DNA of 64,000 nt, taken from positions 3,348,001-3,412,000 of the forward strand of contig NZ_CP059556.1 in NCBI RefSeq assembly GCF_024734405.1, read 5' to 3'. The DNA is from Saccharopolyspora gregorii (GTDB taxonomy: Bacteria; Actinomycetota; Actinomycetes; Mycobacteriales; Pseudonocardiaceae). Each line of letters begins with the position of its first letter. The stretch's first letter is position 1. A model generated the notes under the pieces. That model saw only the letters and a list, made by a program, of their open reading frames with translations, searched no databases and was not told where the DNA came from. Below, one piece after another: positions 1 through 64,000 of the stretch. The position numbers were made by a program, and so were the translations under genes.

Positions 1-650
1 CTCTCCTGGCAGCAGTCCAGCAGGTGCAGCGGTTCGGTGATCCACCGGGACGCCTGGTGCTCGGCGAGGGTGATGGGGCGCCCGTGGAACCAGGCGTTCG
101 GGTTGGTGGCGGCGTGCGCGCGGTCGACGACCGCGACCCGGCCGAAGTCCTCGCTGGTGGCGCCGTACTCGTGCAGGTAGCGGCGGGCGAACATGGCGAC
201 CTGCGCACCCGGCGTGCCGAGCCCGACGGGGTAGCTCCAGCCGTTGTCCACCCCGGACGAGGTGGGGGCGGCGGCCGCAGCGGCCTGCACCTGCCCGAAC
301 CGGTGCCCGGAGCGCTCGTTGAACGCCCGGTAGCACACCACCACGTCCGCGATCCCGGCCGAGACGGCGAGCGCGGCCTGCTGCACGGTGGCGCAGGCGG
401 CACCGCCGCCGTAGTGCACCCGGCTGAAGAACCGCAGTTCGGGCACGCCCAGTTCGCGCGCCACCGCGATCTCGGTGTTCTCGTCCATCGTGAACGTCAC
501 CAGACCATCCACATCGGACGGTTCGAGCCCGGCGTCGGTGACCGCGGCGCGGACCGCCTCGGCGGCCAGCTGGAGTTCGCTGCGGCCGGAGTCCTTGGAG
601 AACTCGGTGGCGCCGATCCCGGCGATGGCGGTCCGTCCCGCGAAGCTCAT
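1..650 (-). CDS. ltp2: Ltp2-like thiolase-fold aldolase (3' part outside window)
   Basis: The visible 216 N-terminal residues are a thiolase-superfamily lipid-transfer protein beginning MSFAGRTAIAGIGATEFSKD, and the rest lies left of the window. By family knowledge Ltp2 is the retro-aldolase that removes the last three side-chain carbons from the 17-hydroxy C22 steroid CoA thioester, working in complex with the DUF35 domain of ChsH2. The ATG overlaps the chsH1 stop in an ATGA junction, so translation is probably coupled. It is the last visible gene of the operon fadE28-fadE29-chsH2-chsH1-ltp2, the same order as the M. tuberculosis igr operon. The assignment rests on residue similarity and position; the C-terminal catalytic half cannot be inspected. 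Confidence 0.88.
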   Translation of the reverse strand, partial: MSFAGRTAIAGIGATEFSKDSGRSELQLAAEAVRAAVTDAGLEPSDVDGLVTFTMDENTEIAVARELGVPELRFFSRVHYGGGAACATVQQAALAVSAGIADVVVCYRAFNERSGHRFGQVQAAAAAAPTSSGVDNGWSYPVGLGTPGAQVAMFARRYLHEYGATSEDFGRVAVVDRAHAATNPNAWFHGRPITLAEHQASRWITEPLHLLDCCQE

Positions 651-1078
651 GATGCCCCCTCCGGCAGCGCGACCCGGACGGTGCCGCGCAGGTGTTCGCC
701 GAGTCCGTTGCGGCCCAGCACCTCCACCTCGAACTCGCCGTCGTCGGCGCGGGACAGCACCTGCCCGAACAGCGCCAAGGTGTCGTGCGCGTAGCAGGGT
801 GCGCCGAGCCGCACCGACACGCCGCGCACCAGCGCCTCCGGGCCCGCCCAGTCGGTGACGTAGCGCTGCGCGAGCCCGGTGCTGGTGAGGATGTTGACGA
901 AGATGTCCGCGGATCCCCCGGCCTGCGCCCGGTCGCGGTCGTGGTGCACGTCCTGGAAGTCGCGGGTGGCGAGCGCGCTGCTGACGATGAAGGTCGGCGT
1001 CATCTCGATCCGTACCTCCGGCAGCGACTCCCCCACCCGCACCTCCGGGGCGGTGCGCGTGCGCGGCAACGTGGTCAT
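647..1078 (-). CDS. chsH1: ChsH1-like MaoC-fold enoyl-CoA hydratase subunit
   Basis: A 143-residue single hotdog-fold protein of the MaoC family. ChsH1 pairs with the N-terminal MaoC domain of ChsH2 to hydrate the C17-C20 double bond of the C22 steroid enoyl-CoA before Ltp2 cleavage. The segment RDFQDVHHD places an Asp near residue 40 and His near 45, the spacing expected for the hydratase dyad (inferred from the family). The length agrees with single-domain MaoC proteins. Its ATG overlaps the end of chsH2, and its stop overlaps the ltp2 start, so all three are likely co-translated as a complex. The ATG at 1078 is the first start giving a full MaoC fold. Confidence 0.9.
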   Translation of the reverse strand: MTTLPRTRTAPEVRVGESLPEVRIEMTPTFIVSSALATRDFQDVHHDRDRAQAGGSADIFVNILTSTGLAQRYVTDWAGPEALVRGVSVRLGAPCYAHDTLALFGQVLSRADDGEFEVEVLGRNGLGEHLRGTVRVALPEGAS

Positions 1079-2043
1079 GCGGCACCTCCGGCCGGCCGCC
1101 AGAACGGCGTGGTGATCTCCCCTTCGGCCCGGTAGTCCACCTGGACCCGCAGGCCGATCTCGACCCGGTCCGGTTCGACGCCGTGCAGCTCGCCGAGCAT
1201 CCGCACCCCTTCGTCCAGTTCCACCAGCGCGATCACCAGCGGCAGCGTCTTGCCCGGTAGCGGCGGGTGGTGGTGCACCACGTAGCTGTACACCTCGCCG
1301 AGCCCGGCGGCGACCAGGTGCGTCGGCGAGGTGGCGCCGCACTCCGGGCACATCGGGCCCGGCGGGTGGCGCAGCAGGCCGCAACCGCCGCAGCGCTGGA
1401 TCCGGAGCTCCCGCTCGGCGGTGCCGGCCCAGAAGTACGCGGTGTCCCGGCTGATCGCGGGCAGGATCGCCGGCGCCGGTTCCGGTTCGGCCGCCGGAGC
1501 GGCCGGTTCCCCCTGCGGCGGCCGGAACTTCAGCACCCGGAACATCATCTCCGCGACCGGTTCCGCCCCGGAGTACCAGGTGCTGCGGGTGGTGACGAAC
1601 CAGCCGTCGCCGAGGCCGGTCCGCTTGGGGCCGACCACCGATTCGAGCCGGGTGGTGACGCCGATCCGCTCGCCGTGGCGCAGGTACCGGTGGTAGGTCT
1701 GCTCGCTGTTCGTCGCGACCACCGAGGTGAAACCGCGCTCGTCCAGCGCGGTCATCATCGCGTGCAGCGGATCGTCGGTGTCGAAGTCGGGGCGCAGCCC
1801 GGGCATCGTCCACACCTGCGCCATCGCGGGCGGGGCGACGAGTCCACCGTGGACGGAGGCGGTGGCCGCGGATTCGTCGGCGTAGACGGGGTTCTCGTCG
1901 CCCAGCGCCTCCACCCAGTTGTTGATCATCGGTTGGTTCACCGGATCGCGGGCGAGCCGCGGCCCCGACTCCCCCGCCGCCCGGATCCGCTCGGCCACCG
2001 CCCGGATCTCCGCATCGGCGTCCCGCTCCACCTGCACGCCCAT
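1075..2043 (-). CDS. chsH2: ChsH2-like MaoC-DUF35 fusion protein
   Basis: A 322-residue two-domain protein. Residues about 1-170 are MaoC-like, and after a Pro/Ala/Glu linker the C-terminal part (about 195-322) is a DUF35 OB-fold with a zinc ribbon, visible as CGGC and CPEC pairs in RCGGCGLLRHPPGPMCPECG. In the family, the MaoC half forms the hydratase with ChsH1 and the DUF35 half is required to build the active Ltp2 aldolase. The fused architecture is diagnostic of ChsH2. An ATG at 2043 is preferred; a GTG one codon upstream (2046) is possible. A 91-bp gap separates it from fadE29 upstream, still consistent with one operon. Confidence 0.92.
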   Translation of the reverse strand: MGVQVERDADAEIRAVAERIRAAGESGPRLARDPVNQPMINNWVEALGDENPVYADESAATASVHGGLVAPPAMAQVWTMPGLRPDFDTDDPLHAMMTALDERGFTSVVATNSEQTYHRYLRHGERIGVTTRLESVVGPKRTGLGDGWFVTTRSTWYSGAEPVAEMMFRVLKFRPPQGEPAAPAAEPEPAPAILPAISRDTAYFWAGTAERELRIQRCGGCGLLRHPPGPMCPECGATSPTHLVAAGLGEVYSYVVHHHPPLPGKTLPLVIALVELDEGVRMLGELHGVEPDRVEIGLRVQVDYRAEGEITTPFWRPAGGAA

Positions 2044-2134
2044 CACCGCTCCCTCCGCTCCAGCGCCCGTCCCCGATCCCCGCGCCCCGCCACGGCGAAG
2101 CCGGTCAGCACCGGTCGCGGCGGGCCCGTGCCGC

Positions 2135-3298
2135 TCACCGCGGAACCCTGGGCAGTCCGAGACCGGCCGTGGCGATCAGCTCCCGCTGGACCTCGTTGAC
2201 GCCGCCGCCGAAGGTGAGCACCAAGTTCCGCTTGCCCTGCACGTCCAGCCAGTCCAGCAGCCGCCCGGTGCCGGGGTCGGCGGCGTCGCCGTGCCGGGCC
2301 ACCACCTCCTCGAACAGCCGGCCCAGGGATTGGATGCGCTCGGAGGTGAGCACCTTCGTCGTCGAGGCGTCCGCCGCCGCCACCGGCCCGCCCGCGGCGA
2401 CCTGCCAGTTCAGCAGCTCGTTGACCCGGGTGCAGGCGTGCGCGAGCGCCAGCGCGCGCCGCACGTCCGGCAGCTCCACCAGCGGGGTGCCGTCCGGGTC
2501 GCGGCGCGCGGCGGCCCAGTCCCGGACGCGCGCGGCCATCCCGTCGATGCGCCCGGCGGGCCCGAGCATGACCCGCTCGTGGTTGAGCTGGGTGGTGATC
2601 AGCTGCCAGCCGCGGTCCTGCTCCCCCACGAGCCGCGACACCGGCACCCGCACCCCGGTGAAGTAGGTGGCGTTGACGTGGTGCGCCCCGTCGCAGGTGA
2701 TGATCGGCGTCCACGAGTAGCCGGGGTCGGTGGTGTCCACGATGAGGATCGAGATCCCCCGGTGCTTCGGCGCGTCCGGGTCGGTGCGGCAGGCCAGCCA
2801 GATGTGGTCGGCGTCGTGCGCGCCGGTGGTGAAGATCTTCTGGCCGTCCACCACGTAGTGGTCGCCGTCGCGCACGGCGCGGGTGCGCAGCGCGGCCAGG
2901 TCGGTGCCCGCCTCCGGTTCGGTGTAGCCGATGGCGAAGTGCAGCTCCCCGGCGAGGATCTTGGGCAGGAAGTGGGCCTTCTGCTCGGGCGTGCCGTGCG
3001 CCAGCAGCGTCGGGCCCACCGTCTGCAGCGTCACCGAGGGCAGCTGCACGTCGGCGCGCGCCGCCTCGCTGGCGAAGATGTGCTGGGCCACCGGGCCGAA
3101 CCCGCGGCCGCCGTACTCCACGGGCCAGCCGACGCCGAGCCACCCGTCGCGGCCCATCCGCCGCACGACTTCGCGGTACACCGCGCCGTGCCGCTCGGTG
3201 CCGAGTTCGGCGCGTTCCTCCTCGCTGAGCAGGCCGCTGAAGTAGCTGCGCAGTTCGGCGCGCAGCGCCTGCTGCTGCTCGGTGCAGTCGATGAACAC
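2135..3298 (-). CDS. fadE29: acyl-CoA dehydrogenase FadE29 (ChsE2)
   Basis: A full-length 387-residue acyl-CoA dehydrogenase, the same length as M. tuberculosis FadE29. Middle-domain flavin/substrate motif GYTEPEAGTDLA is near residue 130 and the C-terminal FGGGVNEVQRELIA segment is complete. FadE28 and FadE29 form the heterotetramer ChsE1-ChsE2 that dehydrogenates the three-carbon side chain of 3-oxo-4-pregnene-20-carboxyl-CoA. The GTG start is preceded by a GAGGAG-type ribosome binding site that lies in the 9-bp gap after fadE28. It sits between its partner fadE28 and chsH2, as expected for the igr operon. Confidence 0.92.
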   Translation of the reverse strand: MFIDCTEQQQALRAELRSYFSGLLSEEERAELGTERHGAVYREVVRRMGRDGWLGVGWPVEYGGRGFGPVAQHIFASEAARADVQLPSVTLQTVGPTLLAHGTPEQKAHFLPKILAGELHFAIGYTEPEAGTDLAALRTRAVRDGDHYVVDGQKIFTTGAHDADHIWLACRTDPDAPKHRGISILIVDTTDPGYSWTPIITCDGAHHVNATYFTGVRVPVSRLVGEQDRGWQLITTQLNHERVMLGPAGRIDGMAARVRDWAAARRDPDGTPLVELPDVRRALALAHACTRVNELLNWQVAAGGPVAAADASTTKVLTSERIQSLGRLFEEVVARHGDAADPGTGRLLDWLDVQGKRNLVLTFGGGVNEVQRELIATAGLGLPRVPR

Positions 3299-3307
3299 GG
3301 GTGCTCC

Positions 3308-4396
3308 TCACCGCCGCGCGAGCCGGTCGGCGAGCGCGTCCACCGCGCTCCCGGAGCCGCCCAGCAGCCTGGTCAGGTCCTTCACCAGCGAGTGGTGCCG
3401 GTGCAACGGGTAGGTGACGTCGAGCCCGATCCCGCCGTGCAGGTGGTGGCAGGTGTGCAGCGCGGCCGGGGCCTGCTCGGTGAGCCACAGCGCGGCGACC
3501 GCCAGGTCCTCGTCGGCGGGTCGCCGCTCGTCGAGCCGCCAGCAGGCCGCGAGCACCGCGAGGTGCAGGGTGCGGGCGGCGATGTGCACGTCGGCGATCT
3601 GCCCGGCGACGGCTTGGAACGCCGCGAGCGGCCGGCCGAACTGGGTGCGGGTGCGCACGTGCTCGGTGGTGAGCGCGAGCGCGCCCGCGAGGGCGCCGTC
3701 GCCGAGCGCGCAGATCCCGGCGCGGGCGCACCGCAGCAGGTCGGGCAGCGCGTCCGCGCCGCCGAGCCGTTCGCCGCGCGCCTGCGCGAAGCGCGTCGTC
3801 CACGCGGTGCCACCGGAGGTCGAGGTGGGTTCCAGCTCGACGCCGGGCGCGTCGGGCCGCAGCAGCGCGACGGCGATCCCACCTCCTTCGACGGTGACCG
3901 GGACCAGGATCTCGCGGGCCGCGGCGGCCGCGGGCACGTCGGTCTTGGTGCCGGTGACGACCAGCTCGGCGCCGTCCGGCCGGGCCGAGGTGCGGGGTGC
4001 GGGGGTCAGCGGCGCGGAGGGTTCGCCGAGCGCGGCGGTGAGCACCTGCCCGGATCCGACCTCGCCGAGCAGCCGGTCCTGCTGGGCGGGGGTGCCGTGC
4101 CGGGCCACCGGCAGCACGCCGAACGCCGTGGTCGCCAGCGCCGGGACGGGGGCCGCGTGCCTGCCGATCTCGGTGAGCAGCACGGCGGTGGCCAGCGGGC
4201 CGAGCCCGGCGCCGCCGAGGCGTTCCGGGACGGCCAGCGAGAGCAGTCCGGCGGCGGCCAGCGCCTTCCAGGTGTGAGAACCCGTTCCGGATCCGTCGCC
4301 GTCCGGCGCGTTCCGGCTCCGATCGCGTTCGCGGACGAGGACGTCGTTCGCCAGCTCCCGCAACGGTTGATGCGTGTCGTCGAGCGCGAAATCCAC
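3308..4396 (-). CDS. fadE28: acyl-CoA dehydrogenase FadE28 (ChsE1)
   Basis: A 362-residue acyl-CoA dehydrogenase, the partner subunit of FadE29. It keeps the C-terminal helical-domain motif RTQFGRPLAAFQAVAGQIADVHI and a HLHGGIGLDVTYPLHR segment near the end, typical of the smaller FadE subunit in these heterotetramers. The same frame stays open far upstream, but the family N-terminus (VDFALDDTHQPLRELAND) begins at a GTG at 4396. A perfect KstR-type box lies 36 bp upstream, so this is the first gene of the igr-type operon. In M. tuberculosis cyp125 precedes fadE28; here cyp125 is more than 50 kb away. Confidence 0.9.
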   Translation of the reverse strand: MDFALDDTHQPLRELANDVLVRERDRSRNAPDGDGSGTGSHTWKALAAAGLLSLAVPERLGGAGLGPLATAVLLTEIGRHAAPVPALATTAFGVLPVARHGTPAQQDRLLGEVGSGQVLTAALGEPSAPLTPAPRTSARPDGAELVVTGTKTDVPAAAAAREILVPVTVEGGGIAVALLRPDAPGVELEPTSTSGGTAWTTRFAQARGERLGGADALPDLLRCARAGICALGDGALAGALALTTEHVRTRTQFGRPLAAFQAVAGQIADVHIAARTLHLAVLAACWRLDERRPADEDLAVAALWLTEQAPAALHTCHHLHGGIGLDVTYPLHRHHSLVKDLTRLLGGSGSAVDALADRLARR

Positions 4397-4431
4397 ATCG
4401 GCTCCCCGCGTCGCCCAGCCCGGACCATGAA

Positions 4432-4445
4432 TGGAACTTGTTCTA
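4432..4445. promoter_or_regulatory. KstR-type operator upstream of fadE28
   Basis: TGGAACTTGTTCTA matches TNNAACNNGTTNNA at every fixed position. It lies between fadE28 (start 4396) and the fadE34 stop (4480), so it marks an independent promoter for the igr-type operon. Assignment to KstR is from the known motif. Confidence 0.8.
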
Positions 4446-4479
4446 GTTCTAGCCGCACGGGTGGTCCCGGCGCAAGGGT

Positions 4480-6654
4480 TCAGCTCCGCGGCAGGCCCAG
4501 GATCTGCTCGGCCGCGACCGTGCGCAGCACCTGCGTGGTGCCGCCTGCGATGCTCAGGCACCGGCTGAGCAGGAACTCCCGCGCCGGTCCCGCCGCCGCA
4601 CCGTCGGCCGCCGCGCCCTCCGGTCCGAGCAGTTCCAAGGCCGTCTCCGCGACCTGCTGGCGGTGCCGCACCCCGACCAGCTTCTCCACGCTCGCCTGCG
4701 CGCCCGGATCGCGGCCTTCCAGGCTCAGCAGCGTCGCCCGCGAACGCAGCAGCGACACCGACAGGCCCTCCGCCACCCGCGCGCCCACCCGGTCCAGCCC
4801 GGGATCGTCCGCCTCCCGCGCCACCGCCAGCAGCGCTTCCACGTCCGCGCCCAGCGCCGAACCACCGCCCATCGCGACCCGCTCGCCGGACAGCGTGGTG
4901 CGCGCCAGCCGCCAGCCCTCGCCCGGTTCGCCCACCACCTGCTCGTCGGGCACGAACACGCCGTCCAGGAACACCTCGTTGAACACCGACTCGCCGGTGA
5001 TCTCCCGCAGCGGGCGCACGTCGATGCCCTCGGCCGCCATGTCCACCAGGAAGTAGGTGATGCCGCGGTGCTTCGGCACGTCCGGGTCGGTGCGGGCCAG
5101 GCAGATCGCCCAGTGCGCCTCGCGGGCCATCGACGTCCACACCTTCTGCCCGTGCAGCCGCCACCCGCCGGGCACCCGTTCGGCACGGGTGCGCAGCCCG
5201 GCCAGGTCGGAGCCCGCCCCGGGTTCGCTGAACAGCTGGCACCAGGTGATCTCGCCGAGCGCGGTGGGCCGCACGAACCGCGCGCACTGCTCGGCCGTGC
5301 CGTGCCCGAGCAGCGTCGGCACCGCCCAGCCGCCGATCACCAGGTCCGGGCGGACCACCCCGGCGGCCCGCAGCTCCTCGTCGATCAGCAGCTGCAGGCC
5401 GGGGCCCGCGTCGAGGCCGTGCGGGCGCGGCCAGTGCGGCGCGAGGTAGCCGGTGTCGACCAGCCGCGCCCGCTGCTCACCGGCCGGAGTCCGCGCCAGT
5501 TCCCGGGTGGTGGCGCGCACTTCCGCCCGCCGCTCCCGCACCGCCGCGGGCAGCTCGCCGCCCGCGCCGAGCCCGCGGCGGGCACCACCCAGGGCGAGCT
5601 CGGCGGTGCGCCGCCGCCACGCCCCTCCCCCGCCGAGCCACTGCCGCAGGGCCACCGCGCGCCGCAGGTGCAGGTGCGCGTCGTGCTCCCAGGTGAAGCC
5701 GATGCCGCCGAGCACCTGCACGCAGTCCTTCGCGGTGTCCACCGCCGCGTCCAGCGCGATCGCCCCGGCCGCCGCGGCCGCGAGCGGGTGCTGGCCGGGG
5801 TCCTCGTCCAGCGCGCGGGCCGCGTCCCAGGCCAGCGCGGCGACCTGCTCGGCGCGGCACAGCATCTCGGCGCACAGGTGCTTGACGGCCTGGAAGCTCC
5901 CGATCACCCGGCCGAACTGCTCGCGGGTGCGGGCGTGCGCCACCGCCGTGCGCAGGCACCACCCGGCGACCCCGGAGGCCTCGGCCGCCGCGAGGGTCAC
6001 CAGCACGTCGCGCACCTCCGCAGTGCCCAGCCCGGGCAGCAGCGACTCCGCGCCGACCTCGACGCCGGAGAGCTCGATCCGGCCCAGCGAGCGGGAGAAG
6101 TCCAGCGCGCGGCGCGGTTCGATCCGGGCGCGGGCCGCGTCGAGCAGGAACCACGCGTCCCGCCCGTCCGGACCGCGCGCGGCGAGCAGCAGGCGCGCGG
6201 CGTCCGGCGCGGACGGCACCGGATCGACCACGCCGGACACGAGCAGCCCGCCGCGCGGCCCGGTTTCGGCGACCAGCCCTCCGGGGCCGGCCGCGACGGC
6301 GACCGGGAGCGCACCCGCGGCCAGTTCCGGCAGCACGGCGGGGAGATCTCCACCACGGCCGAGCAGCACGCCGGCCGCGCAGGTCGAGGCGATCGGCCCG
6401 GGCGGCAGCGCCTCGGCCACCGGTTCCAGCGCCGCCGCCAGATCGGCCATCCCGCCGCCCGCGCCACCGTTGCGCTCCGGCACCGCGATGGCGAACACGC
6501 CCAGCTCGGCCAATTCCGCCCAGCCGCGGCCCGGTTCCCACCGGGTGCCGGGTTCCTCGCGGGCCCGCACCTCGTCGGTGCCGTCGAGCCGGTCGGCCCA
6601 CGCCCGGATCGACTCCCGCACGTCGCGCTGCAGTTCGGTGCTCGCGATCGGCAT
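4480..6654 (-). CDS. fadE34: double-domain acyl-CoA dehydrogenase FadE34 (ChsE3)
   Basis: A 724-residue fusion of two acyl-CoA dehydrogenase units, the architecture of FadE34 (about 710 residues). The first half (1 to about 340) carries EQFGRVIGSFQAVKHLCAE near residue 245 and IGFTWEHDAHLHLRRA; the second half (about 375-724) carries CQLFSEPGAGSDLAGL, SIAGGTTQVLR and a complete C-terminus. In M. tuberculosis FadE34 (ChsE3) dehydrogenates the five-carbon side-chain intermediate and lies next to kstR; here a four-gene cassette separates it from kstR. The ATG at 6654 is 27 bp from a perfect KstR-type palindrome. Single-gene transcription unit is likely. Confidence 0.93.
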   Translation of the reverse strand: MPIASTELQRDVRESIRAWADRLDGTDEVRAREEPGTRWEPGRGWAELAELGVFAIAVPERNGGAGGGMADLAAALEPVAEALPPGPIASTCAAGVLLGRGGDLPAVLPELAAGALPVAVAAGPGGLVAETGPRGGLLVSGVVDPVPSAPDAARLLLAARGPDGRDAWFLLDAARARIEPRRALDFSRSLGRIELSGVEVGAESLLPGLGTAEVRDVLVTLAAAEASGVAGWCLRTAVAHARTREQFGRVIGSFQAVKHLCAEMLCRAEQVAALAWDAARALDEDPGQHPLAAAAAGAIALDAAVDTAKDCVQVLGGIGFTWEHDAHLHLRRAVALRQWLGGGGAWRRRTAELALGGARRGLGAGGELPAAVRERRAEVRATTRELARTPAGEQRARLVDTGYLAPHWPRPHGLDAGPGLQLLIDEELRAAGVVRPDLVIGGWAVPTLLGHGTAEQCARFVRPTALGEITWCQLFSEPGAGSDLAGLRTRAERVPGGWRLHGQKVWTSMAREAHWAICLARTDPDVPKHRGITYFLVDMAAEGIDVRPLREITGESVFNEVFLDGVFVPDEQVVGEPGEGWRLARTTLSGERVAMGGGSALGADVEALLAVAREADDPGLDRVGARVAEGLSVSLLRSRATLLSLEGRDPGAQASVEKLVGVRHRQQVAETALELLGPEGAAADGAAAGPAREFLLSRCLSIAGGTTQVLRTVAAEQILGLPRS

Positions 6655-6680
6655 CGCGCCCTCCCACGCCGGAGACTAGG

Positions 6681-6694
6681 TAGAACACGTTCTA
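6681..6694. promoter_or_regulatory. KstR-type operator between fadE34 and a methyltransferase gene
   Basis: TAGAACACGTTCTA is a perfect palindrome and a full match to TNNAACNNGTTNNA. It sits 27 bp before fadE34 (minus) and 60 bp before the plus-strand methyltransferase, so it could control both divergent promoters. Confidence 0.85.
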
Positions 6695-6699
6695 CCTGA

Positions 6700-7425
<726 letters not shown>

Positions 7426-7437
7426 CCTCGGCCGAAC

Positions 7438-7472
7438 GGCCCACCGGCCCGGCGAGAACGGGCGGGTGGGCC
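7438..7472. terminator. bidirectional hairpin terminator
   Basis: The 14-nt arms at 7438-7451 (GGCCCACCGGCCCG) and 7459-7472 (CGGGCGGGTGGGCC) pair with one mismatch around a 7-nt loop. It lies between two convergent genes, as expected of a factor-assisted or GC-rich intrinsic terminator. Confidence 0.6.
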
Positions 7473-7483
7473 GCCGGGCCCGA

Positions 7484-8575
7484 TCAGTCGGTGACCAGCT
7501 CCGAGAGCCGCGCGGGGCAGCCGCAGGCGTCGTCCACCGGGCGGGCGCCGGTCGGCGGGCCGGGCCGGGCGGTGTGGAAGATCGCGGCGCCCGGGGTCGC
7601 CCGGGACAGCGCGTCCGCGGCCAGCACCACCGCCGCACCCGTCCACGTGGTGCGCTCCACCGGCCACCGCTTGCCGTCGGAGTAGACCAGGCCGGTCCAG
7701 TACGAACCGTCCTCCTCGCGCAGGTGCTGCATCGCGGCCAACGCCTCGACCGCCTGCTCCCGCCGCCCCAGCAGCTCCAGGCTCAGCACCAGCTCGCAGG
7801 TCTCCGCACCCGTCACCCACGGGTTGTCGTCCACGCACCGCACGCCGAGCCCGTCGACGAAGAAGTCCGCCCAGCGCCGCAGGATCCGGTCGTGCCCGGC
7901 GGCGTCGCGCAGCGGCCCGCCCAGCACCGGGTAGTACCAGTCCATCGCGTAGCGGTCCTTCGCCGCGAACGCCTCCGGGTGGTGGCGCAGCGCGTGCGCC
8001 AGCCGTTCCAGCGCCACCTCCCAGTCCGGCTGCGCGACGCCGAGGTGGTCGGCCAGCGCCAACGCGCACACCAGGCTGTGGTGGATGCTGGCGCTGCCCG
8101 CCAGCAGCGCCTCCCCCGCGACCTCGCCGCCGGTGCCCCGGGCCCAGGCGACCTCGCCCCTGGCCTGCTGCAGGCCCAGCACGAAGTCGATCGCCCGCCG
8201 CACCACCGGCCACATCCGCTCGGCGAAGCCCTCGTCACCGGTGGTCGTGACGTGGTGCCAGACGCCGACCGCCGGGTAGGCGCAGAAGTTGGTGTCCGAG
8301 GCGGCGTCCTCCACCACGTCGTCCCGCACCTGCAGCGGCCAGGACCCGTCCGAGCGCTGCGTCGCGCGCAGCCACTCGTAGGCACGTTCCGCCTCGGCGA
8401 CCAGGCCGGCCGCCGACAGGGCCATCGCCGACTCGACGTGGTCCCACGGATCCACGTGCCCGCCGGGGAACCACGGCACCGCGCCGGAACGCAGCTGCAC
8501 CGCGGCGATGGACCGCGCGGTCGCCAGCACCTGCGGCGCGGAGACCACCCCGTCGACGGCCGGCAGTTCAGGCAC
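7484..8575 (-). CDS. prenyltransferase/squalene-cyclase-fold protein, function unknown
   Basis: A 363-residue soluble protein of the alpha/alpha-toroid type. Repeated helices end in QRSDGSWPL (near residue 72) and REEDGSYWTGL (near 287), the DGSW-like repeat of squalene-cyclase and prenyltransferase folds. It is far shorter than a true triterpene cyclase and I see no DXDD acid motif, so cyclase activity is doubtful; a glycosidase-like or binding role is equally possible. Its GTG overlaps the end of the methyltransferase gene by 8 bp, and that gene overlaps the glycosyltransferase gene, so the three are one operon read from the KstR-type box at 10571. Confidence 0.68.
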   Translation of the reverse strand: MPELPAVDGVVSAPQVLATARSIAAVQLRSGAVPWFPGGHVDPWDHVESAMALSAAGLVAEAERAYEWLRATQRSDGSWPLQVRDDVVEDAASDTNFCAYPAVGVWHHVTTTGDEGFAERMWPVVRRAIDFVLGLQQARGEVAWARGTGGEVAGEALLAGSASIHHSLVCALALADHLGVAQPDWEVALERLAHALRHHPEAFAAKDRYAMDWYYPVLGGPLRDAAGHDRILRRWADFFVDGLGVRCVDDNPWVTGAETCELVLSLELLGRREQAVEALAAMQHLREEDGSYWTGLVYSDGKRWPVERTTWTGAAVVLAADALSRATPGAAIFHTARPGPPTGARPVDDACGCPARLSELVTD

Positions 8576-9293
8576 CCACGACCTCCGGTTTGTACAGGTA
8601 CACCGCCAGGCTCTTGCCGAGCACCGGGTTCAGCGCGGACTCGACGGTCCGGGTCAGCCACGGCTTCTTCATCAGGTCCCACACCAGCAGCTTGTGGTAC
8701 AGCTTCGGCAGCGGGTGGTCCCCGTTCTCCACGCCCACCGCGCACTTGAGCCACCAGTACGGCGAGTGCAGCGCGTGCGCGTGGTGGTGGTGCACCTCGC
8801 GCAGCCCCGCCTCCCGCAACCGGCCGATCAGCTGCTCGCGCCGGTAGATGCGCACGTGCCCGCCCTCGACCTGGTGGTACTCGTCGGACAGCGCCCAGCA
8901 GATCCGCTCCGGCCACTGCCGCGGGACCGTCACCACGACGCGGCCGCCGGGTCGCACCACGCGCACCAGTTCGCGCATGGCCTTCTCGTCCTCCGGGATG
9001 TGCTCCATGATCTCGGAGGCGATGACCTGGTCGAAGTGGTCGTCCGGGAACGGCAGGCCGAGCGCGTCCCCGCTGACCGTCGTCGCCGACGCCCCCTCCG
9101 GCACCTCACCGGCGGCGGCCATCGCGCCGAACATCGTCTCCACCTCGGCCAGCGCCTCGGTGTCCTGGTCGAAGGCCACCACGTTCGCGCCGCGCCGCAG
9201 GTACTCGAAGGAGTGCCGTCCGGCACCGCACCCGAGGTCCAGCACCCGCTGCCCCGCCCGCACGCCGAGCAGGTCGAAATCCACCGTCAGCAC
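8568..9293 (-). CDS. class I SAM-dependent methyltransferase (Methyltransf_11-like)
   Basis: A 241-residue methyltransferase with motif I VLDLGCGAGRHSFEYLRRG near residue 20, VVAFDQD, and GDALGLPFPDDHFDQVIA followed by EIMEHIPEDEKAM. The C-terminal part is rich in His and Trp (HHHHAHALHSPYWWLKCAVG) and may form a lipid- or cofactor-facing pocket; this is inference. A GTG at 9293 is chosen because it gives the family N-terminus and overlaps the glycosyltransferase stop by 7 bp. It is the middle gene of a tightly coupled glycosyltransferase-methyltransferase-prenyltransferase-fold operon beside kstR. The acceptor is unknown. Confidence 0.72.
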   Translation of the reverse strand: MLTVDFDLLGVRAGQRVLDLGCGAGRHSFEYLRRGANVVAFDQDTEALAEVETMFGAMAAAGEVPEGASATTVSGDALGLPFPDDHFDQVIASEIMEHIPEDEKAMRELVRVVRPGGRVVVTVPRQWPERICWALSDEYHQVEGGHVRIYRREQLIGRLREAGLREVHHHHAHALHSPYWWLKCAVGVENGDHPLPKLYHKLLVWDLMKKPWLTRTVESALNPVLGKSLAVYLYKPEVVGA

Positions 9294-10528
9294 CGCTCGC
9301 CCACCATTTCCGCCTCCGCTTCGGCATACCGTTCCGCGGTGGCCGCGGCCACCGACGCCCAGCTGTACTCGCGCAGCACCCGCTGCCTGCCGTTCTCGCC
9401 CATCCGCCGCCTGCGCTCCGGGTCGTCCAGCAGCGCGCCGAGCGCCCCGGCGAGCGCTTCGGCGTCCCCGGGTGGCACCAGGTCGGCGCACTCCCCGTCC
9501 GGTCCGGCGACCTCCGGGATCGCGCCCGCGCGGCTGGCGACCAGCGGGGTGCCGCAGGACATCGCCTCCACCGTGGGCAGCGAGAAGCCCTCGTAGAGCG
9601 ACGGAACGCAGGCGATCTCGGCGGAGCCGACCAGCTCGGCGAGCTCCTCGTCACTGATGCCGCTGACGGTGCGGACAGCGCCGGAGATGTCCAGCTCGTC
9701 GATGAGCCGCTCGGTCGGCCCGCCCGGGGTCGGCGAGGCGACGAGAACGAGTTCCACCTCGCGCTCGGTGCGCAGCTTCGCCACCGCCTCCAGCAGCGTG
9801 CCGACGCCCTTGAGCGGGGTGTCCGCGCTGGCCATCGCGACGATCCGGCCGGGCACCCGCGGGCGCTCCGGCGGCCGGAAGACCTCGTGGTCCACGCCGA
9901 GCGGCACCACCCGCAGCCGTCCCGGGTCCACGCCGAAGTCCTCGACGATGTCGCGGGCCGAGGATTCCGAGACGGTGAGCAGTTCGGGGATCCGCCGCGC
10001 CACCCGGCCCTGCATCCGCAGGAACCCGTACCAGCGGCGCACCCCGAACCGCCGCCAGCCCTCGGCGGCGGCCAGCTCCAGCCTGCGGTCGTGGGTGATC
10101 GGGTGGTGCACGGTCGCCACCAGCGGCAGCCCGGCGCGGCGCAGCCCCAGCAGCCCGTAGCCGAGGCACTGGTTGTCGTGCACCACGTCGAACTCGCCGG
10201 CCCGCGCCCGCAGCAGCTTCGCCGCGCGCAGGCTGAAGGTGAGCGGTTCCGGGAAGCCGGCCGACCACATGGTCGCGACCTCCAGCACGTCGGTGAGGTC
10301 GCGCAGCTCCCGCCAGTGCGGGGTGCGGAACGGGTCGGGTTCCCGGTAGAGGTCCAGGCTCGGCACCCGGGTCAGCTCCACGCCCGGGTCCAGGTCCGGG
10401 TACGGCGGGCCGGAGAACACCTCGACGCGGTGGCCGAGCCCGACCAGTTCGCGGCTCAGGTTCCGGACGTAGACGCCTTGCCCGCCGCAGTGCGGCTTGC
10501 TCCGGTACGACAGCAGCGCTACTCGCAC
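9287..10528 (-). CDS. GT4-family glycosyltransferase
   Basis: A 413-residue GT-B glycosyltransferase. The N-terminal acceptor domain starts VRVALLSYRSKPHCGGQGVYV with the GGQG nucleotide loop; the C-terminal donor domain has EGFSLPTVEAMSCGTPLVAS, the E-x7-E signature of GT4 enzymes. No transmembrane segment is evident, so it is cytosolic or peripherally membrane-bound. A GTG at 10528 with GAGGTGA upstream is preferred to in-frame ATG codons further upstream that lack similarity. The start is 43 bp from the KstR-type box shared with kstR. As first gene of a three-gene overlap operon it may sugar-modify a sterol-derived or envelope lipid, which is inference only. Confidence 0.75.
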   Translation of the reverse strand: MRVALLSYRSKPHCGGQGVYVRNLSRELVGLGHRVEVFSGPPYPDLDPGVELTRVPSLDLYREPDPFRTPHWRELRDLTDVLEVATMWSAGFPEPLTFSLRAAKLLRARAGEFDVVHDNQCLGYGLLGLRRAGLPLVATVHHPITHDRRLELAAAEGWRRFGVRRWYGFLRMQGRVARRIPELLTVSESSARDIVEDFGVDPGRLRVVPLGVDHEVFRPPERPRVPGRIVAMASADTPLKGVGTLLEAVAKLRTEREVELVLVASPTPGGPTERLIDELDISGAVRTVSGISDEELAELVGSAEIACVPSLYEGFSLPTVEAMSCGTPLVASRAGAIPEVAGPDGECADLVPPGDAEALAGALGALLDDPERRRRMGENGRQRVLREYSWASVAAATAERYAEAEAEMVGERC

Positions 10529-10570
10529 GAATTCACCTCGCAGGGCCGCCGCGGCACGCAACGGGTAGAG

Positions 10571-10584
10571 TGGAACATGTTCTC
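10571..10584. promoter_or_regulatory. KstR-type operator between the glycosyltransferase gene and kstR
   Basis: TGGAACATGTTCTC matches TNNAACNNGTTNNA except for the last base. It lies 43 bp upstream of the minus-strand glycosyltransferase and 90 bp upstream of kstR, consistent with kstR autoregulation and with control of the cassette. Confidence 0.75.
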
Positions 10585-10674
10585 ATCCAGGCATGAGGCC
10601 GGCGCAGCCCCGCCGGGAGGGACGCCGCCCGCGCGGGCGGCGCAGCGAGACCGACGCACGAGAGGACCGACCTC

Positions 10675-11304
10675 ATGAACGCCATGCCGCGACGCGGTGC
10701 CGCGAGCAGCGCGGCCAGCCTGCTGGCCGACGACCAGGGCGGCTCGGCGGCGCAGAACGCGCGTCGCAAGCGGATCATCGACGCCACCATCGCCCTCGCG
10801 GGCAAGGGAGGCTACGAGGCCGTGCAGATGCGCGCGGTGGCCGAGAAGGCCGACGTGGCGCTGGGAACGCTCTACCGGTACTTCCCGTCCAAGATCCACC
10901 TGCTGGTGACCGGCCTGGCCCGCGAGTTCGAGCGGTCGCTGGACCGGCTGGACCGCAGCAAGATCCCCGGCGACACCCCGTACGACCGGGTGCTGCACGT
11001 GCTGTCCCGCACGACCCGCACCATGCAGCGCAACCCGCAGCTGACCGAGGCGATGACGCGGGCGTTCATGTTCGCCGACACCTCGGCGGCCAACGAGGTC
11101 GACGCGGTCGGCGCGCTGACCGAGGCGCTGTTCAGCGGGGCGATGACCACCGGCGACGAGGAGCCGACCGACGAGCAGCGCGCGATCGCCCGCGTGATCG
11201 CGGACGTGTGGCTGTCCAACCTGGTCGCCTGGGTGACCCGCCGCGCCTCGGCGACCGACGTGGCGAACCGGCTGGAGCTCACGGTTCGCCTGCTGCTGCG
11301 CTGA
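10675..11304 (+). CDS. kstR: TetR-family sterol repressor KstR
   Basis: A 209-residue TetR-family regulator. The HTH region at about 30-78 reads RKRIIDATIALAGKGG, then YEAVQMRAVAEKADVALGTL and YRYFPSKIHLLV, and the C-terminal part includes QRNPQLTEAMTRAFMFAD and ARVIADVWLSNLVAWVTRRA, all closely resembling M. tuberculosis KstR (Rv3574). KstR represses uptake and side-chain genes and is released by a CoA thioester of a 3-oxo sterol acid. It has a longer N-terminal tail than the mycobacterial protein. A KstR-type box lies upstream, so autorepression is expected. It converges with the MBL-hydrolase gene, leaving 29 bp. Confidence 0.95.
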   Translation: MNAMPRRGAASSAASLLADDQGGSAAQNARRKRIIDATIALAGKGGYEAVQMRAVAEKADVALGTLYRYFPSKIHLLVTGLAREFERSLDRLDRSKIPGDTPYDRVLHVLSRTTRTMQRNPQLTEAMTRAFMFADTSAANEVDAVGALTEALFSGAMTTGDEEPTDEQRAIARVIADVWLSNLVAWVTRRASATDVANRLELTVRLLLR

Positions 11305-11333
11305 AACCCGGCGCGCGCTGTGCCGCCTTCCCA

Positions 11334-12368
11334 TCAGGCCTGCCGGTAGCGGTCGACACCGTCCGATGTGGACCGGCGCAGGCGGCCGCGCTCCACCAGC
11401 ACGTCCAGGTGCGCCAGGGTCTCGCCGACGGCCAGGATCCGGTTGAACTCGTCCAGGTCGGCGAAGGCCCGCTCCCGGCGGGTCCAGCCGAGCGCGCTCG
11501 CGGTCTCGAAACCGGTGGCCGCGCCAGCGAGCACCGCGGCCTCGGTCTGGTCCAGCCGCCGCTCGTGGTGGTCGAGGAGTTCGGCGACCCTGGCGTGCGC
11601 GCTGCCGGTGACCGGCCCGTGCGCGGGCAGCAGCCGCAGGTCCGGCAGCTCGCCGACCAGCCGCAGCGAGCTCAGGTAGTCACCGAGCGGCAGCGGGGTG
11701 CGGGCGGCCTCCAGCCCGATGGACGGCGTGATGTGCGGCAGCACGTGGTCCCCGGCGAACAGCAGCCCGTTCGCCGCGTCGACGAACACGACGTGCCCGC
11801 GGGTGTGGCCGGGGGTCTCCAGCACGCGCAGCGTCCGGGAACCGACCCGGACCTCGGCGCCGTCGTCGAGCCACTCGTCGGGCTGCTCGTAGTCCTGCTC
11901 CGGTCCGCCGCCGTCGCCGGCGAGCGCGTCGCGCACCATCGCGGCGAGCTCGTGCGCACCGGCGCGTTCCAGCTTGCCGAGCTGCCGGTCCGCGGTGCCG
12001 TCCAGCAGCGCCTCCAGCGAGGGGCGCTCTCCCGAGCCGAGGGCGATGGTGGCGCCGGTCTCGGCGCGCAGCCGCACCGCGAGGGTGTAGTGGTCCCGGT
12101 GCAGGTGGGTGACCAGGAAGCGGCGCACGTCGGCGAGCTCGCGGCCCAGCAGCCCGAGGCCGCGCTCCAGCGCTTCGCGGGCCTCCGGCAGCGCCCACCC
12201 GGCGTCGACGAGCGCCAGCCCGTCGTCGTCCTCCAGGGCGTAGACGTTGACCGCGCGCAGCCCGTCGCCGGGCATGGGCAGCGGGATCCGGTGCACCCCG
12301 GGCGCGACCTCGAACGCCCCGGGTTCGATCCACTCGTGCCGCCCGCGCGCCACGTCCACTTCCACCAA
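11334..12368 (-). CDS. MBL-fold metallo-hydrolase
   Basis: A 344-residue metallo-beta-lactamase-fold protein. The metal motif THLHRDHY (H-x-H-x-D-H, near residue 87), ETPGHTRGHVVF near 190 and the aspartate in LLFAGDHVLP near 210 supply the usual di-metal ligands. Its substrate is unknown; many members hydrolyse thioesters or lactones, so a CoA-thioester role in this pathway is conceivable but unproven. It lies 237 bp downstream of fadA6 on the same strand, so it may be read from the KstR2 promoter at 15.6 kb or from its own. In the gap I see only a half-site TAGAACA and no convincing operator. Confidence 0.75.
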   Translation of the reverse strand: MVEVDVARGRHEWIEPGAFEVAPGVHRIPLPMPGDGLRAVNVYALEDDDGLALVDAGWALPEAREALERGLGLLGRELADVRRFLVTHLHRDHYTLAVRLRAETGATIALGSGERPSLEALLDGTADRQLGKLERAGAHELAAMVRDALAGDGGGPEQDYEQPDEWLDDGAEVRVGSRTLRVLETPGHTRGHVVFVDAANGLLFAGDHVLPHITPSIGLEAARTPLPLGDYLSSLRLVGELPDLRLLPAHGPVTGSAHARVAELLDHHERRLDQTEAAVLAGAATGFETASALGWTRRERAFADLDEFNRILAVGETLAHLDVLVERGRLRRSTSDGVDRYRQA

Positions 12369-12605
12369 CCGAACCTCCCGGATGACGACCTCGCCCCTGG
12401 CAAGGTAAACGTGAAATGTCCTCAGAAGGTCACGTGCGGTCTAGAACACACCTCCTGGGCGGACTCCGGAACACGGTCCGGACCGGCTCAGCGCCCTCCG
12501 GACGGGCGCGCGGCCCCGCCCGCACCCGGCCGACCAGCGATGGCTCCGCCGAGCAGGAATCCTGACATCCGATCGGTGATCCGCGCCACGTGGCCCCGGC
12601 CGGCG

Positions 12606-13772
12606 CTAGCCCGCGAGCCGTTCGAGGACGGTGACGTTCGCGGTGCCGCCGCCCTCGCACATCGTCTGCAGGCCGTAGCGGCCACCGGTGCGCTCCAGCT
12701 CGCCCAGCATCGTCGCCATCAGCTTCGTCCCGGTCGCGCCCAGCGGATGCCCGAGCGCGATCGCGCCGCCGTTCGGGTTGACCACCGCCGGATCCACGTC
12801 GATCTCCCGCTGCCAGGCCAGCACCACGCTCGCGAACGCCTCGTTGATCTCCACCACGTCCAGGTCGGACGCGGACAGCCCCGCCTTCCGCAGCGCGTGC
12901 CGGGTGGCCTCGATCGGCGCGGACAGCATCAGCACCGGGTCGTCGCCCCGCACGCTCAGGTGGTGGATGCGGGCCCGCGGGCGCCAGCCGTGCGCGGCCA
13001 CCGCCCGCTCCGAGGCCACCAGCAGCGCCGAGGCGCCGTCGGAGAGCTGGCTGGACACCCCGGCGGTGAGCAGCCCGTCCGGCCGCAGCGGCCGGAGCGC
13101 GGCCAGCTTCTCCGGCCCGGTGTCGCGGCGGGGCCCCTCGTCGCGCTCCACCCCGGCGACCGGCACCAGCTCGGCGTCGAAGCGGCCCTCGTCGATCGCG
13201 GCGATCGCGCGGCGGTGGCTGCGCAGCGCGAACTCCTCCATGTCCGCGCGCGAGACGCCCCAGCGGCGGGCGATGAGCTCGGCGCCCTGGAACTGGGTGA
13301 CCTCGGCGTCGCCGTAGCGCCGCTGCCAGCCGTGCGAACCCGAGTCCGGTCCGTAGGCGACGGGGAAGTCCAGCCCGTCTGCGGCGCGCAGCGCGCTGCC
13401 GATCGGGATGGCGCTCATGTTCGCCACCCCGCCCGCCACCACCACGTCCGCGGTCCCGCTGAGCACCGCCTGCGCCGCGAAGTGCACCGCCTGCTGCGAA
13501 GAACCGCACTGCCGGTCGATCGTCACGCCCGGCACGTGCTCCGGGAAGCCGGCGGCGAGCCAGCCGGTGCGGGCGATGTTGCCGGCCTGCGCGCCGACGG
13601 CGTCCACGCAGCCCCACACCACGTCGTCCACCGCGGCCGGATCCGCGCCGGTGCGCTCCACCAGCGCGCGGAGCACGTGCGCGGACAGGTCCGCCGGGTG
13701 CACCCCGCTGAGCCCGCCGCCGCGCTTGCCCACCGGTGTGCGCAGCGCGTCGACGATGTACGCCTCGGTCAT
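12606..13772 (-). CDS. fadA6: thiolase FadA6 of steroid ring C/D degradation
   Basis: A 388-residue thiolase closely matching M. tuberculosis FadA6 (Rv3556c). The nucleophile is Cys89 in TIDRQCGSSQQA; the C-terminal catalytic motifs [22 protein letters not shown] and the second cysteine in LQTMCEGGGTANVT are all intact. FadA6 performs thiolysis of the opened ring C/D acyl-CoA late in the HIP pathway. It follows two SDR genes on the same strand with a 31-bp gap, so the three are likely expressed from the KstR2-type box at 15610. The paralogue fadA5 at 58.8 kb serves the side chain instead. Confidence 0.92.
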   Translation of the reverse strand: MTEAYIVDALRTPVGKRGGGLSGVHPADLSAHVLRALVERTGADPAAVDDVVWGCVDAVGAQAGNIARTGWLAAGFPEHVPGVTIDRQCGSSQQAVHFAAQAVLSGTADVVVAGGVANMSAIPIGSALRAADGLDFPVAYGPDSGSHGWQRRYGDAEVTQFQGAELIARRWGVSRADMEEFALRSHRRAIAAIDEGRFDAELVPVAGVERDEGPRRDTGPEKLAALRPLRPDGLLTAGVSSQLSDGASALLVASERAVAAHGWRPRARIHHLSVRGDDPVLMLSAPIEATRHALRKAGLSASDLDVVEINEAFASVVLAWQREIDVDPAVVNPNGGAIALGHPLGATGTKLMATMLGELERTGGRYGLQTMCEGGGTANVTVLERLAG

Positions 13773-13803
13773 CTCGCTCCCGTCGTTGCGGCCCTGTTCG
13801 GAT

Positions 13804-14718
13804 TCACGCCCCGTAGACCGGTTCCGGTTCGGGGTCGCGGCGCAGCAGGTCGTGCACCACCGCGCCGAGTTCCGCCGGATCGCGGCGGCGGCCCGCGTCG
13901 TCGCCGGCGCCGTGGCGCCAGCCGGTCATCAGCCGCACCTCGCCGCCCCGCACCTCGAAGACGCGTCCGGTGACGGCGGCCGATTCGGCGCTGCCGAGCC
14001 ACACCACCAGCGGGGAGACGTTCTCCGGCGCCATCGCGTCGAAACCTCCCCCGTCCGGGCGGGCCATGTCCGCGGCGAACACCTGCTCGGTCATCCGGGT
14101 GCGCGCCGCCGGGGCGATCGCGTTCGCGGTGACGCCGTAGCGGCCGAGCTCGGCGGCGGCGTTCACCGTCAGCGCGGCGATGCCCGCCTTCGCCGCCGCG
14201 TAGTTGCCCTGCCCGACGCTGCCGAGCAGGCCCGCGCCGGAGCAGGTGTTCACGATGCGCGCGTCCACCCGCTCCCCCGCCTTCGCCCGGTCCCGCCAGT
14301 GCGCGGCCGCGTGCCGCATCGTCGCGGCGTGGCCCTTGAGGTGGACGCGCAGCACCTCGTCCCACTCCTGCTCGGCGAGGTTCACCAGCATCCGGTCCCG
14401 CACGAAGCCCGCGTTGTTCACCAGCACGTCCAGCCGCCCGAAGGTCGCCACCGCGCGCGCCACCAGCCGTTCGGCCTGCGCCCAGTCGGCCACGTCGGAC
14501 CCGTCGGCGACGGCCTCGCCTCCGGCGGCCCGGATCTCCGCGACGACCGCGTCGGCGGCCGCGGCGTCCCCACCACCGCCGTCGAGGCCGACTCCGATGT
14601 CGTTGACCACCACCGACGCGCCCTGGCGGGCGAACTCCAGCGCGTGGGCGCGACCGAGGCCGCGCGCCGCACCGGTCACCACGACCACCCTGCCCGCGCA
14701 GATTCCCGTCACGGCCAC
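13804..14718 (-). CDS. short-chain dehydrogenase/reductase (Rv3548c-like)
   Basis: A 304-residue SDR, the same length as Rv3548c of the mycobacterial KstR2 regulon. It has the nucleotide-binding TGAARGLGRAHALE motif near residue 15, NNAG near 101 and a YAAAKAG catalytic segment near 170. It is longer than a classical SDR, with a C-terminal extension ending RRDPEPEPVYGA. It likely oxidises or reduces a hydroxy/keto CoA intermediate of rings C/D, though its exact step is not established. It lies 24 bp after the second SDR and 31 bp before fadA6, in one operon. Confidence 0.85.
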   Translation of the reverse strand: MAVTGICAGRVVVVTGAARGLGRAHALEFARQGASVVVNDIGVGLDGGGGDAAAADAVVAEIRAAGGEAVADGSDVADWAQAERLVARAVATFGRLDVLVNNAGFVRDRMLVNLAEQEWDEVLRVHLKGHAATMRHAAAHWRDRAKAGERVDARIVNTCSGAGLLGSVGQGNYAAAKAGIAALTVNAAAELGRYGVTANAIAPAARTRMTEQVFAADMARPDGGGFDAMAPENVSPLVVWLGSAESAAVTGRVFEVRGGEVRLMTGWRHGAGDDAGRRRDPAELGAVVHDLLRRDPEPEPVYGA

Positions 14719-14742
14719 CTCCTGCTCGTCGTCGGGCGCCGA

Positions 14743-15510
14743 TCAGCCCGGCGCCTGGAACCGCTCGGCCAGCCGCGCCAGGTTCGGGTGCGGCTCACCG
14801 CCGCCGTGCACGGACAGCACGTCCCCGGTCAGGTAGCCCGCCAGCGGTGAGGCGAGGAACGCGCACAGCGCGCCGACCTCCTCCGGTTCCGCCGGGCGGC
14901 CCAGCGGAATCCCTTCCGCGAAGCCGGAATCCCGCGCCGTGGCACCGAAGTGCTCGGCGAAGTTCTCGGTGCTCGCCACGCCCACCGCGACCGCGTTCAC
15001 CCGCACCGCGGGCGCGAACTCCAGCGAAAGCGTGCGGGTCAGGTTCTCCAGCCCGGCCTTCGCGGCCGCGTAGGCGGCGATGGTGGGCGCGGGCCGCCGC
15101 GCCGCCACGCTGCTGATCATGGTGATGGAGCCGCCGGTCTCCCGCAGCGCCGGCCACGCCCGCTGGCTGACCAGCAGCGGTGCCAGCAGGTTCAGCTCGA
15201 CGACCTTCGCGTGGAACCGCGGCGAGGCGGTGGCGGTGTCCGCGGGCGGCGCGCCACCGGCGTTGTTCACCAGCACGTCGAGCCGGCCCTCCGCGCGCAC
15301 GATCGCCGCGATCAGCTCGTCCACCTGGTCCGGGTCGCGCACGTCGGCCGCCCGGAACTCGGCCTCCGGTGGCGCCTCCGGTGGGTTCCGGGAGCAGACC
15401 CACACCCGCGCGCCCGCCCGCCGCAGCACCGCCGCGATGCCCGCGCCGATGCCGCGGGTTCCGCCGGTCACCAGCGCCACCCGGCCGGACAGGTCGATCT
15501 CGACGCTCAT
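14743..15510 (-). CDS. short-chain dehydrogenase/reductase (Rv3549c-like)
   Basis: A 255-residue classical SDR with TGGTRGIGAGIA near residue 16, NNAGG near 87, a catalytic Ser region (TMISSVAARR) near 137 and YAAAKAGLEN near 151. Its length and position opposite echA20 match Rv3549c in M. tuberculosis. Expected role: an oxidoreductase of the ring C/D branch. It is the first gene of the operon SDR-SDR-fadA6 and reads away from the KstR2-type box at 15610, about 100 bp upstream. A clear GGAG-type ribosome binding site precedes the ATG. Confidence 0.85.
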   Translation of the reverse strand: MSVEIDLSGRVALVTGGTRGIGAGIAAVLRRAGARVWVCSRNPPEAPPEAEFRAADVRDPDQVDELIAAIVRAEGRLDVLVNNAGGAPPADTATASPRFHAKVVELNLLAPLLVSQRAWPALRETGGSITMISSVAARRPAPTIAAYAAAKAGLENLTRTLSLEFAPAVRVNAVAVGVASTENFAEHFGATARDSGFAEGIPLGRPAEPEEVGALCAFLASPLAGYLTGDVLSVHGGGEPHPNLARLAERFQAPG

Positions 15511-15609
15511 GGGACTCCTCCGGAATTCGTTGCCGCTGCGGGGAAATCCGGTTCCGCTCCGCCTCTGGCGAGGACTTCGCGGCGGTTGCTACCGTACCAG
15601 CAACAACCT

Positions 15610-15623
15610 AACAAGTGCTAGGT
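15610..15623. promoter_or_regulatory. KstR2-type operator between the SDR operon and echA20
   Basis: AACAAGTGCTAGGT matches ANCAAGNNCTTGNT except one base (A for T at 15620). It ends 12 bp before the echA20 ATG and faces the divergent SDR-fadA6 operon, so it may control both. KstR2 assignment is from the known motif and the ring C/D gene content. Confidence 0.75.
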
Positions 15624-15634
15624 TCGGTGATGCC

Positions 15635-16393
15635 ATGACAGTCCGGATCCACCGCCACGACAACGGAATCGCGGTGCTGACCGTCGACCACCCACCGGTG
15701 AACGCCCTCCCCGCGCGGGGCTGGTTCGACCTCGCCGAAGCCGTCCGCGCGCAGGGCGCCGACCCCGGCGTCCGGGTGCTCGTGCTGCGGGCCGAGGGCC
15801 GCGGGTTCAACGCGGGCGTGGACATCAAGGAACTCGCCGCCGACCCCGGGCACGGCAAGCTGATCGAGGTCAACCGCGGCTGCTACGAGGCCTTCCGCGA
15901 GGTCTACGAGTGCCCGGTACCGGTGATCAGCGCCGTGCACGGGTTCTGCCTGGGCGGCGGCATCGGGCTGGTCGGCAACTCGGACGTGGTGCTGGCGAGC
16001 GAGGACGCCTACTTCGGGCTGCCGGAGGTGGACCGGGGCGCGCTCGGCGCCGCCACCCACCTGTCCCGGCTGGTGCCCCCGCACTTCGCGCGCGCCATGT
16101 TCTACACCGGGCGCACCGCCACGGCGCGGCAGCTCGCCGGCTTCGGCTCGGTGTGGGACGTCGTCGAACCCGCGCGGCTGCCCGCGGCGGCGCTGGAACT
16201 CGCCGGCGAGATCGCCGCGAAGGACCCGCTGGTGATCCGCAAGGCCAAGGAATCGCTCAACGGCATCGACCCGGTGGACGTGCACCGCAGCTACCGGTTC
16301 GAGCAGGGTTTCACCTTCGAGCTCAACCTCAGCGGGGTGTCCGACCGGGCACGGGAGGAGTTCGTGCACGGCGACTCCCGGCGGGGAGGGTGA
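15635..16393 (+). CDS. echA20: EchA20, ring D hydrolase of the crotonase family
   Basis: A 252-residue crotonase-fold enzyme matching M. tuberculosis EchA20 (Rv3550) in sequence and neighbours. The oxyanion segments are RGFNAGVDIKEL (near 62-73) and FCLGGGIGLVGNSDVVLAS (near 106). In the HIP pathway EchA20 opens ring D of the enoyl-CoA intermediate to give the substrate of IpdAB. The only in-frame start with a full N-terminus is the ATG at 15635, just 12 bp past the operator and without a clear ribosome binding site, so a leaderless or very short-leader transcript is likely. It heads the operon echA20-ipdA-ipdB-ipdC. Confidence 0.93.
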   Translation: MTVRIHRHDNGIAVLTVDHPPVNALPARGWFDLAEAVRAQGADPGVRVLVLRAEGRGFNAGVDIKELAADPGHGKLIEVNRGCYEAFREVYECPVPVISAVHGFCLGGGIGLVGNSDVVLASEDAYFGLPEVDRGALGAATHLSRLVPPHFARAMFYTGRTATARQLAGFGSVWDVVEPARLPAAALELAGEIAAKDPLVIRKAKESLNGIDPVDVHRSYRFEQGFTFELNLSGVSDRAREEFVHGDSRRGG

Positions 16394-16398
16394 GGGCG

Positions 16399-17262
16399 GT
16401 GCGGGACAAGCTGGTGAGCCCCGACGAGATCGCGGGGCGGCTGCGCAGCGGGATGACCATCGGCATCGGCGGCTGGGGTTCCCGGCGCAAACCGATGGCG
16501 CTGGTGCGGGCGATCCTGCGCACCGAGGTGCGCGATCTGACGCTGGTCTCCTACGGCGGCCCGGACGTCGGTCTGCTGGCCGCCGCGGGCAGGCTGCGGA
16601 AGGTGGTGCACGGGTTCGTGTCGCTGGACTCGATCCCGCTGGACCCGCACTTCCGGGCGGCGCGCCAGCGCGGGGAGCTCGCGGTCGCCGAGTACGACGA
16701 GGGCATGGTGCTGGCGGGCCTGCGCGCCGCGGCCGCGCGGCTGCCGTTCCTGCCGACCCGCGCGGGGCTCGGCTCCGACGTGCCCGCGCTCGACCCGGAG
16801 CTGCGCACCGTGCGCTCCCCCTACCCGGACGGCGAGGAGCTGCTGGCGATGCCCGCACTGCGGCTGGACGCCGCGCTGGTGCACCTCAACCGCGCCGACC
16901 GGCACGGCAACGCCCAGTACCTCGGGCCCGACCCGTACTTCGACGACCTGATGTGCGCCGCCGCCGACCACGGCTACCTCAGCTGCGAGCGGGTGGTGCC
17001 GACCGAGGAGCTGCTGCGAGGCGGGCCGGTGCAGTCGCTGCTGCTGGACCGCACGCACGTGGACGCGGTCGCGGAGACCCCGCGCGGCGCGCACTTCACC
17101 TCCTGCACCCCGGACCACGAGCGGGACGAGGCGTTCCAGCGCCGCTACGCCGCGGCCGCCGCCGACGCGGCGAGCTGGCAGGCGTTCCACGACGAATTCC
17201 TCGCCGGGGACGAACGGTCCTACCAGGCCGCGGTGGACGCGGCGCGGGAGGTGAACGGGTGA
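16399..17262 (+). CDS. ipdA: IpdA, alpha subunit of COCHEA-CoA hydrolase
   Basis: A 287-residue class I CoA-transferase-family alpha subunit that closely follows IpdA (Rv3551): SGMTIGIGGWGSRRKPMALV near the N-terminus, DEGMVLAGLRAAAARLPFLPTRAGLGSD in the middle, and AHFTSCTPDHERDEAFQ near the end. IpdA and IpdB together hydrolyse the last steroid ring (ring C) of COCHEA-CoA rather than transfer CoA. The GTG at 16399 reproduces the family N-terminus exactly; a GTG at 16390 overlapping the echA20 stop is the alternative. The stop overlaps ipdB, supporting coupled synthesis of the complex. Confidence 0.94.
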   Translation: MRDKLVSPDEIAGRLRSGMTIGIGGWGSRRKPMALVRAILRTEVRDLTLVSYGGPDVGLLAAAGRLRKVVHGFVSLDSIPLDPHFRAARQRGELAVAEYDEGMVLAGLRAAAARLPFLPTRAGLGSDVPALDPELRTVRSPYPDGEELLAMPALRLDAALVHLNRADRHGNAQYLGPDPYFDDLMCAAADHGYLSCERVVPTEELLRGGPVQSLLLDRTHVDAVAETPRGAHFTSCTPDHERDEAFQRRYAAAAADAASWQAFHDEFLAGDERSYQAAVDAAREVNG

Positions 17263-18008
17263 TGGACGCGACCAGGGCGGAGGTGTGCGCCACGGCCTGC
17301 GCCGACAGCTGGGACGACGCCGGGGAGGTGCTGGCCTCCCCGTTCGGGCTGATCCCCGCGCTCGGCGCCCGGCTGGCCCGGCTGACCACGGCACCGGATC
17401 TGCTGCTCACCGACGGGGAGGCGGTGCTGCTGGCCGAACCGCCCCCGCTGGGCCGCGAGTCCGAAGCGGCCACGGCCGAGGGCTGGATGCCGTACCGCCG
17501 GGTCCTCGACCTGCTCGCGGGCGGGCGCAGGCGGGTGATGATGGGCGCCACCCAGATCGACCGGCACGGCAACCAGAACATCTCCCGGATCGGGCCGTGG
17601 GAGCGGCCGAAGGTGCAGCTGATCGGGGTGCGCGGGGCGCCGGGCAACAGCGTCAACCACGTCACGAACTACTGGGTGCCGAAGCACGGCGTGCGGACCT
17701 TCGTGGAACGCGTCGACCTGGTCTGCGGTGTCGGGCACGACCGGGCCACCGGTGCCGCCGGCCGGTTCCACGACGTGCGGGTGGTGGTCACCGACCTCGC
17801 GGTGCTCGACTTCGCCGGGCCGGACCGGACGATGCGGCTGCGCTCGGTGCACCCGGGCGTGACCGTGCGCGAAGTCCAGGAGCGCACCGGGTTCGAGCTG
17901 GACACCTCGGCGGTCGCCGAGACCCGGCTGCCGTCGGCCGAGGAGCTGGCGCTGATCCGCGGCAGGCTGGACCCGGACGGGCTGCGGTACCGGGAGGTGC
18001 CCGCGTGA
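17262..18008 (+). CDS. ipdB: IpdB, beta subunit of COCHEA-CoA hydrolase
   Basis: A 248-residue class I CoA-transferase-family beta subunit, very close in size to Rv3552. Visible family segments are LLLTDGEAVLLAEPPPLG, GATQIDRHGNQNISRIG and RGAPGNSVNHVTNYWVPKH. It forms the heteromeric ring-C hydrolase with IpdA. The ATG shares one base with the ipdA stop (TGATG), with a GTG one codon earlier as a weak alternative, and the stop overlaps the ipdC GTG. The pair sits between echA20 and ipdC exactly as in M. tuberculosis, which makes the assignment secure. Confidence 0.94.
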   Translation: MDATRAEVCATACADSWDDAGEVLASPFGLIPALGARLARLTTAPDLLLTDGEAVLLAEPPPLGRESEAATAEGWMPYRRVLDLLAGGRRRVMMGATQIDRHGNQNISRIGPWERPKVQLIGVRGAPGNSVNHVTNYWVPKHGVRTFVERVDLVCGVGHDRATGAAGRFHDVRVVVTDLAVLDFAGPDRTMRLRSVHPGVTVREVQERTGFELDTSAVAETRLPSAEELALIRGRLDPDGLRYREVPA

Positions 18009-19078
18009 GCGCGCCGCGGCTGGACACCGCGCTGTGCCGGTTGACCGGGGTGCGCCACCCGATCGTGCAGACCGGGATGGGCTGGGTCGCGGGACCGCGG
18101 CTCGTGTCGGCGACCGCGGAGGCGGGTGCGCTCGGCATCCTCGCCTCCGCCACGATGAGCCACGAGCGGCTGGCGGCCTCGATCCGGGAGGTGCGGGAGC
18201 GCACCGACCGGCCGTTCGGGGTGAACCTGCGCGCCGATGCCGCCGACGCCGAGCAGCGGGTGGACCTGCTGATCCGCGAACGGGTCCCGGTCGCCTCGTT
18301 CGCGCTGCTGCCCGCCGAACGGCTCGTCGGCAAGCTCAAGGACGCGGGCATCGTGGTGATCCCCTCCGTCGGGGCGCGCAGGCACGCCGAGAAGGTCGCG
18401 GCGTGGGGCGCGGACGCGGTGCTGGTGCAGGGCGGCGAGGGCGGCGGGCACACCGGCCCGGTCGCCACCACCGTGCTGCTGCCGCAGGTGCTCGACGCGG
18501 TGGACCTGCCGGTGATCGCCGCGGGCGGGTTCTTCGACGGTCGCGGGCTGGCCGCCGCGCTCTGCTACGGCGCGGCCGGGATCGGCATGGGCACCCGGTT
18601 CCTGCTCACCCGGGACAGCCCGGTGCCGGACGAGGTGAAGCGGCGCTACCTCGCCGCGGGCGCGCACGAAGCGCTGGTGACCGCGCGGGTGGACGGGATG
18701 CCGCACCGGATGCTGCGCAGCGCGCTCACCGACACCGCCGAATCCCGGTGGCGGCGGCTGCCCGGCGCGTTGCGGCGGGCGGCGGCGTTCAAGGCGAGCA
18801 GCGGGCTGACCTGGCGCGCGATGCTCGCCGAAGGCCGGTCGATGCGGCGCCGCCGCGAGATGCCGTGGAGCGCGGTGCTGCTGGCCGCCAACACGCCCGC
18901 GCTGATCGAGGCGGGCCTGGTGCGCGGCGACACCGACGCCGGGGTGCTGCCCGCCGGGCAGGTGGTCGGCGCGCTCGACGAGCTGCCCGGCTGCGCGGAG
19001 CTGGTGGCGCGGATCGTCGCGGACGCCGCCCGCGTGCTCGGCGAGACCGCCGCGCGGGTCACGCCCGCGGCGCCATGA
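18005..19078 (+). CDS. ipdC: IpdC, flavin-dependent oxidoreductase of HIP degradation
   Basis: A 357-residue TIM-barrel protein of the nitronate monooxygenase / 2-nitropropane dioxygenase family, matching Rv3553. The N-terminus HPIVQTGMGWVAG and the phosphate-binding QGGEGGGHTGPVATTVLLP (near 142) with AAGGFFDGRGLAAALCYGAAGIGMGTRF indicate an FMN site. IpdC is a dedicated oxidoreductase acting just before ring-D opening. The start overlaps the ipdB stop. Its 3' end overlaps the convergent kstR2 gene by 20 bp, so no independent terminator separates them. A paralogue of the same family is encoded at 45.1 kb. Confidence 0.93.
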   Translation: MSAPRLDTALCRLTGVRHPIVQTGMGWVAGPRLVSATAEAGALGILASATMSHERLAASIREVRERTDRPFGVNLRADAADAEQRVDLLIRERVPVASFALLPAERLVGKLKDAGIVVIPSVGARRHAEKVAAWGADAVLVQGGEGGGHTGPVATTVLLPQVLDAVDLPVIAAGGFFDGRGLAAALCYGAAGIGMGTRFLLTRDSPVPDEVKRRYLAAGAHEALVTARVDGMPHRMLRSALTDTAESRWRRLPGALRRAAAFKASSGLTWRAMLAEGRSMRRRREMPWSAVLLAANTPALIEAGLVRGDTDAGVLPAGQVVGALDELPGCAELVARIVADAARVLGETAARVTPAAP

Positions 19079-19682
19079 TCCCCTCGCACAGCAGCGTCAC
19101 GTGCTGGTCGGCGATCACCTGGGCGTTCAGCCTGCCGCGCGGGTTGTACCAGTGCACCGTGGTCCACACCGTGTCCCGGATGAACCGGTAGGCGATCTTG
19201 ACGTGCAGGTCGTCGCGGAACACGCCGTCCCGCTGCCCCTGCTGCAGCACCTTGGTCCAGGTGCGCTCGAAGTCGTTGCCCGCCCGGCGCAGGTAGGCGA
19301 AGCGGTCGAACTGCGCCAGGTGCTTCGCCTCGTTCTGGTAGATCGTCACCGCCGAGCGGTACCGGTCCATCGCCTGGAACGAGCACCGCACCAGCTCGGT
19401 GATGGTGGTGCGCGGGTCGTGCTCCTCGCGCAGCACCTCGGCGTAGAGCTCCTGCTGGTAGCCGAGAAATTCGCGGAGGATCTCGTCGACCATCGACTCC
19501 TTGGAGTCGAAGTGGTGGTAGAGGCTGCCGGACAGGATGCCGGCGGCGTCGGCGATCTCGCGGACGGTGGTGACCACGAAGCCGCGCCGCGCGAACAGGT
19601 CGGCGGCGATCGCGAGCAGTTCCGCCCGCCGCCGCGACCCGGTCGTCGCCACGTCCCCGGCCGAGCGCTTGCTTCCCACCAT
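19059..19682 (-). CDS. kstR2: TetR-family repressor KstR2
   Basis: A 207-residue TetR regulator. The HTH region at about 15-65 contains RRAELLAIAADLFARRGF, TTVREIADAAGILSGSLYHHF and DSKESMVDEIL, near-identical to KstR2 (Rv3557c); the ligand domain has YRFIRDTVWTTVHWYNPRG. KstR2 represses ring C/D genes and is derepressed by HIP-CoA. It lies 46 bp after ipdF on the same strand and probably shares the fadE30-ipdF transcript from the perfect KstR2 box at 21753, giving autoregulation. Its last 20 bp overlap ipdC on the other strand. Confidence 0.95.
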   Translation of the reverse strand: MVGSKRSAGDVATTGSRRRAELLAIAADLFARRGFVVTTVREIADAAGILSGSLYHHFDSKESMVDEILREFLGYQQELYAEVLREEHDPRTTITELVRCSFQAMDRYRSAVTIYQNEAKHLAQFDRFAYLRRAGNDFERTWTKVLQQGQRDGVFRDDLHVKIAYRFIRDTVWTTVHWYNPRGRLNAQVIADQHVTLLCEGIMAPRA

Positions 19683-19728
19683 CCCACCATCCTCTCACCA
19701 CCCCGGGGCGGTGCTCGTTCACCGGGTC

Positions 19729-20508
19729 TCAGGGGTGCTGGCTGCTGACCGAGAGGACCTCTCCGGTCAGGTAGGTGGCGTAGTCGGAGGCGAGGAAGAC
19801 GATGGTGTTCGCGACCTCCCAGGGCTCGGCGGAGCGGCCGAACGCCTCGCGGGATTCGAGTTCGGCCAGCAGCGGCGCGGAGGTGACCTTCGCCAGGTGC
19901 GGGTGCAGCACCAGGCTCGGCGCCACCGCGTTGACCCGGACGCCGAACTCGGCGGCGTCGAGGGCCGCGCACCGGGTCAGCGCCATCACCCCGGCCTTCG
20001 CGGCCGCGTAGTGCGCCTGCCCGGCCTGCGCCCGCCAGCCGACCACCGAGGCGTTGTTCACCACCGCTCCCCCGCCGCCGGCGTCCCGGAAGTGCCGGAT
20101 CGCGGCGCGGGTGCAGCGGAACGTGCCGTTGAGGGTGACGTCGAGGACGCCGTCCCACTGCTCATCGGTCATGTCCTGGATGGCGGCCGTGCCGCCGAGC
20201 CCGGCGTTGTTGACGACCACGTCGAGCCGGCCGAACTCGGCGGTGGCGGCGGCGAACAGGTCCGCCACCTGCCGCTCGTCGGTGACGTCGCAGGGCACGG
20301 CGAGCACCCGCGCGCCCGGCAGCTCGGCGAGTTCGGCGCGAGTGGCCTCCAGCCGCCGCTCGTGCCGGTCGCTGAGCACGACCCGGGCGCCTTCGCGCAG
20401 CATCCGGCGGGCGGTGGCCGCGCCGATCCCCGTTCCCGCGGCGGCGGTGACGAGCGCGGTCCGGCCGGTCAGCAGCGCGTGCGGGGCGGGTTCGGCGGGA
20501 GCGGTCAC
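19729..20508 (-). CDS. ipdF: IpdF-like short-chain dehydrogenase
   Basis: A 259-residue SDR matching Rv3559c in size, position and sequence type. It has TAAAGTGIGAATARRM near residue 20, NNAGLGG near 96 and the catalytic YAAAKAGVMALT near 167, and ends SVSSQHP. IpdF acts as a hydroxy-HIP oxidoreductase early in ring C/D degradation. Its start overlaps the fadE30 stop in an ATGA-like junction, so the order fadE30-ipdF-kstR2 forms one operon, conserved with mycobacteria. The alternative is another ring C/D SDR; context favours IpdF. Confidence 0.88.
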   Translation of the reverse strand: MTAPAEPAPHALLTGRTALVTAAAGTGIGAATARRMLREGARVVLSDRHERRLEATRAELAELPGARVLAVPCDVTDERQVADLFAAATAEFGRLDVVVNNAGLGGTAAIQDMTDEQWDGVLDVTLNGTFRCTRAAIRHFRDAGGGGAVVNNASVVGWRAQAGQAHYAAAKAGVMALTRCAALDAAEFGVRVNAVAPSLVLHPHLAKVTSAPLLAELESREAFGRSAEPWEVANTIVFLASDYATYLTGEVLSVSSQHP

Positions 20509-21686
20509 GGCCGGGCCTCCTTCGGCAGGCCGAGCACCCGCTCGGCGATGATGGTGCGCTGGATCTCGTTGGAGCCGCCGTAGATCGTGTCGGCGCGGGA
20601 GAACAGGAACAGCCGCTGCCCCTCGTCGAGCTCGTAGGGCGCTCCGGCGGCGACCAGCCCGCAGGCTCCGGCGACCTCCACCGCCAGTTCACCGAGGCCG
20701 CGGTGGAAGGTCGCCCAGTGCAGCTTCGCGATGGATGCCTCCGGCCCGGCCGTGCCCTCGGCGACGCCGGTGAGGGTGCGCAGCGCGGTGAACCGCATGA
20801 CCTCCAGCCCGATCCACGCCCGGGTGATCTTGTCGCGCAGCACCGGGTCGTCCAGGGCGCCGCCGGTGCGGGCGAGTTCGGTGATGCGTTCCAGTTCGCG
20901 CCGGAACACCACCTGCTGGTCGATGGTGCCGACGCCGCGTTCGAAGCCGAGGGTGCCCATGGCGACCCGCCAGCCGTCGCCGGCCTCGCCGACGACGTGC
21001 TCGGCGGCGGTGCGGGCGCCGTCGAAGAACACCTCGTTGAACTCGGAGGTGCCGGTGAGCTGCACGATGGGCCGCACCTCGACGCCCGGCCGGTCCATCG
21101 GCACCAGCAGGCAGGACAGCCCGCGGTGGCGCTGCCCCGGCGGCCCGGTGCGGGCGAGCAGGAAGCACCAGTCCGCCTGGTGCGCCAGCGAGGTCCACGT
21201 CTTCTGCCCGTCGATCACCCAGTCCGGCCCGTCGCGCCGCGCCCGGGTGGACACGTTCGCCAGGTCGGAGCCGGCCGAGGGTTCGGAGTAGCCCTGGCAC
21301 CACAGCTCGCGGACCGCCACGATCTCCGGCAGGAACCGGCGGCGCTGCTGCTCGGTGCCGAAGGCGATCAGCGTGGGCCCGAGCAGCTCTTCGCCGACGT
21401 GGCCGACGCGCACCGGCGCCGCGGCCCGCGCGTACTCCTCGTGGAAGATCACCTGCTGCGCGGTGGAGGCGCCGCGCCCGCCGTGCTCCACCGGCCAGCC
21501 CAGGCAGGTCCAGCCGCCGTCGGCGAGCAGCCGGTCCCAGGCCAGCCGGACCTCGAACGCCTCGTGCTCGCTGCCCGGGCCGCCGAGCCCGCGGGCGTCG
21601 GCGAACTCGCCGGTGAGGTGGTCGCCGAGCCAGTCGCGGACCTCGCGGCGGAACGCCGCTTCGGCCGGGCTGTCGGTGAGGTCCAT
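20505..21686 (-). CDS. fadE30: acyl-CoA dehydrogenase FadE30 (IpdE1-like)
   Basis: A 393-residue acyl-CoA dehydrogenase matching Rv3560c by context and size. CQGYSEPSAGSDLANV lies near residue 135, and the complete C-terminus has ADTIYGGSNEIQRTIIAERVLGLP. In steroid degraders FadE30 (IpdE1) works as a heterotetramer with a smaller FadE partner, oxidising a hydroxy-HIC-CoA intermediate. The ATG at 21686 giving MDLTDSPAEAAFRREV is preferred over an ATG six codons upstream because it has a GGAAGG ribosome binding site. It reads away from the perfect KstR2 box at 21753. Confidence 0.9.
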   Translation of the reverse strand: MDLTDSPAEAAFRREVRDWLGDHLTGEFADARGLGGPGSEHEAFEVRLAWDRLLADGGWTCLGWPVEHGGRGASTAQQVIFHEEYARAAAPVRVGHVGEELLGPTLIAFGTEQQRRRFLPEIVAVRELWCQGYSEPSAGSDLANVSTRARRDGPDWVIDGQKTWTSLAHQADWCFLLARTGPPGQRHRGLSCLLVPMDRPGVEVRPIVQLTGTSEFNEVFFDGARTAAEHVVGEAGDGWRVAMGTLGFERGVGTIDQQVVFRRELERITELARTGGALDDPVLRDKITRAWIGLEVMRFTALRTLTGVAEGTAGPEASIAKLHWATFHRGLGELAVEVAGACGLVAAGAPYELDEGQRLFLFSRADTIYGGSNEIQRTIIAERVLGLPKEARP

Positions 21687-21752
21687 CCGAGCACCGCCTT
21701 CCACCGGGTCGCGATTCGGATTCTCCAGCAGCGGTCGGGAAAATCAACCCCT

Positions 21753-21766
21753 ACCAAGCACTTGCT
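21753..21766. promoter_or_regulatory. KstR2-type operator between fadE30 and the enoyl-CoA hydratase gene
   Basis: ACCAAGCACTTGCT matches ANCAAGNNCTTGNT at every fixed position. It lies 66 bp upstream of fadE30 and 52 bp upstream of the divergent plus-strand hydratase gene, so it is placed to repress both ring C/D operons. Confidence 0.85.
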
Positions 21767-21818
21767 AGTGTCGGCTAGCCTCGGGTGGCCGGGCGACTCC
21801 CGCGACGAGGAGCAGACG

Positions 21819-22679
21819 ATGGCCGACGACGAACCGGTGGTGCGCTACGAGCGGGTCGAGCGGACCGCCGTGGTGACGATGAACCGGCCGCGGTATCGCA
21901 ACGCGCAGAACTCCGCGATGACCTACGCGCTCGACGACGCGTTCTACCGGGCCTGCGCCGACGACGAGGTCGGGGCGATCGTGCTGGCCGGGGCGGGCGA
22001 GCACTTCTCCGCGGGCCACGACATCGGCTCCCCCGGCCGGGACGCGGACGTGGACTTCGAACGCCGCGCCGGGCTGTGGTGGGGCCACGTCGGCCGGTCC
22101 GGCGGGGAGTCCCGCTTCGCCCGCGAGCAGGAGGTGTACCTGGGCATGTGCCGCCGCTGGCGGGAGATGCCGAAGCCGGTGGTCGCGAGCGTGCAGGGCG
22201 CGTGCGTCGCGGGCGGGCTGATGCTGGCGTGGGTGTGCGACCTGGTCGTGGCCGCCGAGGACGCGTTCTTCGCCGATCCGGTGGTGCGGATGGGGATTCC
22301 GGGCGTCGAGTACTTCGTGCACCCGTGGGTGCTGGGACCGCGGGTGGCGAAAGAGCTGCTGTTCACCGGCAGGCGGCTGAGCGCGCGGCGGGCGCACGAG
22401 ATCGGCATGGTCACCGAGGTGGTGCCCCGCGACCGGCTCGCCGAGACCTCGCTGGCGCTGGCCGCCGAGGTGGCGGCGATGCCCCGGTTCGGGCTGGCGC
22501 TGGCGAAGAAGGCCGTCAACCAGGCCGAGGACCTGATGGGCAGGCACAGCGGCCTCGATTCGGCGTTCGGGTTGCACCACCTGGCGCACGCACACAACGC
22601 CGAGGTCGGCGGCGACTCGCTGGCCGGCATGGACGCGAAGGGCATGAAGCGGGCCGCCGACGACGGCCCGCCCCGCTGA
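21819..22679 (+). CDS. enoyl-CoA hydratase/isomerase family protein (ring C/D operon)
   Basis: A 286-residue crotonase-superfamily protein. The oxyanion regions are EHFSAGHDIGSP (near residue 64) and VQGACVAGGLMLAWVCDLVVAAEDAFF (near 125); the C-terminus is longer than in a minimal crotonase. It is the first gene of the plus-strand operon with fadE31 and fadE32, reading from a perfect KstR2 box, which points to a ring C/D or post-ring acyl-CoA substrate. In M. tuberculosis fadD3 occupies this operon position; here fadD3 is at 60 kb. ATG at 21819 follows GAGGAGCAG. No gene symbol is secure. Confidence 0.82.
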   Translation: MADDEPVVRYERVERTAVVTMNRPRYRNAQNSAMTYALDDAFYRACADDEVGAIVLAGAGEHFSAGHDIGSPGRDADVDFERRAGLWWGHVGRSGGESRFAREQEVYLGMCRRWREMPKPVVASVQGACVAGGLMLAWVCDLVVAAEDAFFADPVVRMGIPGVEYFVHPWVLGPRVAKELLFTGRRLSARRAHEIGMVTEVVPRDRLAETSLALAAEVAAMPRFGLALAKKAVNQAEDLMGRHSGLDSAFGLHHLAHAHNAEVGGDSLAGMDAKGMKRAADDGPPR

Positions 22680-22692
22680 ACCGGAGGACGCC

Positions 22693-23852
22693 GTGGACCT
22701 GACGTTCGCAGCCGAGGACCTGGCGTTCCGCGACGAGGTGCGGGCGTGGCTCGCGGCCAACCTGCCCCGGAACCGCTGCCGTCGCTGGAGACCGAGCGCG
22801 GTTTCGCCGCGCACCGCGAGTGGGAGCGCGCCCTGCACGCGGCGCGGCTGTCGGTGGTGTCCTGGCCGGTGGAGTTCGGCGGCCGCGACGCGTCCCTGGT
22901 GCGCTGGCTGCTGTTCGAGGAGGAGTACCACGCGGCCGGGGCGCCGGGCCGGGTCGGGCAGAACGGGATCTTCCTGCTGGCGCCGACGATGTTCGAGCAC
23001 GGCACGCCGCGGCAGCGCGAGCGCTACCTGCCCCGGATGGCGTCCGGGGAGGAGATCTGGGCGCAGGCATGGTCCGAACCCGAGGCGGGCAGCGACCTCG
23101 CCGGAATCCGCAGCCGGGCCCACCGGGTGCCGGGCGGCTGGCGGTTGTCCGGGCAGAAGACGTGGAGTTCGCGGGCCGCGTTCGCCGACCGCGCGTTCGG
23201 GCTGTTCCGCAGCGACCCGGACGCGCAGCGGCACCGCGGGCTCACCTACTTCCTGTTCCCGCTGGACGCCGAAGGCGTCGTGGTGCGCCCGATCCCCCGG
23301 CTGGACGGGAAGCCCGCGTTCGCGGAGATCTTCCTGGACGAGGTGTTCGTGCCGGACGAGGACGTGCTCGGCGGTGTCGGCGAGGGCTGGCGGGTGGCGA
23401 TGAGCACCGCGAGCAGCGAACGCGGCCTGTCGCTGCGCAGCCCCGGCCGGTTCCTGGCGGCGGCCCGCCGGCTGGTGCGGGTGTGGCGGGAGCGCGGCGC
23501 GGACCGGGAGGCGCGGGACGGGGTGGTGGCCGCGTGGCTCGGCGCGCAGGCCTACCGGCTGGCGACGTTCGAGACGGTGACGAAGGTGCTGGGCGGCGCG
23601 CGGATCGGCGCGGAGGCGAGCCTCACCAAGCTGTTCTGGTCCGAGCTGGACATCGCGCTGCACGAGACGGCGCTGGACCTGCTCGGCCCGGACGGGGAGC
23701 TCGCCGCCGACTCCCCGGGCGCACCGGACGGCGGTGCCTGGGCCGAGGGGCACCTGTTCGCGCTGGCCGGACCGATCTACGCGGGCACCAACGAGATCCA
23801 GCGCAACGTCGTCGCCGAGCGGCTGCTCGGCCTGCCCCGGGAGCCGCGATGA
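22693..23852 (+). CDS. fadE31: acyl-CoA dehydrogenase FadE31, apparent -1 frameshift near 22765
   Basis: The sequence from VDLTFAAEDLAFRDEVRAWLAANLP (frame of the GTG at 22693, with GGAGG ribosome binding site) continues as PEPLPSLETERGF in the frame one base earlier, through IWAQAWSEPEAGSDLAG and LFALAGPIYAGTNEIQRN, strongly resembling M. tuberculosis FadE31. The join falls at a run of four C (22765-22768); a fifth C would restore one reading frame of about 387 residues. Either this is a real disabling mutation, a sequencing or assembly error, or translation begins at an internal GTG (22746), which would drop the first helix. FadE31 pairs with FadE32 or FadE33 in the ring C/D branch. Stop overlaps the next gene (ATGA). 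Confidence 0.85.
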
Positions 23853-24853
23853 GGTTCACCCGCACCACCGCGCAGCAGGACATGGCCGAGTCGTTGCGCG
23901 CACTGCTGGCCGATGTCGGCGGAACCGCGCTGGCACGGGCCTGGTCGGACGGGGACGCGGCGCCGTGGTGGCGCTGCTGGGCGCGACTGGGCGAACTGGG
24001 CGCGTGCGGGGTCGCGGTGCCCGGCGAGTTCGGCGGGCTCGGGCTGGGCGCGGTGGAGACCGCGGTGTGCCTGGAGGAGTTCGGGTACGCGGGGCTGCCC
24101 GGGCCGGTGGTGGAGACCGTCGCGGTCGCCCCCGCGCTGCTTGCGGGCAGCGCCGATCAGCACCGGCTGCCGGAGCTCGCCGCCGGGCGGGCGGTGCTGG
24201 CGGTCGCGTTCGACGAGCTCGTGCCGCGCGCGCTGGACGCCGACGTGGCCGCGGCCACCTACCGCTGCGCCGGGACGCGGGTCCTCCGCGCGGACCCGGT
24301 CGGTGCGCCGGAGCGGTCGGTCGATCCGGTGCGGCGGCTGTGGGCGCTCGGGGCGGCCGGCACCGCGGTGGCCGGGGCGCGTCCGGCCGCCGCGTTCGAC
24401 GCCGGGGTGCTGGGGTGCGCGGCGCAGCTGCTGGGTGCGGGGCGGCGGTTGCTGGACGACTCGGTGCGGCACGTGCGGGACCGCCACCAGTTCGGCAGGC
24501 CCGTCGGGAGCTTCCAGGCCGTCAAGCACCACCTGGCGGACGTGGCGCTGCGGCTGGAGTTCGCCCGGCCGCTGCTGCACGGGGCGTGCCTGTCGCTGGA
24601 CGCCGGTGCGGCGCACGCGGCGCGCGACGCGTCCGCCGCGAAGCTCGCCGCGGCCGAGGCCGCGCACCTGGCCGCGCGCACCGCGCTGCAGGTGCACGGC
24701 GCGATCGGCTACACCGCCGAACACCCGCTGCACCTCTGGACGTTGAAGGTCACCGCACTGCGCGCGGCCTGGGGCGACCCCGCCTGGCACCGCCGACGGA
24801 TCGCCGACGCCCTAGCGGCCGGGAGCACGGCCGACATCGGAACCTGCAGTTGA
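23849..24853 (+). CDS. fadE32: small-subunit acyl-CoA dehydrogenase, FadE32-like
   Basis: A 334-residue acyl-CoA dehydrogenase of the shorter partner type. It has CGVAVPGEFGGLGLGAVETAV near residue 55, RDRHQFGRPVGSFQAVKHHLADVAL near 210 and HGAIGYTAEHPLHLWTLKV near 290, but lacks the GSDLA and GGTNEIQR motifs of the catalytic partner. Overlapping ATGA with fadE31 implies stoichiometric synthesis of a FadE31-FadE32-type heterotetramer. The name is taken from position and type; IpdE2/FadE33 is the alternative. It is followed by a nested-hairpin repeat and then another dehydrogenase gene. Confidence 0.8.
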   Translation: MRFTRTTAQQDMAESLRALLADVGGTALARAWSDGDAAPWWRCWARLGELGACGVAVPGEFGGLGLGAVETAVCLEEFGYAGLPGPVVETVAVAPALLAGSADQHRLPELAAGRAVLAVAFDELVPRALDADVAAATYRCAGTRVLRADPVGAPERSVDPVRRLWALGAAGTAVAGARPAAAFDAGVLGCAAQLLGAGRRLLDDSVRHVRDRHQFGRPVGSFQAVKHHLADVALRLEFARPLLHGACLSLDAGAAHAARDASAAKLAAAEAAHLAARTALQVHGAIGYTAEHPLHLWTLKVTALRAAWGDPAWHRRRIADALAAGSTADIGTCS

Positions 24854-24891
24854 ACTCCTGCCACGAGACGGGGTGGTCCCGTCGGTTCCCC

Positions 24892-25045
24892 GTCAGCGGC
24901 GCAGCCGCTGAACGGCGAGCACCAGAGCAAGCCGACCACCCGCGGGTTCTCAGCGGTTCCCTCGCGAGGACAGCGATTTCTCCTGTGGCGGAGCCACCGG
25001 TGACATCGATCCCGCAGCGAGGGGGCCGCTGAGGTTCCGCCACCC
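24892..25045 (+). repeat. nested-hairpin intergenic repeat, copy 1
   Basis: It begins with hairpin TCAGCGGC-GCA-GCCGCTGA, then arms CTCAGCGGTTCCCTCGC (24949-24965) and GCGAGGGGGCCGCTGAG (25017-25033), which pair over 17 nt with two U-G wobbles. The centre holds GTGGC-GGA-GCCAC at 24985-24997. It fills the gap between two same-direction dehydrogenase genes. Similar copies lie near 26.2, 42.3, 56.3 and 61.6 kb. Confidence 0.8.
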
Positions 25046-25082
25046 GAGCACCCGGCAGCAGAAGCGGGGAGAGGAAGGAAAA

Positions 25083-26198
25083 GTGCACTTCGCGTTCAGC
25101 GCGCAGCAGGAGGACCTCCGGCTGACCGTCCGCGCCCTGCTGGACCAGGACGGCGGCCCGCACGTGCCCGCGCCGCCACCGGCGCCCGCCCCGCTCGGGC
25201 ACGACCCGGAGCTGTGGCGGCGGCTCGGCGCGGAGATCGGCGCGGCCGGGCTCACCGTCCCCGAGGAGCACGGCGGCAGCGGCGCCACCCTCGTCGAGAG
25301 CTGCCTCGTCGCCGAGGAACTGGGCCGCAGGCTCGTGCCGTCCCCGTTCGTCGGCGGCACCGCGCTCGCCGTCGAAGCGCTGCTGACCGCGGGCGACTCG
25401 GCGGCCGCGGAACGGCTGCTGCCGGGTATCGCCGCCGCCGACCGGCTGGTGGCGCTCGCGTGGGCCGAACCGGAGAACTGGTGGCAGGACACGGGATTCG
25501 CCACCACCGCGCGGCTCGACGCGGGCACGTGGCGGCTGGACGGGCGCAAGAGCTTCGTGCTCGACGGCGCGCGGGCGGACGCGTTCCTGGTCGTCGCGAC
25601 CGCCCCGGACGGGCCCGCGCTGTTCGAGGCGGCGGCGGAGCCGGCAGCGGTGCTGCCGCACCCGGTCGTGGACCCGACCCGGCCGATGTGCGCGCTGGAG
25701 CTGTCCGCGGCGCCGGCCGCGCCGATCGGGCCGGCCGGGCCGGTGCTGGCGCGCTGCCGGGACGCGGCGGCGGTGCTGCTGGCGGCCGAGTGCGTGGGCG
25801 CCGCGGACCGGTGGCTCGGCGAGATCGTCGGCTACGTGCAGACCCGGGTGCAGTTCGGCAGGCCGATCGGCTCGTTCCAGGCGATCAAGCACCGGCTCGC
25901 CGACCTCTACGTGGCGGTGGAGTCGGCGCGCTCGCTGTCGTACGCGGCGAGCTGGGCGGTCGGCACCCGCGACGAGCGCGGGTCCGCGTGGGCGGCGATG
26001 GCCAAGTCGCTGTGCTGCGAGACCTACCAGGACGTGGCGGCCGAGGGCATCCAGCTGCACGGCGGCCTCGGGATCACCTGGGAGCACGAGGCGCACCTGC
26101 ACCTGAAACGAGCCCACGGCGCCGCGCACCTCTTCGGCACCCCCCGCAGCCACCGCCGCCGCCTCGAAGCGCTCCACCACCGCATCGCGGGCCCGTGA
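25083..26198 (+). CDS. acyl-CoA dehydrogenase family protein
   Basis: A 371-residue acyl-CoA dehydrogenase. Family marks are AAGLTVPEEHGGSGATL near residue 60, QTRVQFGRPIGSFQAIKHRLADLY near 255 and GIQLHGGLGITWEHEAHLHLKR near 322. The middle domain is weakly conserved (WAEPENWWQDT instead of the usual SEP-GSDLA), suggesting a partner subunit rather than a stand-alone enzyme. It could be the FadE33/IpdE2 equivalent, but sequence alone does not settle it. The GTG at 25083 follows AGGAAGG. It lies beyond the repeat copy 1, so it may be transcribed separately from fadE31-fadE32, and it converges with mce4F. Confidence 0.8.
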   Translation: MHFAFSAQQEDLRLTVRALLDQDGGPHVPAPPPAPAPLGHDPELWRRLGAEIGAAGLTVPEEHGGSGATLVESCLVAEELGRRLVPSPFVGGTALAVEALLTAGDSAAAERLLPGIAAADRLVALAWAEPENWWQDTGFATTARLDAGTWRLDGRKSFVLDGARADAFLVVATAPDGPALFEAAAEPAAVLPHPVVDPTRPMCALELSAAPAAPIGPAGPVLARCRDAAAVLLAAECVGAADRWLGEIVGYVQTRVQFGRPIGSFQAIKHRLADLYVAVESARSLSYAASWAVGTRDERGSAWAAMAKSLCCETYQDVAAEGIQLHGGLGITWEHEAHLHLKRAHGAAHLFGTPRSHRRRLEALHHRIAGP

Positions 26199-26219
26199 AC
26201 CCGCCCGGCAGGTCGTGCC

Positions 26220-26260
26220 GTTCTCCTGCCGGCGGCGGAGCCGCCGGGGTTCCGCCACCC
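26220..26260. repeat. nested-hairpin repeat, degenerate copy 2, probable terminator
   Basis: CCGGCGGC-GGA-GCCGCCGG (26229-26247) is flanked by GTTCTC and GGTTCCGCCACCC, the same borders as the larger repeats but with the central part deleted. It lies between convergent genes and would serve as a bidirectional terminator. Confidence 0.6.
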
Positions 26261-26280
26261 GGGTGCCACCGACAAGCTCA

Positions 26281-27447
26281 TCACCGCGGAGGCAGCGGGA
26301 GGGGCGGGGCGGTGGCCGGCACCGGGACCGCGTCGGGAACGGGGGCGCGGGGAACGTTGGCGGAGCCGCGGACGTTGGTGGGGCCGTCCGGCGGTTCGGC
26401 GCACCGGATGTCCGGGTTCGCCGGGATCGGCGTGATGTCGTCGCCGGGGCGGCGTTCGGTTCCCTCGTAGCCCTTCTCGCAGGCCAGCGGGTTGAAGAAG
26501 TTGAGCACCACGCCCAGGTGCCCGCGCCCGTCGCCGTCCTGCGCGCTGTGGCTGGCGGCCGACATCATCGGCATCGCCACCAGCACGTTCTCCAGCGCCG
26601 GGCCGCGGACGTCGAGCAGCCGCGCGGTGGTGAGCAGGTTCGCGGTGGTCGCGGCGAGACCGGTGCCGCTGTCGCGCAGCAGGCCGTCGAGCTGTTCGGC
26701 GGCCGGCGGGGCGACGTCGGCGAGCCGCCGCAGGTCCGGGTCGGAGGCGCGCAGCTGTTCGGCGACCTGGCGCAGGCCGCGGCTGAACTCGATGATCTGC
26801 CCGGATTGCTGCTGCTGGGTGCGCAGCACCACGTCGGAGTTCGCCAGCAGCGCGGTGGTGCTCGGCAGGTTGCGGTCGGCGGCGGCGATGAGCGATCCGG
26901 TGCTGTCCAGCATCCGCTGCAGGTGCGGCCCGGTGCCCTGCAGCGCGGTGCCGGATTCCTCGACGACGGTGCGCAGCGCGTCCAGCGGCACGTCCGCGAC
27001 GAGCCGGTCCAGGTTCAGCAGCAGCGATTCCGGCGGGGGTGGCAGTTCGGCGCGCTCGGCGGGGATCACCGACCCGTCCCGCAGCACCGGTCCGTGCTCG
27101 TCGTCGGGCCGCAGGTCGAGGTACTGCTCCCCCACCGCCGAGCGGTTCGCCGCCGCCGCGCGCGCGTCCGCGGGGATCGGCGGGGCGGCGGAGTCGATGT
27201 GCAGGTCCAGCGCCGCTCCGCGGTCGGTGAGCCGCACCCCGGTGACCCGCCCGACGGCCACTCCCCGGTAGGTGACCTCCGAGTTGGTGAACACCCCACC
27301 GGTGTCGGGCACCTCCACCACGACGGCGTAGCCGCCCGCCCCGACCAACCGGTCCAGTCCCGCGTAGCGGGCGCCGGTGAACCCGATGCCGACGACGGCG
27401 ATGAGCAGGAACAGCCCCAGCCGGATCGTCGTGGCCCTGCTGAACAT
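26281..27447 (-). CDS. mce4F: Mce4F, sterol-import MCE protein
   Basis: A 388-residue MCE-family protein. An N-terminal membrane anchor (TTIRLGLFLLIAVVGIGF, residues 6-23) precedes the MCE domain (about 38-115: VEVPDTGGVFTNSEVTYRGVAVGRV), a long alpha-helical region, and a Pro-rich tail ending APPLPLPPR. MCE subunits assemble into a hexameric periplasm-spanning tunnel that carries sterol to the YrbE permease. It is last in the yrbE4A-mce4F order and its start shares one base with the mce4E stop. No mas4-type genes follow; the next gene is a convergent dehydrogenase. Confidence 0.92.
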   Translation of the reverse strand: MFSRATTIRLGLFLLIAVVGIGFTGARYAGLDRLVGAGGYAVVVEVPDTGGVFTNSEVTYRGVAVGRVTGVRLTDRGAALDLHIDSAAPPIPADARAAAANRSAVGEQYLDLRPDDEHGPVLRDGSVIPAERAELPPPPESLLLNLDRLVADVPLDALRTVVEESGTALQGTGPHLQRMLDSTGSLIAAADRNLPSTTALLANSDVVLRTQQQQSGQIIEFSRGLRQVAEQLRASDPDLRRLADVAPPAAEQLDGLLRDSGTGLAATTANLLTTARLLDVRGPALENVLVAMPMMSAASHSAQDGDGRGHLGVVLNFFNPLACEKGYEGTERRPGDDITPIPANPDIRCAEPPDGPTNVRGSANVPRAPVPDAVPVPATAPPLPLPPR

Positions 27448-28499
27448 CACGGCCCCCCGAGCGGTAGCGGTGCGCCCGAGTCGGAGATCCCGGGCAGCGG
27501 CAACAGCGGCCCGCTGCTGTTCGACAGGTTGCCGAGGACGCTGGTCAGGTCCAGGTCGAGGTCCACGTCGACGTTCACGAAATCGCCCTTGAGCGGGACC
27601 ATCGCGTTCTCCGGGAACGGGTAGCTGGCCAGGTAGCCGATGGCCTTCGGCAGGTCGGTGCCCGCCTTCGCGAGTTCGCGCAGCGTCGGCGCGAGCGCGT
27701 CGAGGTCGGCGACCAGGTCGTCCCGGCTCGCGTCGGCCGTGCGCACCGCGACCTGGGAGAACCGGTCGAGGGCCCGCAGCATTCGCACCAGGTCGCCGCG
27801 CTGCCGCTCCAGGACGCGCAGTCCGGGTTCGAGCCCGTCCAGGCCGGTGGTGAGGTCGTCGAGCTGTCCGCGCAGGTCGGCGGAGAGCCGGTTCAGCCCG
27901 TCGAGCGCGCGGGTGATGTCCTGCTTCTGCTCGTCCAGCCGGGACACCGCTTCGTCCACTCGGGACAGCAGCGAGCGCACCTGCGGTTCGTTGCCGCCGA
28001 GCGCGCGGTCCAGTTCCTCGACGATGCCGTTGAGCTGCGCGACGCCGCCGCCGTTGAGCAGCAGGGACAGCGCGCCGAGCACCTCTTCGACCTGCGGGTT
28101 GCGGTCGGTGCGCTCCAGCGGGATCTCCGCGCCGTCGCGCAGCGGGCCGCCCGCGGGTTCGGCGGGCCGGGCGAGCTCGACGAACTTCTCCCCCAGCAGG
28201 CTGGATTGCCGCAGCCGCGCTTCGGCGTTGGCGGGCAGCCGCACGTCCCCGTTGACGACGAGCGTGACCACGGCGGTCGCGTTGTCGGGGGCGAGCCCGA
28301 TGCCGCGGACCTTCCCGACCGGCACGTCGTCCACCTTCACCCCGGCTTGCGGCACCAGGTCGAGGACGTCGGCGAACCGCACCCGCACCTCGTACGGGTG
28401 GTCGCCGAGGTCGGCGCCGCCGGGCAGCGGCGCGTCCTGCACCGAGGCGCCGCACCCGGTGACCAGCAGCAGCGCGCAGCAGCCGAGCGCCCGGCGCAT
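27447..28499 (-). CDS. mce4E: Mce4E lipoprotein of the sterol importer (LprN-like)
   Basis: A 350-residue MCE protein with a lipoprotein signal: MRRALGCCALLLVTGC, giving lipobox LVTGC with Cys16 as the likely lipidated residue. The MCE domain spans about 37-115 (VRVRFADVLDLVPQAGVKVDDVPVGKV) and is followed by coiled helices. Position five and the lipobox identify the E subunit, called LprN in M. tuberculosis. The C-terminus ends SDSGAPLPLGGP, resembling the tail of Mce4D. Start and stop each share a base with the neighbouring mce genes. Confidence 0.93.
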   Translation of the reverse strand: MRRALGCCALLLVTGCGASVQDAPLPGGADLGDHPYEVRVRFADVLDLVPQAGVKVDDVPVGKVRGIGLAPDNATAVVTLVVNGDVRLPANAEARLRQSSLLGEKFVELARPAEPAGGPLRDGAEIPLERTDRNPQVEEVLGALSLLLNGGGVAQLNGIVEELDRALGGNEPQVRSLLSRVDEAVSRLDEQKQDITRALDGLNRLSADLRGQLDDLTTGLDGLEPGLRVLERQRGDLVRMLRALDRFSQVAVRTADASRDDLVADLDALAPTLRELAKAGTDLPKAIGYLASYPFPENAMVPLKGDFVNVDVDLDLDLTSVLGNLSNSSGPLLPLPGISDSGAPLPLGGP

Positions 28500-29650
28500 C
28501 ACGGGCCACCGAGGCCGAGCGGCAGCGGCGGGAGCTCCCCGCGGGAGAGGTGGTCCACCGCTTCCCCGGGCGAGGGCAGCGGGACGGCACCGTCGAGCAC
28601 CCCGGCCAGCCCCGCGCAGGTCCGCCCCAGCTCCGGCGGAACCTGCGCGGGCGCGGCGGATTCCAGCAGCTTGCACACCAACAGCACCGGCGGGAACGTC
28701 AGCTCGTTGATGTTGGCGCGGACCGCGACGGTGCCGGAGGCGGCGTCGTAGGCGTTGATGAAGTTGCTCATCCCGGTCGGGGCGATGTCGAGGACTTCGC
28801 CGAGCGTTTCCCGCTGCTCCACCAGCGCCCTGGTCACGTCGGCGAGCTGGTCCACGTTGGCGGTCACCGATTCCCGGTTGTCCCGCACGAACCCGTCGAG
28901 GTCGGTGAGCGCGGCCGTCAGCGAGCTCAGCGCGGCGGCGGTCTGCTGCCGCTCGTCGGCGAGGAACCCGGAGACGTCGGCGAGCCGGGTGTGGAAGTCC
29001 CGCACCTGCGCGTCGTTGGCGGCCAGCGTCGCGGTGAACTCGTTGAGGTGGTCGACGGTGGCGAACAGGTCGTCGTGCGAGCCGTCGAGGGTGGCCGACA
29101 GTTCGCCGAGCCGCCGCACCGTCTCGTTCAGCTTCGCCCCGTTGCCGTCGAGGTTCGCCGCGGCGGTGCCGAGCAGGTCCGACAGCGCCCCGTCCCGGTT
29201 GGCGCCGTCCGGCCCGAGGGCTTCGGTGAGCGCGTTGGCGCTGCGGTACAGGTCGTCGAGGTCGGCGGGGACCATCGTGCGGTCGGTGCCGAGCACCGCG
29301 CCGGGGGCCAGCTCCGGGCCGCCCTCGTAAGCGGGGGTGAGCTGCACGTACCGGTCGCTGACGAGGCTCGGGGCCACCACCACCGCGCCCGCCGCGGCGG
29401 GGACGCGGAGCTCGCGGTCCACGCTCAGCTCCACCCGCACCCGGCCGCCTTCGGGCCGCACCGAGGTGACGCGGCCGACCTCGACGCCCAGCACCCGCAC
29501 CGACGACTGCGGGTACAGGCCCACGGCCCGCTCGAAGTAGGCGGTGATGCGGGTGCCCGGGTCGCGCAGCACCCACCACAGCGCGCCGCTGAGCAGCAGC
29601 ACCAGCACGCAGCCGAAGGCGAGCAGCGCCGTCGCCGGTCTCCGGTTCAT
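28499..29650 (-). CDS. mce4D: Mce4D, sterol-import MCE protein
   Basis: A 383-residue MCE protein. Residues 5-27 (PATALLAFGCVLVLLLSGALWWV) form an uncleaved membrane anchor, and the MCE domain follows at about 32-110 (RITAYFERAVGLYPQSSVRVLGVEVGRV). A long helical region rich in DLDD and LTAALTDLDGF-type heptads builds the tunnel, and the tail ends ELPPLPLGLGGP. It overlaps mce4C by ATGA. Order within the operon and the anchor type place it as the D subunit. Confidence 0.92.
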   Translation of the reverse strand: MNRRPATALLAFGCVLVLLLSGALWWVLRDPGTRITAYFERAVGLYPQSSVRVLGVEVGRVTSVRPEGGRVRVELSVDRELRVPAAAGAVVVAPSLVSDRYVQLTPAYEGGPELAPGAVLGTDRTMVPADLDDLYRSANALTEALGPDGANRDGALSDLLGTAAANLDGNGAKLNETVRRLGELSATLDGSHDDLFATVDHLNEFTATLAANDAQVRDFHTRLADVSGFLADERQQTAAALSSLTAALTDLDGFVRDNRESVTANVDQLADVTRALVEQRETLGEVLDIAPTGMSNFINAYDAASGTVAVRANINELTFPPVLLVCKLLESAAPAQVPPELGRTCAGLAGVLDGAVPLPSPGEAVDHLSRGELPPLPLGLGGP

Positions 29651-30660
29651 CGTCCACCTCCGCGGAGGTCGCAGCCGTGCGGGTTGATCTGCAGCGGGCC
29701 GGCGTCCACGGTCGGCGGCACCAGCCCGCACAGGTAGCCGTCGAACCAGCGCCCGTTGCCGACGGTGTTGTTGAACCCGGTCACGTAGGGCCGCAGCGCG
29801 GCGATGGTGGCCGCCACCTGGTCCTGGTTGCGCTGCAGCATGGCGGTGACCTGCTGCAGCTCGCGCAGCGCCGGGTTCAGCCGCTGCTGGTTGTCGGCGA
29901 CGAGCCCGCGCAGCTGCGCGGAGACCTCCTGGGTGCCGCGCAGCAGCGAGCCGATGGCGTCGCGGCGGCGTTGGAGTTCGCCGAGCAGCAGGTTCCCGTC
30001 GCCGACGAGCCGGGCGACCTGCGCGTCGCGGTCGGCGGCGATGCCGCTGACGTCGGCGGCGTGGTGCAGCAGGTCGGCGAGCTGCTCGTCGCGGGAGGCG
30101 ATGGTGCGGGACAGGGCGGCGAGCCCGTCCACGGCGCCGCCGAGGTGCTGCTCCCCGCCGCGCAGGCTCTCGGACAGGACCTGGAAGCTGCGGGCGAGCT
30201 GGTCGGTGTCGACCCGGCCGGTGCTGCGGGCGACCTGGTCGAGGGCATCGGGGATGTCGAAGGGCACCTCGGTGCGGGCGTCGGGGATGGTGCGGTCCGG
30301 GTCCTGCGGGTGCGCGCCGCCGGGGCGCAGCGCCAGGTTCTTCGCGCCCAGCAAGGTCTTCAGCTGGATGGACACCGTGCTGCGGTCTCCGACGGGCACG
30401 TCCTCGACGCGGAACCGCACCAGCACCCTGTTCCCGTCGAGGCCCACCTCGGTGACCTCGCCGACGCGGACGCCGGCGACCTCCACGTCGTCGCCCGCGC
30501 CGAGCCCGGCGGATTCGGTGAACTGCGCCGAGTAGGTGGTGCCGCCGCCGAGCAGCGGCAGGTCGTTCGCGAAGAACGCCAGCAGCGTCACGGCGGTCAG
30601 CAGCCCGAGGGCGACGACGCCGACGGTGGCCTGGTCGCGGTCGCGCAGCGCGGTGCTCAT
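29647..30660 (-). CDS. mce4C: Mce4C, sterol-import MCE protein
   Basis: A 337-residue MCE protein with membrane anchor ATVGVVALGLLTAVTLLAFF (residues 11-30), MCE domain at about 42-120 (YSAQFTESAGLGAGDDVEVAGVRVGEV) and a helical C-terminal half. The C-terminus ends in two cysteines within GYLCGLVPPTVDAGPLQINPHGCDL, which may form a disulfide outside the membrane. It overlaps mce4B and mce4D by four bases each, so the six MCE proteins are probably made in fixed ratio. Confidence 0.92.
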   Translation of the reverse strand: MSTALRDRDQATVGVVALGLLTAVTLLAFFANDLPLLGGGTTYSAQFTESAGLGAGDDVEVAGVRVGEVTEVGLDGNRVLVRFRVEDVPVGDRSTVSIQLKTLLGAKNLALRPGGAHPQDPDRTIPDARTEVPFDIPDALDQVARSTGRVDTDQLARSFQVLSESLRGGEQHLGGAVDGLAALSRTIASRDEQLADLLHHAADVSGIAADRDAQVARLVGDGNLLLGELQRRRDAIGSLLRGTQEVSAQLRGLVADNQQRLNPALRELQQVTAMLQRNQDQVAATIAALRPYVTGFNNTVGNGRWFDGYLCGLVPPTVDAGPLQINPHGCDLRGGGR

Positions 30661-31694
30661 GGGCGGCACCTCTCGGGCATCCGGGTCGGGGGCAGCGGCA
30701 GCACCTGGGCTCGCACGTCGAGCCCGGAGATGCCGATGGTTCCGGTGAGGCGGCACAGGTAGAAGTTGAACCAGCTGCCGTAGCTCACCGTGCGGGTCAG
30801 CGAGTCGAGCCGGCCCGGCAGCGTCCGCAGGTCGTGCTCCAGCTGCGGCAGCCCGGCGTTCAGGTTCGCCGACAGGTCGCCGAGCGCGGCCACGTCCTCG
30901 CGCAGCGGCGGCCGGACGTCGCGCAGCAGCCCCGCGGTGGTGCCGGTGAGCTCGTCGAGGGCGGCGACCGCGTCACCGACGGGTTCGCGCTGTGCGGCGA
31001 AGCCGCTGACGAGGCGTTGCAGCGCGTCGACGAGCCCGGCGAGTTCCGGTCCGCGGGCGCCGACCTGGGCGAGCACGGCGTTGAGGTTGTCGATGACCTG
31101 CCCGATCACCTGGTCCTTCTCGGCGAGCGTCCCGGTCAGCGACGCGGTGTGCGCGAGGATGCTCTGCACGGTGCCGCCTTCCCCTTGCAGCACCTGGACG
31201 AGCTCGCCGGAGAGCCGGTTGACGTCACCCGGTTCGAGGGCGCGCAGCAGCGGCTGGAACCCGTTGAACAGCGCGGTGAGGTTCAGCGCCGGCCGGGTCT
31301 GGGCGACGGGCAGCACCGCGTCGGCGGGCAGCACGGCTTCGCCGGGGTCGAGGGCCGCGTCGAGCGCGAGGTAGCGCTGCCCGGCGAGGTTGCGGTACTT
31401 GACGGTGGCGATGGCGTCCGCGGGCAGCCGCCGCGCCGCGTCCACCTGGAACCGGGCCAGCGCGCGGCGGCCGTCGACCACCTCCAGCGAGGTGACCTGC
31501 CCGACCCGCACCCCGGCGATGCGGACCTCGTCGCCTTCGCCGAGCCCGGAGGCGTCGTCGAACTCGGCGGCGTAGCCGGTGGTGGACCCGACGTCGGAGG
31601 CCGCGATGGTCATCGCGAGCAGCCCGGTGAGCAGCCCGGTGACAAGCGTGAACAACGACAGCTTGACCAGCGGTGCGGCGAGTCCGGCCCTCAT
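30657..31694 (-). CDS. mce4B: Mce4B, sterol-import MCE protein
   Basis: A 345-residue MCE protein. The anchor LVKLSLFTLVTGLLTGLLAM (9-28) is followed by the MCE domain (about 41-120: YAAEFDDASGLGEGDEVRIAGVRVGQV) and a helical region, with cysteines near the C-terminus (FYLCRLTG and PERCRP) as in Mce4C. ATGA overlaps on both sides tie it to mce4A and mce4C. The subunit letter comes from operon order. Confidence 0.92.
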   Translation of the reverse strand: MRAGLAAPLVKLSLFTLVTGLLTGLLAMTIAASDVGSTTGYAAEFDDASGLGEGDEVRIAGVRVGQVTSLEVVDGRRALARFQVDAARRLPADAIATVKYRNLAGQRYLALDAALDPGEAVLPADAVLPVAQTRPALNLTALFNGFQPLLRALEPGDVNRLSGELVQVLQGEGGTVQSILAHTASLTGTLAEKDQVIGQVIDNLNAVLAQVGARGPELAGLVDALQRLVSGFAAQREPVGDAVAALDELTGTTAGLLRDVRPPLREDVAALGDLSANLNAGLPQLEHDLRTLPGRLDSLTRTVSYGSWFNFYLCRLTGTIGISGLDVRAQVLPLPPTRMPERCRP

Positions 31695-33013
31695 CGCAGG
31701 GTCACCTCCGCTCCGCGGTAGACGGGTCCGACGAGCACGCTGCTCCAGTCCGGCACGTCGCCCGGGGTGCGGTGCAGCTCGGGCGCGAGCAGCGCGGCGA
31801 CCAGGTCGCGTTCGGCGGGCGAGTTCACCAGCGGCCCGTCCGCGGACTGCGCGCTGGTGGCGGCGGGCTGCTGCTCCCCCGGGCAGTTCGGCGGCGGCGG
31901 GTGGGTGGAGCCGTCGCGCAGCGGCCCGCCGGGCGGGTACTGCGGGAAGCGGTCCGGCGGTTCGACCCACGGGTAGCAGCGCGGGCCGCGGGTGTCCTCG
32001 TAGCGGGGCGAGTCGATGCCGGGCAGGTACTTCCCGCGGCTGCCGGTGATCTCGATGGTGACCTTCTGCATCGGGTTCGCGTCACCCGCGCCGAACGCCC
32101 GCTCGGCGATGGGGATGCTGCGGGTGAGCTGGTCGAGCACGCAGCCGTACTGCGGCGCGTACCGGGCGAGCAGGTCCACCGTGGACCGCGAATCGGCGGC
32201 GAGCCGGATCAGGTTGTCCCCGTTGGCGTCCAGGAACCGGGTCGCGTTCTCCGCGGTGACGGCGGTGGTCTTCCAGACGTGCTCGAACGCGTCGCGCCGT
32301 TGTGCGATCGTGCCGCTGGTGGTGGTGAGGTCCCGCATCGCGCGCAGCAGGTCGGGTGCCGCCTCGTGGTAGGTGCGGGCGACGTCGTCGACGCGGCCCA
32401 GCACCGACCGCAGCCGCGGCAGCGACGGGTTGAACCGGCCGAGGTAGCCGTCGAGGTCGCGCAGCGTCGTGCCGAGCTGCTCGCCGCGCCCGTCCAGCGC
32501 CTGCGACACGGCGTTCAGCGTGGCCGCGAGCTGCTGCGGCTGCACCGCCTGCAGCAGCGGCAGCAGGTCGTCGAGGACGCGTTCCACCTCGATGGCGGCG
32601 GAGCTGCGGTCCTGCCCGATCACGTCCCCCGCGACCAGGTGCGGGCCGGTGCCCGGGCCGGTGTGCGCGAGGGACACGTACCGCTCCCCGAACAGCGTCT
32701 TCGGCAGCAGCCGCGCGGTGGCGTCGGCGGGGATCAGCTCGGCCATCTCCGGGCGCAGCGCCAGGTCCAGCTCGGCGCGGTCCGGTCCGGGGCGCACCGC
32801 GCGCACCTCGCCGACGAGCACGCCGCGCACCTTCACGTCCGATCCGGCGCGCAGCTCGTTGCCCGCCCGGTCGGTGTGCAGCACGACCGGCACCACCGGC
32901 GTGAACGACTTCCGGTAGAAGCCGATCATGCAGGTGAAGAACAGCGCGGACACCAGCAGGAACACCAGCCCCAGCAGCTGGTGCCCGCGCCGGTCCCGCC
33001 GCGCCCGCCTCAT
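31691..33013 (-). CDS. mce4A: Mce4A, sterol-import MCE protein
   Basis: A 440-residue MCE protein. An N-terminal basic stretch (MRRARRDRRG) leads into the anchor LLGLVFLLVSALFFTCMIGF; the MCE domain is at about 45-125 (VVLHTDRAGNELRAGSDVKVRGVLVGEV). The C-terminal 120 residues are Pro/Gly-rich with CYPWVEPPDRFPQYPPGG. The same frame stays open upstream, but the ATG at 33013 overlapping the yrbE4B stop gives the family start. It is the first MCE subunit of the hexamer. Confidence 0.93.
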   Translation of the reverse strand: MRRARRDRRGHQLLGLVFLLVSALFFTCMIGFYRKSFTPVVPVVLHTDRAGNELRAGSDVKVRGVLVGEVRAVRPGPDRAELDLALRPEMAELIPADATARLLPKTLFGERYVSLAHTGPGTGPHLVAGDVIGQDRSSAAIEVERVLDDLLPLLQAVQPQQLAATLNAVSQALDGRGEQLGTTLRDLDGYLGRFNPSLPRLRSVLGRVDDVARTYHEAAPDLLRAMRDLTTTSGTIAQRRDAFEHVWKTTAVTAENATRFLDANGDNLIRLAADSRSTVDLLARYAPQYGCVLDQLTRSIPIAERAFGAGDANPMQKVTIEITGSRGKYLPGIDSPRYEDTRGPRCYPWVEPPDRFPQYPPGGPLRDGSTHPPPPNCPGEQQPAATSAQSADGPLVNSPAERDLVAALLAPELHRTPGDVPDWSSVLVGPVYRGAEVTLR

Positions 33014-33879
33014 CCGGCGATCCGCACGGTCGTGGTCGAACCCCAGATCGCCAGGCTCAGGAAGAAGTCCAGCACCGCCACCAGCACGATCGAGGTGCGC
33101 ACCGCCCGCCCGACCGCGATGCCCACGCCCGCGGGCCCGCCGCGCGCGGTGTAGCCGTAGTAGCAGTGCGTCAAGATCACCACGAGGCTGAACACCAGCA
33201 CCTTCCCGAACGACCACAGCACGTCCTGCGGCGGCAGGAACAGGTGGAAGTAGTGGTCGTAGGTGCCCGCCGACTGCCCGTAGAACCACACGGTGATCTG
33301 CCGCGACGCGAAGTAGGAACCGAGCAGCCCCACCACGTACAGCGGGATCACCGCCGCGAGCCCGGCCAGCACCCGGCTGGTCACCAGGTAGGGCACGGTG
33401 CGCACGCCCATCACTTCGAGCGCGTCGATCTCGTCGGAGATGCGCATCGCGCCGAGCTGCGCGGTGAACCCGCAGCCGACCGTCGCCGACAACGCCAGGC
33501 CCGCCGACAGCGGCGCGACCTCGCGGGTGTCGAAGTAGGCGGCGATGAACCCGGTCAGCGCGGAGGTGCCGAGCTGGTCCAGCGAGGAGTAGCCCTGCAA
33601 CCCGACGATCGCCCCGGTGCACACCGTCATCCCGATCATCACGCCGAGCGTGCCGCCGATGACGGCGAGCGCGCCGCTGCCGAACATCACCTCGGTGAGC
33701 AGCCGCCCCGTCTCCCGCGGGTACTTGCGCAACGTCAGCGGCGCCAGCGCCAGCGCCCGCAGGTAGAACGCCAGCTGCCACCCGAGCCCGGCGAGCGCGT
33801 CGCCGAGGCGGGAGAACAGCAGCGCGAACCGGCGCCGCCACGGCGTCGGCGGCGGCAGGTACTGCTCGGTCGCGACCAT
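33010..33879 (-). CDS. yrbE4B: YrbE4B, MlaE-family permease of the sterol importer
   Basis: A 289-residue integral membrane protein of the MlaE/YrbE family with about five to six hydrophobic segments (for example ALAVIGGTLGVMIGMTVCTG, VLAGLAAVIPLYVVGLLGSY and TSIVLVAVLDFFLSLAIWG). The MlaE signature region GFTAQLGAMRISDEIDALEVMGV lies near residue 150. With YrbE4A it forms the inner-membrane permease that receives sterol from the Mce4 tunnel. Its ATG shares a base with the yrbE4A stop and its stop overlaps mce4A. The cognate ATPase (MceG) is not in the window. Confidence 0.94.
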   Translation of the reverse strand: MVATEQYLPPPTPWRRRFALLFSRLGDALAGLGWQLAFYLRALALAPLTLRKYPRETGRLLTEVMFGSGALAVIGGTLGVMIGMTVCTGAIVGLQGYSSLDQLGTSALTGFIAAYFDTREVAPLSAGLALSATVGCGFTAQLGAMRISDEIDALEVMGVRTVPYLVTSRVLAGLAAVIPLYVVGLLGSYFASRQITVWFYGQSAGTYDHYFHLFLPPQDVLWSFGKVLVFSLVVILTHCYYGYTARGGPAGVGIAVGRAVRTSIVLVAVLDFFLSLAIWGSTTTVRIAG

Positions 33880-34673
33880 CACAACTCCTTCGGCGGAACG
33901 AGTTGCAGGTAGATCCCGGTGATCACCAGGTTGATCGCGAACAGCAGCAGGAAGGTGATCACCACGGCCTGGTTCACCGCGTCGCCCACGCCCTTCGGCC
34001 CGCCGGCCGGGTGCAGGCCCCGGTAGGCGGCGACCACCCCGGCCACGAACCCGTAGATCAGCGCCTTGAGCTCGCTGACGTAGAGGTCCGGCAGCTGCGC
34101 GAGCGCGTTGAAGCTGGCCAGGTAGGCGCCGGGCGTGCCGCCCTGCAGCACCACGTTGAAGAAGTAGCCGCCGGCCACGCCCACCACGCTGACCAGCCCG
34201 TTGAGCAGCAGCGCGACGAACACGGCGCCGAGCACGCGCGGCACGATCAGCCGGTGCACCACGGAGACGCCGAGCACTTCCATCGCGTCGATCTCCTCGC
34301 GGATGGTGCGGGCGCCGATGTCCGCGCACACCGCCGAACCGCCCGCCCCGGCCACCAGCAGCGCGGTGATCAACGGGCTGGCCTGCTGCAGGATGGACAG
34401 CGCGCTGGCCGCGCCGGTGAACGACTGGGCGCCGATCTGCTGGGTCAGCGACCCGAGCTGCATGGCGATCACCGCGCCGAACGGGATGGCCACCAGCGCG
34501 GTCGGCAGGATGGTGACGCTCGCGAACAGCCACGCCTGCTGCACCCACTCCCGCACCTGGAACGGGCGTCTGGGCACGGCGCGCAGCACTTCCCAGGACA
34601 GCGTGGCGAGCCTGCCGACCTGGGCGAACGCGGCGCTCGCGGGGACGCGGTGGCTGGAGCCGGGCGAGTTCAC
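33879..34673 (-). CDS. yrbE4A: YrbE4A, MlaE-family permease of the sterol importer
   Basis: A 264-residue MlaE/YrbE permease with several hydrophobic segments, including ASVTILPTALVAIPFGAVIA, AVFVALLLNGLVSVVGVAGGYF and AVVITFLLLFAINLVITGIY. The signature AVCADIGARTIREEIDAMEVLGV is near residue 120. The GTG at 34673 with an upstream GGGGAG is chosen; further upstream in-frame starts add a low-similarity basic tail. A 156-bp gap separates it from the SDR gene upstream, in which I see no KstR-type box, so transcription probably continues from the fdxD/adh promoters. Confidence 0.93.
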   Translation of the reverse strand: MNSPGSSHRVPASAAFAQVGRLATLSWEVLRAVPRRPFQVREWVQQAWLFASVTILPTALVAIPFGAVIAMQLGSLTQQIGAQSFTGAASALSILQQASPLITALLVAGAGGSAVCADIGARTIREEIDAMEVLGVSVVHRLIVPRVLGAVFVALLLNGLVSVVGVAGGYFFNVVLQGGTPGAYLASFNALAQLPDLYVSELKALIYGFVAGVVAAYRGLHPAGGPKGVGDAVNQAVVITFLLLFAINLVITGIYLQLVPPKEL

Positions 34674-34829
34674 GGCGACTCCCCGCCCGCGCGGCGGCAC
34701 CGCACCACTTCGACGCCCATCGCTGCACCACCTCGTCGTCGCGCTCGCGCCGGGTCCGGCCCGCGGCGGCGCCGCGGGCGACCTGCTCGGTCCCCGCCGG
34801 TGCCCGACCCGGCGGGCCCGGCGGCGGGG

Positions 34830-35579
34830 TCATCTGGCCAGGGAATGCGTTGCGGTGGCACCTCCGTCCGCGACGAACTCGGCGCCGGTGCAGTAAGAGC
34901 TGTCGTCGCTCGCCAGGAACGCCACCAGGTTCGCGACCTCCTCGGGCCGCCCGACGCGGCCGAGGGCGAGCCGGGCGGCGGCGAAGTCGTCCAGCGCGGC
35001 GCCCACCTGCGCGCGCACCATCGCGGTGTCGATCACGCCGGGGTGCACCGAGTTGACCCGGATGCCGCGGTGGCCGAGCTCCAGCGCGGCCACCTTCGTC
35101 ATGCCGCGCACCGCGAACTTGCTGGCCGAGTAGGCGATCGAACCGGCCATCCCGGCCAGTCCCTCCACAGAGGACACGTTGATGATGGAACCGCCGTCGC
35201 GCATCGACCGCTGCACCGCCCGCATGCCGAGGAAGGCGCCGAACTGGTTGACCCGCACCACCCGCTCGAAGTCGGCGGGCTCGGTCTCGGCCAGCGGCGC
35301 CAGGTGCAGCACGCCCGCGTTGTTCACCAGCACGTCGACCGGGCCGAACGCGTCCTCGGCGGCCGCGACGGCACCGTCCCACGCGGCCTCGTCGGTGACG
35401 TCGAGGTGCCGGAACCGGGCGTCCGCCCCGAGCTCGGCGGCCAGCGCCCGCCCCGCCTCGTCGGCGACGTCGCCGAGCAGCACCCGCGCGCCGTCCGCGA
35501 CGAGGCGCCGCGCCGCCGCCGCGCCTTGGCCACCCGCCGCCCCGGTGATGATCGCGACCTTGCCGCGCAACCCGGCCAC
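34830..35579 (-). CDS. hydroxysteroid dehydrogenase-like SDR
   Basis: A 249-residue classical SDR: TGAAGGQGAAAARRL near residue 12, NNAGVLHL near 87, catalytic INVSSVEGLAG near 135 and YSASKFAVRGMTK near 150. The segment from VEGLAGMAGS to VDGG resembles mycobacterial Rv2002-type 3-alpha/20-beta-hydroxysteroid dehydrogenases. Its exact substrate is unproven. The GTG start follows the aldehyde dehydrogenase stop by 1 bp, so the two are coupled, and both precede the mce4 permease genes. This gene and the two other oxidoreductases are absent from the corresponding mycobacterial interval. Confidence 0.82.
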   Translation of the reverse strand: MAGLRGKVAIITGAAGGQGAAAARRLVADGARVLLGDVADEAGRALAAELGADARFRHLDVTDEAAWDGAVAAAEDAFGPVDVLVNNAGVLHLAPLAETEPADFERVVRVNQFGAFLGMRAVQRSMRDGGSIINVSSVEGLAGMAGSIAYSASKFAVRGMTKVAALELGHRGIRVNSVHPGVIDTAMVRAQVGAALDDFAAARLALGRVGRPEEVANLVAFLASDDSSYCTGAEFVADGGATATHSLAR

Positions 35580-35580
35580 C

Positions 35581-37089
35581 TCACATCAGCTCGTCGGTCA
35601 GCGGCAGCAGCACCGACTTCAGCTCGGTGTAGGCCTCGTAGGCGCTCCGGCCGCCTTCGCGGCCCAGCCCGGACTGCTTGTACCCGCCGAACGGCAGGTG
35701 CGGTTCGACCTGGAACCCGTTGATGCCGACCGTGCCGGCGCGCAGCTTCCGCGCGACGCGGAACGCCCGCGCGGCGTCGGCGGTGAACACGCCCGCGCCG
35801 AGCCCGTACTCGGTGTCGTTGGCCAGCCGCACCGCCTCGTCCTCGTCGGTGAACGGCACCACCGACAGCACCGGGCCGAACACCTCCTGGCGGGCGATCT
35901 CCATCCCGTTGTCCACGTCGGCGAAGATCGCGGGGGTGACGAAGTTCCCGGCGGCCAGCTCGCCGTCGGCGCGGACCCCGCCGGTGACCAGCCGGGCGCC
36001 GTCCCGCTCCGCCCGCCCCACCAGGTCCAGCACCCGTTCCAGCTGCCGCTCGTTGATCAGCGGGCTGGAGAGCACGCCCGGGTCGAACGGGTCGCCGTAG
36101 GTGACCGAGGCGGCGATCAGCTCGGCCGCGCCGAGGAATTCCTCGTAGACGTCGCGGTGCACCAGCGCCCTGGTGTGCGCGACGCACGCCTGCCCGGACA
36201 GCCCCAGGGTCACCATGCCCATCGCGGTCATGCCCGCCATCCCGGCGTCGGCGTCCGGGAACACCAGCGCGGGGCTCTTGCCGCCGAGTTCCAGCGAGAC
36301 GCGCTTGAAGGTGGGTGCCGAGGCCTCGACGATGCGCCGCCCGACCTCGCGGCTGCCGGTGAAGCTGACCTTGTCCACCGCCGGGTGGGTGATGAGCGCT
36401 TCGCCGGTGGTCTCCCCGGTGCCGGTGACGACGTTGAGCGCCCCGCCGGGCAGCCCGGCCTCGACGAGCAGCTCCACCATCCGCAGCACCGAGAACGTCG
36501 CGTGCTCGGACGGTTTCAGCACCACGGTGCACCCGGCGGCGAGCGCGGGCGCGACCTTCTGCGCGAACAGCAGGAACGGCGCGTTCCACGGCAGGATCGC
36601 GGCGACCACGCCGATCGGTTCGCGCAGCGTCATCGCCAGGTGGTCGCCGCCCTGGTACGGCGGCAGCGTCTCGCCACCGGCCTTGTCGATCCACCCGGCG
36701 TGGTGGTCGAAGACGTCGGCGGCGACGTCCACGGAACCGGCGTAGACGGTGCCGAACGACAGCGGCACCCCGTTGTCCAGCGCCTGCAGCCCGCGCAGCT
36801 CCTCGGCGTGCTCCCGCAGCGATTCGGCGTAGCGGTGCAGCAACCGGGCGCGGCGGCCGACCGGCAGTCCCGGCCATTCCCCCTCGTCGAAGGCGCGGCG
36901 GGCGGCGCGGACCGCGTCGTCCACGTCCTCGGCACCGGCGACCGGGAACGTCCCGATCTCCTCCTGGGTGGCGGGATGGCGGTGGGTCCAGGTGCGACCG
37001 GAGCGGGCCTGGCGCCGCTCGCCGTCGACGAGCAGCGAGCCGTCCGGCAGCCCGATCCGCTCGCGGTGCTTCTGCACGGTCAGCGACAT
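35581..37089 (-). CDS. aldehyde dehydrogenase
   Basis: A 502-residue NAD(P)-dependent aldehyde dehydrogenase with PWNAPFLLFAQKVAPALAAG near residue 170, FTGSREVGR near 243, catalytic Glu in SLELGGKSP near 267 and nucleophile Cys in SGQACVAHTR near 302. Length and motifs are complete. The ATG at 37089 has an AGGAGG ribosome binding site. Located between hsd4A and the SDR in the mce4 operon, and near an alcohol dehydrogenase, it could oxidise a C26/C27 sterol aldehyde to the acid; this is inferred from context, since CYP125 can itself catalyse those oxidations. Confidence 0.88.
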   Translation of the reverse strand: MSLTVQKHRERIGLPDGSLLVDGERRQARSGRTWTHRHPATQEEIGTFPVAGAEDVDDAVRAARRAFDEGEWPGLPVGRRARLLHRYAESLREHAEELRGLQALDNGVPLSFGTVYAGSVDVAADVFDHHAGWIDKAGGETLPPYQGGDHLAMTLREPIGVVAAILPWNAPFLLFAQKVAPALAAGCTVVLKPSEHATFSVLRMVELLVEAGLPGGALNVVTGTGETTGEALITHPAVDKVSFTGSREVGRRIVEASAPTFKRVSLELGGKSPALVFPDADAGMAGMTAMGMVTLGLSGQACVAHTRALVHRDVYEEFLGAAELIAASVTYGDPFDPGVLSSPLINERQLERVLDLVGRAERDGARLVTGGVRADGELAAGNFVTPAIFADVDNGMEIARQEVFGPVLSVVPFTDEDEAVRLANDTEYGLGAGVFTADAARAFRVARKLRAGTVGINGFQVEPHLPFGGYKQSGLGREGGRSAYEAYTELKSVLLPLTDELM

Positions 37090-37133
37090 CCTGGTCACTC
37101 CTCCTGGTCGAGCGGTCGGGCGTGCTTCGGGGC

Positions 37134-38033
37134 CTAGCCCAGCGACAGCAGGTCGTCGCTGGTGAACATGCCGCCCGCGCGGTCGGCGAAGTGGCCGCCG
37201 ACGGCCCGGTGCAGCTCCTCGGTGGTCCAGGTGGGTCCGGCGGCGTCGAAGCGGCGCTCGATCGTCGGCGGGGCCATCAGCGCCACCTTCCCGCCGTGCA
37301 CCACGAACACCTGGCCGTTGACGGCGCCGGCGGCCGGGGCCGCCAGGTAGGCGACGAACGGTGCGACGTGCTCGGTGGACAGCGGGTCCACGCCGTCGTC
37401 CGGCGCCGGGCCGAAGACGTCCTCGGTCATGGCGGTGCGGGCGCGCGGGCAGATCGCGTTGGCGCGCACTCCGTAGCGGGCGGTGGCGCGGGCGGTGGAG
37501 ACGGTGAGCGCGGCGATCCCGGCCTTCGCGGCCGCGTAGTTCGGCTGGCCGCCGGACCCGAGCAGGAACGCCTCGGAAGCGGTGTTCACGATCCGGGCGC
37601 CGACCTCGGCGCCGGTCTCCTTGCACAGCCGGCGCCAGTGCGCGGTGGCGGCCCGGGTGAGCAGGAAGTGGCCGCGCAGGTGCACCCGGACCACCTCGTC
37701 CCAGTCCTGGTCGGACATGCCGAACACCATCCGGTCGCGCAGCACGCCCGCGTTGTTCACCACCACGTGCAGGCCGCCGAAGTGCTCCAGCGCGGCGGCC
37801 AGCAGCCCGTCCGCGGTGTCCCGCTCGGCCACGTCGCCGCGCACCGCGACGGCCCGGCCGCCCGCTTTGGTGATCTCGGCGGCGACGTCGTCGGCGGCGG
37901 CGGAGACGTCGTTGAGCACGAGGCTCGCCCCCGCTCCGGCGAGCGCGAGCGCCTCGGCCCGGCCGAGCCCGGCGCCCGCGCCGGTGACCACGGCGACCCG
38001 CCCGTCCAGCCGCAGCTCCGGACTCTGCTCCAC
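37134..38033 (-). CDS. hsd4A: Hsd4A-like 17-beta-hydroxysteroid / hydroxyacyl-CoA dehydrogenase
   Basis: A 299-residue SDR resembling Rv3502c (Hsd4A), which lies immediately before yrbE4A in M. tuberculosis. Motifs: TGAGAGLGRAEALALAGAG near residue 17, NNAGVLRDRMVF near 93, and YAAAKAGIAALTV near 167. It also keeps the extended C-terminus (ERRFDAAGPTWTTEELH). Hsd4A acts in side-chain beta-oxidation as a hydroxyacyl-CoA dehydrogenase with 17-beta-hydroxysteroid activity. It is followed at 44 bp by the aldehyde dehydrogenase gene. A 16-bp tandem repeat lies in its upstream gap. Confidence 0.88.
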   Translation of the reverse strand: MEQSPELRLDGRVAVVTGAGAGLGRAEALALAGAGASLVLNDVSAAADDVAAEITKAGGRAVAVRGDVAERDTADGLLAAALEHFGGLHVVVNNAGVLRDRMVFGMSDQDWDEVVRVHLRGHFLLTRAATAHWRRLCKETGAEVGARIVNTASEAFLLGSGGQPNYAAAKAGIAALTVSTARATARYGVRANAICPRARTAMTEDVFGPAPDDGVDPLSTEHVAPFVAYLAAPAAGAVNGQVFVVHGGKVALMAPPTIERRFDAAGPTWTTEELHRAVGGHFADRAGGMFTSDDLLSLG

Positions 38034-38122
38034 AGTGGACTCCTCAGGTCGGATGCTCCGGTGATCGGTGGCCGGGCCGCTCGGTGGCGAAACCGGTCAG
38101 TGGCCCGGCAGATCAGTGGCTC

Positions 38123-38231
38123 AGCCGGTCGGTCGCCCGGCCGGTCGGCGGCCCGGCCGGTCGGCGGCCCGGCCGGTCGGCGGCCCGGCCGGTCGGCGGC
38201 CCGGCCGGTCGGCGGCCCGGCCGGTCGGCGG
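38123..38231. repeat. 16-bp tandem repeat between adh and hsd4A
   Basis: Five exact copies of GGCCGGTCGGCGGCCC (38139-38218), a 13-bp partial copy (38219-38231) and one diverged copy upstream (38123-38138). It ends two bases before the alcohol dehydrogenase stop codon. The unit length is not a multiple of three and lies outside coding sequence, so copy number could vary freely. Confidence 0.9.
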
Positions 38232-38232
38232 T

Positions 38233-39321
38233 CTAGTCGAAGGTGACGATCTGGCGCACCAGCGCGGCATCGCCGCCCTGCAGCGCGGCCAGCCCGTCGT
38301 TGATCTCGGACAGCGGCAGCCGCCTGCTGACCATGCCCTCCAGGTCGAGCAGCCCGGCGCGCCAGAACCGCAGCATCCGGTCGATGTCCCGGCGCGGGTC
38401 GGCCGAGCCGTAGAAGGACGGCAGGATCCTGCGCTCGTTGAGGAACAGCTCCTGCGCGGTGAACTCGACCTTCTGCTCCGCCCCGCCCGCGCCGACGATG
38501 ACGGTGCTGCCGCCGCGGCGGGTGGCGTCGTAGGCGGCGCGGATGGTGCCCGCCAGCCCCACGACCTCGATGGCGCAGTCGAACCCGGCGCCGCCGGTGA
38601 GCTCCTGCTTGAGCTCGTCGAAGCCGTCGGGGGTGGCGGTGTGCGTCGCGCCGAACCGGCGAGCCCCGGCGTGCTTGCCGACCACCGGGTCCACCGCGAC
38701 GATCGTGGTCGCCCCGGCCAGCCGCGCCCCCTGGACCACCGAGATCCCGACGCCGCCGCAGCCGATGACGGCGACGGTGGCGCCCGGTTCGATCCGGGCG
38801 GTGTTGAGCACCGCACCCACGCCGGTCAGCACCCCGCAGCCCAGCAGCGCGGCCACCTCGAACGGCACGTCCGGCTCGACCTTGATCGCCCCGGCGCGGG
38901 GCAGCACCAGCTCCTCGGCGAAGGTGCCGCAGCCGGCGAAGCCGAAGACCGGCTGGGAGCCGACCTCGAAGCGCGGCGAGGTGAACGCGGCGACGGTGTG
39001 CACCGCACACAGGTGCGGCTGGCCGTGCAGGCATTCCCGGCAGGTCCCGCAGGGCGGGACGAAGGTGATGGTGACGTGGTCGCCGGGCACCAGGTCGGTC
39101 ACCTGGTCGCCGACGGCGAGCACTTCCCCCGCGCCTTCGTGGCCCATCACGCCGGGGGCGAGCGCGGGAAGCGTGCCGTTCATCGCGGACAGGTCGCTGT
39201 GGCAGATGCCGGCCGCGCGGATCCGCACGTGCACTTCACCTGGCCCGGGAGCCACCACGGCCGCGTCCGCGCGGACGTGGAGCCGGTCGTCGCCGATCTG
39301 ATCGAGCACCGCTGCTTCCAC
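38233..39321 (-). CDS. zinc-dependent alcohol dehydrogenase
   Basis: A 362-residue medium-chain dehydrogenase. The catalytic zinc ligands are visible in AAGICHSD (Cys38) and VMGHEGAG; the structural-zinc lobe is CGTCRECLHGQPHLC (C-x2-C-x2-C-x7-C) near 90-104; the nucleotide fold has AVIGCGGVGISVVQGARLAG near 195. It resembles class III / NDMA-dependent-type alcohol dehydrogenases. Position between fdxD and hsd4A suggests oxidation of a sterol or side-chain alcohol, paired with the nearby aldehyde dehydrogenase. GTG start; a KstR-type box lies 61 bp upstream, giving this gene its own promoter. Confidence 0.88.
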   Translation of the reverse strand: MEAAVLDQIGDDRLHVRADAAVVAPGPGEVHVRIRAAGICHSDLSAMNGTLPALAPGVMGHEGAGEVLAVGDQVTDLVPGDHVTITFVPPCGTCRECLHGQPHLCAVHTVAAFTSPRFEVGSQPVFGFAGCGTFAEELVLPRAGAIKVEPDVPFEVAALLGCGVLTGVGAVLNTARIEPGATVAVIGCGGVGISVVQGARLAGATTIVAVDPVVGKHAGARRFGATHTATPDGFDELKQELTGGAGFDCAIEVVGLAGTIRAAYDATRRGGSTVIVGAGGAEQKVEFTAQELFLNERRILPSFYGSADPRRDIDRMLRFWRAGLLDLEGMVSRRLPLSEINDGLAALQGGDAALVRQIVTFD

Positions 39322-39381
39322 GGTCCTGTCCCCTCGTCGCGTCCACGCCCGCCGGAGCGGACCGTTGCCTGCGCCACACGG

Positions 39382-39395
39382 TAGAACTTGTTACC
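39382..39395. promoter_or_regulatory. KstR-type operator upstream of the alcohol dehydrogenase gene
   Basis: TAGAACTTGTTACC matches TNNAACNNGTTNNA except the last base. It lies between the fdxD stop and the adh start, and is placed to control the adh-hsd4A-aldh-sdr-mce4 transcript. Confidence 0.7.
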
Positions 39396-39402
39396 GTTCT
39401 GC

Positions 39403-39612
39403 TCAAGACCCGAGTTCATCCGGCCCCTCAACGAAGTACAACGCCCCTTTGGGGCACAGCTGCACCGCTTTGGTAACACGTTCTACCCGTTCGGCGGGGA
39501 CGGGGCGGTGGACGTGTAGCCGCTCGTCCTCGTCCAGCTCGAAGACCTCCGGAGCGAGCCCGGCGCAGACCCCGTTAGCCTCGCACAGCTCCGGTCGCAC
39601 GCCGATCTCCAT
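39403..39612 (-). CDS. fdxD: FdxD-like ferredoxin
   Basis: A 69-residue ferredoxin with cysteines in ELCEANGVCAGLAPEVFEL and LCPKGALYFVEG, the pattern of single-cluster 3Fe-4S/4Fe-4S ferredoxins that feed cytochromes P450 and Rieske oxygenases. M. tuberculosis fdxD (Rv3503c) sits in the same place between hsd4A and the divergent fadE26. The ATG at 39612 (MEIGVRPEL) gives the family N-terminus; an upstream in-frame extension has no similarity. A perfect KstR-type box lies 152 bp upstream and another box falls inside the coding region. Confidence 0.88.
   Translation of the reverse strand: MEIGVRPELCEANGVCAGLAPEVFELDEDERLHVHRPVPAERVERVTKAVQLCPKGALYFVEGPDELGS
39472..39485. promoter_or_regulatory. 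KstR-like box inside the fdxD coding sequence
   Basis: GGTAACACGTTCTA (minus strand TAGAACGTGTTACC) differs from TNNAACNNGTTNNA at one end only and shares TAGAACNTGTTACC with the box at 39382. It could assist repression of the downstream promoter or be fortuitous. Confidence 0.45.
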
Positions 39613-39763
39613 GACCACCTCCGCACTCGTGGACCCCTGTCCGCGCGACGGATCGGCACCGGCCTCCTGCGAGGACAACGAGCCGCACCCGCCCCGGGAC
39701 ACCGTCCGGCCGCCGGATCACCCGAGCGGACCAGCGCGCCCCGCCCCGGCGAGGTTCCGAACC

Positions 39764-39777
39764 TAGAACGCGTTCCA
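39764..39777. promoter_or_regulatory. KstR-type operator in the fdxD-fadE26 intergenic region (distal)
   Basis: TAGAACGCGTTCCA is a full match to TNNAACNNGTTNNA. It is 152 bp from fdxD and 136 bp from fadE26, so it probably serves the fdxD promoter. Confidence 0.78.
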
Positions 39778-39864
39778 CGCTAACCGACCGGGACCTCCGG
39801 AATCGATGGATGACGACCGGTAGGAGGAAGGTCGACCCGCGAGCGCCCGCCGGTCTATGGTCAC

Positions 39865-39878
39865 TGCAACACGTTGCA
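39865..39878. promoter_or_regulatory. KstR-type operator upstream of fadE26
   Basis: TGCAACACGTTGCA is a perfect palindrome and a full match to TNNAACNNGTTNNA, ending 34 bp before the fadE26 ATG. Together with the box 88 bp upstream it makes the 300-bp fdxD-fadE26 gap a double-operator divergent promoter region. Confidence 0.8.
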
Positions 39879-39912
39879 CTCGAACCGTGCATCGCTCGCG
39901 CCAGGAGGCCCC

Positions 39913-41091
39913 ATGCACATCGGCTTCACCCCCGAGCAGCAGCGGCTGCGGCAACGGCTGCGCGACTACTTCGCGGACCTGATGACCGACGAGCTGCGCG
40001 CCGAACTGACCGGCGACGGCGACTACGGCGACGGCGGGGCCTACGAGCGGGTCGTGCGCAGGCTCGGCGCCGACGGCTGGCTCACCCTCGGCTGGCCCCG
40101 CGAACACGGCGGCCACGGCGGCACCATGCTGGAACAGCTCATCTTCACCGACGAGGCGGCCGTGGCCGGCGTCCCGGTGCCGTTCCTGACGCTCAACAGC
40201 ATCGCCCCGACGATCATGCGCTACGGCACCCCGGAGCAGCGCGCCCGGTACCTGCCGGGCATCGCTTCGGGCGAACTGCACTTCGCCATCGGCTACTCCG
40301 AACCCGAGGCGGGGACCGATCTCGCCTCGCTGCGCACCACCGCGGTGCGCGACGGCGACCACTACGTGATCAACGGGCAGAAGATGTGGACGAGCCTGGT
40401 GCAGTACGCCGACCACATCTGGCTGGCCTGCCGCACCGACCCGGACGCCCGCAAGCACGAGGGCCTCAGCGTGCTGGTCGTGCCGACCGACTCCCCCGGC
40501 TTCTCCTGGACCCCGGTGCGCACCGTCGCCGGGCCCACCACCAGCGCCACCTACTACGAGGACGTGCGGGTGCCGGTGAGCGCGCTGGTCGGCGCCGAGA
40601 ACGGCGGGTGGCCGCTGATCACCAACCAGCTCAACCACGAACGGGTCGCCCTGACCTCCGCGGCCCCGATCATCGCGGCGCTCGGGCAGGTGCGGGAGTG
40701 GGCGCGGCGCACCGAACTCGCCGACGGGCGCCGGGTGCTCGACCAGGAGTGGGTGCGCTCGCACCTGGCGCGGGTGCACGCGGGGGCCGAGGTGCTCAAG
40801 CTGATGAACTGGAAGATCGCCTGGACCGCCGAGCGGGAACCGGCGCCCGCCGCGGCATCGGCGACGAAGGTCTACGGCACCGAGCTAGCGATCGAGGCCT
40901 ACCGGCTGCTGATGGAGGTGCTCGGGCCCGCGGGGCACGTGCGCGGCGGCTCGCCGGGTGCGGCGCTGCGCGGCCGGGTCGAGCGGATGCACCGGGCCGC
41001 GCTGATCCTCACCTTCGGCGGCGGCACCAACGAGGTGCAGCGCGACATCGTCGCCACCGCGGGCCTCGGCCTGCCGCGCGCCCGCCGGTGA
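39913..41091 (+). CDS. fadE26: acyl-CoA dehydrogenase FadE26 (ChsE4)
   Basis: A 392-residue acyl-CoA dehydrogenase closely following Rv3504: FTDEAAVAGVPVPFLTLNSIAPTIM near residue 77, IGYSEPEAGTDLASLRTTAVRDG near 128, NQLNHERVALTSAAPI and ILTFGGGTNEVQRDIVATAGLGLPRARR at the end. FadE26-FadE27 (ChsE4-ChsE5) is the heterotetramer that dehydrogenates the longer sterol side chains (C8 and C5). The ATG at 39913 has an AGGAGG site; it follows two KstR-type operators. Order fadE26-fadE27-fadD17 divergent from fdxD is conserved with M. tuberculosis. Confidence 0.95.
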   Translation: MHIGFTPEQQRLRQRLRDYFADLMTDELRAELTGDGDYGDGGAYERVVRRLGADGWLTLGWPREHGGHGGTMLEQLIFTDEAAVAGVPVPFLTLNSIAPTIMRYGTPEQRARYLPGIASGELHFAIGYSEPEAGTDLASLRTTAVRDGDHYVINGQKMWTSLVQYADHIWLACRTDPDARKHEGLSVLVVPTDSPGFSWTPVRTVAGPTTSATYYEDVRVPVSALVGAENGGWPLITNQLNHERVALTSAAPIIAALGQVREWARRTELADGRRVLDQEWVRSHLARVHAGAEVLKLMNWKIAWTAEREPAPAAASATKVYGTELAIEAYRLLMEVLGPAGHVRGGSPGAALRGRVERMHRAALILTFGGGTNEVQRDIVATAGLGLPRARR

Positions 41092-41129
41092 CGAGCGCCG
41101 GAACCCACCACTCGCAGAGGAGCACCGCG

Positions 41130-42248
41130 ATGGACTTCACCCCCACTGAGCAGCAGCAGGACCTCACCGAGCTGACCCGCCGGATCACGACCGACCGGGT
41201 CACCACCGAGCGGTTGCGCGAAGTGGAATCCGGGCCGGAGCGCTTCGACCGCGCGCTGTGGGCGGAATTGGCGAAGGCGGGCGTGCTCGGCGCCGGGCTG
41301 CCCGATTCCCTCGGCGGCGGGGGCTGCGGACCGCTGGAGCAGTGCGCGGTGCTGGTGGAACTGGGCCGCGCCGTCGCCCCGGTGCCGTACCTGGCGTCCC
41401 TGGTCGCCGGGGCGGGTGCGCTCGCCCGGTTCGGCGACGAGCAGCAGTGCGAGCGCTGGGCGCGGCCCGCGGGCGGCGGCGAGCTCGTGCTCACCGCCGC
41501 GTTCGCCGAAGGCGCCGAACCCGTTCCGGACCCGCCCGCGACCCGCGCCGAACGGGCGGACGAGCGGTGGGTGCTGCACGGCGCGAAGGTCGCGGTGCCC
41601 GCCGGGACGGTCGCCGACGCGTTCCTCGTCCCCGCCACGACCCCGGACGGCACCCGGGTGTTCGTGGTCGCCGCCGCCGACCCGGGCGTCTCGGTGCGGG
41701 CGCAGCAGGTCGTGGACGGGGACGCGGAAGCGGTGCTGGAGCTGGCGGCGGTCGCGCTCGACGCGGACCGGCTGCTCGGCGGCGCCGAGGTCGCGCGGTG
41801 GCTCGCCGACCGGTACGCGCTCGGGGCGTGCGCCGAACAGCTCGGCGTGCTGGAGCGGGCGCTGGAGCTCACCGCCGCGCACGCCCGCGAACGCGTCCAG
41901 TTCGACCGCCCGATCGGCACCTTCCAGGCGGTCTCGCAGCGGCTCGCCGACGCCTACGTCGACGTGGAGGCCGTCCGGCTCACGCTGTGGCAGGCCGCGT
42001 ACCGGGCCGCGCAGGACCTGCCGTGCGCCGCCGAGGTGGCCGTCGCGAAGTTCTGGGCCGCCGAAGCCGGGCACCGCGTGGCGCATACCGCGGTCCACGT
42101 GCACGGCGGCACGGGCATCGACCTGGACCACGACCTGCACCGCTACTTCACCGCAGCCAAGCGCCGCGAGTTCGCCCTCGGCGGCGCCACCGCGCAGCTG
42201 CACCGCATCGGCGCGGCGCTGGCCACCGACGAAATCTCCTTGGACTGA
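41130..42248 (+). CDS. fadE27: acyl-CoA dehydrogenase FadE27 (ChsE5)
   Basis: A 372-residue acyl-CoA dehydrogenase, one residue shorter than M. tuberculosis FadE27. It has LGAGLPDSLGGGGCGPLEQCAV near residue 50, RERVQFDRPIGTFQAVSQRLADAY near 255 and HVHGGTGIDLDHDLHRYFTAAKR near 320. It lacks the GTNEIQR-type C-terminal segment of the partner, typical of the smaller subunit. It pairs with FadE26. The 38-bp gap upstream contains GAGGAG. Downstream, a nested-hairpin repeat of about 234 bp intervenes before fadD17. Confidence 0.93.
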   Translation: MDFTPTEQQQDLTELTRRITTDRVTTERLREVESGPERFDRALWAELAKAGVLGAGLPDSLGGGGCGPLEQCAVLVELGRAVAPVPYLASLVAGAGALARFGDEQQCERWARPAGGGELVLTAAFAEGAEPVPDPPATRAERADERWVLHGAKVAVPAGTVADAFLVPATTPDGTRVFVVAAADPGVSVRAQQVVDGDAEAVLELAAVALDADRLLGGAEVARWLADRYALGACAEQLGVLERALELTAAHARERVQFDRPIGTFQAVSQRLADAYVDVEAVRLTLWQAAYRAAQDLPCAAEVAVAKFWAAEAGHRVAHTAVHVHGGTGIDLDHDLHRYFTAAKRREFALGGATAQLHRIGAALATDEISLD

Positions 42249-42260
42249 CTGGCTTGTCTT

Positions 42261-42494
42261 CCACTCGTGTTGCGTAGCGCCCACTGGGCCTTGCCGTTTT
42301 CTTGTCAGCGGCGAAGCCGCTGAGCAGCGACCACCAGAGCAACAAGACCACCCGCGGGTTCTCAGCGGCTTCCTCGCGAGGACAGCGATTTCGCCGTGTG
42401 TTTGACATACATCAGAAATCGCGGCCACACCGAAAAGCGGGCAGCGAGGAAGCCGCTGAGGTTCCGCCACCCCAGTGCTACGCAACACAAGTGG
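42261..42494 (+). repeat. nested-hairpin intergenic repeat, copy 3, with outer inverted repeats
   Basis: Outer arms at 42261-42278 and 42477-42494 pair at 17 of 18 positions. Inside are TCAGCGGC-GAA-GCCGCTGA (42305-42323), the 17-bp perfect arms CTCAGCGGCTTCCTCGC (42361-42377) / GCGAGGAAGCCGCTGAG (42444-42460), and the inner stem GCGATTTC (42385) / GAAATCGC (42415). The loop GTGTGTTTGACATACATC recurs almost unchanged in copy 5. Confidence 0.85.
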
Positions 42495-42521
42495 GAAATC
42501 GAAGCGACGGGAGGAGCGGGC

Positions 42522-44150
42522 ATGGTTGAGCGGACTCCGACGGTGACCGAGCTGCTGCTGGCGCGGGCCGACGACCCGCGGCCGGGACTGCGCTTCGAGG
42601 ACCGGGAGTGGAGCTGGGCCGAGCACGTGCGGCGCAGCGCCGAACTCGCCGCCCTGCTCCGCGCGCTGCTGCCCGCCGACGGGCCGCCGCACGTCGGGGT
42701 GCTGCTGGACAACGTGCCGGAGTTCTCCTTCCTGCTGGGCGCGGCCGCGCTGTCCGGCACAGTGCTGGCGGGGCTCAACCCGGGCCGGCGGGGCGCGGCG
42801 CTGGCCCGGGACGTGCGGCTCGCGGACTGCGCGTTGGTGCTGACCGAGCCGCGGCACGCCCCGCTGCTGGACGGCGCCGAGCTCGACGCCGAGGTGCTGG
42901 TGCTCGGCTCCCCGGAGTGGGAGCGGGCGCTGGCCGGGCACCGCGGCGCCCCGCTCGACCCGGTGCCCGCCACCCCGGACGACCTGTTCGCGCTGCTGTT
43001 CACCTCCGGCACCGGCGGCGAGCCGAAGGCGGTGCGCTGCACGCACGGCAAGGTCGCGTTCCCGGGCCGGATGCTCGCCGACCGGTTCCGGCTGGGCGGG
43101 CGGGACGGCACGTACGTGTCGATGCCGCTGTTCCACTCGAACGCGCTGTTCGCCGGGTGGGCGGTGGGCCTGGCGGCGGGCGCGGCGATCTCGTTGCGGC
43201 GCCGGTTCTCCGCGTCGGAGTTCCTGCCCGACGTGCGCCGGTTCGGCGCCACCTACGCGAACTACGTCGGCACGCCCCTGTCGTACGTGCTGGCCACCCC
43301 GCCGCGGCCGGACGACGCGGACAACCCGCTGCGGATCGCCTACGGCAACGAGGGCGCCGAGCGGGACCTGGCGCGGTTCGCGGAGCGCTTCGGCTGCCGG
43401 GTGGTGGACGGGTTCGGCTCCACCGAAGGCGGCATCGCCATCGCCCGCACCCCGGACGCGCCACCCGGTTCGCTCGGCAGGCCCGGCCCCGGGGTGGCGG
43501 TGCTGCACCCGGACACCGGGCGGCGGTGCGCGGTGGCGGTCTTCGACCGGGACGGACGGCTCGCCAACCCGGACGAGGCGGTCGGCGAACTGGTCAACAC
43601 CGCGGGCGCCGGCTGGTTCGCCGGCTACTACGGCGCGCCGGAGGACGACGCGCAGCGGATGCGCGGCGGCATGTACCGGTCCGGCGACCTCGGCTACCTC
43701 GACGCGGACGGGTTCTGCTACTTCGCGGGCCGTTCCGCGGAATGGCTGCGCGTCGGCGGGGAGAACCTGGGTGCCGCGCCGATCGAGCGGGTGCTGCTGC
43801 GGCATCCGGCGATCGCGCACGCCGCGGTGTACGCGGTGCCGGACCCGGCGGTCGGCGACCAGGTGATGGCGGCGCTGGTGCTCGCCGACGAGCTCGACGA
43901 CCTCGGTGATTTCCTGGCCGCGCAACCGGATCTGGGTCCGAAGCAGCTGCCGCGGTTCGTCCGGATCGCCGCGGAGCTGCCGCGCACCGGCACGCACAAG
44001 GTGCTCAAGCGCGAACTCGCCGCCCAGCGCTGGAACTGCCCGGACCCGGTGTGGTGGCGCCCCGGGCCGGACCCGGTCTACGAGGCCCTGCCCCCGGAGC
44101 GGGCGGCCGAGCTGGACGGCCGCGCTACGCGTCCGGTTCCTCGAAGCTGA
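42522..44150 (+). CDS. fadD17: acyl-CoA synthetase FadD17
   Basis: A 542-residue adenylate-forming enzyme. The ATP-binding loop reads FTSGTGGEPKAVRCTHGK near residue 160, a variant of the usual TSGTTGxPKG; further motifs are FGSTEGGIAIA near 300 and MYRSGDLGYLDADGFCYFAGR near 385. FadD17 activates the five-carbon side chain acid of sterol intermediates. It follows fadE26-fadE27 as in M. tuberculosis, but a hairpin repeat separates it from fadE27, which may weaken read-through. ATG at 42522 follows GGAGGAG. The last 26 bp overlap the convergent XRE gene. Confidence 0.9.
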   Translation: MVERTPTVTELLLARADDPRPGLRFEDREWSWAEHVRRSAELAALLRALLPADGPPHVGVLLDNVPEFSFLLGAAALSGTVLAGLNPGRRGAALARDVRLADCALVLTEPRHAPLLDGAELDAEVLVLGSPEWERALAGHRGAPLDPVPATPDDLFALLFTSGTGGEPKAVRCTHGKVAFPGRMLADRFRLGGRDGTYVSMPLFHSNALFAGWAVGLAAGAAISLRRRFSASEFLPDVRRFGATYANYVGTPLSYVLATPPRPDDADNPLRIAYGNEGAERDLARFAERFGCRVVDGFGSTEGGIAIARTPDAPPGSLGRPGPGVAVLHPDTGRRCAVAVFDRDGRLANPDEAVGELVNTAGAGWFAGYYGAPEDDAQRMRGGMYRSGDLGYLDADGFCYFAGRSAEWLRVGGENLGAAPIERVLLRHPAIAHAAVYAVPDPAVGDQVMAALVLADELDDLGDFLAAQPDLGPKQLPRFVRIAAELPRTGTHKVLKRELAAQRWNCPDPVWWRPGPDPVYEALPPERAAELDGRATRPVPRS

Positions 44151-44358
44151 GCAGGTCCCCGGGCTGGCAGTCGAGCACCGCGCAGATCTTGGCCAGCGTG
44201 GAGAACCGGATCGCCCTGGCCCGCTGGTTCTTCAGGATCGACAGGTTCGCGAGGGTGATGCCGACCCGGTCGCCGAGCTCGGTCAGGGTCATGTCCCGCT
44301 CGGCCAGCAGCCGGTCCAGGTGCACGCGGACGCCGTGCGGCTCGTCGTCGGCGGTCAC
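44125..44358 (-). CDS. XRE-family helix-turn-helix regulator
   Basis: A 77-residue Cro/C1-type DNA-binding protein consisting of little more than the HTH: MTLTELGDRVGITLANLSILK near residues 23-43, then FSTLAKICAVLDCQPGDLLSFEEPDA. This small YozG-like regulator is typically paired with a DUF2975 membrane protein, as here. GTG start overlapping the upstream gene stop; coupled translation is likely. It probably represses its own operon through the palindrome at 44991. No link to sterol metabolism is visible apart from location. Confidence 0.85.
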   Translation of the reverse strand: MTADDEPHGVRVHLDRLLAERDMTLTELGDRVGITLANLSILKNQRARAIRFSTLAKICAVLDCQPGDLLSFEEPDA

Positions 44359-44981
44359 ACCGTCCCCGCCAGGTCCTCGCGCATCCGCACGGCTTCCCGC
44401 ATGATCCGGGAGAAGATCAAGGCGGCGAGCCCGGCCAGCACCGCGAACCACGGGAACGGGTTTCCGCTCATCGCCTGCCACGGCTGGCCGCCGCCGAACA
44501 CGTCGGGCGGGGTGGCCGCCGGGACCGTGCTCGCGACCAGGGCCTGCCGCGACCACCCGGTCACCGCGGCGGCGACCGGGCCGCCGAGCACCAGGAACCA
44601 GCCGAGCGCGGTCATCCGGCGCGGTACCGGGTCGGTGAACGCGCCGTGGCGCACCGCGGTCCGCAGCAGCGCGGTGAGCAGCAGCAGCGCCACCGCCGCG
44701 AACAGGTAGCCCGGCAGCCGCACCCCCAGGTCCCACATCCGCTGCACCGCGTCGGGGTCCTGCAGGCAGAACCGGACGACGCCGCTGCCGCCGACGCGCA
44801 CCCCGGCGGCCGCGGCGGGCGGATCGGCGAGTTCGAGGTTCGCCCAGCTGTCGGTGAAGGCGCAGATCTCCCCGTCGTCGGTCGCGTGCCGGGCGAGCAT
44901 CCCCGCGAACAGCACCGCGCTGCCCGCCGCGAGCACCGTCGAGAGGGTCACCGAGATCCTGGTCGACGCCGAGTACCGCAC
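44355..44981 (-). CDS. DUF2975-like membrane protein
   Basis: A 208-residue protein with four likely transmembrane segments: VTLSTVLAAGSAVLFAGML, YLFAAVALLLLTALLRTA, LGWFLVLGGPVAAAVTGW and FAVLAGLAALIFSRIM. Between the first two lies a loop with two cysteines (GEICAFTDSW and VVRFCLQD), probably extracytoplasmic. This topology and the XRE partner fit the DUF2975 family, whose function is unknown. The GTG at 44981 with an AAAGGAG site 5 to 8 bp upstream is preferred to an ATG 21 bp further upstream. The pair interrupts the sterol genes between fadD17 and the fadD19 operon. Confidence 0.8.
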   Translation of the reverse strand: MRYSASTRISVTLSTVLAAGSAVLFAGMLARHATDDGEICAFTDSWANLELADPPAAAAGVRVGGSGVVRFCLQDPDAVQRMWDLGVRLPGYLFAAVALLLLTALLRTAVRHGAFTDPVPRRMTALGWFLVLGGPVAAAVTGWSRQALVASTVPAATPPDVFGGGQPWQAMSGNPFPWFAVLAGLAALIFSRIMREAVRMREDLAGTV

Positions 44982-44990
44982 ATCGTCTCC

Positions 44991-45024
44991 TTTATCGTTC
45001 ATCGATATCACGATCATCGATAAA
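44991..45024. promoter_or_regulatory. imperfect palindromic operator of the XRE/DUF2975 pair
   Basis: A 34-bp imperfect palindrome bounded by TTTATCG and CGATAAA with repeated ATCGAT units, directly upstream of the ribosome binding site. It is unusually AT-rich for this region and is the likely autoregulatory site and promoter. Confidence 0.6.
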
Positions 45025-45081
45025 GGCCCTGCGTGTCAAGTCGCGCGCCGAGCACCCGCCGCCCGCCCCGGACGACGGGCG

Positions 45082-46185
45082 TCAGCGCAGGCGGCCCAGG
45101 CGGGCGAGGGTGTCGTCGGCCTCGCGGAGCAGCTCGCCCATCAGCTCCTCCACGCCGCGCACCGCGTTCATCCGGCCCACGACCTGCCCCACCGGCATCG
45201 AGACCACCTCCGGGTCCTCGGCCGCGCTGATCCGCTGGTGCGCCTCGCTGACCAGGATGTTCTGCAGCGGCATCGGCAGCGGCTCGGGCGCGTCCGGTTC
45301 GCTCCACGCCTCGGTCCAACGGGTCTTGAGCAGCCGCGCCGGTTTGCCGGTGTAGATGCGGGTGCGCACCGTGTCCGCGGAACCAGCGGCGACCAGCGCC
45401 CGCTGCATCGCCGAGCCGCCGGTGGTCTGCGCGTACTCGCGGGTCGCCAGCCAGTACGAACCCATCCACGCCCCGCTCGCGCCCAGGGCAAGCGCGGCCG
45501 CGATCTGGCGCCCGGAGCCGATGCCGCCCGCGGCGAGCACCGGCGCGCGGTCGCCGACGGCGTCCACGATCTCCGGCACCAGCACCATGGTGGCGATCTC
45601 GCCGGTGTGCCCGCCCGCCTCGTGGCCCTGCGCCACGACCAGGTCCACGCCCTGTTCGACGTGCCTGCGGGCGTGCTCGGCCTTGCCGGCGAGCGCCGCG
45701 ACCTGCACGCCGCGCTCGTGGGCCCGGCCGATCACGTCCGGCGGCGGGGAACCGAGCGCGTTGGCGATGAGCGCGACCGGGTGCCGCAGCGCCACGTCCA
45801 CGTGCGAGCGGGCCACCGAGTGCAGCCAGCCGAGCACCGCGTCCCCGGTCTCCTGCCCGGCGGGCAGCTCCGGCACGCCGAGCCGGTCGAGGGTGCGGCG
45901 CACGAAATCCCGGTGCTGCTGCGGCACCATCGCCGCCAAGTCCACATCGGACCCCTCGGTGGGCACGGTGGAGGGCATCACCACGTCCACGCCGTACGGG
46001 CGGTCGCCGGTGTTGCGGTCCATCCAGTCCAGGACCGCGTCGAGCTCGGCGGCGTCGTTGAACCGCACGCAGCCGAGCACCCCCAGCCCGCCCGCGCGGC
46101 TGACGGCGGCGGCGACGTGCTCGGACGGGGTGAAGGCGACGATCGGGTGCTCGATGCCGAGCCGGTCGCAGAGGTCGGTGCGCAT
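45082..46185 (-). CDS. nitronate monooxygenase-family flavoprotein in the fadD19 operon
   Basis: A 367-residue TIM-barrel flavoprotein of the same broad family as IpdC. The N-terminus reads [22 protein letters not shown]; the FMN-binding segment is [24 protein letters not shown] near 200, followed by [27 protein letters not shown]. It has an insert near 90-130 not seen in IpdC. Its ATG shares a base with the fadD19 stop, so it is translationally coupled to a side-chain CoA ligase. That suggests a redox step on side-chain acyl-CoAs, but its reaction is unknown and this pairing is not the M. tuberculosis arrangement. Confidence 0.82.
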
Positions 46186-47903
46186 CAGGAGGTCCTTTCG
46201 GCCGCGTCCCGCGCGGCGGAGCCGGGGTCGTCGGCGGGTGGGTCGGACTTCTCGGCGGCGGTGCGCTGCGGGCCGGATTCGGCTGCTGCGGCGGGAGTTC
46301 TGCCGGAGCGGGCGCAGCTCGGCCGGAACCGCTCGGCGAACCCGCGGGCCCACCGGTAGTCCGGCTTGCCGCTGGGCGAGCGGCGCACCTCCCCCGCCAG
46401 CCACAGCTTGCGCGGCACCTTGTACCCGGCGATGTGCTCGCGCGCGTGCCGGTCCAGGTCGTCCCAGGCGGGCGCGGCCCCGTCGCGGGTCTGCACGACG
46501 GCGGCCACGCACTGCCCGAGCCGCTCGTCGGGGACGCCGAACACGAGCGCGTCGAACACGGCGGGATGGGCCTTGAGCACGCCCTCGACCTCTTCGGGGT
46601 AGACCTTCTCGCCGCCGGTGTTCACCGACATCGAGCCGCGGCCGAGCATGGTGACGGTGCCGTCGGCTTCGTAGCGGGCGTAGTCGCCGGGCACCACGTA
46701 GCGGGTGCCGTCGATCTCCACGAACACCGCGCCGGTCTTGTCCGGGTCCTTGTAGTAGCCCAGCGGCACGTGCCCGGAGCGGGCGAGCAGCCCGACCTCG
46801 GTCGAGTCCGGCGGCAGCAGCGTCCCGTCCCGGCCGATGATCGCGGTCGCCGCGTCGGCGTTCACCCGGGGCCCGCCGGTGGTCGAGGTGTCCGCGCTGA
46901 GCACGCCGATGCCGCTGAACCCGGTCTCGGAGCTGCCGATGGAGTCGGTGAGCAGCACGCCGGGCAGCGCGTCGAGGTACTGGCGCTGCACCGACGGGGA
47001 GAACAGCGCGGCGCTGCTGGAGATCGCGACCAGCGAGGACACGTCGTGCTCGCCCTCGTGCAGCGCTTCGATCAGCGGCCGGGCCATCGCGTCGCCGGTG
47101 ATGGCCAGGACGTGCACGCCGTGGCGTTCGACGGCGCGCCAGATCTCGTGCGGGTCGAACTCGGGGACGATCACGACGGGGCTGCAGGCGAACAGGTTCC
47201 CGAAGGCGGCCCACTGCGCGGCGCCGTGGATGAACGGGGCGGCCGGCAAGCGCACCAGCCCGCCGTTCGTGGCGCCGTCGCGGGCCTGCTGCCACTCGTC
47301 GGCCATCGGTTCGCCGGTCATGAAGTCGATGCCGCCGCCGAGGGTGCGCCAGACGTCCTCGTGGCGCCACATCACGCCCTTCGGGTCGCCGGTGGTGCCG
47401 CCGGTGTAGAGCAGGAACAGGTCGTCGTCGGAGCGGGCCGGGAAGTCGCGCTCGTCGGAGCCCTCGGCGAGGGCGGTCTCGTAGGGGGTCGCCTCGCAGT
47501 CCAGGTCGCTGCCGTCCTCCAGGACGAGCACGTGCCGCAGCCCCGGCGGCAGCGCCTGCGCCACCCGGTCGGCGTAGCGGCGTTCGTGCACCAGCGCGAC
47601 GAGGTCGGCGTCCGCGTAGAGGTAGCGCAGTTCTCCCGCCACGTAGCGGTAGTTGACGTTGACCGCGACCGCGCGCAGCTTGTACGCGGCCAGCATGGCT
47701 TCGAGGGCTTCGATGCGGTTGCGGGTGTGCACCCCGATGTGCGAGCCCCGGCCCAGCCCGCGGGCGGCCCAGTGGTGGGCGAGCCGGTTCGATCGGCGTT
47801 CCAGTTCGGCGAAGGTGGCCCGGTGCTCGCCGCAGATCACGGCGACGCGCTCGGGTGTCAGGTCGACGGCGTGCTCGAAGAGATCCGCGATGTTGTGTGC
47901 CAC
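46185..47903 (-). CDS. fadD19: steroid acyl-CoA synthetase FadD19
   Basis: A 572-residue adenylate-forming ligase: [20 protein letters not shown] at the N-terminus, ATP loop [16 protein letters not shown] near 175, [13 protein letters not shown] near 320 and the C-terminal [14 protein letters not shown] near 445. FadD19 activates the C26/C27 carboxyl group of the full-length sterol side chain and is required for C24-branched sterols in Rhodococcus. The last 40 residues are low-complexity (Pro/Ala/Asp) and extend beyond the usual end. The GTG at 47903 gives the family start. A KstR-type box lies 12 bp upstream, between fadD19 and divergent echA19, as in M. tuberculosis. Confidence 0.93.
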
Positions 47904-47914
47904 CCGATCGAAAT

Positions 47915-47928
47915 TAGAACATGTTATC
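47915..47928. promoter_or_regulatory. KstR-type operator between fadD19 and echA19
   Basis: TAGAACATGTTATC matches TNNAACNNGTTNNA except for the last base. It lies 12 bp from the fadD19 GTG and 72 bp from echA19 and can serve both divergent genes. Confidence 0.72.
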
Positions 47929-47999
47929 GTTCGAGGCAACGGGCCGATCGGTTCACGTTTCCCTGCAAGGCTTTCCCGCTCGCACCCCCGGAGGAACGC

Positions 48000-48788
48000 A
48001 TGTCCGGAACATCCCCGCACTGCCTGGTGGACCGGCGCGGTCCGGTGCTGGTCGTGACGCTCAACCGGCCCGAGGCCCGCAACGCGCTGTCCGCCGAGAT
48101 GATGGCGATCATGCAGCGCGCCTGGGACGAGGTGGACGCCGATCCCGGCATCCGCGCCTGCGTGCTCACCGGCGCGGGCGGCGCGTTCTGCGCCGGCGCG
48201 GACCTCAAGGCCATGACCAGCAGCCACCCCGGCGACACCACGGCGGGCCGCGACCTGTCGGTGATCGAACCGCTGCTGAAGGGCCGCAGGCTCACCAAAC
48301 CGCTCATCGCCGCCGTCGAAGGCCCGGCCGTCGCGGGCGGCACCGAGATCCTGCAGGCCACCGACATCCGGATCGCGGGCCGCAGCGCGCGGTTCGGCGT
48401 CTCGGAGTGCCGGTGGGGCCTGTTCCCGCTCGGCGGGTCCGCGGTGCGGCTGCCGCGGCAGATCCCCTACGCGCGGGCCGCCGAGATCCTGCTGACCGGC
48501 AGGCACCTCAGCGCCGAGGAGGCCGCGGAGATCGGCCTGATCGGCCGGGTGGTGCCGGACGGCGAGGCGCTGCCGACCGCGCTGGAGCTCGCCGAGCTCG
48601 TGGCCGCGAACGGGCCGCTGGCGGTGCGCGCGATCCTGCGCACCATGCGCGAGACCGAAGGCATGCCGGAGCAGGAGGCCTTCCAGGTCGACACCCGGCT
48701 GGGCCTGGAGGTCTTCCGCAGCGCCGACGCGAAGGAGGGCCCCCGCGCCTTCGCGGAGAAGCGCACGCCCCGCTTCCGCGGCGAATGA
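48000..48788 (+). CDS. echA19: enoyl-CoA hydratase EchA19
   Basis: A 262-residue crotonase-family hydratase nearly the size of Rv3516 and close in sequence: [15 protein letters not shown] near 20, [15 protein letters not shown] near 57, and [25 protein letters not shown] near 98. Acidic residues in [18 protein letters not shown] correspond to the crotonase active-site region. EchA19 hydrates a side-chain steroid enoyl-CoA. ATG at 48000 follows GGAGGA. It is divergent from fadD19 and ends at a strong hairpin terminator shared with a convergent synthetase gene. Confidence 0.93.
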
Positions 48789-48795
48789 CCGCCGG

Positions 48796-48832
48796 GTGAA
48801 CGGCCCGTCCGATCGGGCGGAGCCGTTCACCT
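48796..48832. terminator. bidirectional hairpin terminator
   Basis: GGTGAACGGC and GCCGTTCACC pair perfectly around a GC-rich loop, between the convergent echA19 and acyl-CoA synthetase genes. No T-run follows, as is usual in GC-rich actinomycetes. Confidence 0.72.
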
Positions 48833-48853
48833 GAACCGTCCGGACGGGTGCGG

Positions 48854-50374
48854 TCAGGACTTGAGCTTGCGCTTGTAGAGCTTGCCGTTGGGGTCGCGCG
48901 GTAGTTCGTCGGTGTAGTCGACGATGCGCGGCAACTTGAACCCGGCGATGCGGTCCGCGGCGAACTCCAGCAGTTCCGCGGTGAGCGCCGCCTCCCCCGC
49001 GATGCCGGGCGCGGGCTGCACGACGGCCTTCACCTGCTCGCCCCAGTCCTCGTGCGGCACGCCGAACACGGCGACGTCGGCGACCTTCGGGTGCACCGAG
49101 AGCGCGTTCTCGATCTCCGCCGGGTAGATGTTCACCCCGCCCGAGATGATCAGGTCGCTCTTGCGGTCCCGCAGGTACAGGTACCCGTCCTCGTCGAGGT
49201 ACCCGACGTCGCCGAGGGTGAACAGGTCGCCGACGCGTCCCTCGCGGGTCTTCTCCGGGGCCTGGTGGTACTCGAAGCTGGAGGTGCCCATCCGCATGTA
49301 CACGGTCCCGACCTCCCCCGGCGGCAGCTCCGCGCCGTCGTCGTCGAGCACCCGCACCACCGACCCGGGCCAGGCCCGGCCGACCGAACCGGGTTTGCGC
49401 AGCCACTCGGCGGCGGGGATCACGGTGCCGCCGCCCTCGGTGGCCGCGTAGTACTCGACGACCACCGGGCCCCACCAGTCGAGCATCCGCTGCTTCACCT
49501 CGATCGGGCAAGGCGCGGCTCCGTGGATGGCGACGCGCATCGAGGAGACGTCGTAGCGCTCCCGCACCTGCTCGGGCAGCGCCAGCAGCCGGTGGAACTG
49601 GGTCGGCACCACGTGCGTGTGCGTCACCCGGTGCCGCTCGACGAGCGCGAGCATCCGTTCCGGGTCCCACCGGTCCACCAGCACCACCGGATGGCCCAGC
49701 TGCAGGGAAATGCTCGCGAAGTTGAGCACCGCGGTGTGGTACAGCGGCGAGCCGCACAGGTGCACGTGCCCGTCGAACGGTTCCAGCCCGAAGATGCCGA
49801 AGAACCACTGCGAGTACACCGGGACCTGGTCGGGATCGGCGCCGGTCAGCGCCCGGCGGACGCCCTTGGGCCTGCCCGTGGTGCCGGAGGTGTAGAGCAT
49901 CGGCGAGCCCGCGGTGCGCACGTCCGGGCGGGTCGCGGGCTCGCCGGCGCCGAGCTCGGCCAGCGGCCGGAACCCGGGGACCTCGCCGACGGCGAACCGG
50001 CGGTGCTCGTCCAGCTCGGCGCGGTCGGCGGCATCGGTGGCGGCCGCGGCGAAGCGCTCGTGCGCGAGGAACGCCTTCGCCCCGCTGTCGCCGAGGATGT
50101 AGGCGATCTCGGCGCCGACGAGGTGCCAGTTCACCGTGACCACGTACAGCCCGGTCTGCAGCGCGGCGAAGTAGGCGGCGAGCAGCTCGGGTCCGTTCGG
50201 CAGCAGCAGCACCACGCTGTCGCCCGGTTCGAGGCCCATCGCCTGCCAGCCGCGGCCGAGCCGGTCGGCCTCGGCGGCGAGTTCGCCGTAGCCGATCTCC
50301 CGTTCGTCGGGGGTGATCAGCGCGGTGCGGCCGGGATGTTCGGCGGCGATGTTCCAGAGTCCGATGTCGGTCAC
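48854..50374 (-). CDS. acyl-CoA synthetase (FadD family)
   Basis: A 506-residue AMP-forming acyl-CoA synthetase with MLYTSGTTGRPKGVRR near 160, YYAATEGGGTVIPA near 295, FTLGDVGYLDEDGYLYLRDRKSDLIISGGVNIYPAEIE near 385 and a C-terminal catalytic lysine region DPNGKLYKRKLKS. Its size and type recall the FadD4-like group but the substrate cannot be fixed; a sterol side-chain acid is likely from context and the perfect KstR-type box 42 bp upstream. The GTG at 50374 with AGGAG is chosen. It converges with echA19. Confidence 0.85.
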   Translation of the reverse strand: MTDIGLWNIAAEHPGRTALITPDEREIGYGELAAEADRLGRGWQAMGLEPGDSVVLLLPNGPELLAAYFAALQTGLYVVTVNWHLVGAEIAYILGDSGAKAFLAHERFAAAATDAADRAELDEHRRFAVGEVPGFRPLAELGAGEPATRPDVRTAGSPMLYTSGTTGRPKGVRRALTGADPDQVPVYSQWFFGIFGLEPFDGHVHLCGSPLYHTAVLNFASISLQLGHPVVLVDRWDPERMLALVERHRVTHTHVVPTQFHRLLALPEQVRERYDVSSMRVAIHGAAPCPIEVKQRMLDWWGPVVVEYYAATEGGGTVIPAAEWLRKPGSVGRAWPGSVVRVLDDDGAELPPGEVGTVYMRMGTSSFEYHQAPEKTREGRVGDLFTLGDVGYLDEDGYLYLRDRKSDLIISGGVNIYPAEIENALSVHPKVADVAVFGVPHEDWGEQVKAVVQPAPGIAGEAALTAELLEFAADRIAGFKLPRIVDYTDELPRDPNGKLYKRKLKS

Positions 50375-50415
50375 GGCGCACTCCTGTCCCCGGGGTCCGG
50401 CGGTTCCCACCAAGC

Positions 50416-50429
50416 TAGAACGCGTTTCA
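50416..50429. promoter_or_regulatory. KstR-type operator upstream of the acyl-CoA synthetase gene
   Basis: TAGAACGCGTTTCA matches TNNAACNNGTTNNA at all fixed positions. It overlaps the last codon of the upstream F420-type oxidoreductase gene, giving the synthetase its own promoter inside the tandem pair. Confidence 0.78.
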
Positions 50430-51491
50430 CTTCGACGGCAAGGGCTCGTCGTCCGCGCCGAGCACCGCGTCCGCCACCGCGTGCAGCTGCGCGACGTCCC
50501 GGCAGCCCACCAGCAGCACGTCCACCCCGGCCCGCCGCCAGGCGCGGACCCCGGCGCGGACCTGCTCGCGGTCGCCGATGATCGCGACGTCGTCGACGAG
50601 CTCGTCCGGCACCGCGGCGACGGCCTCGGCGCGGCGCCCGGCCTGGAAGTGCGCGGTGATCTCCTCGACCGCGGCGGCGTAGCCCATCCGCCGGAACAGG
50701 TCGGCGTGGAAGTTCATCCGGGTCGCGCCCATGCCGCCGATGTAGAGCGCCAGCGACGGCTTGACCTGCTCCTTCGCCGCGGCCGGATCGTCGGTGACCA
50801 CGACCTGGCAGGTGGCGGCGACCTCGAACCCGGCGCGGTCCCGCCGCGCCCCGGGCCGGGCGAAGCCGTCGGCGAGCCACTGCTGGTAGAGCGGGGCGGC
50901 GCGCGGCGAGAAGTACACCGCGATCCAGCCGTCGGCGATCTCCGCGGTCTGCGCCACGTTGCGCGGGCCCTCGGCGCCGAGCCAGATCGGCAGGTCGGCG
51001 CGCAGCGGGTGGGTGATCGGCCGCAGCGCCTTGCCGAGCCCGAGCGCGCCCGGGCCGGTGGCGGGCAGCGGGTAGTGCGGGCCGTTGTTGCGCACCGGCG
51101 CCTCGCGGGCCAGCACCTGGCGCACCACGTCGACGTATTCCCTGGTGCGCGCCAGGGGTTTCCCGAACGGCGCGCCGTACCAGCCCTCCACGACCTGCGG
51201 CCCGGACACCCCGAGCCCGAGCACGTGGCGACCGCCGGAGAGGTGGTCGAGGGTGAGCGCGTGCATCGCGCAGGCCGCCGGAGACCGCGCGGACAACTGC
51301 GCCACCGAGGTGCCCAGCCGCACCCGGCTGGTGGCGCTGCCCCACCAGGCCAGCGGGGTGAACGCATCGGAACCCCAGGACTCGGCGGCGAAAACCCCGT
51401 CGAAACCGGCGGATTCCGCGGCGGCGACCAGTGCCGGGGCGTCCGCCGGGGGCGCCGCGCCCCAATATCCGAGTTGCAGTCCGAGCCGCAC
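50427..51491 (-). CDS. LLM-class F420-dependent oxidoreductase (Rv3520c-like)
   Basis: A 354-residue luciferase-like TIM-barrel protein that follows Rv3520c closely: VRLGLQLGYWGAAPPADAP at the start, ESWGSDAFTPLAWWGSATSRVRLGTSV near 45, LTLDHLSGGRHVLGLGVSGPQVVEGWYG near 88 and LYIGGMGATRMNFHADLFRRMGY near 260. The family uses coenzyme F420 or flavin; the step in sterol degradation is unknown. GTG at 51491 has an AGGAGG site. It is divergent from the DUF35-ltp4-ltp3 operon across a KstR-type box, the same arrangement as Rv3520c opposite Rv3521-Rv3523. Confidence 0.9.
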   Translation of the reverse strand: MRLGLQLGYWGAAPPADAPALVAAAESAGFDGVFAAESWGSDAFTPLAWWGSATSRVRLGTSVAQLSARSPAACAMHALTLDHLSGGRHVLGLGVSGPQVVEGWYGAPFGKPLARTREYVDVVRQVLAREAPVRNNGPHYPLPATGPGALGLGKALRPITHPLRADLPIWLGAEGPRNVAQTAEIADGWIAVYFSPRAAPLYQQWLADGFARPGARRDRAGFEVAATCQVVVTDDPAAAKEQVKPSLALYIGGMGATRMNFHADLFRRMGYAAAVEEITAHFQAGRRAEAVAAVPDELVDDVAIIGDREQVRAGVRAWRRAGVDVLLVGCRDVAQLHAVADAVLGADDEPLPSK

Positions 51492-51568
51492 GGCGGGCCT
51501 CCTCGCGTCGGGGTGCGGCCGGGTGGCCGCGGGTGTCCCCATCGTGCGCCGAGCATTGCCGCCTTGGC

Positions 51569-51582
51569 GAGAACATGTTTCA
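51569..51582. promoter_or_regulatory. KstR-type operator upstream of the DUF35-ltp4-ltp3 operon
   Basis: GAGAACATGTTTCA matches TNNAACNNGTTNNA except the first base. It ends 9 bp before the GTG of the DUF35 gene and 78 bp from the divergent F420-type gene. Confidence 0.7.
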
Positions 51583-51591
51583 CTTCATCGC

Positions 51592-52614
51592 GTGACCGAG
51601 ATCGCGGAACCGCTCAGCGCCCCGCTCGAAGTCGGCTTCGACTACACCCGTTCGCCGGGCCCCGTGCTCGGCCGCTTCGCCGCCGGGTTGCGGCAGCGGC
51701 GGATCACCGGGGTGCGCGGCTCGGACGGCCGGGTGCACGTGCCCGCCGTCGAGCACGACCCGGTCACCGCCGCCCCGCTCGACGAGTTCGTCGAGGTCGG
51801 CGACACCGGGACGGTGCGCAGCTGGTCGTGGATCCCGGAACCGCTCGAAGGCCAGCCGCTGCCGCACGGGTTCGCCTGGGCGCTGGTGCGGCTGGACGGG
51901 GCGGACACCGCGCTGCTGCACGCGGTGGACGCCGGTTCGGCGGACCGGATGCGCACCGGGATGCGGGTGCGGGCGCGGTGGGCGGCGGAACGGGTCGGCG
52001 GCATCCGGGACATCGCCTGCTTCGACCCGGTTCCCGACGGTCCCGATTCCCCCGGCGACGCCGATTCGCCCGATGATGCCGGTGCGCCCGGCGACACCAC
52101 CTCCGCCGCACCGCGGGACGACTCCGGCCTCGAACCCGTGCAGCTGCTGACCACCCCGATCCACCTGCACTACCGGCATTCCGCCTCCCCGGAGGAGAGC
52201 CGCTACCTGCGCGGCCTCGCCGAGGGCCGGTTGCTGGGCCAGCGGTGCCCGGCCTGCCGCAAGGTCTACATCCCGCCGCGCGGCGCCTGCCCCACCGACG
52301 GCGTGCCCACCGAGCAGGAGGTGGAGCTGCCGGACACCGGGATCGTCACGACGTTCTGCATCGTCAACGTCCCGTTCCTGGGCCAGCGCATCACCCCGCC
52401 CTACGTCGCGGCCTACGTGCTGCTCGACGGTGCGGACATCGCGTTCCTGCACCTGGTGCTGGGCTGCGCGGCCGAGGAGGTCCGGATGGGCATGCGGGTG
52501 CGGGCCGAGTGGAAGCCGCGCGCCGAGTGGGACACGACGCTGCGCAACATCGACCACTTCCGCCCGTCCGGCGAACCGGACGCGCCGTACGAGTCCTACG
52601 CCCACCACCTGTGA
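51592..52614 (+). CDS. DUF35 OB-fold protein, partner of Ltp3/Ltp4 (Rv3521-like)
   Basis: A 340-residue protein with two DUF35-like halves. The N-terminal half (about 5-145) lacks zinc cysteines; an Asp/Pro-rich linker (about 146-175) leads to a C-terminal half with the zinc ribbon RCPACRKVYIPPRGACP near 220 and an OB-fold ending near 335. Rv3521 has the same place before ltp4-ltp3. By analogy with ChsH2-Ltp2, DUF35 domains complete thiolase-fold aldolases, so this is probably the partner of Ltp3/Ltp4 for C24-branched side chains. GTG start only 9 bp past the operator, with no clear ribosome binding site, suggests a leaderless message. Confidence 0.86.
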   Translation: MTEIAEPLSAPLEVGFDYTRSPGPVLGRFAAGLRQRRITGVRGSDGRVHVPAVEHDPVTAAPLDEFVEVGDTGTVRSWSWIPEPLEGQPLPHGFAWALVRLDGADTALLHAVDAGSADRMRTGMRVRARWAAERVGGIRDIACFDPVPDGPDSPGDADSPDDAGAPGDTTSAAPRDDSGLEPVQLLTTPIHLHYRHSASPEESRYLRGLAEGRLLGQRCPACRKVYIPPRGACPTDGVPTEQEVELPDTGIVTTFCIVNVPFLGQRITPPYVAAYVLLDGADIAFLHLVLGCAAEEVRMGMRVRAEWKPRAEWDTTLRNIDHFRPSGEPDAPYESYAHHL

Positions 52615-52639
52615 CCGCCCGCCGGCGTTGGGAGCGCGC

Positions 52640-53695
52640 ATGACCGACAGCGATGTGGCCGTCGTGGGTTTCGCCCAGGCGCCGAACGTCCGCGCCACCA
52701 GCGGCACCACGAACGGCGTGGAGATGCTGGTGCCGGTGTTCGAGGAACTGCTCTCCGGCACTGGGATGCGCACGGAGGACGTGGGCTTCTGGTGCTCGGG
52801 TTCGTCGGACTACCTGGCGGGCCGGGCGTTCTCGTTCATCGCGGCGATCGACGCGATCGGCGCGTTCCCGCCGATCAACGAGTCGCACGTGGAGATGGAC
52901 GCGGCGTGGGCGCTGTACGAGGCGTGGGTGAAGATCCGCACCGGCGAGGTGGACACGGCGCTGGTGTACGGCTTCGGCAAGTCCTCGGCGGGTGAGCTGC
53001 GGCGGGTGCTGGCGATGCAGCTGGATCCGTACTTCGCCGCGCCGCTGTGGCCGGACTCGGTGGGCGTCGCCGGGTTGCAGGCGCGGCTCGGCCTCGAGTC
53101 CGGGGCGTTCGCCGAGCAGGACATGGCGGAGGTGGCGGCCCGCTCGCGCGCCGACGCCGAGCAGAACCCGCACGCGCAGCTGTCCGGCCGGGTGCTGGTC
53201 GCGGAGCTGCTGGCGCGGCCGTACCTGGCGGATCCGCTGCGCGCGCACGACTGCGCGCCGATCACCGACGGAGCCTCGGCGGTGCTGCTGGCGAGCGCGG
53301 GGCGGGCCCGGGAACTGCGGGACCGCCCGGCGTGGATCACCGGGGTGGAACACCGCATCGAGTCGGCCGAGCTGGGCGGCCGGGACCTCACCGCTTCACC
53401 GTCCACCGCGGACGCGGGGCGGGCAGCGGGCGCCGAGGGCGTCGAGCTCGCCGAGCTGCACGCGCCGTTCACCCACCAGGAGCTGCTGCTGCGCGACGCC
53501 CTCGGCCTCGACGGGTCGGTGCGGATCAACCCCTCGGGCGGGGCGTTGTGCGGCAATCCGATGTTCGCCGCCGGGCTCACCCGGATCGGCGAGGCGGCGC
53601 GGCGGGTGTGGTCGGGCGAGGCGGGAAAGGTCCTCGCGCACGCCACCAGCGGACCCGCGTTGCAGCAGAACCTCGTGTGCGTGATGGAGGGCTGA
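52640..53695 (+). CDS. ltp4: Ltp4-like thiolase-fold lipid-transfer protein
   Basis: A 351-residue thiolase-superfamily protein (Rv3522 is about 354). Segments: FWCSGSSDYLAGRAFSFIAAIDAIGAFP near 55, ESHVEMDAAWALYEAWVKIRTG, CAPITDGASAVLLAS near 215 and INPSGGALCGNPMFAAGLTRIGEA near 297. Ltp3 and Ltp4 are associated with aldol cleavage of C24-branched sterol side chains in Rhodococcus. It lacks the classic Cys-His-Cys thiolase set, like other Ltp proteins. Located 25 bp after the DUF35 gene and overlapping ltp3. Confidence 0.9.
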   Translation: MTDSDVAVVGFAQAPNVRATSGTTNGVEMLVPVFEELLSGTGMRTEDVGFWCSGSSDYLAGRAFSFIAAIDAIGAFPPINESHVEMDAAWALYEAWVKIRTGEVDTALVYGFGKSSAGELRRVLAMQLDPYFAAPLWPDSVGVAGLQARLGLESGAFAEQDMAEVAARSRADAEQNPHAQLSGRVLVAELLARPYLADPLRAHDCAPITDGASAVLLASAGRARELRDRPAWITGVEHRIESAELGGRDLTASPSTADAGRAAGAEGVELAELHAPFTHQELLLRDALGLDGSVRINPSGGALCGNPMFAAGLTRIGEAARRVWSGEAGKVLAHATSGPALQQNLVCVMEG

Positions 53696-54864
53696 TGGGC
53701 AAGCAGATCGCCGCGGTGCTCGGAACCGGCCAGACCCGGCACGCCAGCCGCCGCACCGACGTGTCGATGGCCGGGTTGTGCCGGGAGGCGGTGGACCGGG
53801 CGATGGCCGACGCCGAGGTCGGCTGGGACGAGGTGGACGCGGTCGTCGTCGGCAAGGCCCCCGACCTATTCGAGGGCGTGATGATGCCGGAGCTGGTGCT
53901 CGCCGATGCGTTGGGCGCCACCGGGAAACCGCTGCTGCGGGTGCACACCGCCGGTTCCGTGGGCGGCTCGACGGCGAACGTGGCGGCGAGCCTGGTGCAG
54001 GCCGGGGTGCACCGCCGGGTGCTGGCGGTGGCGTTCGAGAAGCAGTCCGAGTCGAACGCCATGTGGGCGCTGTCGATCATGCCGCCGTTCTCGATGCCGG
54101 TGGGCGCGGGCGCGGGCGGCTACTTCGCCCCGCACGTGCGCTCCTACATCCGCCGTTCCGGCGCCCCGCCGCACATCGGGGCGATGGTGGCGGTGAAGGA
54201 CCGGCGCAACGGCAGCCGCAACCCGTGGGCGCACGTGCGGCAGGCGGACTTGACGGTGGAGTCGGTGCTGGCCTCGCAGATGCTGTGGGACCCGATCCGC
54301 TACGACGAGACCTGCCCGTCCTCGGACGGGGCGTGCGCGATGGTGCTCGGCGACGAGCACGCCGCTGCGGCCACCGGCCGCCCGGTGGCGTGGATCCACG
54401 CCACCGCGATGCGCACCGAGCCGACCACGTTCGCCGGCCGCGACCAGGTGAGCCCGCAGGCCGGGCGGGACGCGGCGGCGGCGCTCTGGGCGCAGGGCGG
54501 CATCAACGATCCGATGTCCGAAGTGGACGTCGCCGAGCTCTACGTGCCGTTCTCCTGGTTCGAGCCGATGTGGCTGGAGAACCTGGGTTTCGCCGCCGAA
54601 GGCGAGGGCTGGAAGCTCACCGAGGCGGGCGAGACCGCGATCGGCGGCAGGCTGCCGGTGAACCCGTCCGGTGGTGTGCTGTCGTCGAACCCGATCGGCG
54701 CCTCCGGGATGCTGCGGTTCGCCGAGGCGGCGATGCAGGTGATGGGCCGGGCGGGCGAGCACCAGGTGGACGGGGCGCGCACCGCGCTCGGGCACGCCTA
54801 CGGCGGGGGCTCGCAATACTTCTCGATGTGGGTCGTGGGCGCCGCGCGGCCCGGGGAGCGCTGA
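53695..54864 (+). CDS. ltp3: Ltp3-like thiolase-fold lipid-transfer protein
   Basis: A 389-residue thiolase-fold protein comparable to Rv3523 (about 394). It has VLGTGQTRHASRRTDVSMAG at the N-terminus, HTAGSVGGSTANVAASLVQAG near 83, CPSSDGACAMVLGDEHAAA near 203 and VNPSGGVLSSNPIGASGMLRFAEA near 320. Probable aldolase subunit for branched sterol side chains together with Ltp4 and the DUF35 protein. Its start shares a base with the ltp4 stop and its stop shares a base with the next gene, so five genes are tightly linked. Confidence 0.9.
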   Translation: MGKQIAAVLGTGQTRHASRRTDVSMAGLCREAVDRAMADAEVGWDEVDAVVVGKAPDLFEGVMMPELVLADALGATGKPLLRVHTAGSVGGSTANVAASLVQAGVHRRVLAVAFEKQSESNAMWALSIMPPFSMPVGAGAGGYFAPHVRSYIRRSGAPPHIGAMVAVKDRRNGSRNPWAHVRQADLTVESVLASQMLWDPIRYDETCPSSDGACAMVLGDEHAAAATGRPVAWIHATAMRTEPTTFAGRDQVSPQAGRDAAAALWAQGGINDPMSEVDVAELYVPFSWFEPMWLENLGFAAEGEGWKLTEAGETAIGGRLPVNPSGGVLSSNPIGASGMLRFAEAAMQVMGRAGEHQVDGARTALGHAYGGGSQYFSMWVVGAARPGER

Positions 54865-55742
54865 TGGAGTTCACGTTGTCCGTGGCCATGTGCCCGCTGC
54901 CGGAGCTGACCGCGCTGGCGCGCGCGGCGGAGGAGGCCGGGTTCGCCGCGATCGCGCTGCCGGACTCGCTGTTCTACTCCGAGCACGTCGCCGCCGACTA
55001 CCCGTACACCCCCGACGGCGAGCGGATGTGGACCGAGGAGACGCCGTGGACCGATCCGCTGGTGGCGGCCGCGGCGATGGGCGCGGTGACCGAGCGGCTG
55101 CGGTTCTACACCTCGGTGCTGAAGCTGGGGCCGCGGAATCCGCTGCTGCTGGCGCGGCAGGTGGCGTCGGTGGCGGCGCTGACCGGGGACCGGTTCGGCT
55201 TGGGCGTCGGCATCGGCTGGACGCCGGAGGAGTTCGAGTGGTGCGGGGCGCCGTTCGAGCGGCGCGGTGCGCGGGTGGACGAGGCGATCGACGTGCTGCG
55301 GCTGGTGCTCGGCGGCGGGATGGTGGAGCACCACGGCGAGTTCTTCGACTTCGGCCGGTTGCGCATGTCCCCCGCCCCCGGCCGGCCGGTGCCGATCTAC
55401 GTGGGCGGGCACACCGAGCGGGCGCTGCGGCGGGCGGCGTCGCGCGGTGACGGCTGGTCCTCGGCGATGATGCGGATCTCCGAGCTGCGCACCACCATCG
55501 CCCGGCTCGCCGAGCTGCGCGCGGAGTTCGGCCGCGAGGCGGAGCCCTTCGAGATCCAGGCGGTGTGCGTGGACCGGTTCGGCGCGGACGGCTACCGGGA
55601 GCAGGCGGCGGCGGGCGTGACCGATGCGATCGTGGTGCCGTGGGTGCTCGACGGCCACGGTTTCGACGCGGACCTCGCGGTGAAGCGGGACTCGCTGGAG
55701 CGCTTCGCCGAGCAGGTCATCCGTCCGTTGGCGGCCGGATGA
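54864..55742 (+). CDS. LLM-class F420-dependent oxidoreductase
   Basis: A 292-residue luciferase-like monooxygenase-family protein: MEFTLSVAMCPLPELTALARAAEEAGFAAIALPDS at the start, YTSVLKLGPRNPLLLARQVASVAALTGDRFGLGVGIGWTPEEF near 85-130 and IYVGGHTERALRRAASRGDGW near 180. It is likely F420-dependent. It is only distantly like the Rv3520c-type protein encoded at 50.4 kb, so the two are not recent duplicates. Coupled by TGATG to ltp3 and by ATGA to the following gene, it probably acts on products of the branched-side-chain pathway; the reaction is unknown. Confidence 0.82.
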   Translation: MEFTLSVAMCPLPELTALARAAEEAGFAAIALPDSLFYSEHVAADYPYTPDGERMWTEETPWTDPLVAAAAMGAVTERLRFYTSVLKLGPRNPLLLARQVASVAALTGDRFGLGVGIGWTPEEFEWCGAPFERRGARVDEAIDVLRLVLGGGMVEHHGEFFDFGRLRMSPAPGRPVPIYVGGHTERALRRAASRGDGWSSAMMRISELRTTIARLAELRAEFGREAEPFEIQAVCVDRFGADGYREQAAAGVTDAIVVPWVLDGHGFDADLAVKRDSLERFAEQVIRPLAAG

Positions 55743-56203
55743 GCGGCCCGGAGGCGACGAGGCGCGGTTCGGTGCGGTGGGACGCGACGGAGGCGGAGCA
55801 CCCGGCGCGGCGGGCGGCGCGGGCCTCGATGGCGGCGGTGGCGCGCGGCGCGAAGGCGGATTGGCTGGCGCTGTTCGCCGCGGACGCGCTGGTGCAGGAC
55901 CCGGTCGGCCCGTCCCCGCTGGACCCGTCCGGGCAGGGACATCGGGGCACGGCGGCGATCGGCGCGTTCTGGGACTCGGTGATCGCGGGGGCGGCGAGCC
56001 TGCACTTCCACGTGCACGACTCGTTCGCCGCCGGCTCGGAGGTCGCCAACACCGGCCGCATCCGCACCCACCTCCCCGACGGCGCGACGATGGACGCCGA
56101 CGGCGTCTTCCTCTACCGCGTGGACGACAGCGGTCTGCTCATCTCGATGCGAGCCTTCTGGGAATTCGACCGAGCAATGGCAACCCTCACCCCGAACCCC
56201 TGA
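55739..56203 (+). CDS. NTF2/SnoaL-like (ketosteroid isomerase fold) protein
   Basis: A 154-residue cone-fold protein of the NTF2-like superfamily. ADWLALFAADALVQDPVGPSPLDPSGQGHRGTAAIGAFWDSVI (about 39-82) is the typical helix and pocket entrance, followed by strands carrying HFHVHDSFAAG and MDADGVFLYRVDDSGLL. Such proteins isomerise ketosteroids, act as hydratases or simply bind ligands; the catalytic residues of classical ketosteroid isomerase are not assured here. Last gene of the DUF35-ltp4-ltp3-LLM operon; ATGA overlap with the previous gene. Followed by repeat copy 4. Confidence 0.8.
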   Translation: MSGPEATRRGSVRWDATEAEHPARRAARASMAAVARGAKADWLALFAADALVQDPVGPSPLDPSGQGHRGTAAIGAFWDSVIAGAASLHFHVHDSFAAGSEVANTGRIRTHLPDGATMDADGVFLYRVDDSGLLISMRAFWEFDRAMATLTPNP

Positions 56204-56233
56204 ACCCCCCAACCGCCTCGCAGTCCATTGCCT

Positions 56234-56388
56234 GTCAGCGGCGCAGCCGCTGAGCCAACGACCACCAAAGCAACAAGACCACCCGCGGGTTCTCAGCGGG
56301 ATTCTCGCGAGGACAGCTTTTTCCCTCGTGGCGGAGCCACTTGGGAAAAAGATCCCGCAGCGAGAATCCCGCTGAGGTTCCGCCACCC
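56234..56388 (+). repeat. nested-hairpin intergenic repeat, copy 4
   Basis: Contains TCAGCGGC-GCA-GCCGCTGA (56235-56253), perfect 17-bp arms CTCAGCGGGATTCTCGC (56292-56308) / GCGAGAATCCCGCTGAG (56360-56376), inner CTTTTTCCC / GGGAAAAAG (56317 and 56343) and GTGGC-GGA-GCCAC at the tip. The arm sequence differs from copies 3 and 5 but both sides changed together. Lies between convergent genes. Confidence 0.85.
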
Positions 56389-56424
56389 GCCCCGCCCCGC
56401 AACAGAAGTGATGAGACAGCCGTT

Positions 56425-56832
56425 TCAGTCGAGGACTGCCGTTGCTTCTAGTTCTATGAGCATGTCCGGTTCTGCTAGGGCGGCCACCCCGATGCCGGTG
56501 AACGGGGGCAGCGCGGCCCCGCCCAGCTTCGCGCTCGCCCGCGCCCGCCCCGCCATGAACTGCTCGAACTTCTCCGGCGTCCAGTCCACCAGGTAGGCGG
56601 TCAGCTTCGCCACGTCCGCGAACGAGGCGCCCGCCGCCGCCAGCGCGGTGGCGACGTTGAGGTAGACCTGCTCGACCTGCGCGGCGACATCGCCCGTCCC
56701 GACCGGGTTCCCGTGCTCGTCGCGGGCGACCTGCCCGGCCACGAACACCAGCTTCGACCCGGTGGCGACCGACACCTGCCGGTACAGCTCGACCTCCGGC
56801 AGCCCGTCCGGGTTCACCAGCGTGATGGCCAT
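56425..56832 (-). CDS. RidA family protein
   Basis: A 135-residue RidA/YjgF/Rid-family protein. The core motifs are SKLVFVAGQVARDEHGNPVGTGDVAAQVEQVYLNVATAL (about 26-63) and a C-terminal IGVAALAEPDMLIELEATAVL. The conserved Arg of imine deaminases would be expected near position 105 in LGGAALPPFTGIGV, where I do not see it, so enamine/imine deaminase activity is uncertain. Divergent from the HxlR regulator gene, which likely controls it. No clear tie to sterol breakdown. ATG chosen at 56832 because the frame further upstream lacks similarity. Confidence 0.85.
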   Translation of the reverse strand: MAITLVNPDGLPEVELYRQVSVATGSKLVFVAGQVARDEHGNPVGTGDVAAQVEQVYLNVATALAAAGASFADVAKLTAYLVDWTPEKFEQFMAGRARASAKLGGAALPPFTGIGVAALAEPDMLIELEATAVLD

Positions 56833-56856
56833 CGTGCACCTCCGTGCTCTCTTGTG

Positions 56857-56916
56857 GTTACCGGGAAACCGTAGGAGAGTGCCGCGTGACGTGGAAGAAC
56901 GCACTTTTCCGTAACC
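56857..56916. promoter_or_regulatory. candidate HxlR operator in the ridA-hxlR divergent promoter
   Basis: GGTTACCGG near 56857 and CCGTAACC at 56909-56916 form an inverted pair about 45 bp apart within the 94-bp divergent gap. This is plausible as twin half-operators for the HxlR protein, but the motif is not established. Confidence 0.4.
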
Positions 56917-56926
56917 GAGGAACCTG

Positions 56927-57310
56927 ATGGGAACCGAGAACTTCACCAGCCCGCTCGGGGACGAGGCGGACCTGCGGCGCGCCGACTCGCTCGCGCGGGA
57001 GATCTTCACCGAGGTCGCCAACAAGTGGGCGTTCCTCATCATCGACCTGCTCGGAGAGGGCAGCCTGCGCTTCAGCGAGCTGCGCGGGCGGATCGACGGC
57101 ATCAGCCACAAGATGCTCACCCAGAACCTGCGGATGCTGGAGCGCAACGGCCTGCTGGAACGCACCGTGCACCCGGTGGTGCCGCCGCGGGTGGACTACG
57201 AGCTCACCGAACCGGGGCGGGCGTTGCGGCAGGTGGTGCACGGGATGTGCGACTGGACCCACACCCACCTAGCGGCCATCGAAGCCGCCCGCCGGGGGTT
57301 CGGGGGATAG
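56927..57310 (+). CDS. HxlR-family transcriptional regulator
   Basis: A 127-residue winged-helix regulator. NKWAFLIIDLLGEGSLRFSELRGRIDGISHKMLTQNLRMLERNGLL (about 30-75) is the HxlR HTH, followed by the wing HPVVPPRVDYELTEPGRAL. HxlR proteins usually sense reactive aldehydes, quinones or redox state, sometimes by a cysteine; the only Cys here is in HGMCDWTHTH. Divergent from the ridA-like gene and convergent with cyp125 (24-bp gap). ATG at 56927. Confidence 0.88.
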   Translation: MGTENFTSPLGDEADLRRADSLAREIFTEVANKWAFLIIDLLGEGSLRFSELRGRIDGISHKMLTQNLRMLERNGLLERTVHPVVPPRVDYELTEPGRALRQVVHGMCDWTHTHLAAIEAARRGFGG

Positions 57311-57334
57311 CTGGTTCGTCTGCGGCGGGGTGGG

Positions 57335-58561
57335 TCAGCGGTAGCGGACTTGGAGTTCCTTGATGCCGTTGAGCCAGCCGGAGCGCAGGCGGCGGGGTTC
57401 GCCGGCCTTGGCGATGCCGGGCATCCGGTCGGCGATGGCCTGGAAGATGAGGTCGATCTCCAGCCGGGCCAGGTTCGCCCCGAGGCAGTAGTGCGCGCCG
57501 GTGCCGCCGAACCCGACGTGCGGGTTGGGGTCGCGGGTGATGTCGAAGCGCTCCGGTTCGTCGAAGACCTCGGGGTCGAAGTTGGCGGAGCTGTAGAACA
57601 TCGCGACCCGCTCGCCGCGCCCGATCGCCACCCCGTTCAGCTCGGTGTCGGCGAGCGCGGTGCGCTGGAAGGACATCACCGGGGTCGCCCAGCGCACGAT
57701 CTCGTCGGCGGTGGTGGCGGGGCGCTGCTCCTTGAACAGCTCCCACTGCTCGGGGTGGTCGAGCATGGCGAGCATGCCGTGGGTGATGGCGTTGCGGGTG
57801 GTCTCGTTGCCCGCGACCGCGAGCAGCAGCACGAAGAAGCCGAACTCGTCGTCGCTGAGCGCGTGCCCGTCCACGTCGGCCTGCACGAGCTTGGTGACGA
57901 TGTCGTCCATCGGGCAGCCGCGGCGCTGCTCGGCCATGCCCATGCTGTAGCCGAGCAGTTCGGTGGCGGCGGCGGCCGGGTCGATGGAGTACTCGGGGTC
58001 GTCGTAGGCGATCATCTGGTTGGACCAGTCGAAGATGTTCTTGCGGTGCTCCTGCGGCACACCGAGCAGTTCGGCGATGGCCTGCAGCGGGAGTTCGCAG
58101 GCGACGTCGGTGACGAAGTCGCCGGTGCTGCCGGTGAACGCGGTCTCGACGATGCGTTCGGCGCGTTCCCGCAGCGCGTCGCGGAGGCCGTTGATGGCGC
58201 GCGGGGTGAAGCCGCGGGCGACGATGCCGCGCAGCTTGGTGTGCTCGGGCGGGTCCATGTTGAGCAGGATCAACCGCTGCATCTCGATCTGCTCGCGGTT
58301 CATCTCGGAGGTGAAGCGGGTGATCGCGGTGTTCTCCCAGGAGGAGTACACGTCGCTGCGGCGCGAGACCTCCTTGACCTCGGCGTGCCTGCTCACCACC
58401 CAGTAGCCCTCGTCGTCGTAGCCGGCCTTGCCGCGGGGCAGCGGGTTCCACCACACCGGTGCGGTGCGCCGGAGTTCGGCGAACTCGCGCATGGGCAGCC
58501 GTTCGGCGTAGAGGTCGGGGTCGGTGAAGTCGAAGCCGGGCGGGATGTGGGGGCAGACCAC
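57335..58561 (-). CDS. cyp125: cytochrome P450 CYP125, sterol C26/C27 hydroxylase
   Basis: A 408-residue P450 whose sequence follows CYP125 throughout: CPHIPPGFDFTDPDLYAERLP at the N-terminus, I-helix LLAVAGNETTRNAITHGM near 240, ExxR in DEIVRWATPVMSFQRTAL near 285 and heme loop HVGFGGTGAHYCLGANLARLE near 348. CYP125 oxidises the terminal methyl group of cholesterol or cholestenone, starting side-chain degradation. The GTG at 58561 has a perfect AGGAGG site; upstream in-frame codons lie in the promoter. Divergent from fadA5 with two KstR-type boxes between, as in M. tuberculosis, but detached from fadE28. Confidence 0.96.
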   Translation of the reverse strand: MVCPHIPPGFDFTDPDLYAERLPMREFAELRRTAPVWWNPLPRGKAGYDDEGYWVVSRHAEVKEVSRRSDVYSSWENTAITRFTSEMNREQIEMQRLILLNMDPPEHTKLRGIVARGFTPRAINGLRDALRERAERIVETAFTGSTGDFVTDVACELPLQAIAELLGVPQEHRKNIFDWSNQMIAYDDPEYSIDPAAAATELLGYSMGMAEQRRGCPMDDIVTKLVQADVDGHALSDDEFGFFVLLLAVAGNETTRNAITHGMLAMLDHPEQWELFKEQRPATTADEIVRWATPVMSFQRTALADTELNGVAIGRGERVAMFYSSANFDPEVFDEPERFDITRDPNPHVGFGGTGAHYCLGANLARLEIDLIFQAIADRMPGIAKAGEPRRLRSGWLNGIKELQVRYR

Positions 58562-58604
58562 TGGCAACCTCCTGCGGGCCGCACGGAGACACGAGTCCAC
58601 GAAA

Positions 58605-58618
58605 GAGAACTTGTTCTA
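58605..58618. promoter_or_regulatory. KstR-type operator proximal to cyp125
   Basis: GAGAACTTGTTCTA (minus strand TAGAACAAGTTCTC) matches TNNAACNNGTTNNA except one terminal base. It is 44 bp upstream of the cyp125 GTG. Confidence 0.75.
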
Positions 58619-58651
58619 TGTGAACCGAACCACATCCGATCTGGTTAGTAA

Positions 58652-59935
<1,284 letters not shown>

Positions 59936-59939
59936 GGCC

Positions 59940-61523
59940 GTGGACGTCCCGGAGACGGTGCCCGCCGCCCTCGACCTCGCCGCCGAGCGGTTCGCCGAGC
60001 GCTCCGCCGTCGTCGACCCGGTGCTGCGGCTGACCTTCCGGGAGCTGCGCGAGCAGGTCCGCGAGCTGGCGGGTTTCCTGCTCGCCGAAGGCGTCCGGGC
60101 CGGGGACCGGGTGGCGCTGAACTCGCCGAACACCGGGCACTGGGTGGTGGCGGCGCTGGCCGCGCTGCACGTGGGCGCGGTGCTGGTGCCGATCAACACC
60201 CGGTTCACCCCGGCCGAGACCCGCGACGTGCTGGTGCGCAGCTCGGCGAGCGCACTGGTGGTGGCCGACACCTTCCTCGGGCGGGACCGGCTGCGGGAGC
60301 TGCGCGCGCAGGGAGGTGAGCCGACCGGCACCCCGGTGCCCGGCCTGCCCGCGCTGCGCACGGTCCTGCGCATCCCGGTGGAGGGCGCCGCGGCACCGCT
60401 GCCGCGCTGCGCGGACTGGGCCGAGGCCGGTGGCCGCTCGCTCCCGGCCGACCGGGTGGACGAGGCCGCCGCCCGGGTGCGCGGCACCGATCCCAGCGAC
60501 CTGCTCTACACCTCCGGGACCACCGGGCGCAGCAAGGGCGTGCTCAGCGCGCACCGCCAGGCCCTCGCCGTCGCCGACGCGTGGGCGACCTGCGGGCGCG
60601 TCGACGAGGCGGACCGGTACCTGGTGGTGAACCCGTTCTTCCACAGCTTCGGCTACAAGGCGGGCATCCTGGTGTGCCTGCTGCGCGGGGCGGCGATCGT
60701 GCCGGTGCCGGTGTTCGACACCCGCGCGGTGCTGGAACTGGTGCACCGCGAGCGGATCACCGTGCTGCCCGGGCCGCCCACCGTCTACCAGTCCATCTTG
60801 GACGATCCGGCGCGCGCCGAGCACGACCTCTCCAGCCTGCGGCTGGCCGTCACCGGTGCGGCCTCGGTGCCGCGGGTGCTGGTGGAGCGGATGCAGCGGG
60901 AGCTCAGCTTCGACACCGTGCTCACCGCCTACGGACTGACCGAGGCCGTGGTCGCGACCATGTGCCGCCCGGAGGACGACGACGCGGTGGTCGCCACCAC
61001 CTGCGGGCGCCCCACCGCCGGCTTCGAACTGCGCATCGCGGGCGCCGACGGCCGCCCCCTGCCCACCGGCGAGGTCGGCGAGGTGCTGCTGCGCGGCCCG
61101 AACACGATGCTCGGCTACCGGGACGAACCGGCGCAGACCCGCGCCGCCGTCGACGCGGACGGCTGGCTGCACACCGGCGACCTCGGCCGGGTGGACCGCG
61201 CGGGCAGGCTCACCATCACCGACCGGCTCAAGGACATGTACGTCTGCGGCGGGTTCAACGTGTACCCGGCCGAGGTCGAGCAGGCGATCGCGCGGCTGCC
61301 CGGCGTAACCGAGACCGCGGTGGTCGGCGTGCCCGATGCCCGCCTCGGCGAGGTCGGGAAGGCCTACGTGGTCGCCGCCCCCGGCCACCGGCTCACCGCC
61401 GACGAGGTCCTGGCCCACTGCCGCGAGCACCTCGCCAACTTCAAGCTCCCCCGCCACGTCGAGTTCCGCGCCGCACTCCCCCGCACCCCCACCGGCAAGG
61501 TCCGCAAACCCGACCTGCGGTGA
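59940..61523 (+). CDS. fadD3: HIP-CoA synthetase FadD3
   Basis: A 527-residue acyl-CoA ligase that follows M. tuberculosis FadD3 along its length: SPNTGHWVVAALAALHVGAVLVPINTRF near 60, LLYTSGTTGRSKGVLSAHRQ near 185, VNPFFHSFGYKAGILVCLLRGA near 228, TAYGLTEAVVATMCRPEDDDAV near 325 and KDMYVCGGFNVYPAEVEQ near 432. FadD3 activates HIP, the C/D-ring propionate, starting ring C/D degradation. In M. tuberculosis it belongs to the KstR2 group beside fadE31; here it follows fadA5 by 4 bp and would be read from a KstR-type promoter. Ends at repeat copy 5. Confidence 0.92.
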   Translation: MDVPETVPAALDLAAERFAERSAVVDPVLRLTFRELREQVRELAGFLLAEGVRAGDRVALNSPNTGHWVVAALAALHVGAVLVPINTRFTPAETRDVLVRSSASALVVADTFLGRDRLRELRAQGGEPTGTPVPGLPALRTVLRIPVEGAAAPLPRCADWAEAGGRSLPADRVDEAAARVRGTDPSDLLYTSGTTGRSKGVLSAHRQALAVADAWATCGRVDEADRYLVVNPFFHSFGYKAGILVCLLRGAAIVPVPVFDTRAVLELVHRERITVLPGPPTVYQSILDDPARAEHDLSSLRLAVTGAASVPRVLVERMQRELSFDTVLTAYGLTEAVVATMCRPEDDDAVVATTCGRPTAGFELRIAGADGRPLPTGEVGEVLLRGPNTMLGYRDEPAQTRAAVDADGWLHTGDLGRVDRAGRLTITDRLKDMYVCGGFNVYPAEVEQAIARLPGVTETAVVGVPDARLGEVGKAYVVAAPGHRLTADEVLAHCREHLANFKLPRHVEFRAALPRTPTGKVRKPDLR

Positions 61524-61551
61524 CTCACTGCCTGTTCTGCCGCGTAGGGCT

Positions 61552-61707
61552 CGGGTAGCGGAACCTCAGCGGCTTCCTCGCTGCGGGATCGATGTCTGAT
61601 GTATGTCCAACACACGGCGACATCGCTGTCCTCGCGAGGAAGCCGCTGAGAACCCGCGGCGGTGCCGGCTGCTCGGGTGGTCGCTGCTCAGCGGCTTCGC
61701 CGCTGAC
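61552..61707 (-). repeat. nested-hairpin intergenic repeat, copy 5 (reverse orientation)
   Basis: Arms CTCAGCGGCTTCCTCGC (61565-61581) and GCGAGGAAGCCGCTGAG (61634-61650) pair perfectly. The inner stem is CGATGTC (61590) / GACATCG (61619), the two-sided counterpart of CGATTTC/GAAATCG in copy 3, and TCAGCGGC-TTC-GCCGCTGA lies at 61688-61706. It fills the gap between convergent fadD3 and a methyltransferase gene. Confidence 0.85.
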
Positions 61708-61751
61708 AGGACACCGACACGAACCGCCGCGCGAGTTCAGAGACAGGGCAC

Positions 61752-62609
61752 TCACCCGGGCAGGCGGACCCCGCTCGCGTAGCCACCGGAGTCCGCCTCG
61801 GGTGCGGCGCGACCCCACCGCCGCGCGAGGTCGTGGTGCCGGTGGAATTCCACTCGCCAGCCGCGGTCGCCGAGCCGGTGGGCGTTGTCCTGGTCGACGC
61901 CGGATTCGCCGGCGCTGGGCGCCGCGCCGCGGCCGACGAACTCGCGCATCCGCCGGTAGGTCTCGTCGTCCGGTGCGGCGATCGCGGTCTTCACGAGCCT
62001 GCTGCCGGGTGCGCTGAGCTCGGTGATGGTGTCCAGCACCGCGGTGGCGTCGGCGGGCGGGAGGTAGGCGAGCACGCCCTCCTCCAGCCACGCGGTGCGG
62101 CGGGCGGGGTCGAAGCCGGCTGCGGTGAGGTCGGCCGCCCAGTTCCCGCGCAGGTCGGTGGGCACGGTGGTGCGCTGCGCGGCGGACCTCGGGCGCGCGG
62201 GGTGGTCGCGCAGCACCGGTTCCTTGAACGCGAACATCGCGGGCGAGTCCAGTTCGAAGCACGCCACGTGCGCGGGCAGCGGGAGCCGCAGCGCCCGCGT
62301 GCTCAGCCCGGCTCCGACGTCGACGACCTGGGTACAGCCCGCTCCGACGGCGGCCGACAGCTGCTCGTCGAAGTGGCGGGTGGCGACGACGCGGCCGTCG
62401 TGGAAGCTCTCGACCAGGCCTTGCAGCCGTTCCCAGGTCCGCGCGCCGTCGGGTGCGCTGCGGAATGCGGTTTCGGCGGCGGCGGCGGACGCGCGCGCGT
62501 AGGGGTCCGCGATCAGGCGATCTTCTCGGTCGGTCTCGCGTGCGCGGATGAGCGCGACGCCCACGGCGGTGCTGCCCACCCCGGTGAGCGGTTCCGGTGT
62601 GCCGGTCAT
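61752..62609 (-). CDS. SAM-dependent methyltransferase (LCMT / TIGR00027-like)
   Basis: A 285-residue methyltransferase of the leucine carboxyl methyltransferase-like group common in actinomycetes: VGVALIRARETDREDRLIADPYA near 17, RHFDEQLSAAVGAGCTQVVDVGAGLSTRALRL near 78 with the VDVGAG SAM loop, CFELDSPAMFAFKE near 115 and AWLEEGVLAYLPPADA near 170. Natural substrates of this family are mostly unknown. It lies 64 bp downstream of hsaB on the same strand and may be co-transcribed with the ring-A genes. ATG at 62609. Confidence 0.82.
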   Translation of the reverse strand: MTGTPEPLTGVGSTAVGVALIRARETDREDRLIADPYARASAAAAETAFRSAPDGARTWERLQGLVESFHDGRVVATRHFDEQLSAAVGAGCTQVVDVGAGLSTRALRLPLPAHVACFELDSPAMFAFKEPVLRDHPARPRSAAQRTTVPTDLRGNWAADLTAAGFDPARRTAWLEEGVLAYLPPADATAVLDTITELSAPGSRLVKTAIAAPDDETYRRMREFVGRGAAPSAGESGVDQDNAHRLGDRGWRVEFHRHHDLARRWGRAAPEADSGGYASGVRLPG

Positions 62610-62673
62610 CGGCGCCTCCCCAGGTCGGCTTCCGGCAACCTACCCCGCGGGCGGCGTCGAGCGGGCGGCTTCG

Positions 62674-64000
<1,327 letters not shown>

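Follow-up and report, generated by a model that had tools for sequence, protein, structure and literature searches.

A dispersed two-hairpin repeat of Saccharopolyspora gregorii and its relatives, apparently a mobile repeat family not described before

The stretch of Saccharopolyspora gregorii DNA analyzed here (64,000 nucleotides, hereafter the window) carries several copies of a short, non-coding repeat built from two hairpins, apparently a family of mobile repeats without earlier description. On the best reading of the evidence it is probably a non-autonomous palindromic mobile element, MITE/REP-like in kind, whose fold is maintained with the help of exchange between copies.

Copies in the window and element architecture

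The original prediction described four full intergenic copies and a degenerate one. Covariance-model matches recover these in the window as four full copies with a ~155-nt core and one remnant, and all of the full copies (4/4) lie between genes predicted by our own gene caller, which is the source of all window gene positions:

24889-25043, + strand: copy 1, core element (model positions 1-155; covariance model R1, 170.4 bits; in alignment A1)
24892..24911, + strand: copy 1, 5′ hairpin P2, GTCAGCGGCGCAGCCGCTGA (sequence; consensus structure)
24942..25040, + strand: copy 1, long hairpin P3 (sequence, consensus structure, covariance model R1)
26225-26284, + strand: remnant copy without the long hairpin (covariance model R1, 24.6 bits, E 2e-4; repeat family D14)
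42301-42470, + strand: copy 2, core element, the 3′ side of the hairpin being longer (covariance model R1, 134.1 bits)
42354..42467, + strand: copy 2, long hairpin P3 (sequence; covariance model R1)
56231-56386, + strand: copy 3, core element, between convergent genes (covariance model R1, 180.6 bits; gene calls)
56285..56383, + strand: copy 3, long hairpin P3, variable segment GGGATT with its exact complement (sequence; covariance model R1)
61555-61710, − strand: copy 4, core element, between convergent genes (covariance model R1, 165.1 bits; gene calls)
61558..61657, − strand: copy 4, long hairpin P3, variable segment GGCTTC with its exact complement (sequence; covariance model R1)

Reverse strands of the same palindromes aside, the next covariance-model match in the window has an E-value of 0.056. 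A chance origin of the window copies is excluded: the stem pattern occurs 33 times in the window, where shuffles give 13.2 ± 3.3, and 146 matches are found genome-wide. A known RNA family was also rejected, as the window has no Rfam match at gathering score and four loci from other genera give only weak hits (one of them lying over a hairpin, MIR820, scores 32 bits, its gathering score being 196).

A complete copy, estimated at ~230-245 bp, consists of terminal inverted repeats (clear in part of the copies only), the short hairpin P2, a linker, and the long hairpin P3; P3 in turn combines nearly invariant internal loops with a fast-changing, mostly paired stem segment. Terminal inverted repeats are visible by eye in copies of the type found in the congener G005 and are not evident in most copies of the host genome (G000). 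They differ by subfamily, viz., a TTTCAGAATGATTT type in G005 and a GCCTGTCTTYGAAC type in G017, a genome of a second genus, and in a few G000 copies; the latter motif has 33 matches in G017, 8 in G000, and 0 in controls. Duplex prediction finds complementary ends in the flanks of copy 2 (GTGTTGCGTAGCGC and GTGCTACGCAACAC). Outer-flank pairing specific to each copy is weak in G000 (10/104 in the top 5%), and it was accordingly rejected as a general further helix in this genome. No clear target-site duplication was seen at the junctions inspected, their flanks being too diverged or rearranged.

Covariation of the long stem

The long-stem variants are as originally claimed: CTCAGCGGCTTCCTCGC occurs with its exact complement in both the 42.3 kb and the 61.6 kb copy, CTCAGCGGGATTCTCGC is likewise matched by its exact complement in the 56.3 kb copy, and the variable segment of the 24.9 kb copy contains two T:G wobbles. 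The covariation claimed for the inner stem holds for the 42.3 kb copy compared with the 61.6 kb copy, but the inner stem of the 24.9 kb copy has one T/C mismatch. Across 57 copies from nine genomes, 25 of the 44 pairs change on both sides, giving 276 double-change cells against 82 ± 10 in shuffles and at most 92 in slid controls; a set of 30 sequences gives 68 against 17.6. The 6-bp stem segment takes 35 different 5′-arm sequences in 113 copies and is perfectly self-complementary in 71 of these, with one mismatch in a further 29, while at site A four species have four different 6-bp segments, each self-complementary. A functional RNA fold is conventionally proved by covariation, whose presence here across genera supports the claim that the fold, and not just the sequence, is maintained. 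To take two-sided change as proof that structure is under selection was too strong: pair-preserving allele swaps occur between two near-identical genomes, several of them to alleles found in other copies, which suggests that part of the cause is exchange among copies or template switching within the palindrome.

The two strands differ in their wobbles. At stem positions 8-10 of the G000 copies, GU outnumbers AC by 35 to 4 on the + strand, an asymmetry that fails in the outer (GU 6, AC 16) and inner (GU 8, AC 14) stem. The corresponding count in G017, obtained by subtraction, is 54 to 14 outside two fixed GU pairs, in copies that were selected by the + strand model and also contain 54 other mismatched cells. 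When folded as RNA, P3 alone (mean −67 kcal/mol) favors the + strand in 86 copies as against 26, whereas for P2, linker, and P3 together the other strand is more stable in 83 copies as against 29. The greater stability of the other strand over this longer unit, the restriction of the wobble asymmetry to positions 8-10 in G000, and the model-based selection and further mismatches of the G017 copies speak against the mobile reading.

The allele swaps would also be expected if the repeat were a MITE of the ordinary kind, bounded by terminal inverted repeats and carried in double-stranded form by a DDE transposase, with an incidental fold and with arms matched by DNA processes (template switching, gene conversion) rather than by selection on a folded strand. 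We regard this as quite unlikely. The terminal motif shared by two genera favors it, and template switching is reported, in the part of PMC8794818 available to us, to create and maintain hairpins. Against it stand the near-invariance of the internal loops across genera, which extends conservation beyond the arms, and the asymmetry at positions 8-10, which strand-symmetric DNA processes do not predict; terminal repeats varying by subfamily are, moreover, odd for transposase-binding ends.

Distribution, gene ends, and orientation

With a covariance model built from 30 copies, 146 matches were obtained among 150 candidates scored in the host genome, 150 of 150 in its congener G001, and 46 in G017. 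With 10 candidates scored per genome, the repeat is found in at least 77 of 297 genomes of the family and 15 of its 46 genera. Under strict filters and with few candidates scored, 31 of the 41 genomes of a first scan and 31 of the 46 genera of the family scan gave no match. The element is dispersed, and all but one of the parsed G000 copies (112/113) lie between predicted genes. One blastn query each against plasmid and phage collections gave no match. The repeat family is not described among the best-ranked matches of the literature searched, including the accessible parts of PMC3610266, PMC3827479, and PMC10969869, and the accessible part of PMC3469384 lacks the terms looked for.

Across the genome, copies sit mostly at gene ends: the right end points towards a stop codon in 95 of the 112 intergenic G000 copies, at a median distance of 34-35 nt, and the same rule applies to 26 of 30 copies in G017. 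Convergent genes flank 66 of the 112 copies and divergent genes 5. In the window, the right end of copy 3 lies ~38 nt from the stop of a − strand gene ending at 56425 and that of copy 4 (61555) ~31 nt from the stop of a + strand gene ending at 61523, while the other two copies break the rule, their right ends facing the starts of + strand genes (at 25083 for copy 1). The stop adjoining the right end shows a small excess of TGA (85/87 against 225/252, p 0.014). That the element itself supplies the stop codon of its neighbor was mostly rejected, since protein tails are equal in 63 of 83 comparisons, which are not independent and in which orthologs called element-free by motif pattern may include remnants. 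In the remaining comparisons the element-free ortholog is longer in 18 and shorter in 2, and some proteins accordingly look shortened, most clearly G001_47 and G001_53; tail differences of at least 2 residues amount to 18%, against 14% of 1112 control pairs.

Orientation follows replication in 97 of 131 copies in G000, 102 of 150 in G001, and 43 of 46 in G017, the origin of the last being assumed; for G005, where the replication origin was not placed, only a best-fit split is available, which is uninformative. Gene orientation is insufficient to account for this bias as a by-product, as it persists within convergent gaps (45:21 in G000 and 16:1 in G017). The bias is what a chromosome-organization signal would display, i.e., a replication- or segregation-oriented site whose orientation is set by function, an explanation that we consider very improbable given the genomes and genera without a match in the filtered scans and positions that vary between congeners. 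Known oriented chromosome motifs are short, and the repeat is longer and more structured than these.

Occupancy and relation to known mobile elements

In a block of six genomes, 23 of the 24 comparable gaps lack the element in one or more of the other five genomes, and the covariance-model count finds no element at the orthologous site in 66 of 82 comparisons. This count replaced a first, pattern-based one (7/18 shared), which had missed diverged copies, and finds 11 of the 24 gaps to be common to none of the comparable genomes and 13 to be shared with at least one congener, i.e., less turnover than the pattern-based count implied. The 13 shared gaps are an observation against the mobile reading and lower our confidence in it slightly. 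Occupancy differs between genomes in the manner of an insertion polymorphism: between G004 and G005 (99.6% amino-acid identity), one element is present in one and absent from the other, one stands opposite 22 bp, and one lacks P3 alone, the loss having occurred between GGTTC direct repeats. When 36 loci of G001-G003 were compared by their flanks with G000, only 3 could be used, G000 having the element in one of them and lacking it in the other two. Because occupancy varies both across the comparable gaps and between near-identical genomes, the repeat is better read as mobile than as a conserved regulatory RNA.

The original prediction had left three options, namely a structured RNA, a specialized terminator or 3′ stabilizer, and a palindromic mobile repeat, of which the last is best supported by the copy number, the empty orthologous gaps, the patchy distribution, and the terminal inverted repeats of part of the copies. 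A terminator role is possible, in keeping with the location by stop codons and often between convergent genes. As a full explanation, a cis-acting 3′ RNA element, whose hairpin would end transcription from either side or protect the mRNA 3′ end and whose fold would be kept by host selection, seems unlikely to us. It would account for the ratio of convergent to divergent gaps, the near-constant distance from the stop in two genera, the very stable P3 fold, and the sites shared among congeners. However, genes often do without the repeat, as the 66 empty orthologous gaps indicate; a terminator needs neither the large, invariant internal loops nor the 5′ hairpin; and any wobbles in the variable segment are mostly G·U on the strand that is antisense to the closely spaced gene.

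For a mobile element, a trans-acting enzyme might recognize the folded + strand, on which the variable-segment wobbles are G·U, and only copies able to fold would then be propagated, with exchange between copies, and possibly also template switching in the palindrome, spreading new stem sequences as matched pairs. The observed location of copies behind stop codons would stem from insertion preference, tolerance, or both. Capture of a folded + strand from the lagging-strand template predicts the opposite orientation bias, which counts against the mobile reading, as do the failure to find a mobilizing gene or a target-site duplication, the restriction of clear terminal repeats to part of the copies, the two window copies that break the stop-codon rule, and the weak copy-specific pairing of the G000 flanks. 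Among the candidate enzymes, a Y1/RAYT transposase was rejected, as the Y1 domain (PF01797) has no match in G000-G003 (G017-G019 lay outside this search and the next); it does match in G004, G005, G010, G012, and G030. A reverse transcriptase (PF00078) was likewise rejected, being absent from five of six congeners (G000, G001, G003, G004, and G005) with a single match in G002.

Comparable systems share some of these features. REPs are numerous small palindromes that lie between genes, with an enrichment at 3′ ends and in convergent gaps, with genome-specific subfamilies and an imperfect single-strand fold, each being a single palindrome of ~20-40 nt with a conserved 5′ tetranucleotide. The repeat resembles REP/BIME elements, which RAYT (TnpA-REP) transposases mobilize, in its intergenic location, palindromy, placement at 3′ ends and in convergent gaps, genome subfamilies, and imperfect single-strand fold, but is several times longer, has two hairpins and, in some copies, terminal repeats, and lacks an accompanying Y1 domain in G000-G003. 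With bacterial MITEs (Correia/NEMIS, ERIC, RUP, SPRITE) it shares its size, non-coding intergenic nature, terminal inverted repeats in some copies, and present/absent differences; it departs from them in its subfamily-specific terminal repeats, fast-changing paired segment, cross-genus internal loops, and replication-related orientation. The inspected junctions, with their diverged or rearranged flanks, show no clear target-site duplication. Group IIC introns likewise insert behind gene ends with a replication orientation bias and conserve fold above sequence, but the repeat is far too short for one, five of the six congeneric genomes lack a reverse-transcriptase domain, and the window has no Rfam match at gathering score. 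P3 resembles integron attC sites in being a long, imperfect hairpin whose arms vary but stay self-complementary and whose unpaired positions are conserved, but its copies are dispersed rather than arranged in cassette arrays.

Tentatively, and with considerable doubt, the repeat may represent an undescribed class of mobile element that recognizes gene ends (the bases behind stop codons, preferably of leading-strand genes) and spreads as a folded single strand by means of an enzyme that belongs to neither the Y1/RAYT nor the reverse-transcriptase family; its stem 'alleles' would be continually swapped as matched pairs, such that covariation arises on strain time scales through DNA exchange together with selection on the fold of one strand. 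The placement behind stop codons and the replication-related orientation, strongest in G017, are unusual and point to a mobilizing machine. With well over 100 copies in each of at least two genomes (G000 and G001) and a presence in many relatives, the family offers a system for the study of repeat spread and paired-base change, in which two-sided changes visible between near-identical genomes could separate selection on the fold from template switching and gene conversion.

Core architecture and genomic distribution

Covariance-model matches confirm that the window carries four full copies of the repeat and one degenerate copy, as stated in the original prediction.

Copies of the hairpin repeat in the window (covariance-model matches)
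24889-25043, + strand, full copy 1
42301-42470, + strand, full copy 2
56231-56386, + strand, full copy 3
61555-61710, - strand, full copy 4
26225-26284, remnant

The core is ~155 nt long in the four full copies, all of which lie between predicted genes (gene positions throughout are predictions of a simple codon-usage gene caller written for this analysis). On the strand designated +, it begins with a short 5' hairpin, P2 (GTCAGCGGCGAAGCCGCTGA); a linker of ~30 nt then leads to the long hairpin P3, whose outer stem, GCGG-GTT-CTCAGC-(6 variable)-CTCGC, leads to an internal loop (GAGGACAG opposite ATCCCGCA) with an inner stem and apical hairpin beyond it. The stem sequences originally proposed are correct, save for a single inner-stem mismatch in the 24.9 kb copy. 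Some copies have another left module (..GACGTGGGCTATGTGCTTCGCACATACAGGCACGGC..) where the 5' hairpin normally stands (L217:17112-17515 and L215:2167-2497 of the congener G001, L222:6924-7199 of the congener G002; sites D and E); hence, the repeat seems to be modular.

Across the whole host genome (G000; a single contig of 6,344,421 bases with dnaA at base 880), a 30-copy covariance model scored 150 candidates and accepted 146 as matches at E ≤ 0.001, 131 of them >120 nt long; it also recovered matches in further genomes. The orientation count below is based on these 131 matches, and the sequence and context statistics for G000 on 113 motif-pattern copies from the window and 80 of 82 further regions. 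An inverted pair of copies, with <30 bp between them, occurs at G000:C1:4180263-4180600. In G001 all 150 candidates scored were matches, and only 6 of the 11 copies identified by the model in a 140-kb block could be placed among these, so its total exceeds 150. A first scan, considering at most the best 73 candidates per genome (a number reached by G000-G003 and G018), found matches in at least 10 of 41 genomes, including all six of the genus (G000 being one of these). The scan of the family, presumably Pseudonocardiaceae, found them in at least 77 of 297 genomes and at least 15 of 46 genera, these being lower bounds because strict filters were used and the best 10 candidates were scored per genome. 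One query each against the plasmid and phage collections returned zero matches.

Maintenance of the fold and its probable strand

Nine genomes (G000-G003, G005, G010, G017-G019) contributed 57 copies to an alignment made without regard to structure, in which 92.2% of the pairing cells are paired versus 80.4% in shuffles, and 25 of 44 pairs show two-sided changes. The cells with such changes number 276, as against 82 +/- 10 in shuffles and at most 92 with the structure slid by 1-3 columns; the 30-copy alignment gives 68 versus 17.6 in shuffles. Kinship among sequences can lift such counts above shuffles without structure, and the slid controls speak against this as the source of the excess. Covariation across the nine genomes supports the proposal that the folded structure is maintained.

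The 6-bp variable segment has 35 distinct 5'-arm sequences among the 113 G000 copies, with exact complementarity in 71, one mismatch in 29, and more in 13. At site A, which follows the same gene in each of G000-G003, the four elements have differing 6-bp segments, every one self-complementary, and the stretch from the stop codon to P3 is almost identical among G001-G003. The internal loops are almost invariant between genera, and, with a single exception, the cells of the GTT/GTT loop pair as G.U and U.G on the + strand. The apical pairs of the model are valid for some genera only, with about 32 of the 57 sequences unpaired in four apical columns; genera without this pairing have an apex of different sequence.

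At stem positions 8-10 in G000, + strand G.U wobbles outnumber A.C by 35 cells to 4, an excess absent from the rest of the outer stem (6 versus 16) and the inner stem (8 versus 14), indicating that the asymmetry is limited to the variable segment. G017, a genome of another genus (one contig, 8,212,805 bases), shows 54 G.U versus 14 A.C after subtraction of two fixed G.U pairs, and 54 other mismatched cells, in copies selected by the + strand model. As RNA, P3 by itself is more stable on the + strand in 86 copies versus 26, whereas P2, linker, and P3 together are more stable on the opposite strand in 83 versus 29. Wobbles and RNA folding offer moderate evidence that the + strand fold would be the one that counts.

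Placement at gene ends and occupancy among congeners

The right end (..GGTTCCGCCAC) faces the adjacent gene's stop codon in 95 of 112 intergenic G000 copies, at a median distance of 34-35 nt (half within about 29-38; 8 of the 95 at >60 nt). The gaps housing these 112 copies are convergent (66), tandem (41), or divergent (5). The stop-facing rule holds in 26 of 30 G017 copies; of the four copies in the window, those at 24.9 and 42.3 kb break it. In 63 of the 83 comparisons, the neighboring protein has an equal C-terminal tail whether or not the element is present, suggesting that the repeat mostly settles behind an already existing stop codon; in 18 of the remaining 20, the shorter protein adjoins the element. 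Separately, a G+C-rich unit of 16 bp (CCCGGCCGGTCGGCGG type) is repeated in tandem at 38040-38231 of the window, and the array fills the gap between predicted genes 37134-38033 and 38233-39309.

With the origin placed at about base 1 and the terminus halfway around the chromosome, 97 of the 131 full G000 copies share one fork-relative orientation (p 3e-8 versus one half and 9e-4 versus 60%, copies treated as independent), as do 102 of 150 in G001 and 43 of 46 in G017, with the origin assumed at the record start in both. Leading-strand genes near copies number 275 of 473 in G000 and 69 of 105 in G017. Convergent gaps, in which the effect of gene direction cancels out, are split 45:21 in G000 (p 0.004) and 16:1 in G017.

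Across a syntenic block compared in the six congeners (G000-G005; 120-140 kb apiece), 28 gaps are occupied after merging orthologs, and for 24 of them the two flanking genes also neighbor each other in one or more of the other genomes. Among the 24, 13 are common to at least one congener, 11 to none of the comparable genomes, and 23 are empty (without a model hit at E ≤ 0.001) in at least one congener. Empty gaps account for 66 of 82 comparisons: 32 of 48 inside G000-G003 and all 34 of the comparisons with G004 or G005. G001 gap 47 holds an element in G001 alone, the other five congeners being empty; its gap 53 is empty in four congeners and retains a remnant in G002.

Element ends, differences between close genomes, and the nature of the repeat

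Terminal inverted repeats are found in some copies, of an AGGAGTCCTTTCAGAATGATTT type in G005 (by inspection) and of a second type, GCCTGTCTTYGAAC, in G017 and, less often, G000 (33 motifs in G017, 8 in G000, and 0 in the control, one mismatch allowed). Among 27 GCCTGTCTTYGAAC end sites in the examined G017 loci, 17 have a predicted gene end within 60 nt; in 9, the stop lies outside the motif at a distance of exactly 2 nt. P3 is missing from several G017 sites (L322, L326, L328, L334, L335, and others), which may be deletion derivatives and some of which lie beside ordinary terminator-like hairpins. Target-site duplications were not apparent.

The near-identical genomes G004 and G005 agree to 99.6% at the protein level. 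Among 12 pairs of orthologous elements compared between them (L087/L247 matched on one flank only), 4 are without difference in core and surroundings and 5 differ in the apical hairpin, which yet stays paired, several having swapped to alleles present in other copies. Placeable single helix changes retain, by inspection, a standard or G.U pair on the + strand. At three additional junctions, the differences are a whole element in G004 absent from G005, with another length difference alongside; an element in one genome versus 22 bp in the other; and the loss from G005 of just P3, between direct GGTTC repeats (L280 of G005 versus L286 of G004). These differences fit exchange between copies. One report describes template switching in palindromes as creating and maintaining hairpins (PMC8794818), a possible second source of matched changes. 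Near a polymorphic copy, a stretch bounded by GTCTCGTAAC / GTTACGAGAC, present in G005 (L276 15569-16925) and absent in G004 (L287 9131-9760), looks by eye like an insertion sequence.

The open-licence papers searched held no description of this family among their best-ranked matches, and it may be in print elsewhere. Two domain searches, neither of which covered G017-G019, found no Y1 transposase domain in G000-G003 and no reverse-transcriptase domain in five of the six congeners. The repeat differs from RAYT-REP systems in two tested features, the Y1 transposase and the single short palindrome. The rival readings are a 3' RNA element of the host and a plain DDE-type MITE in which the structure would be incidental. 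The likeness to MITEs is one of behavior; it may or may not extend to three MITE features, namely terminal repeats in every copy, duplication of the target site, and a parental IS. In behavior the repeat is also like REP/BIME elements, and we lean toward its being a non-autonomous palindromic mobile repeat.
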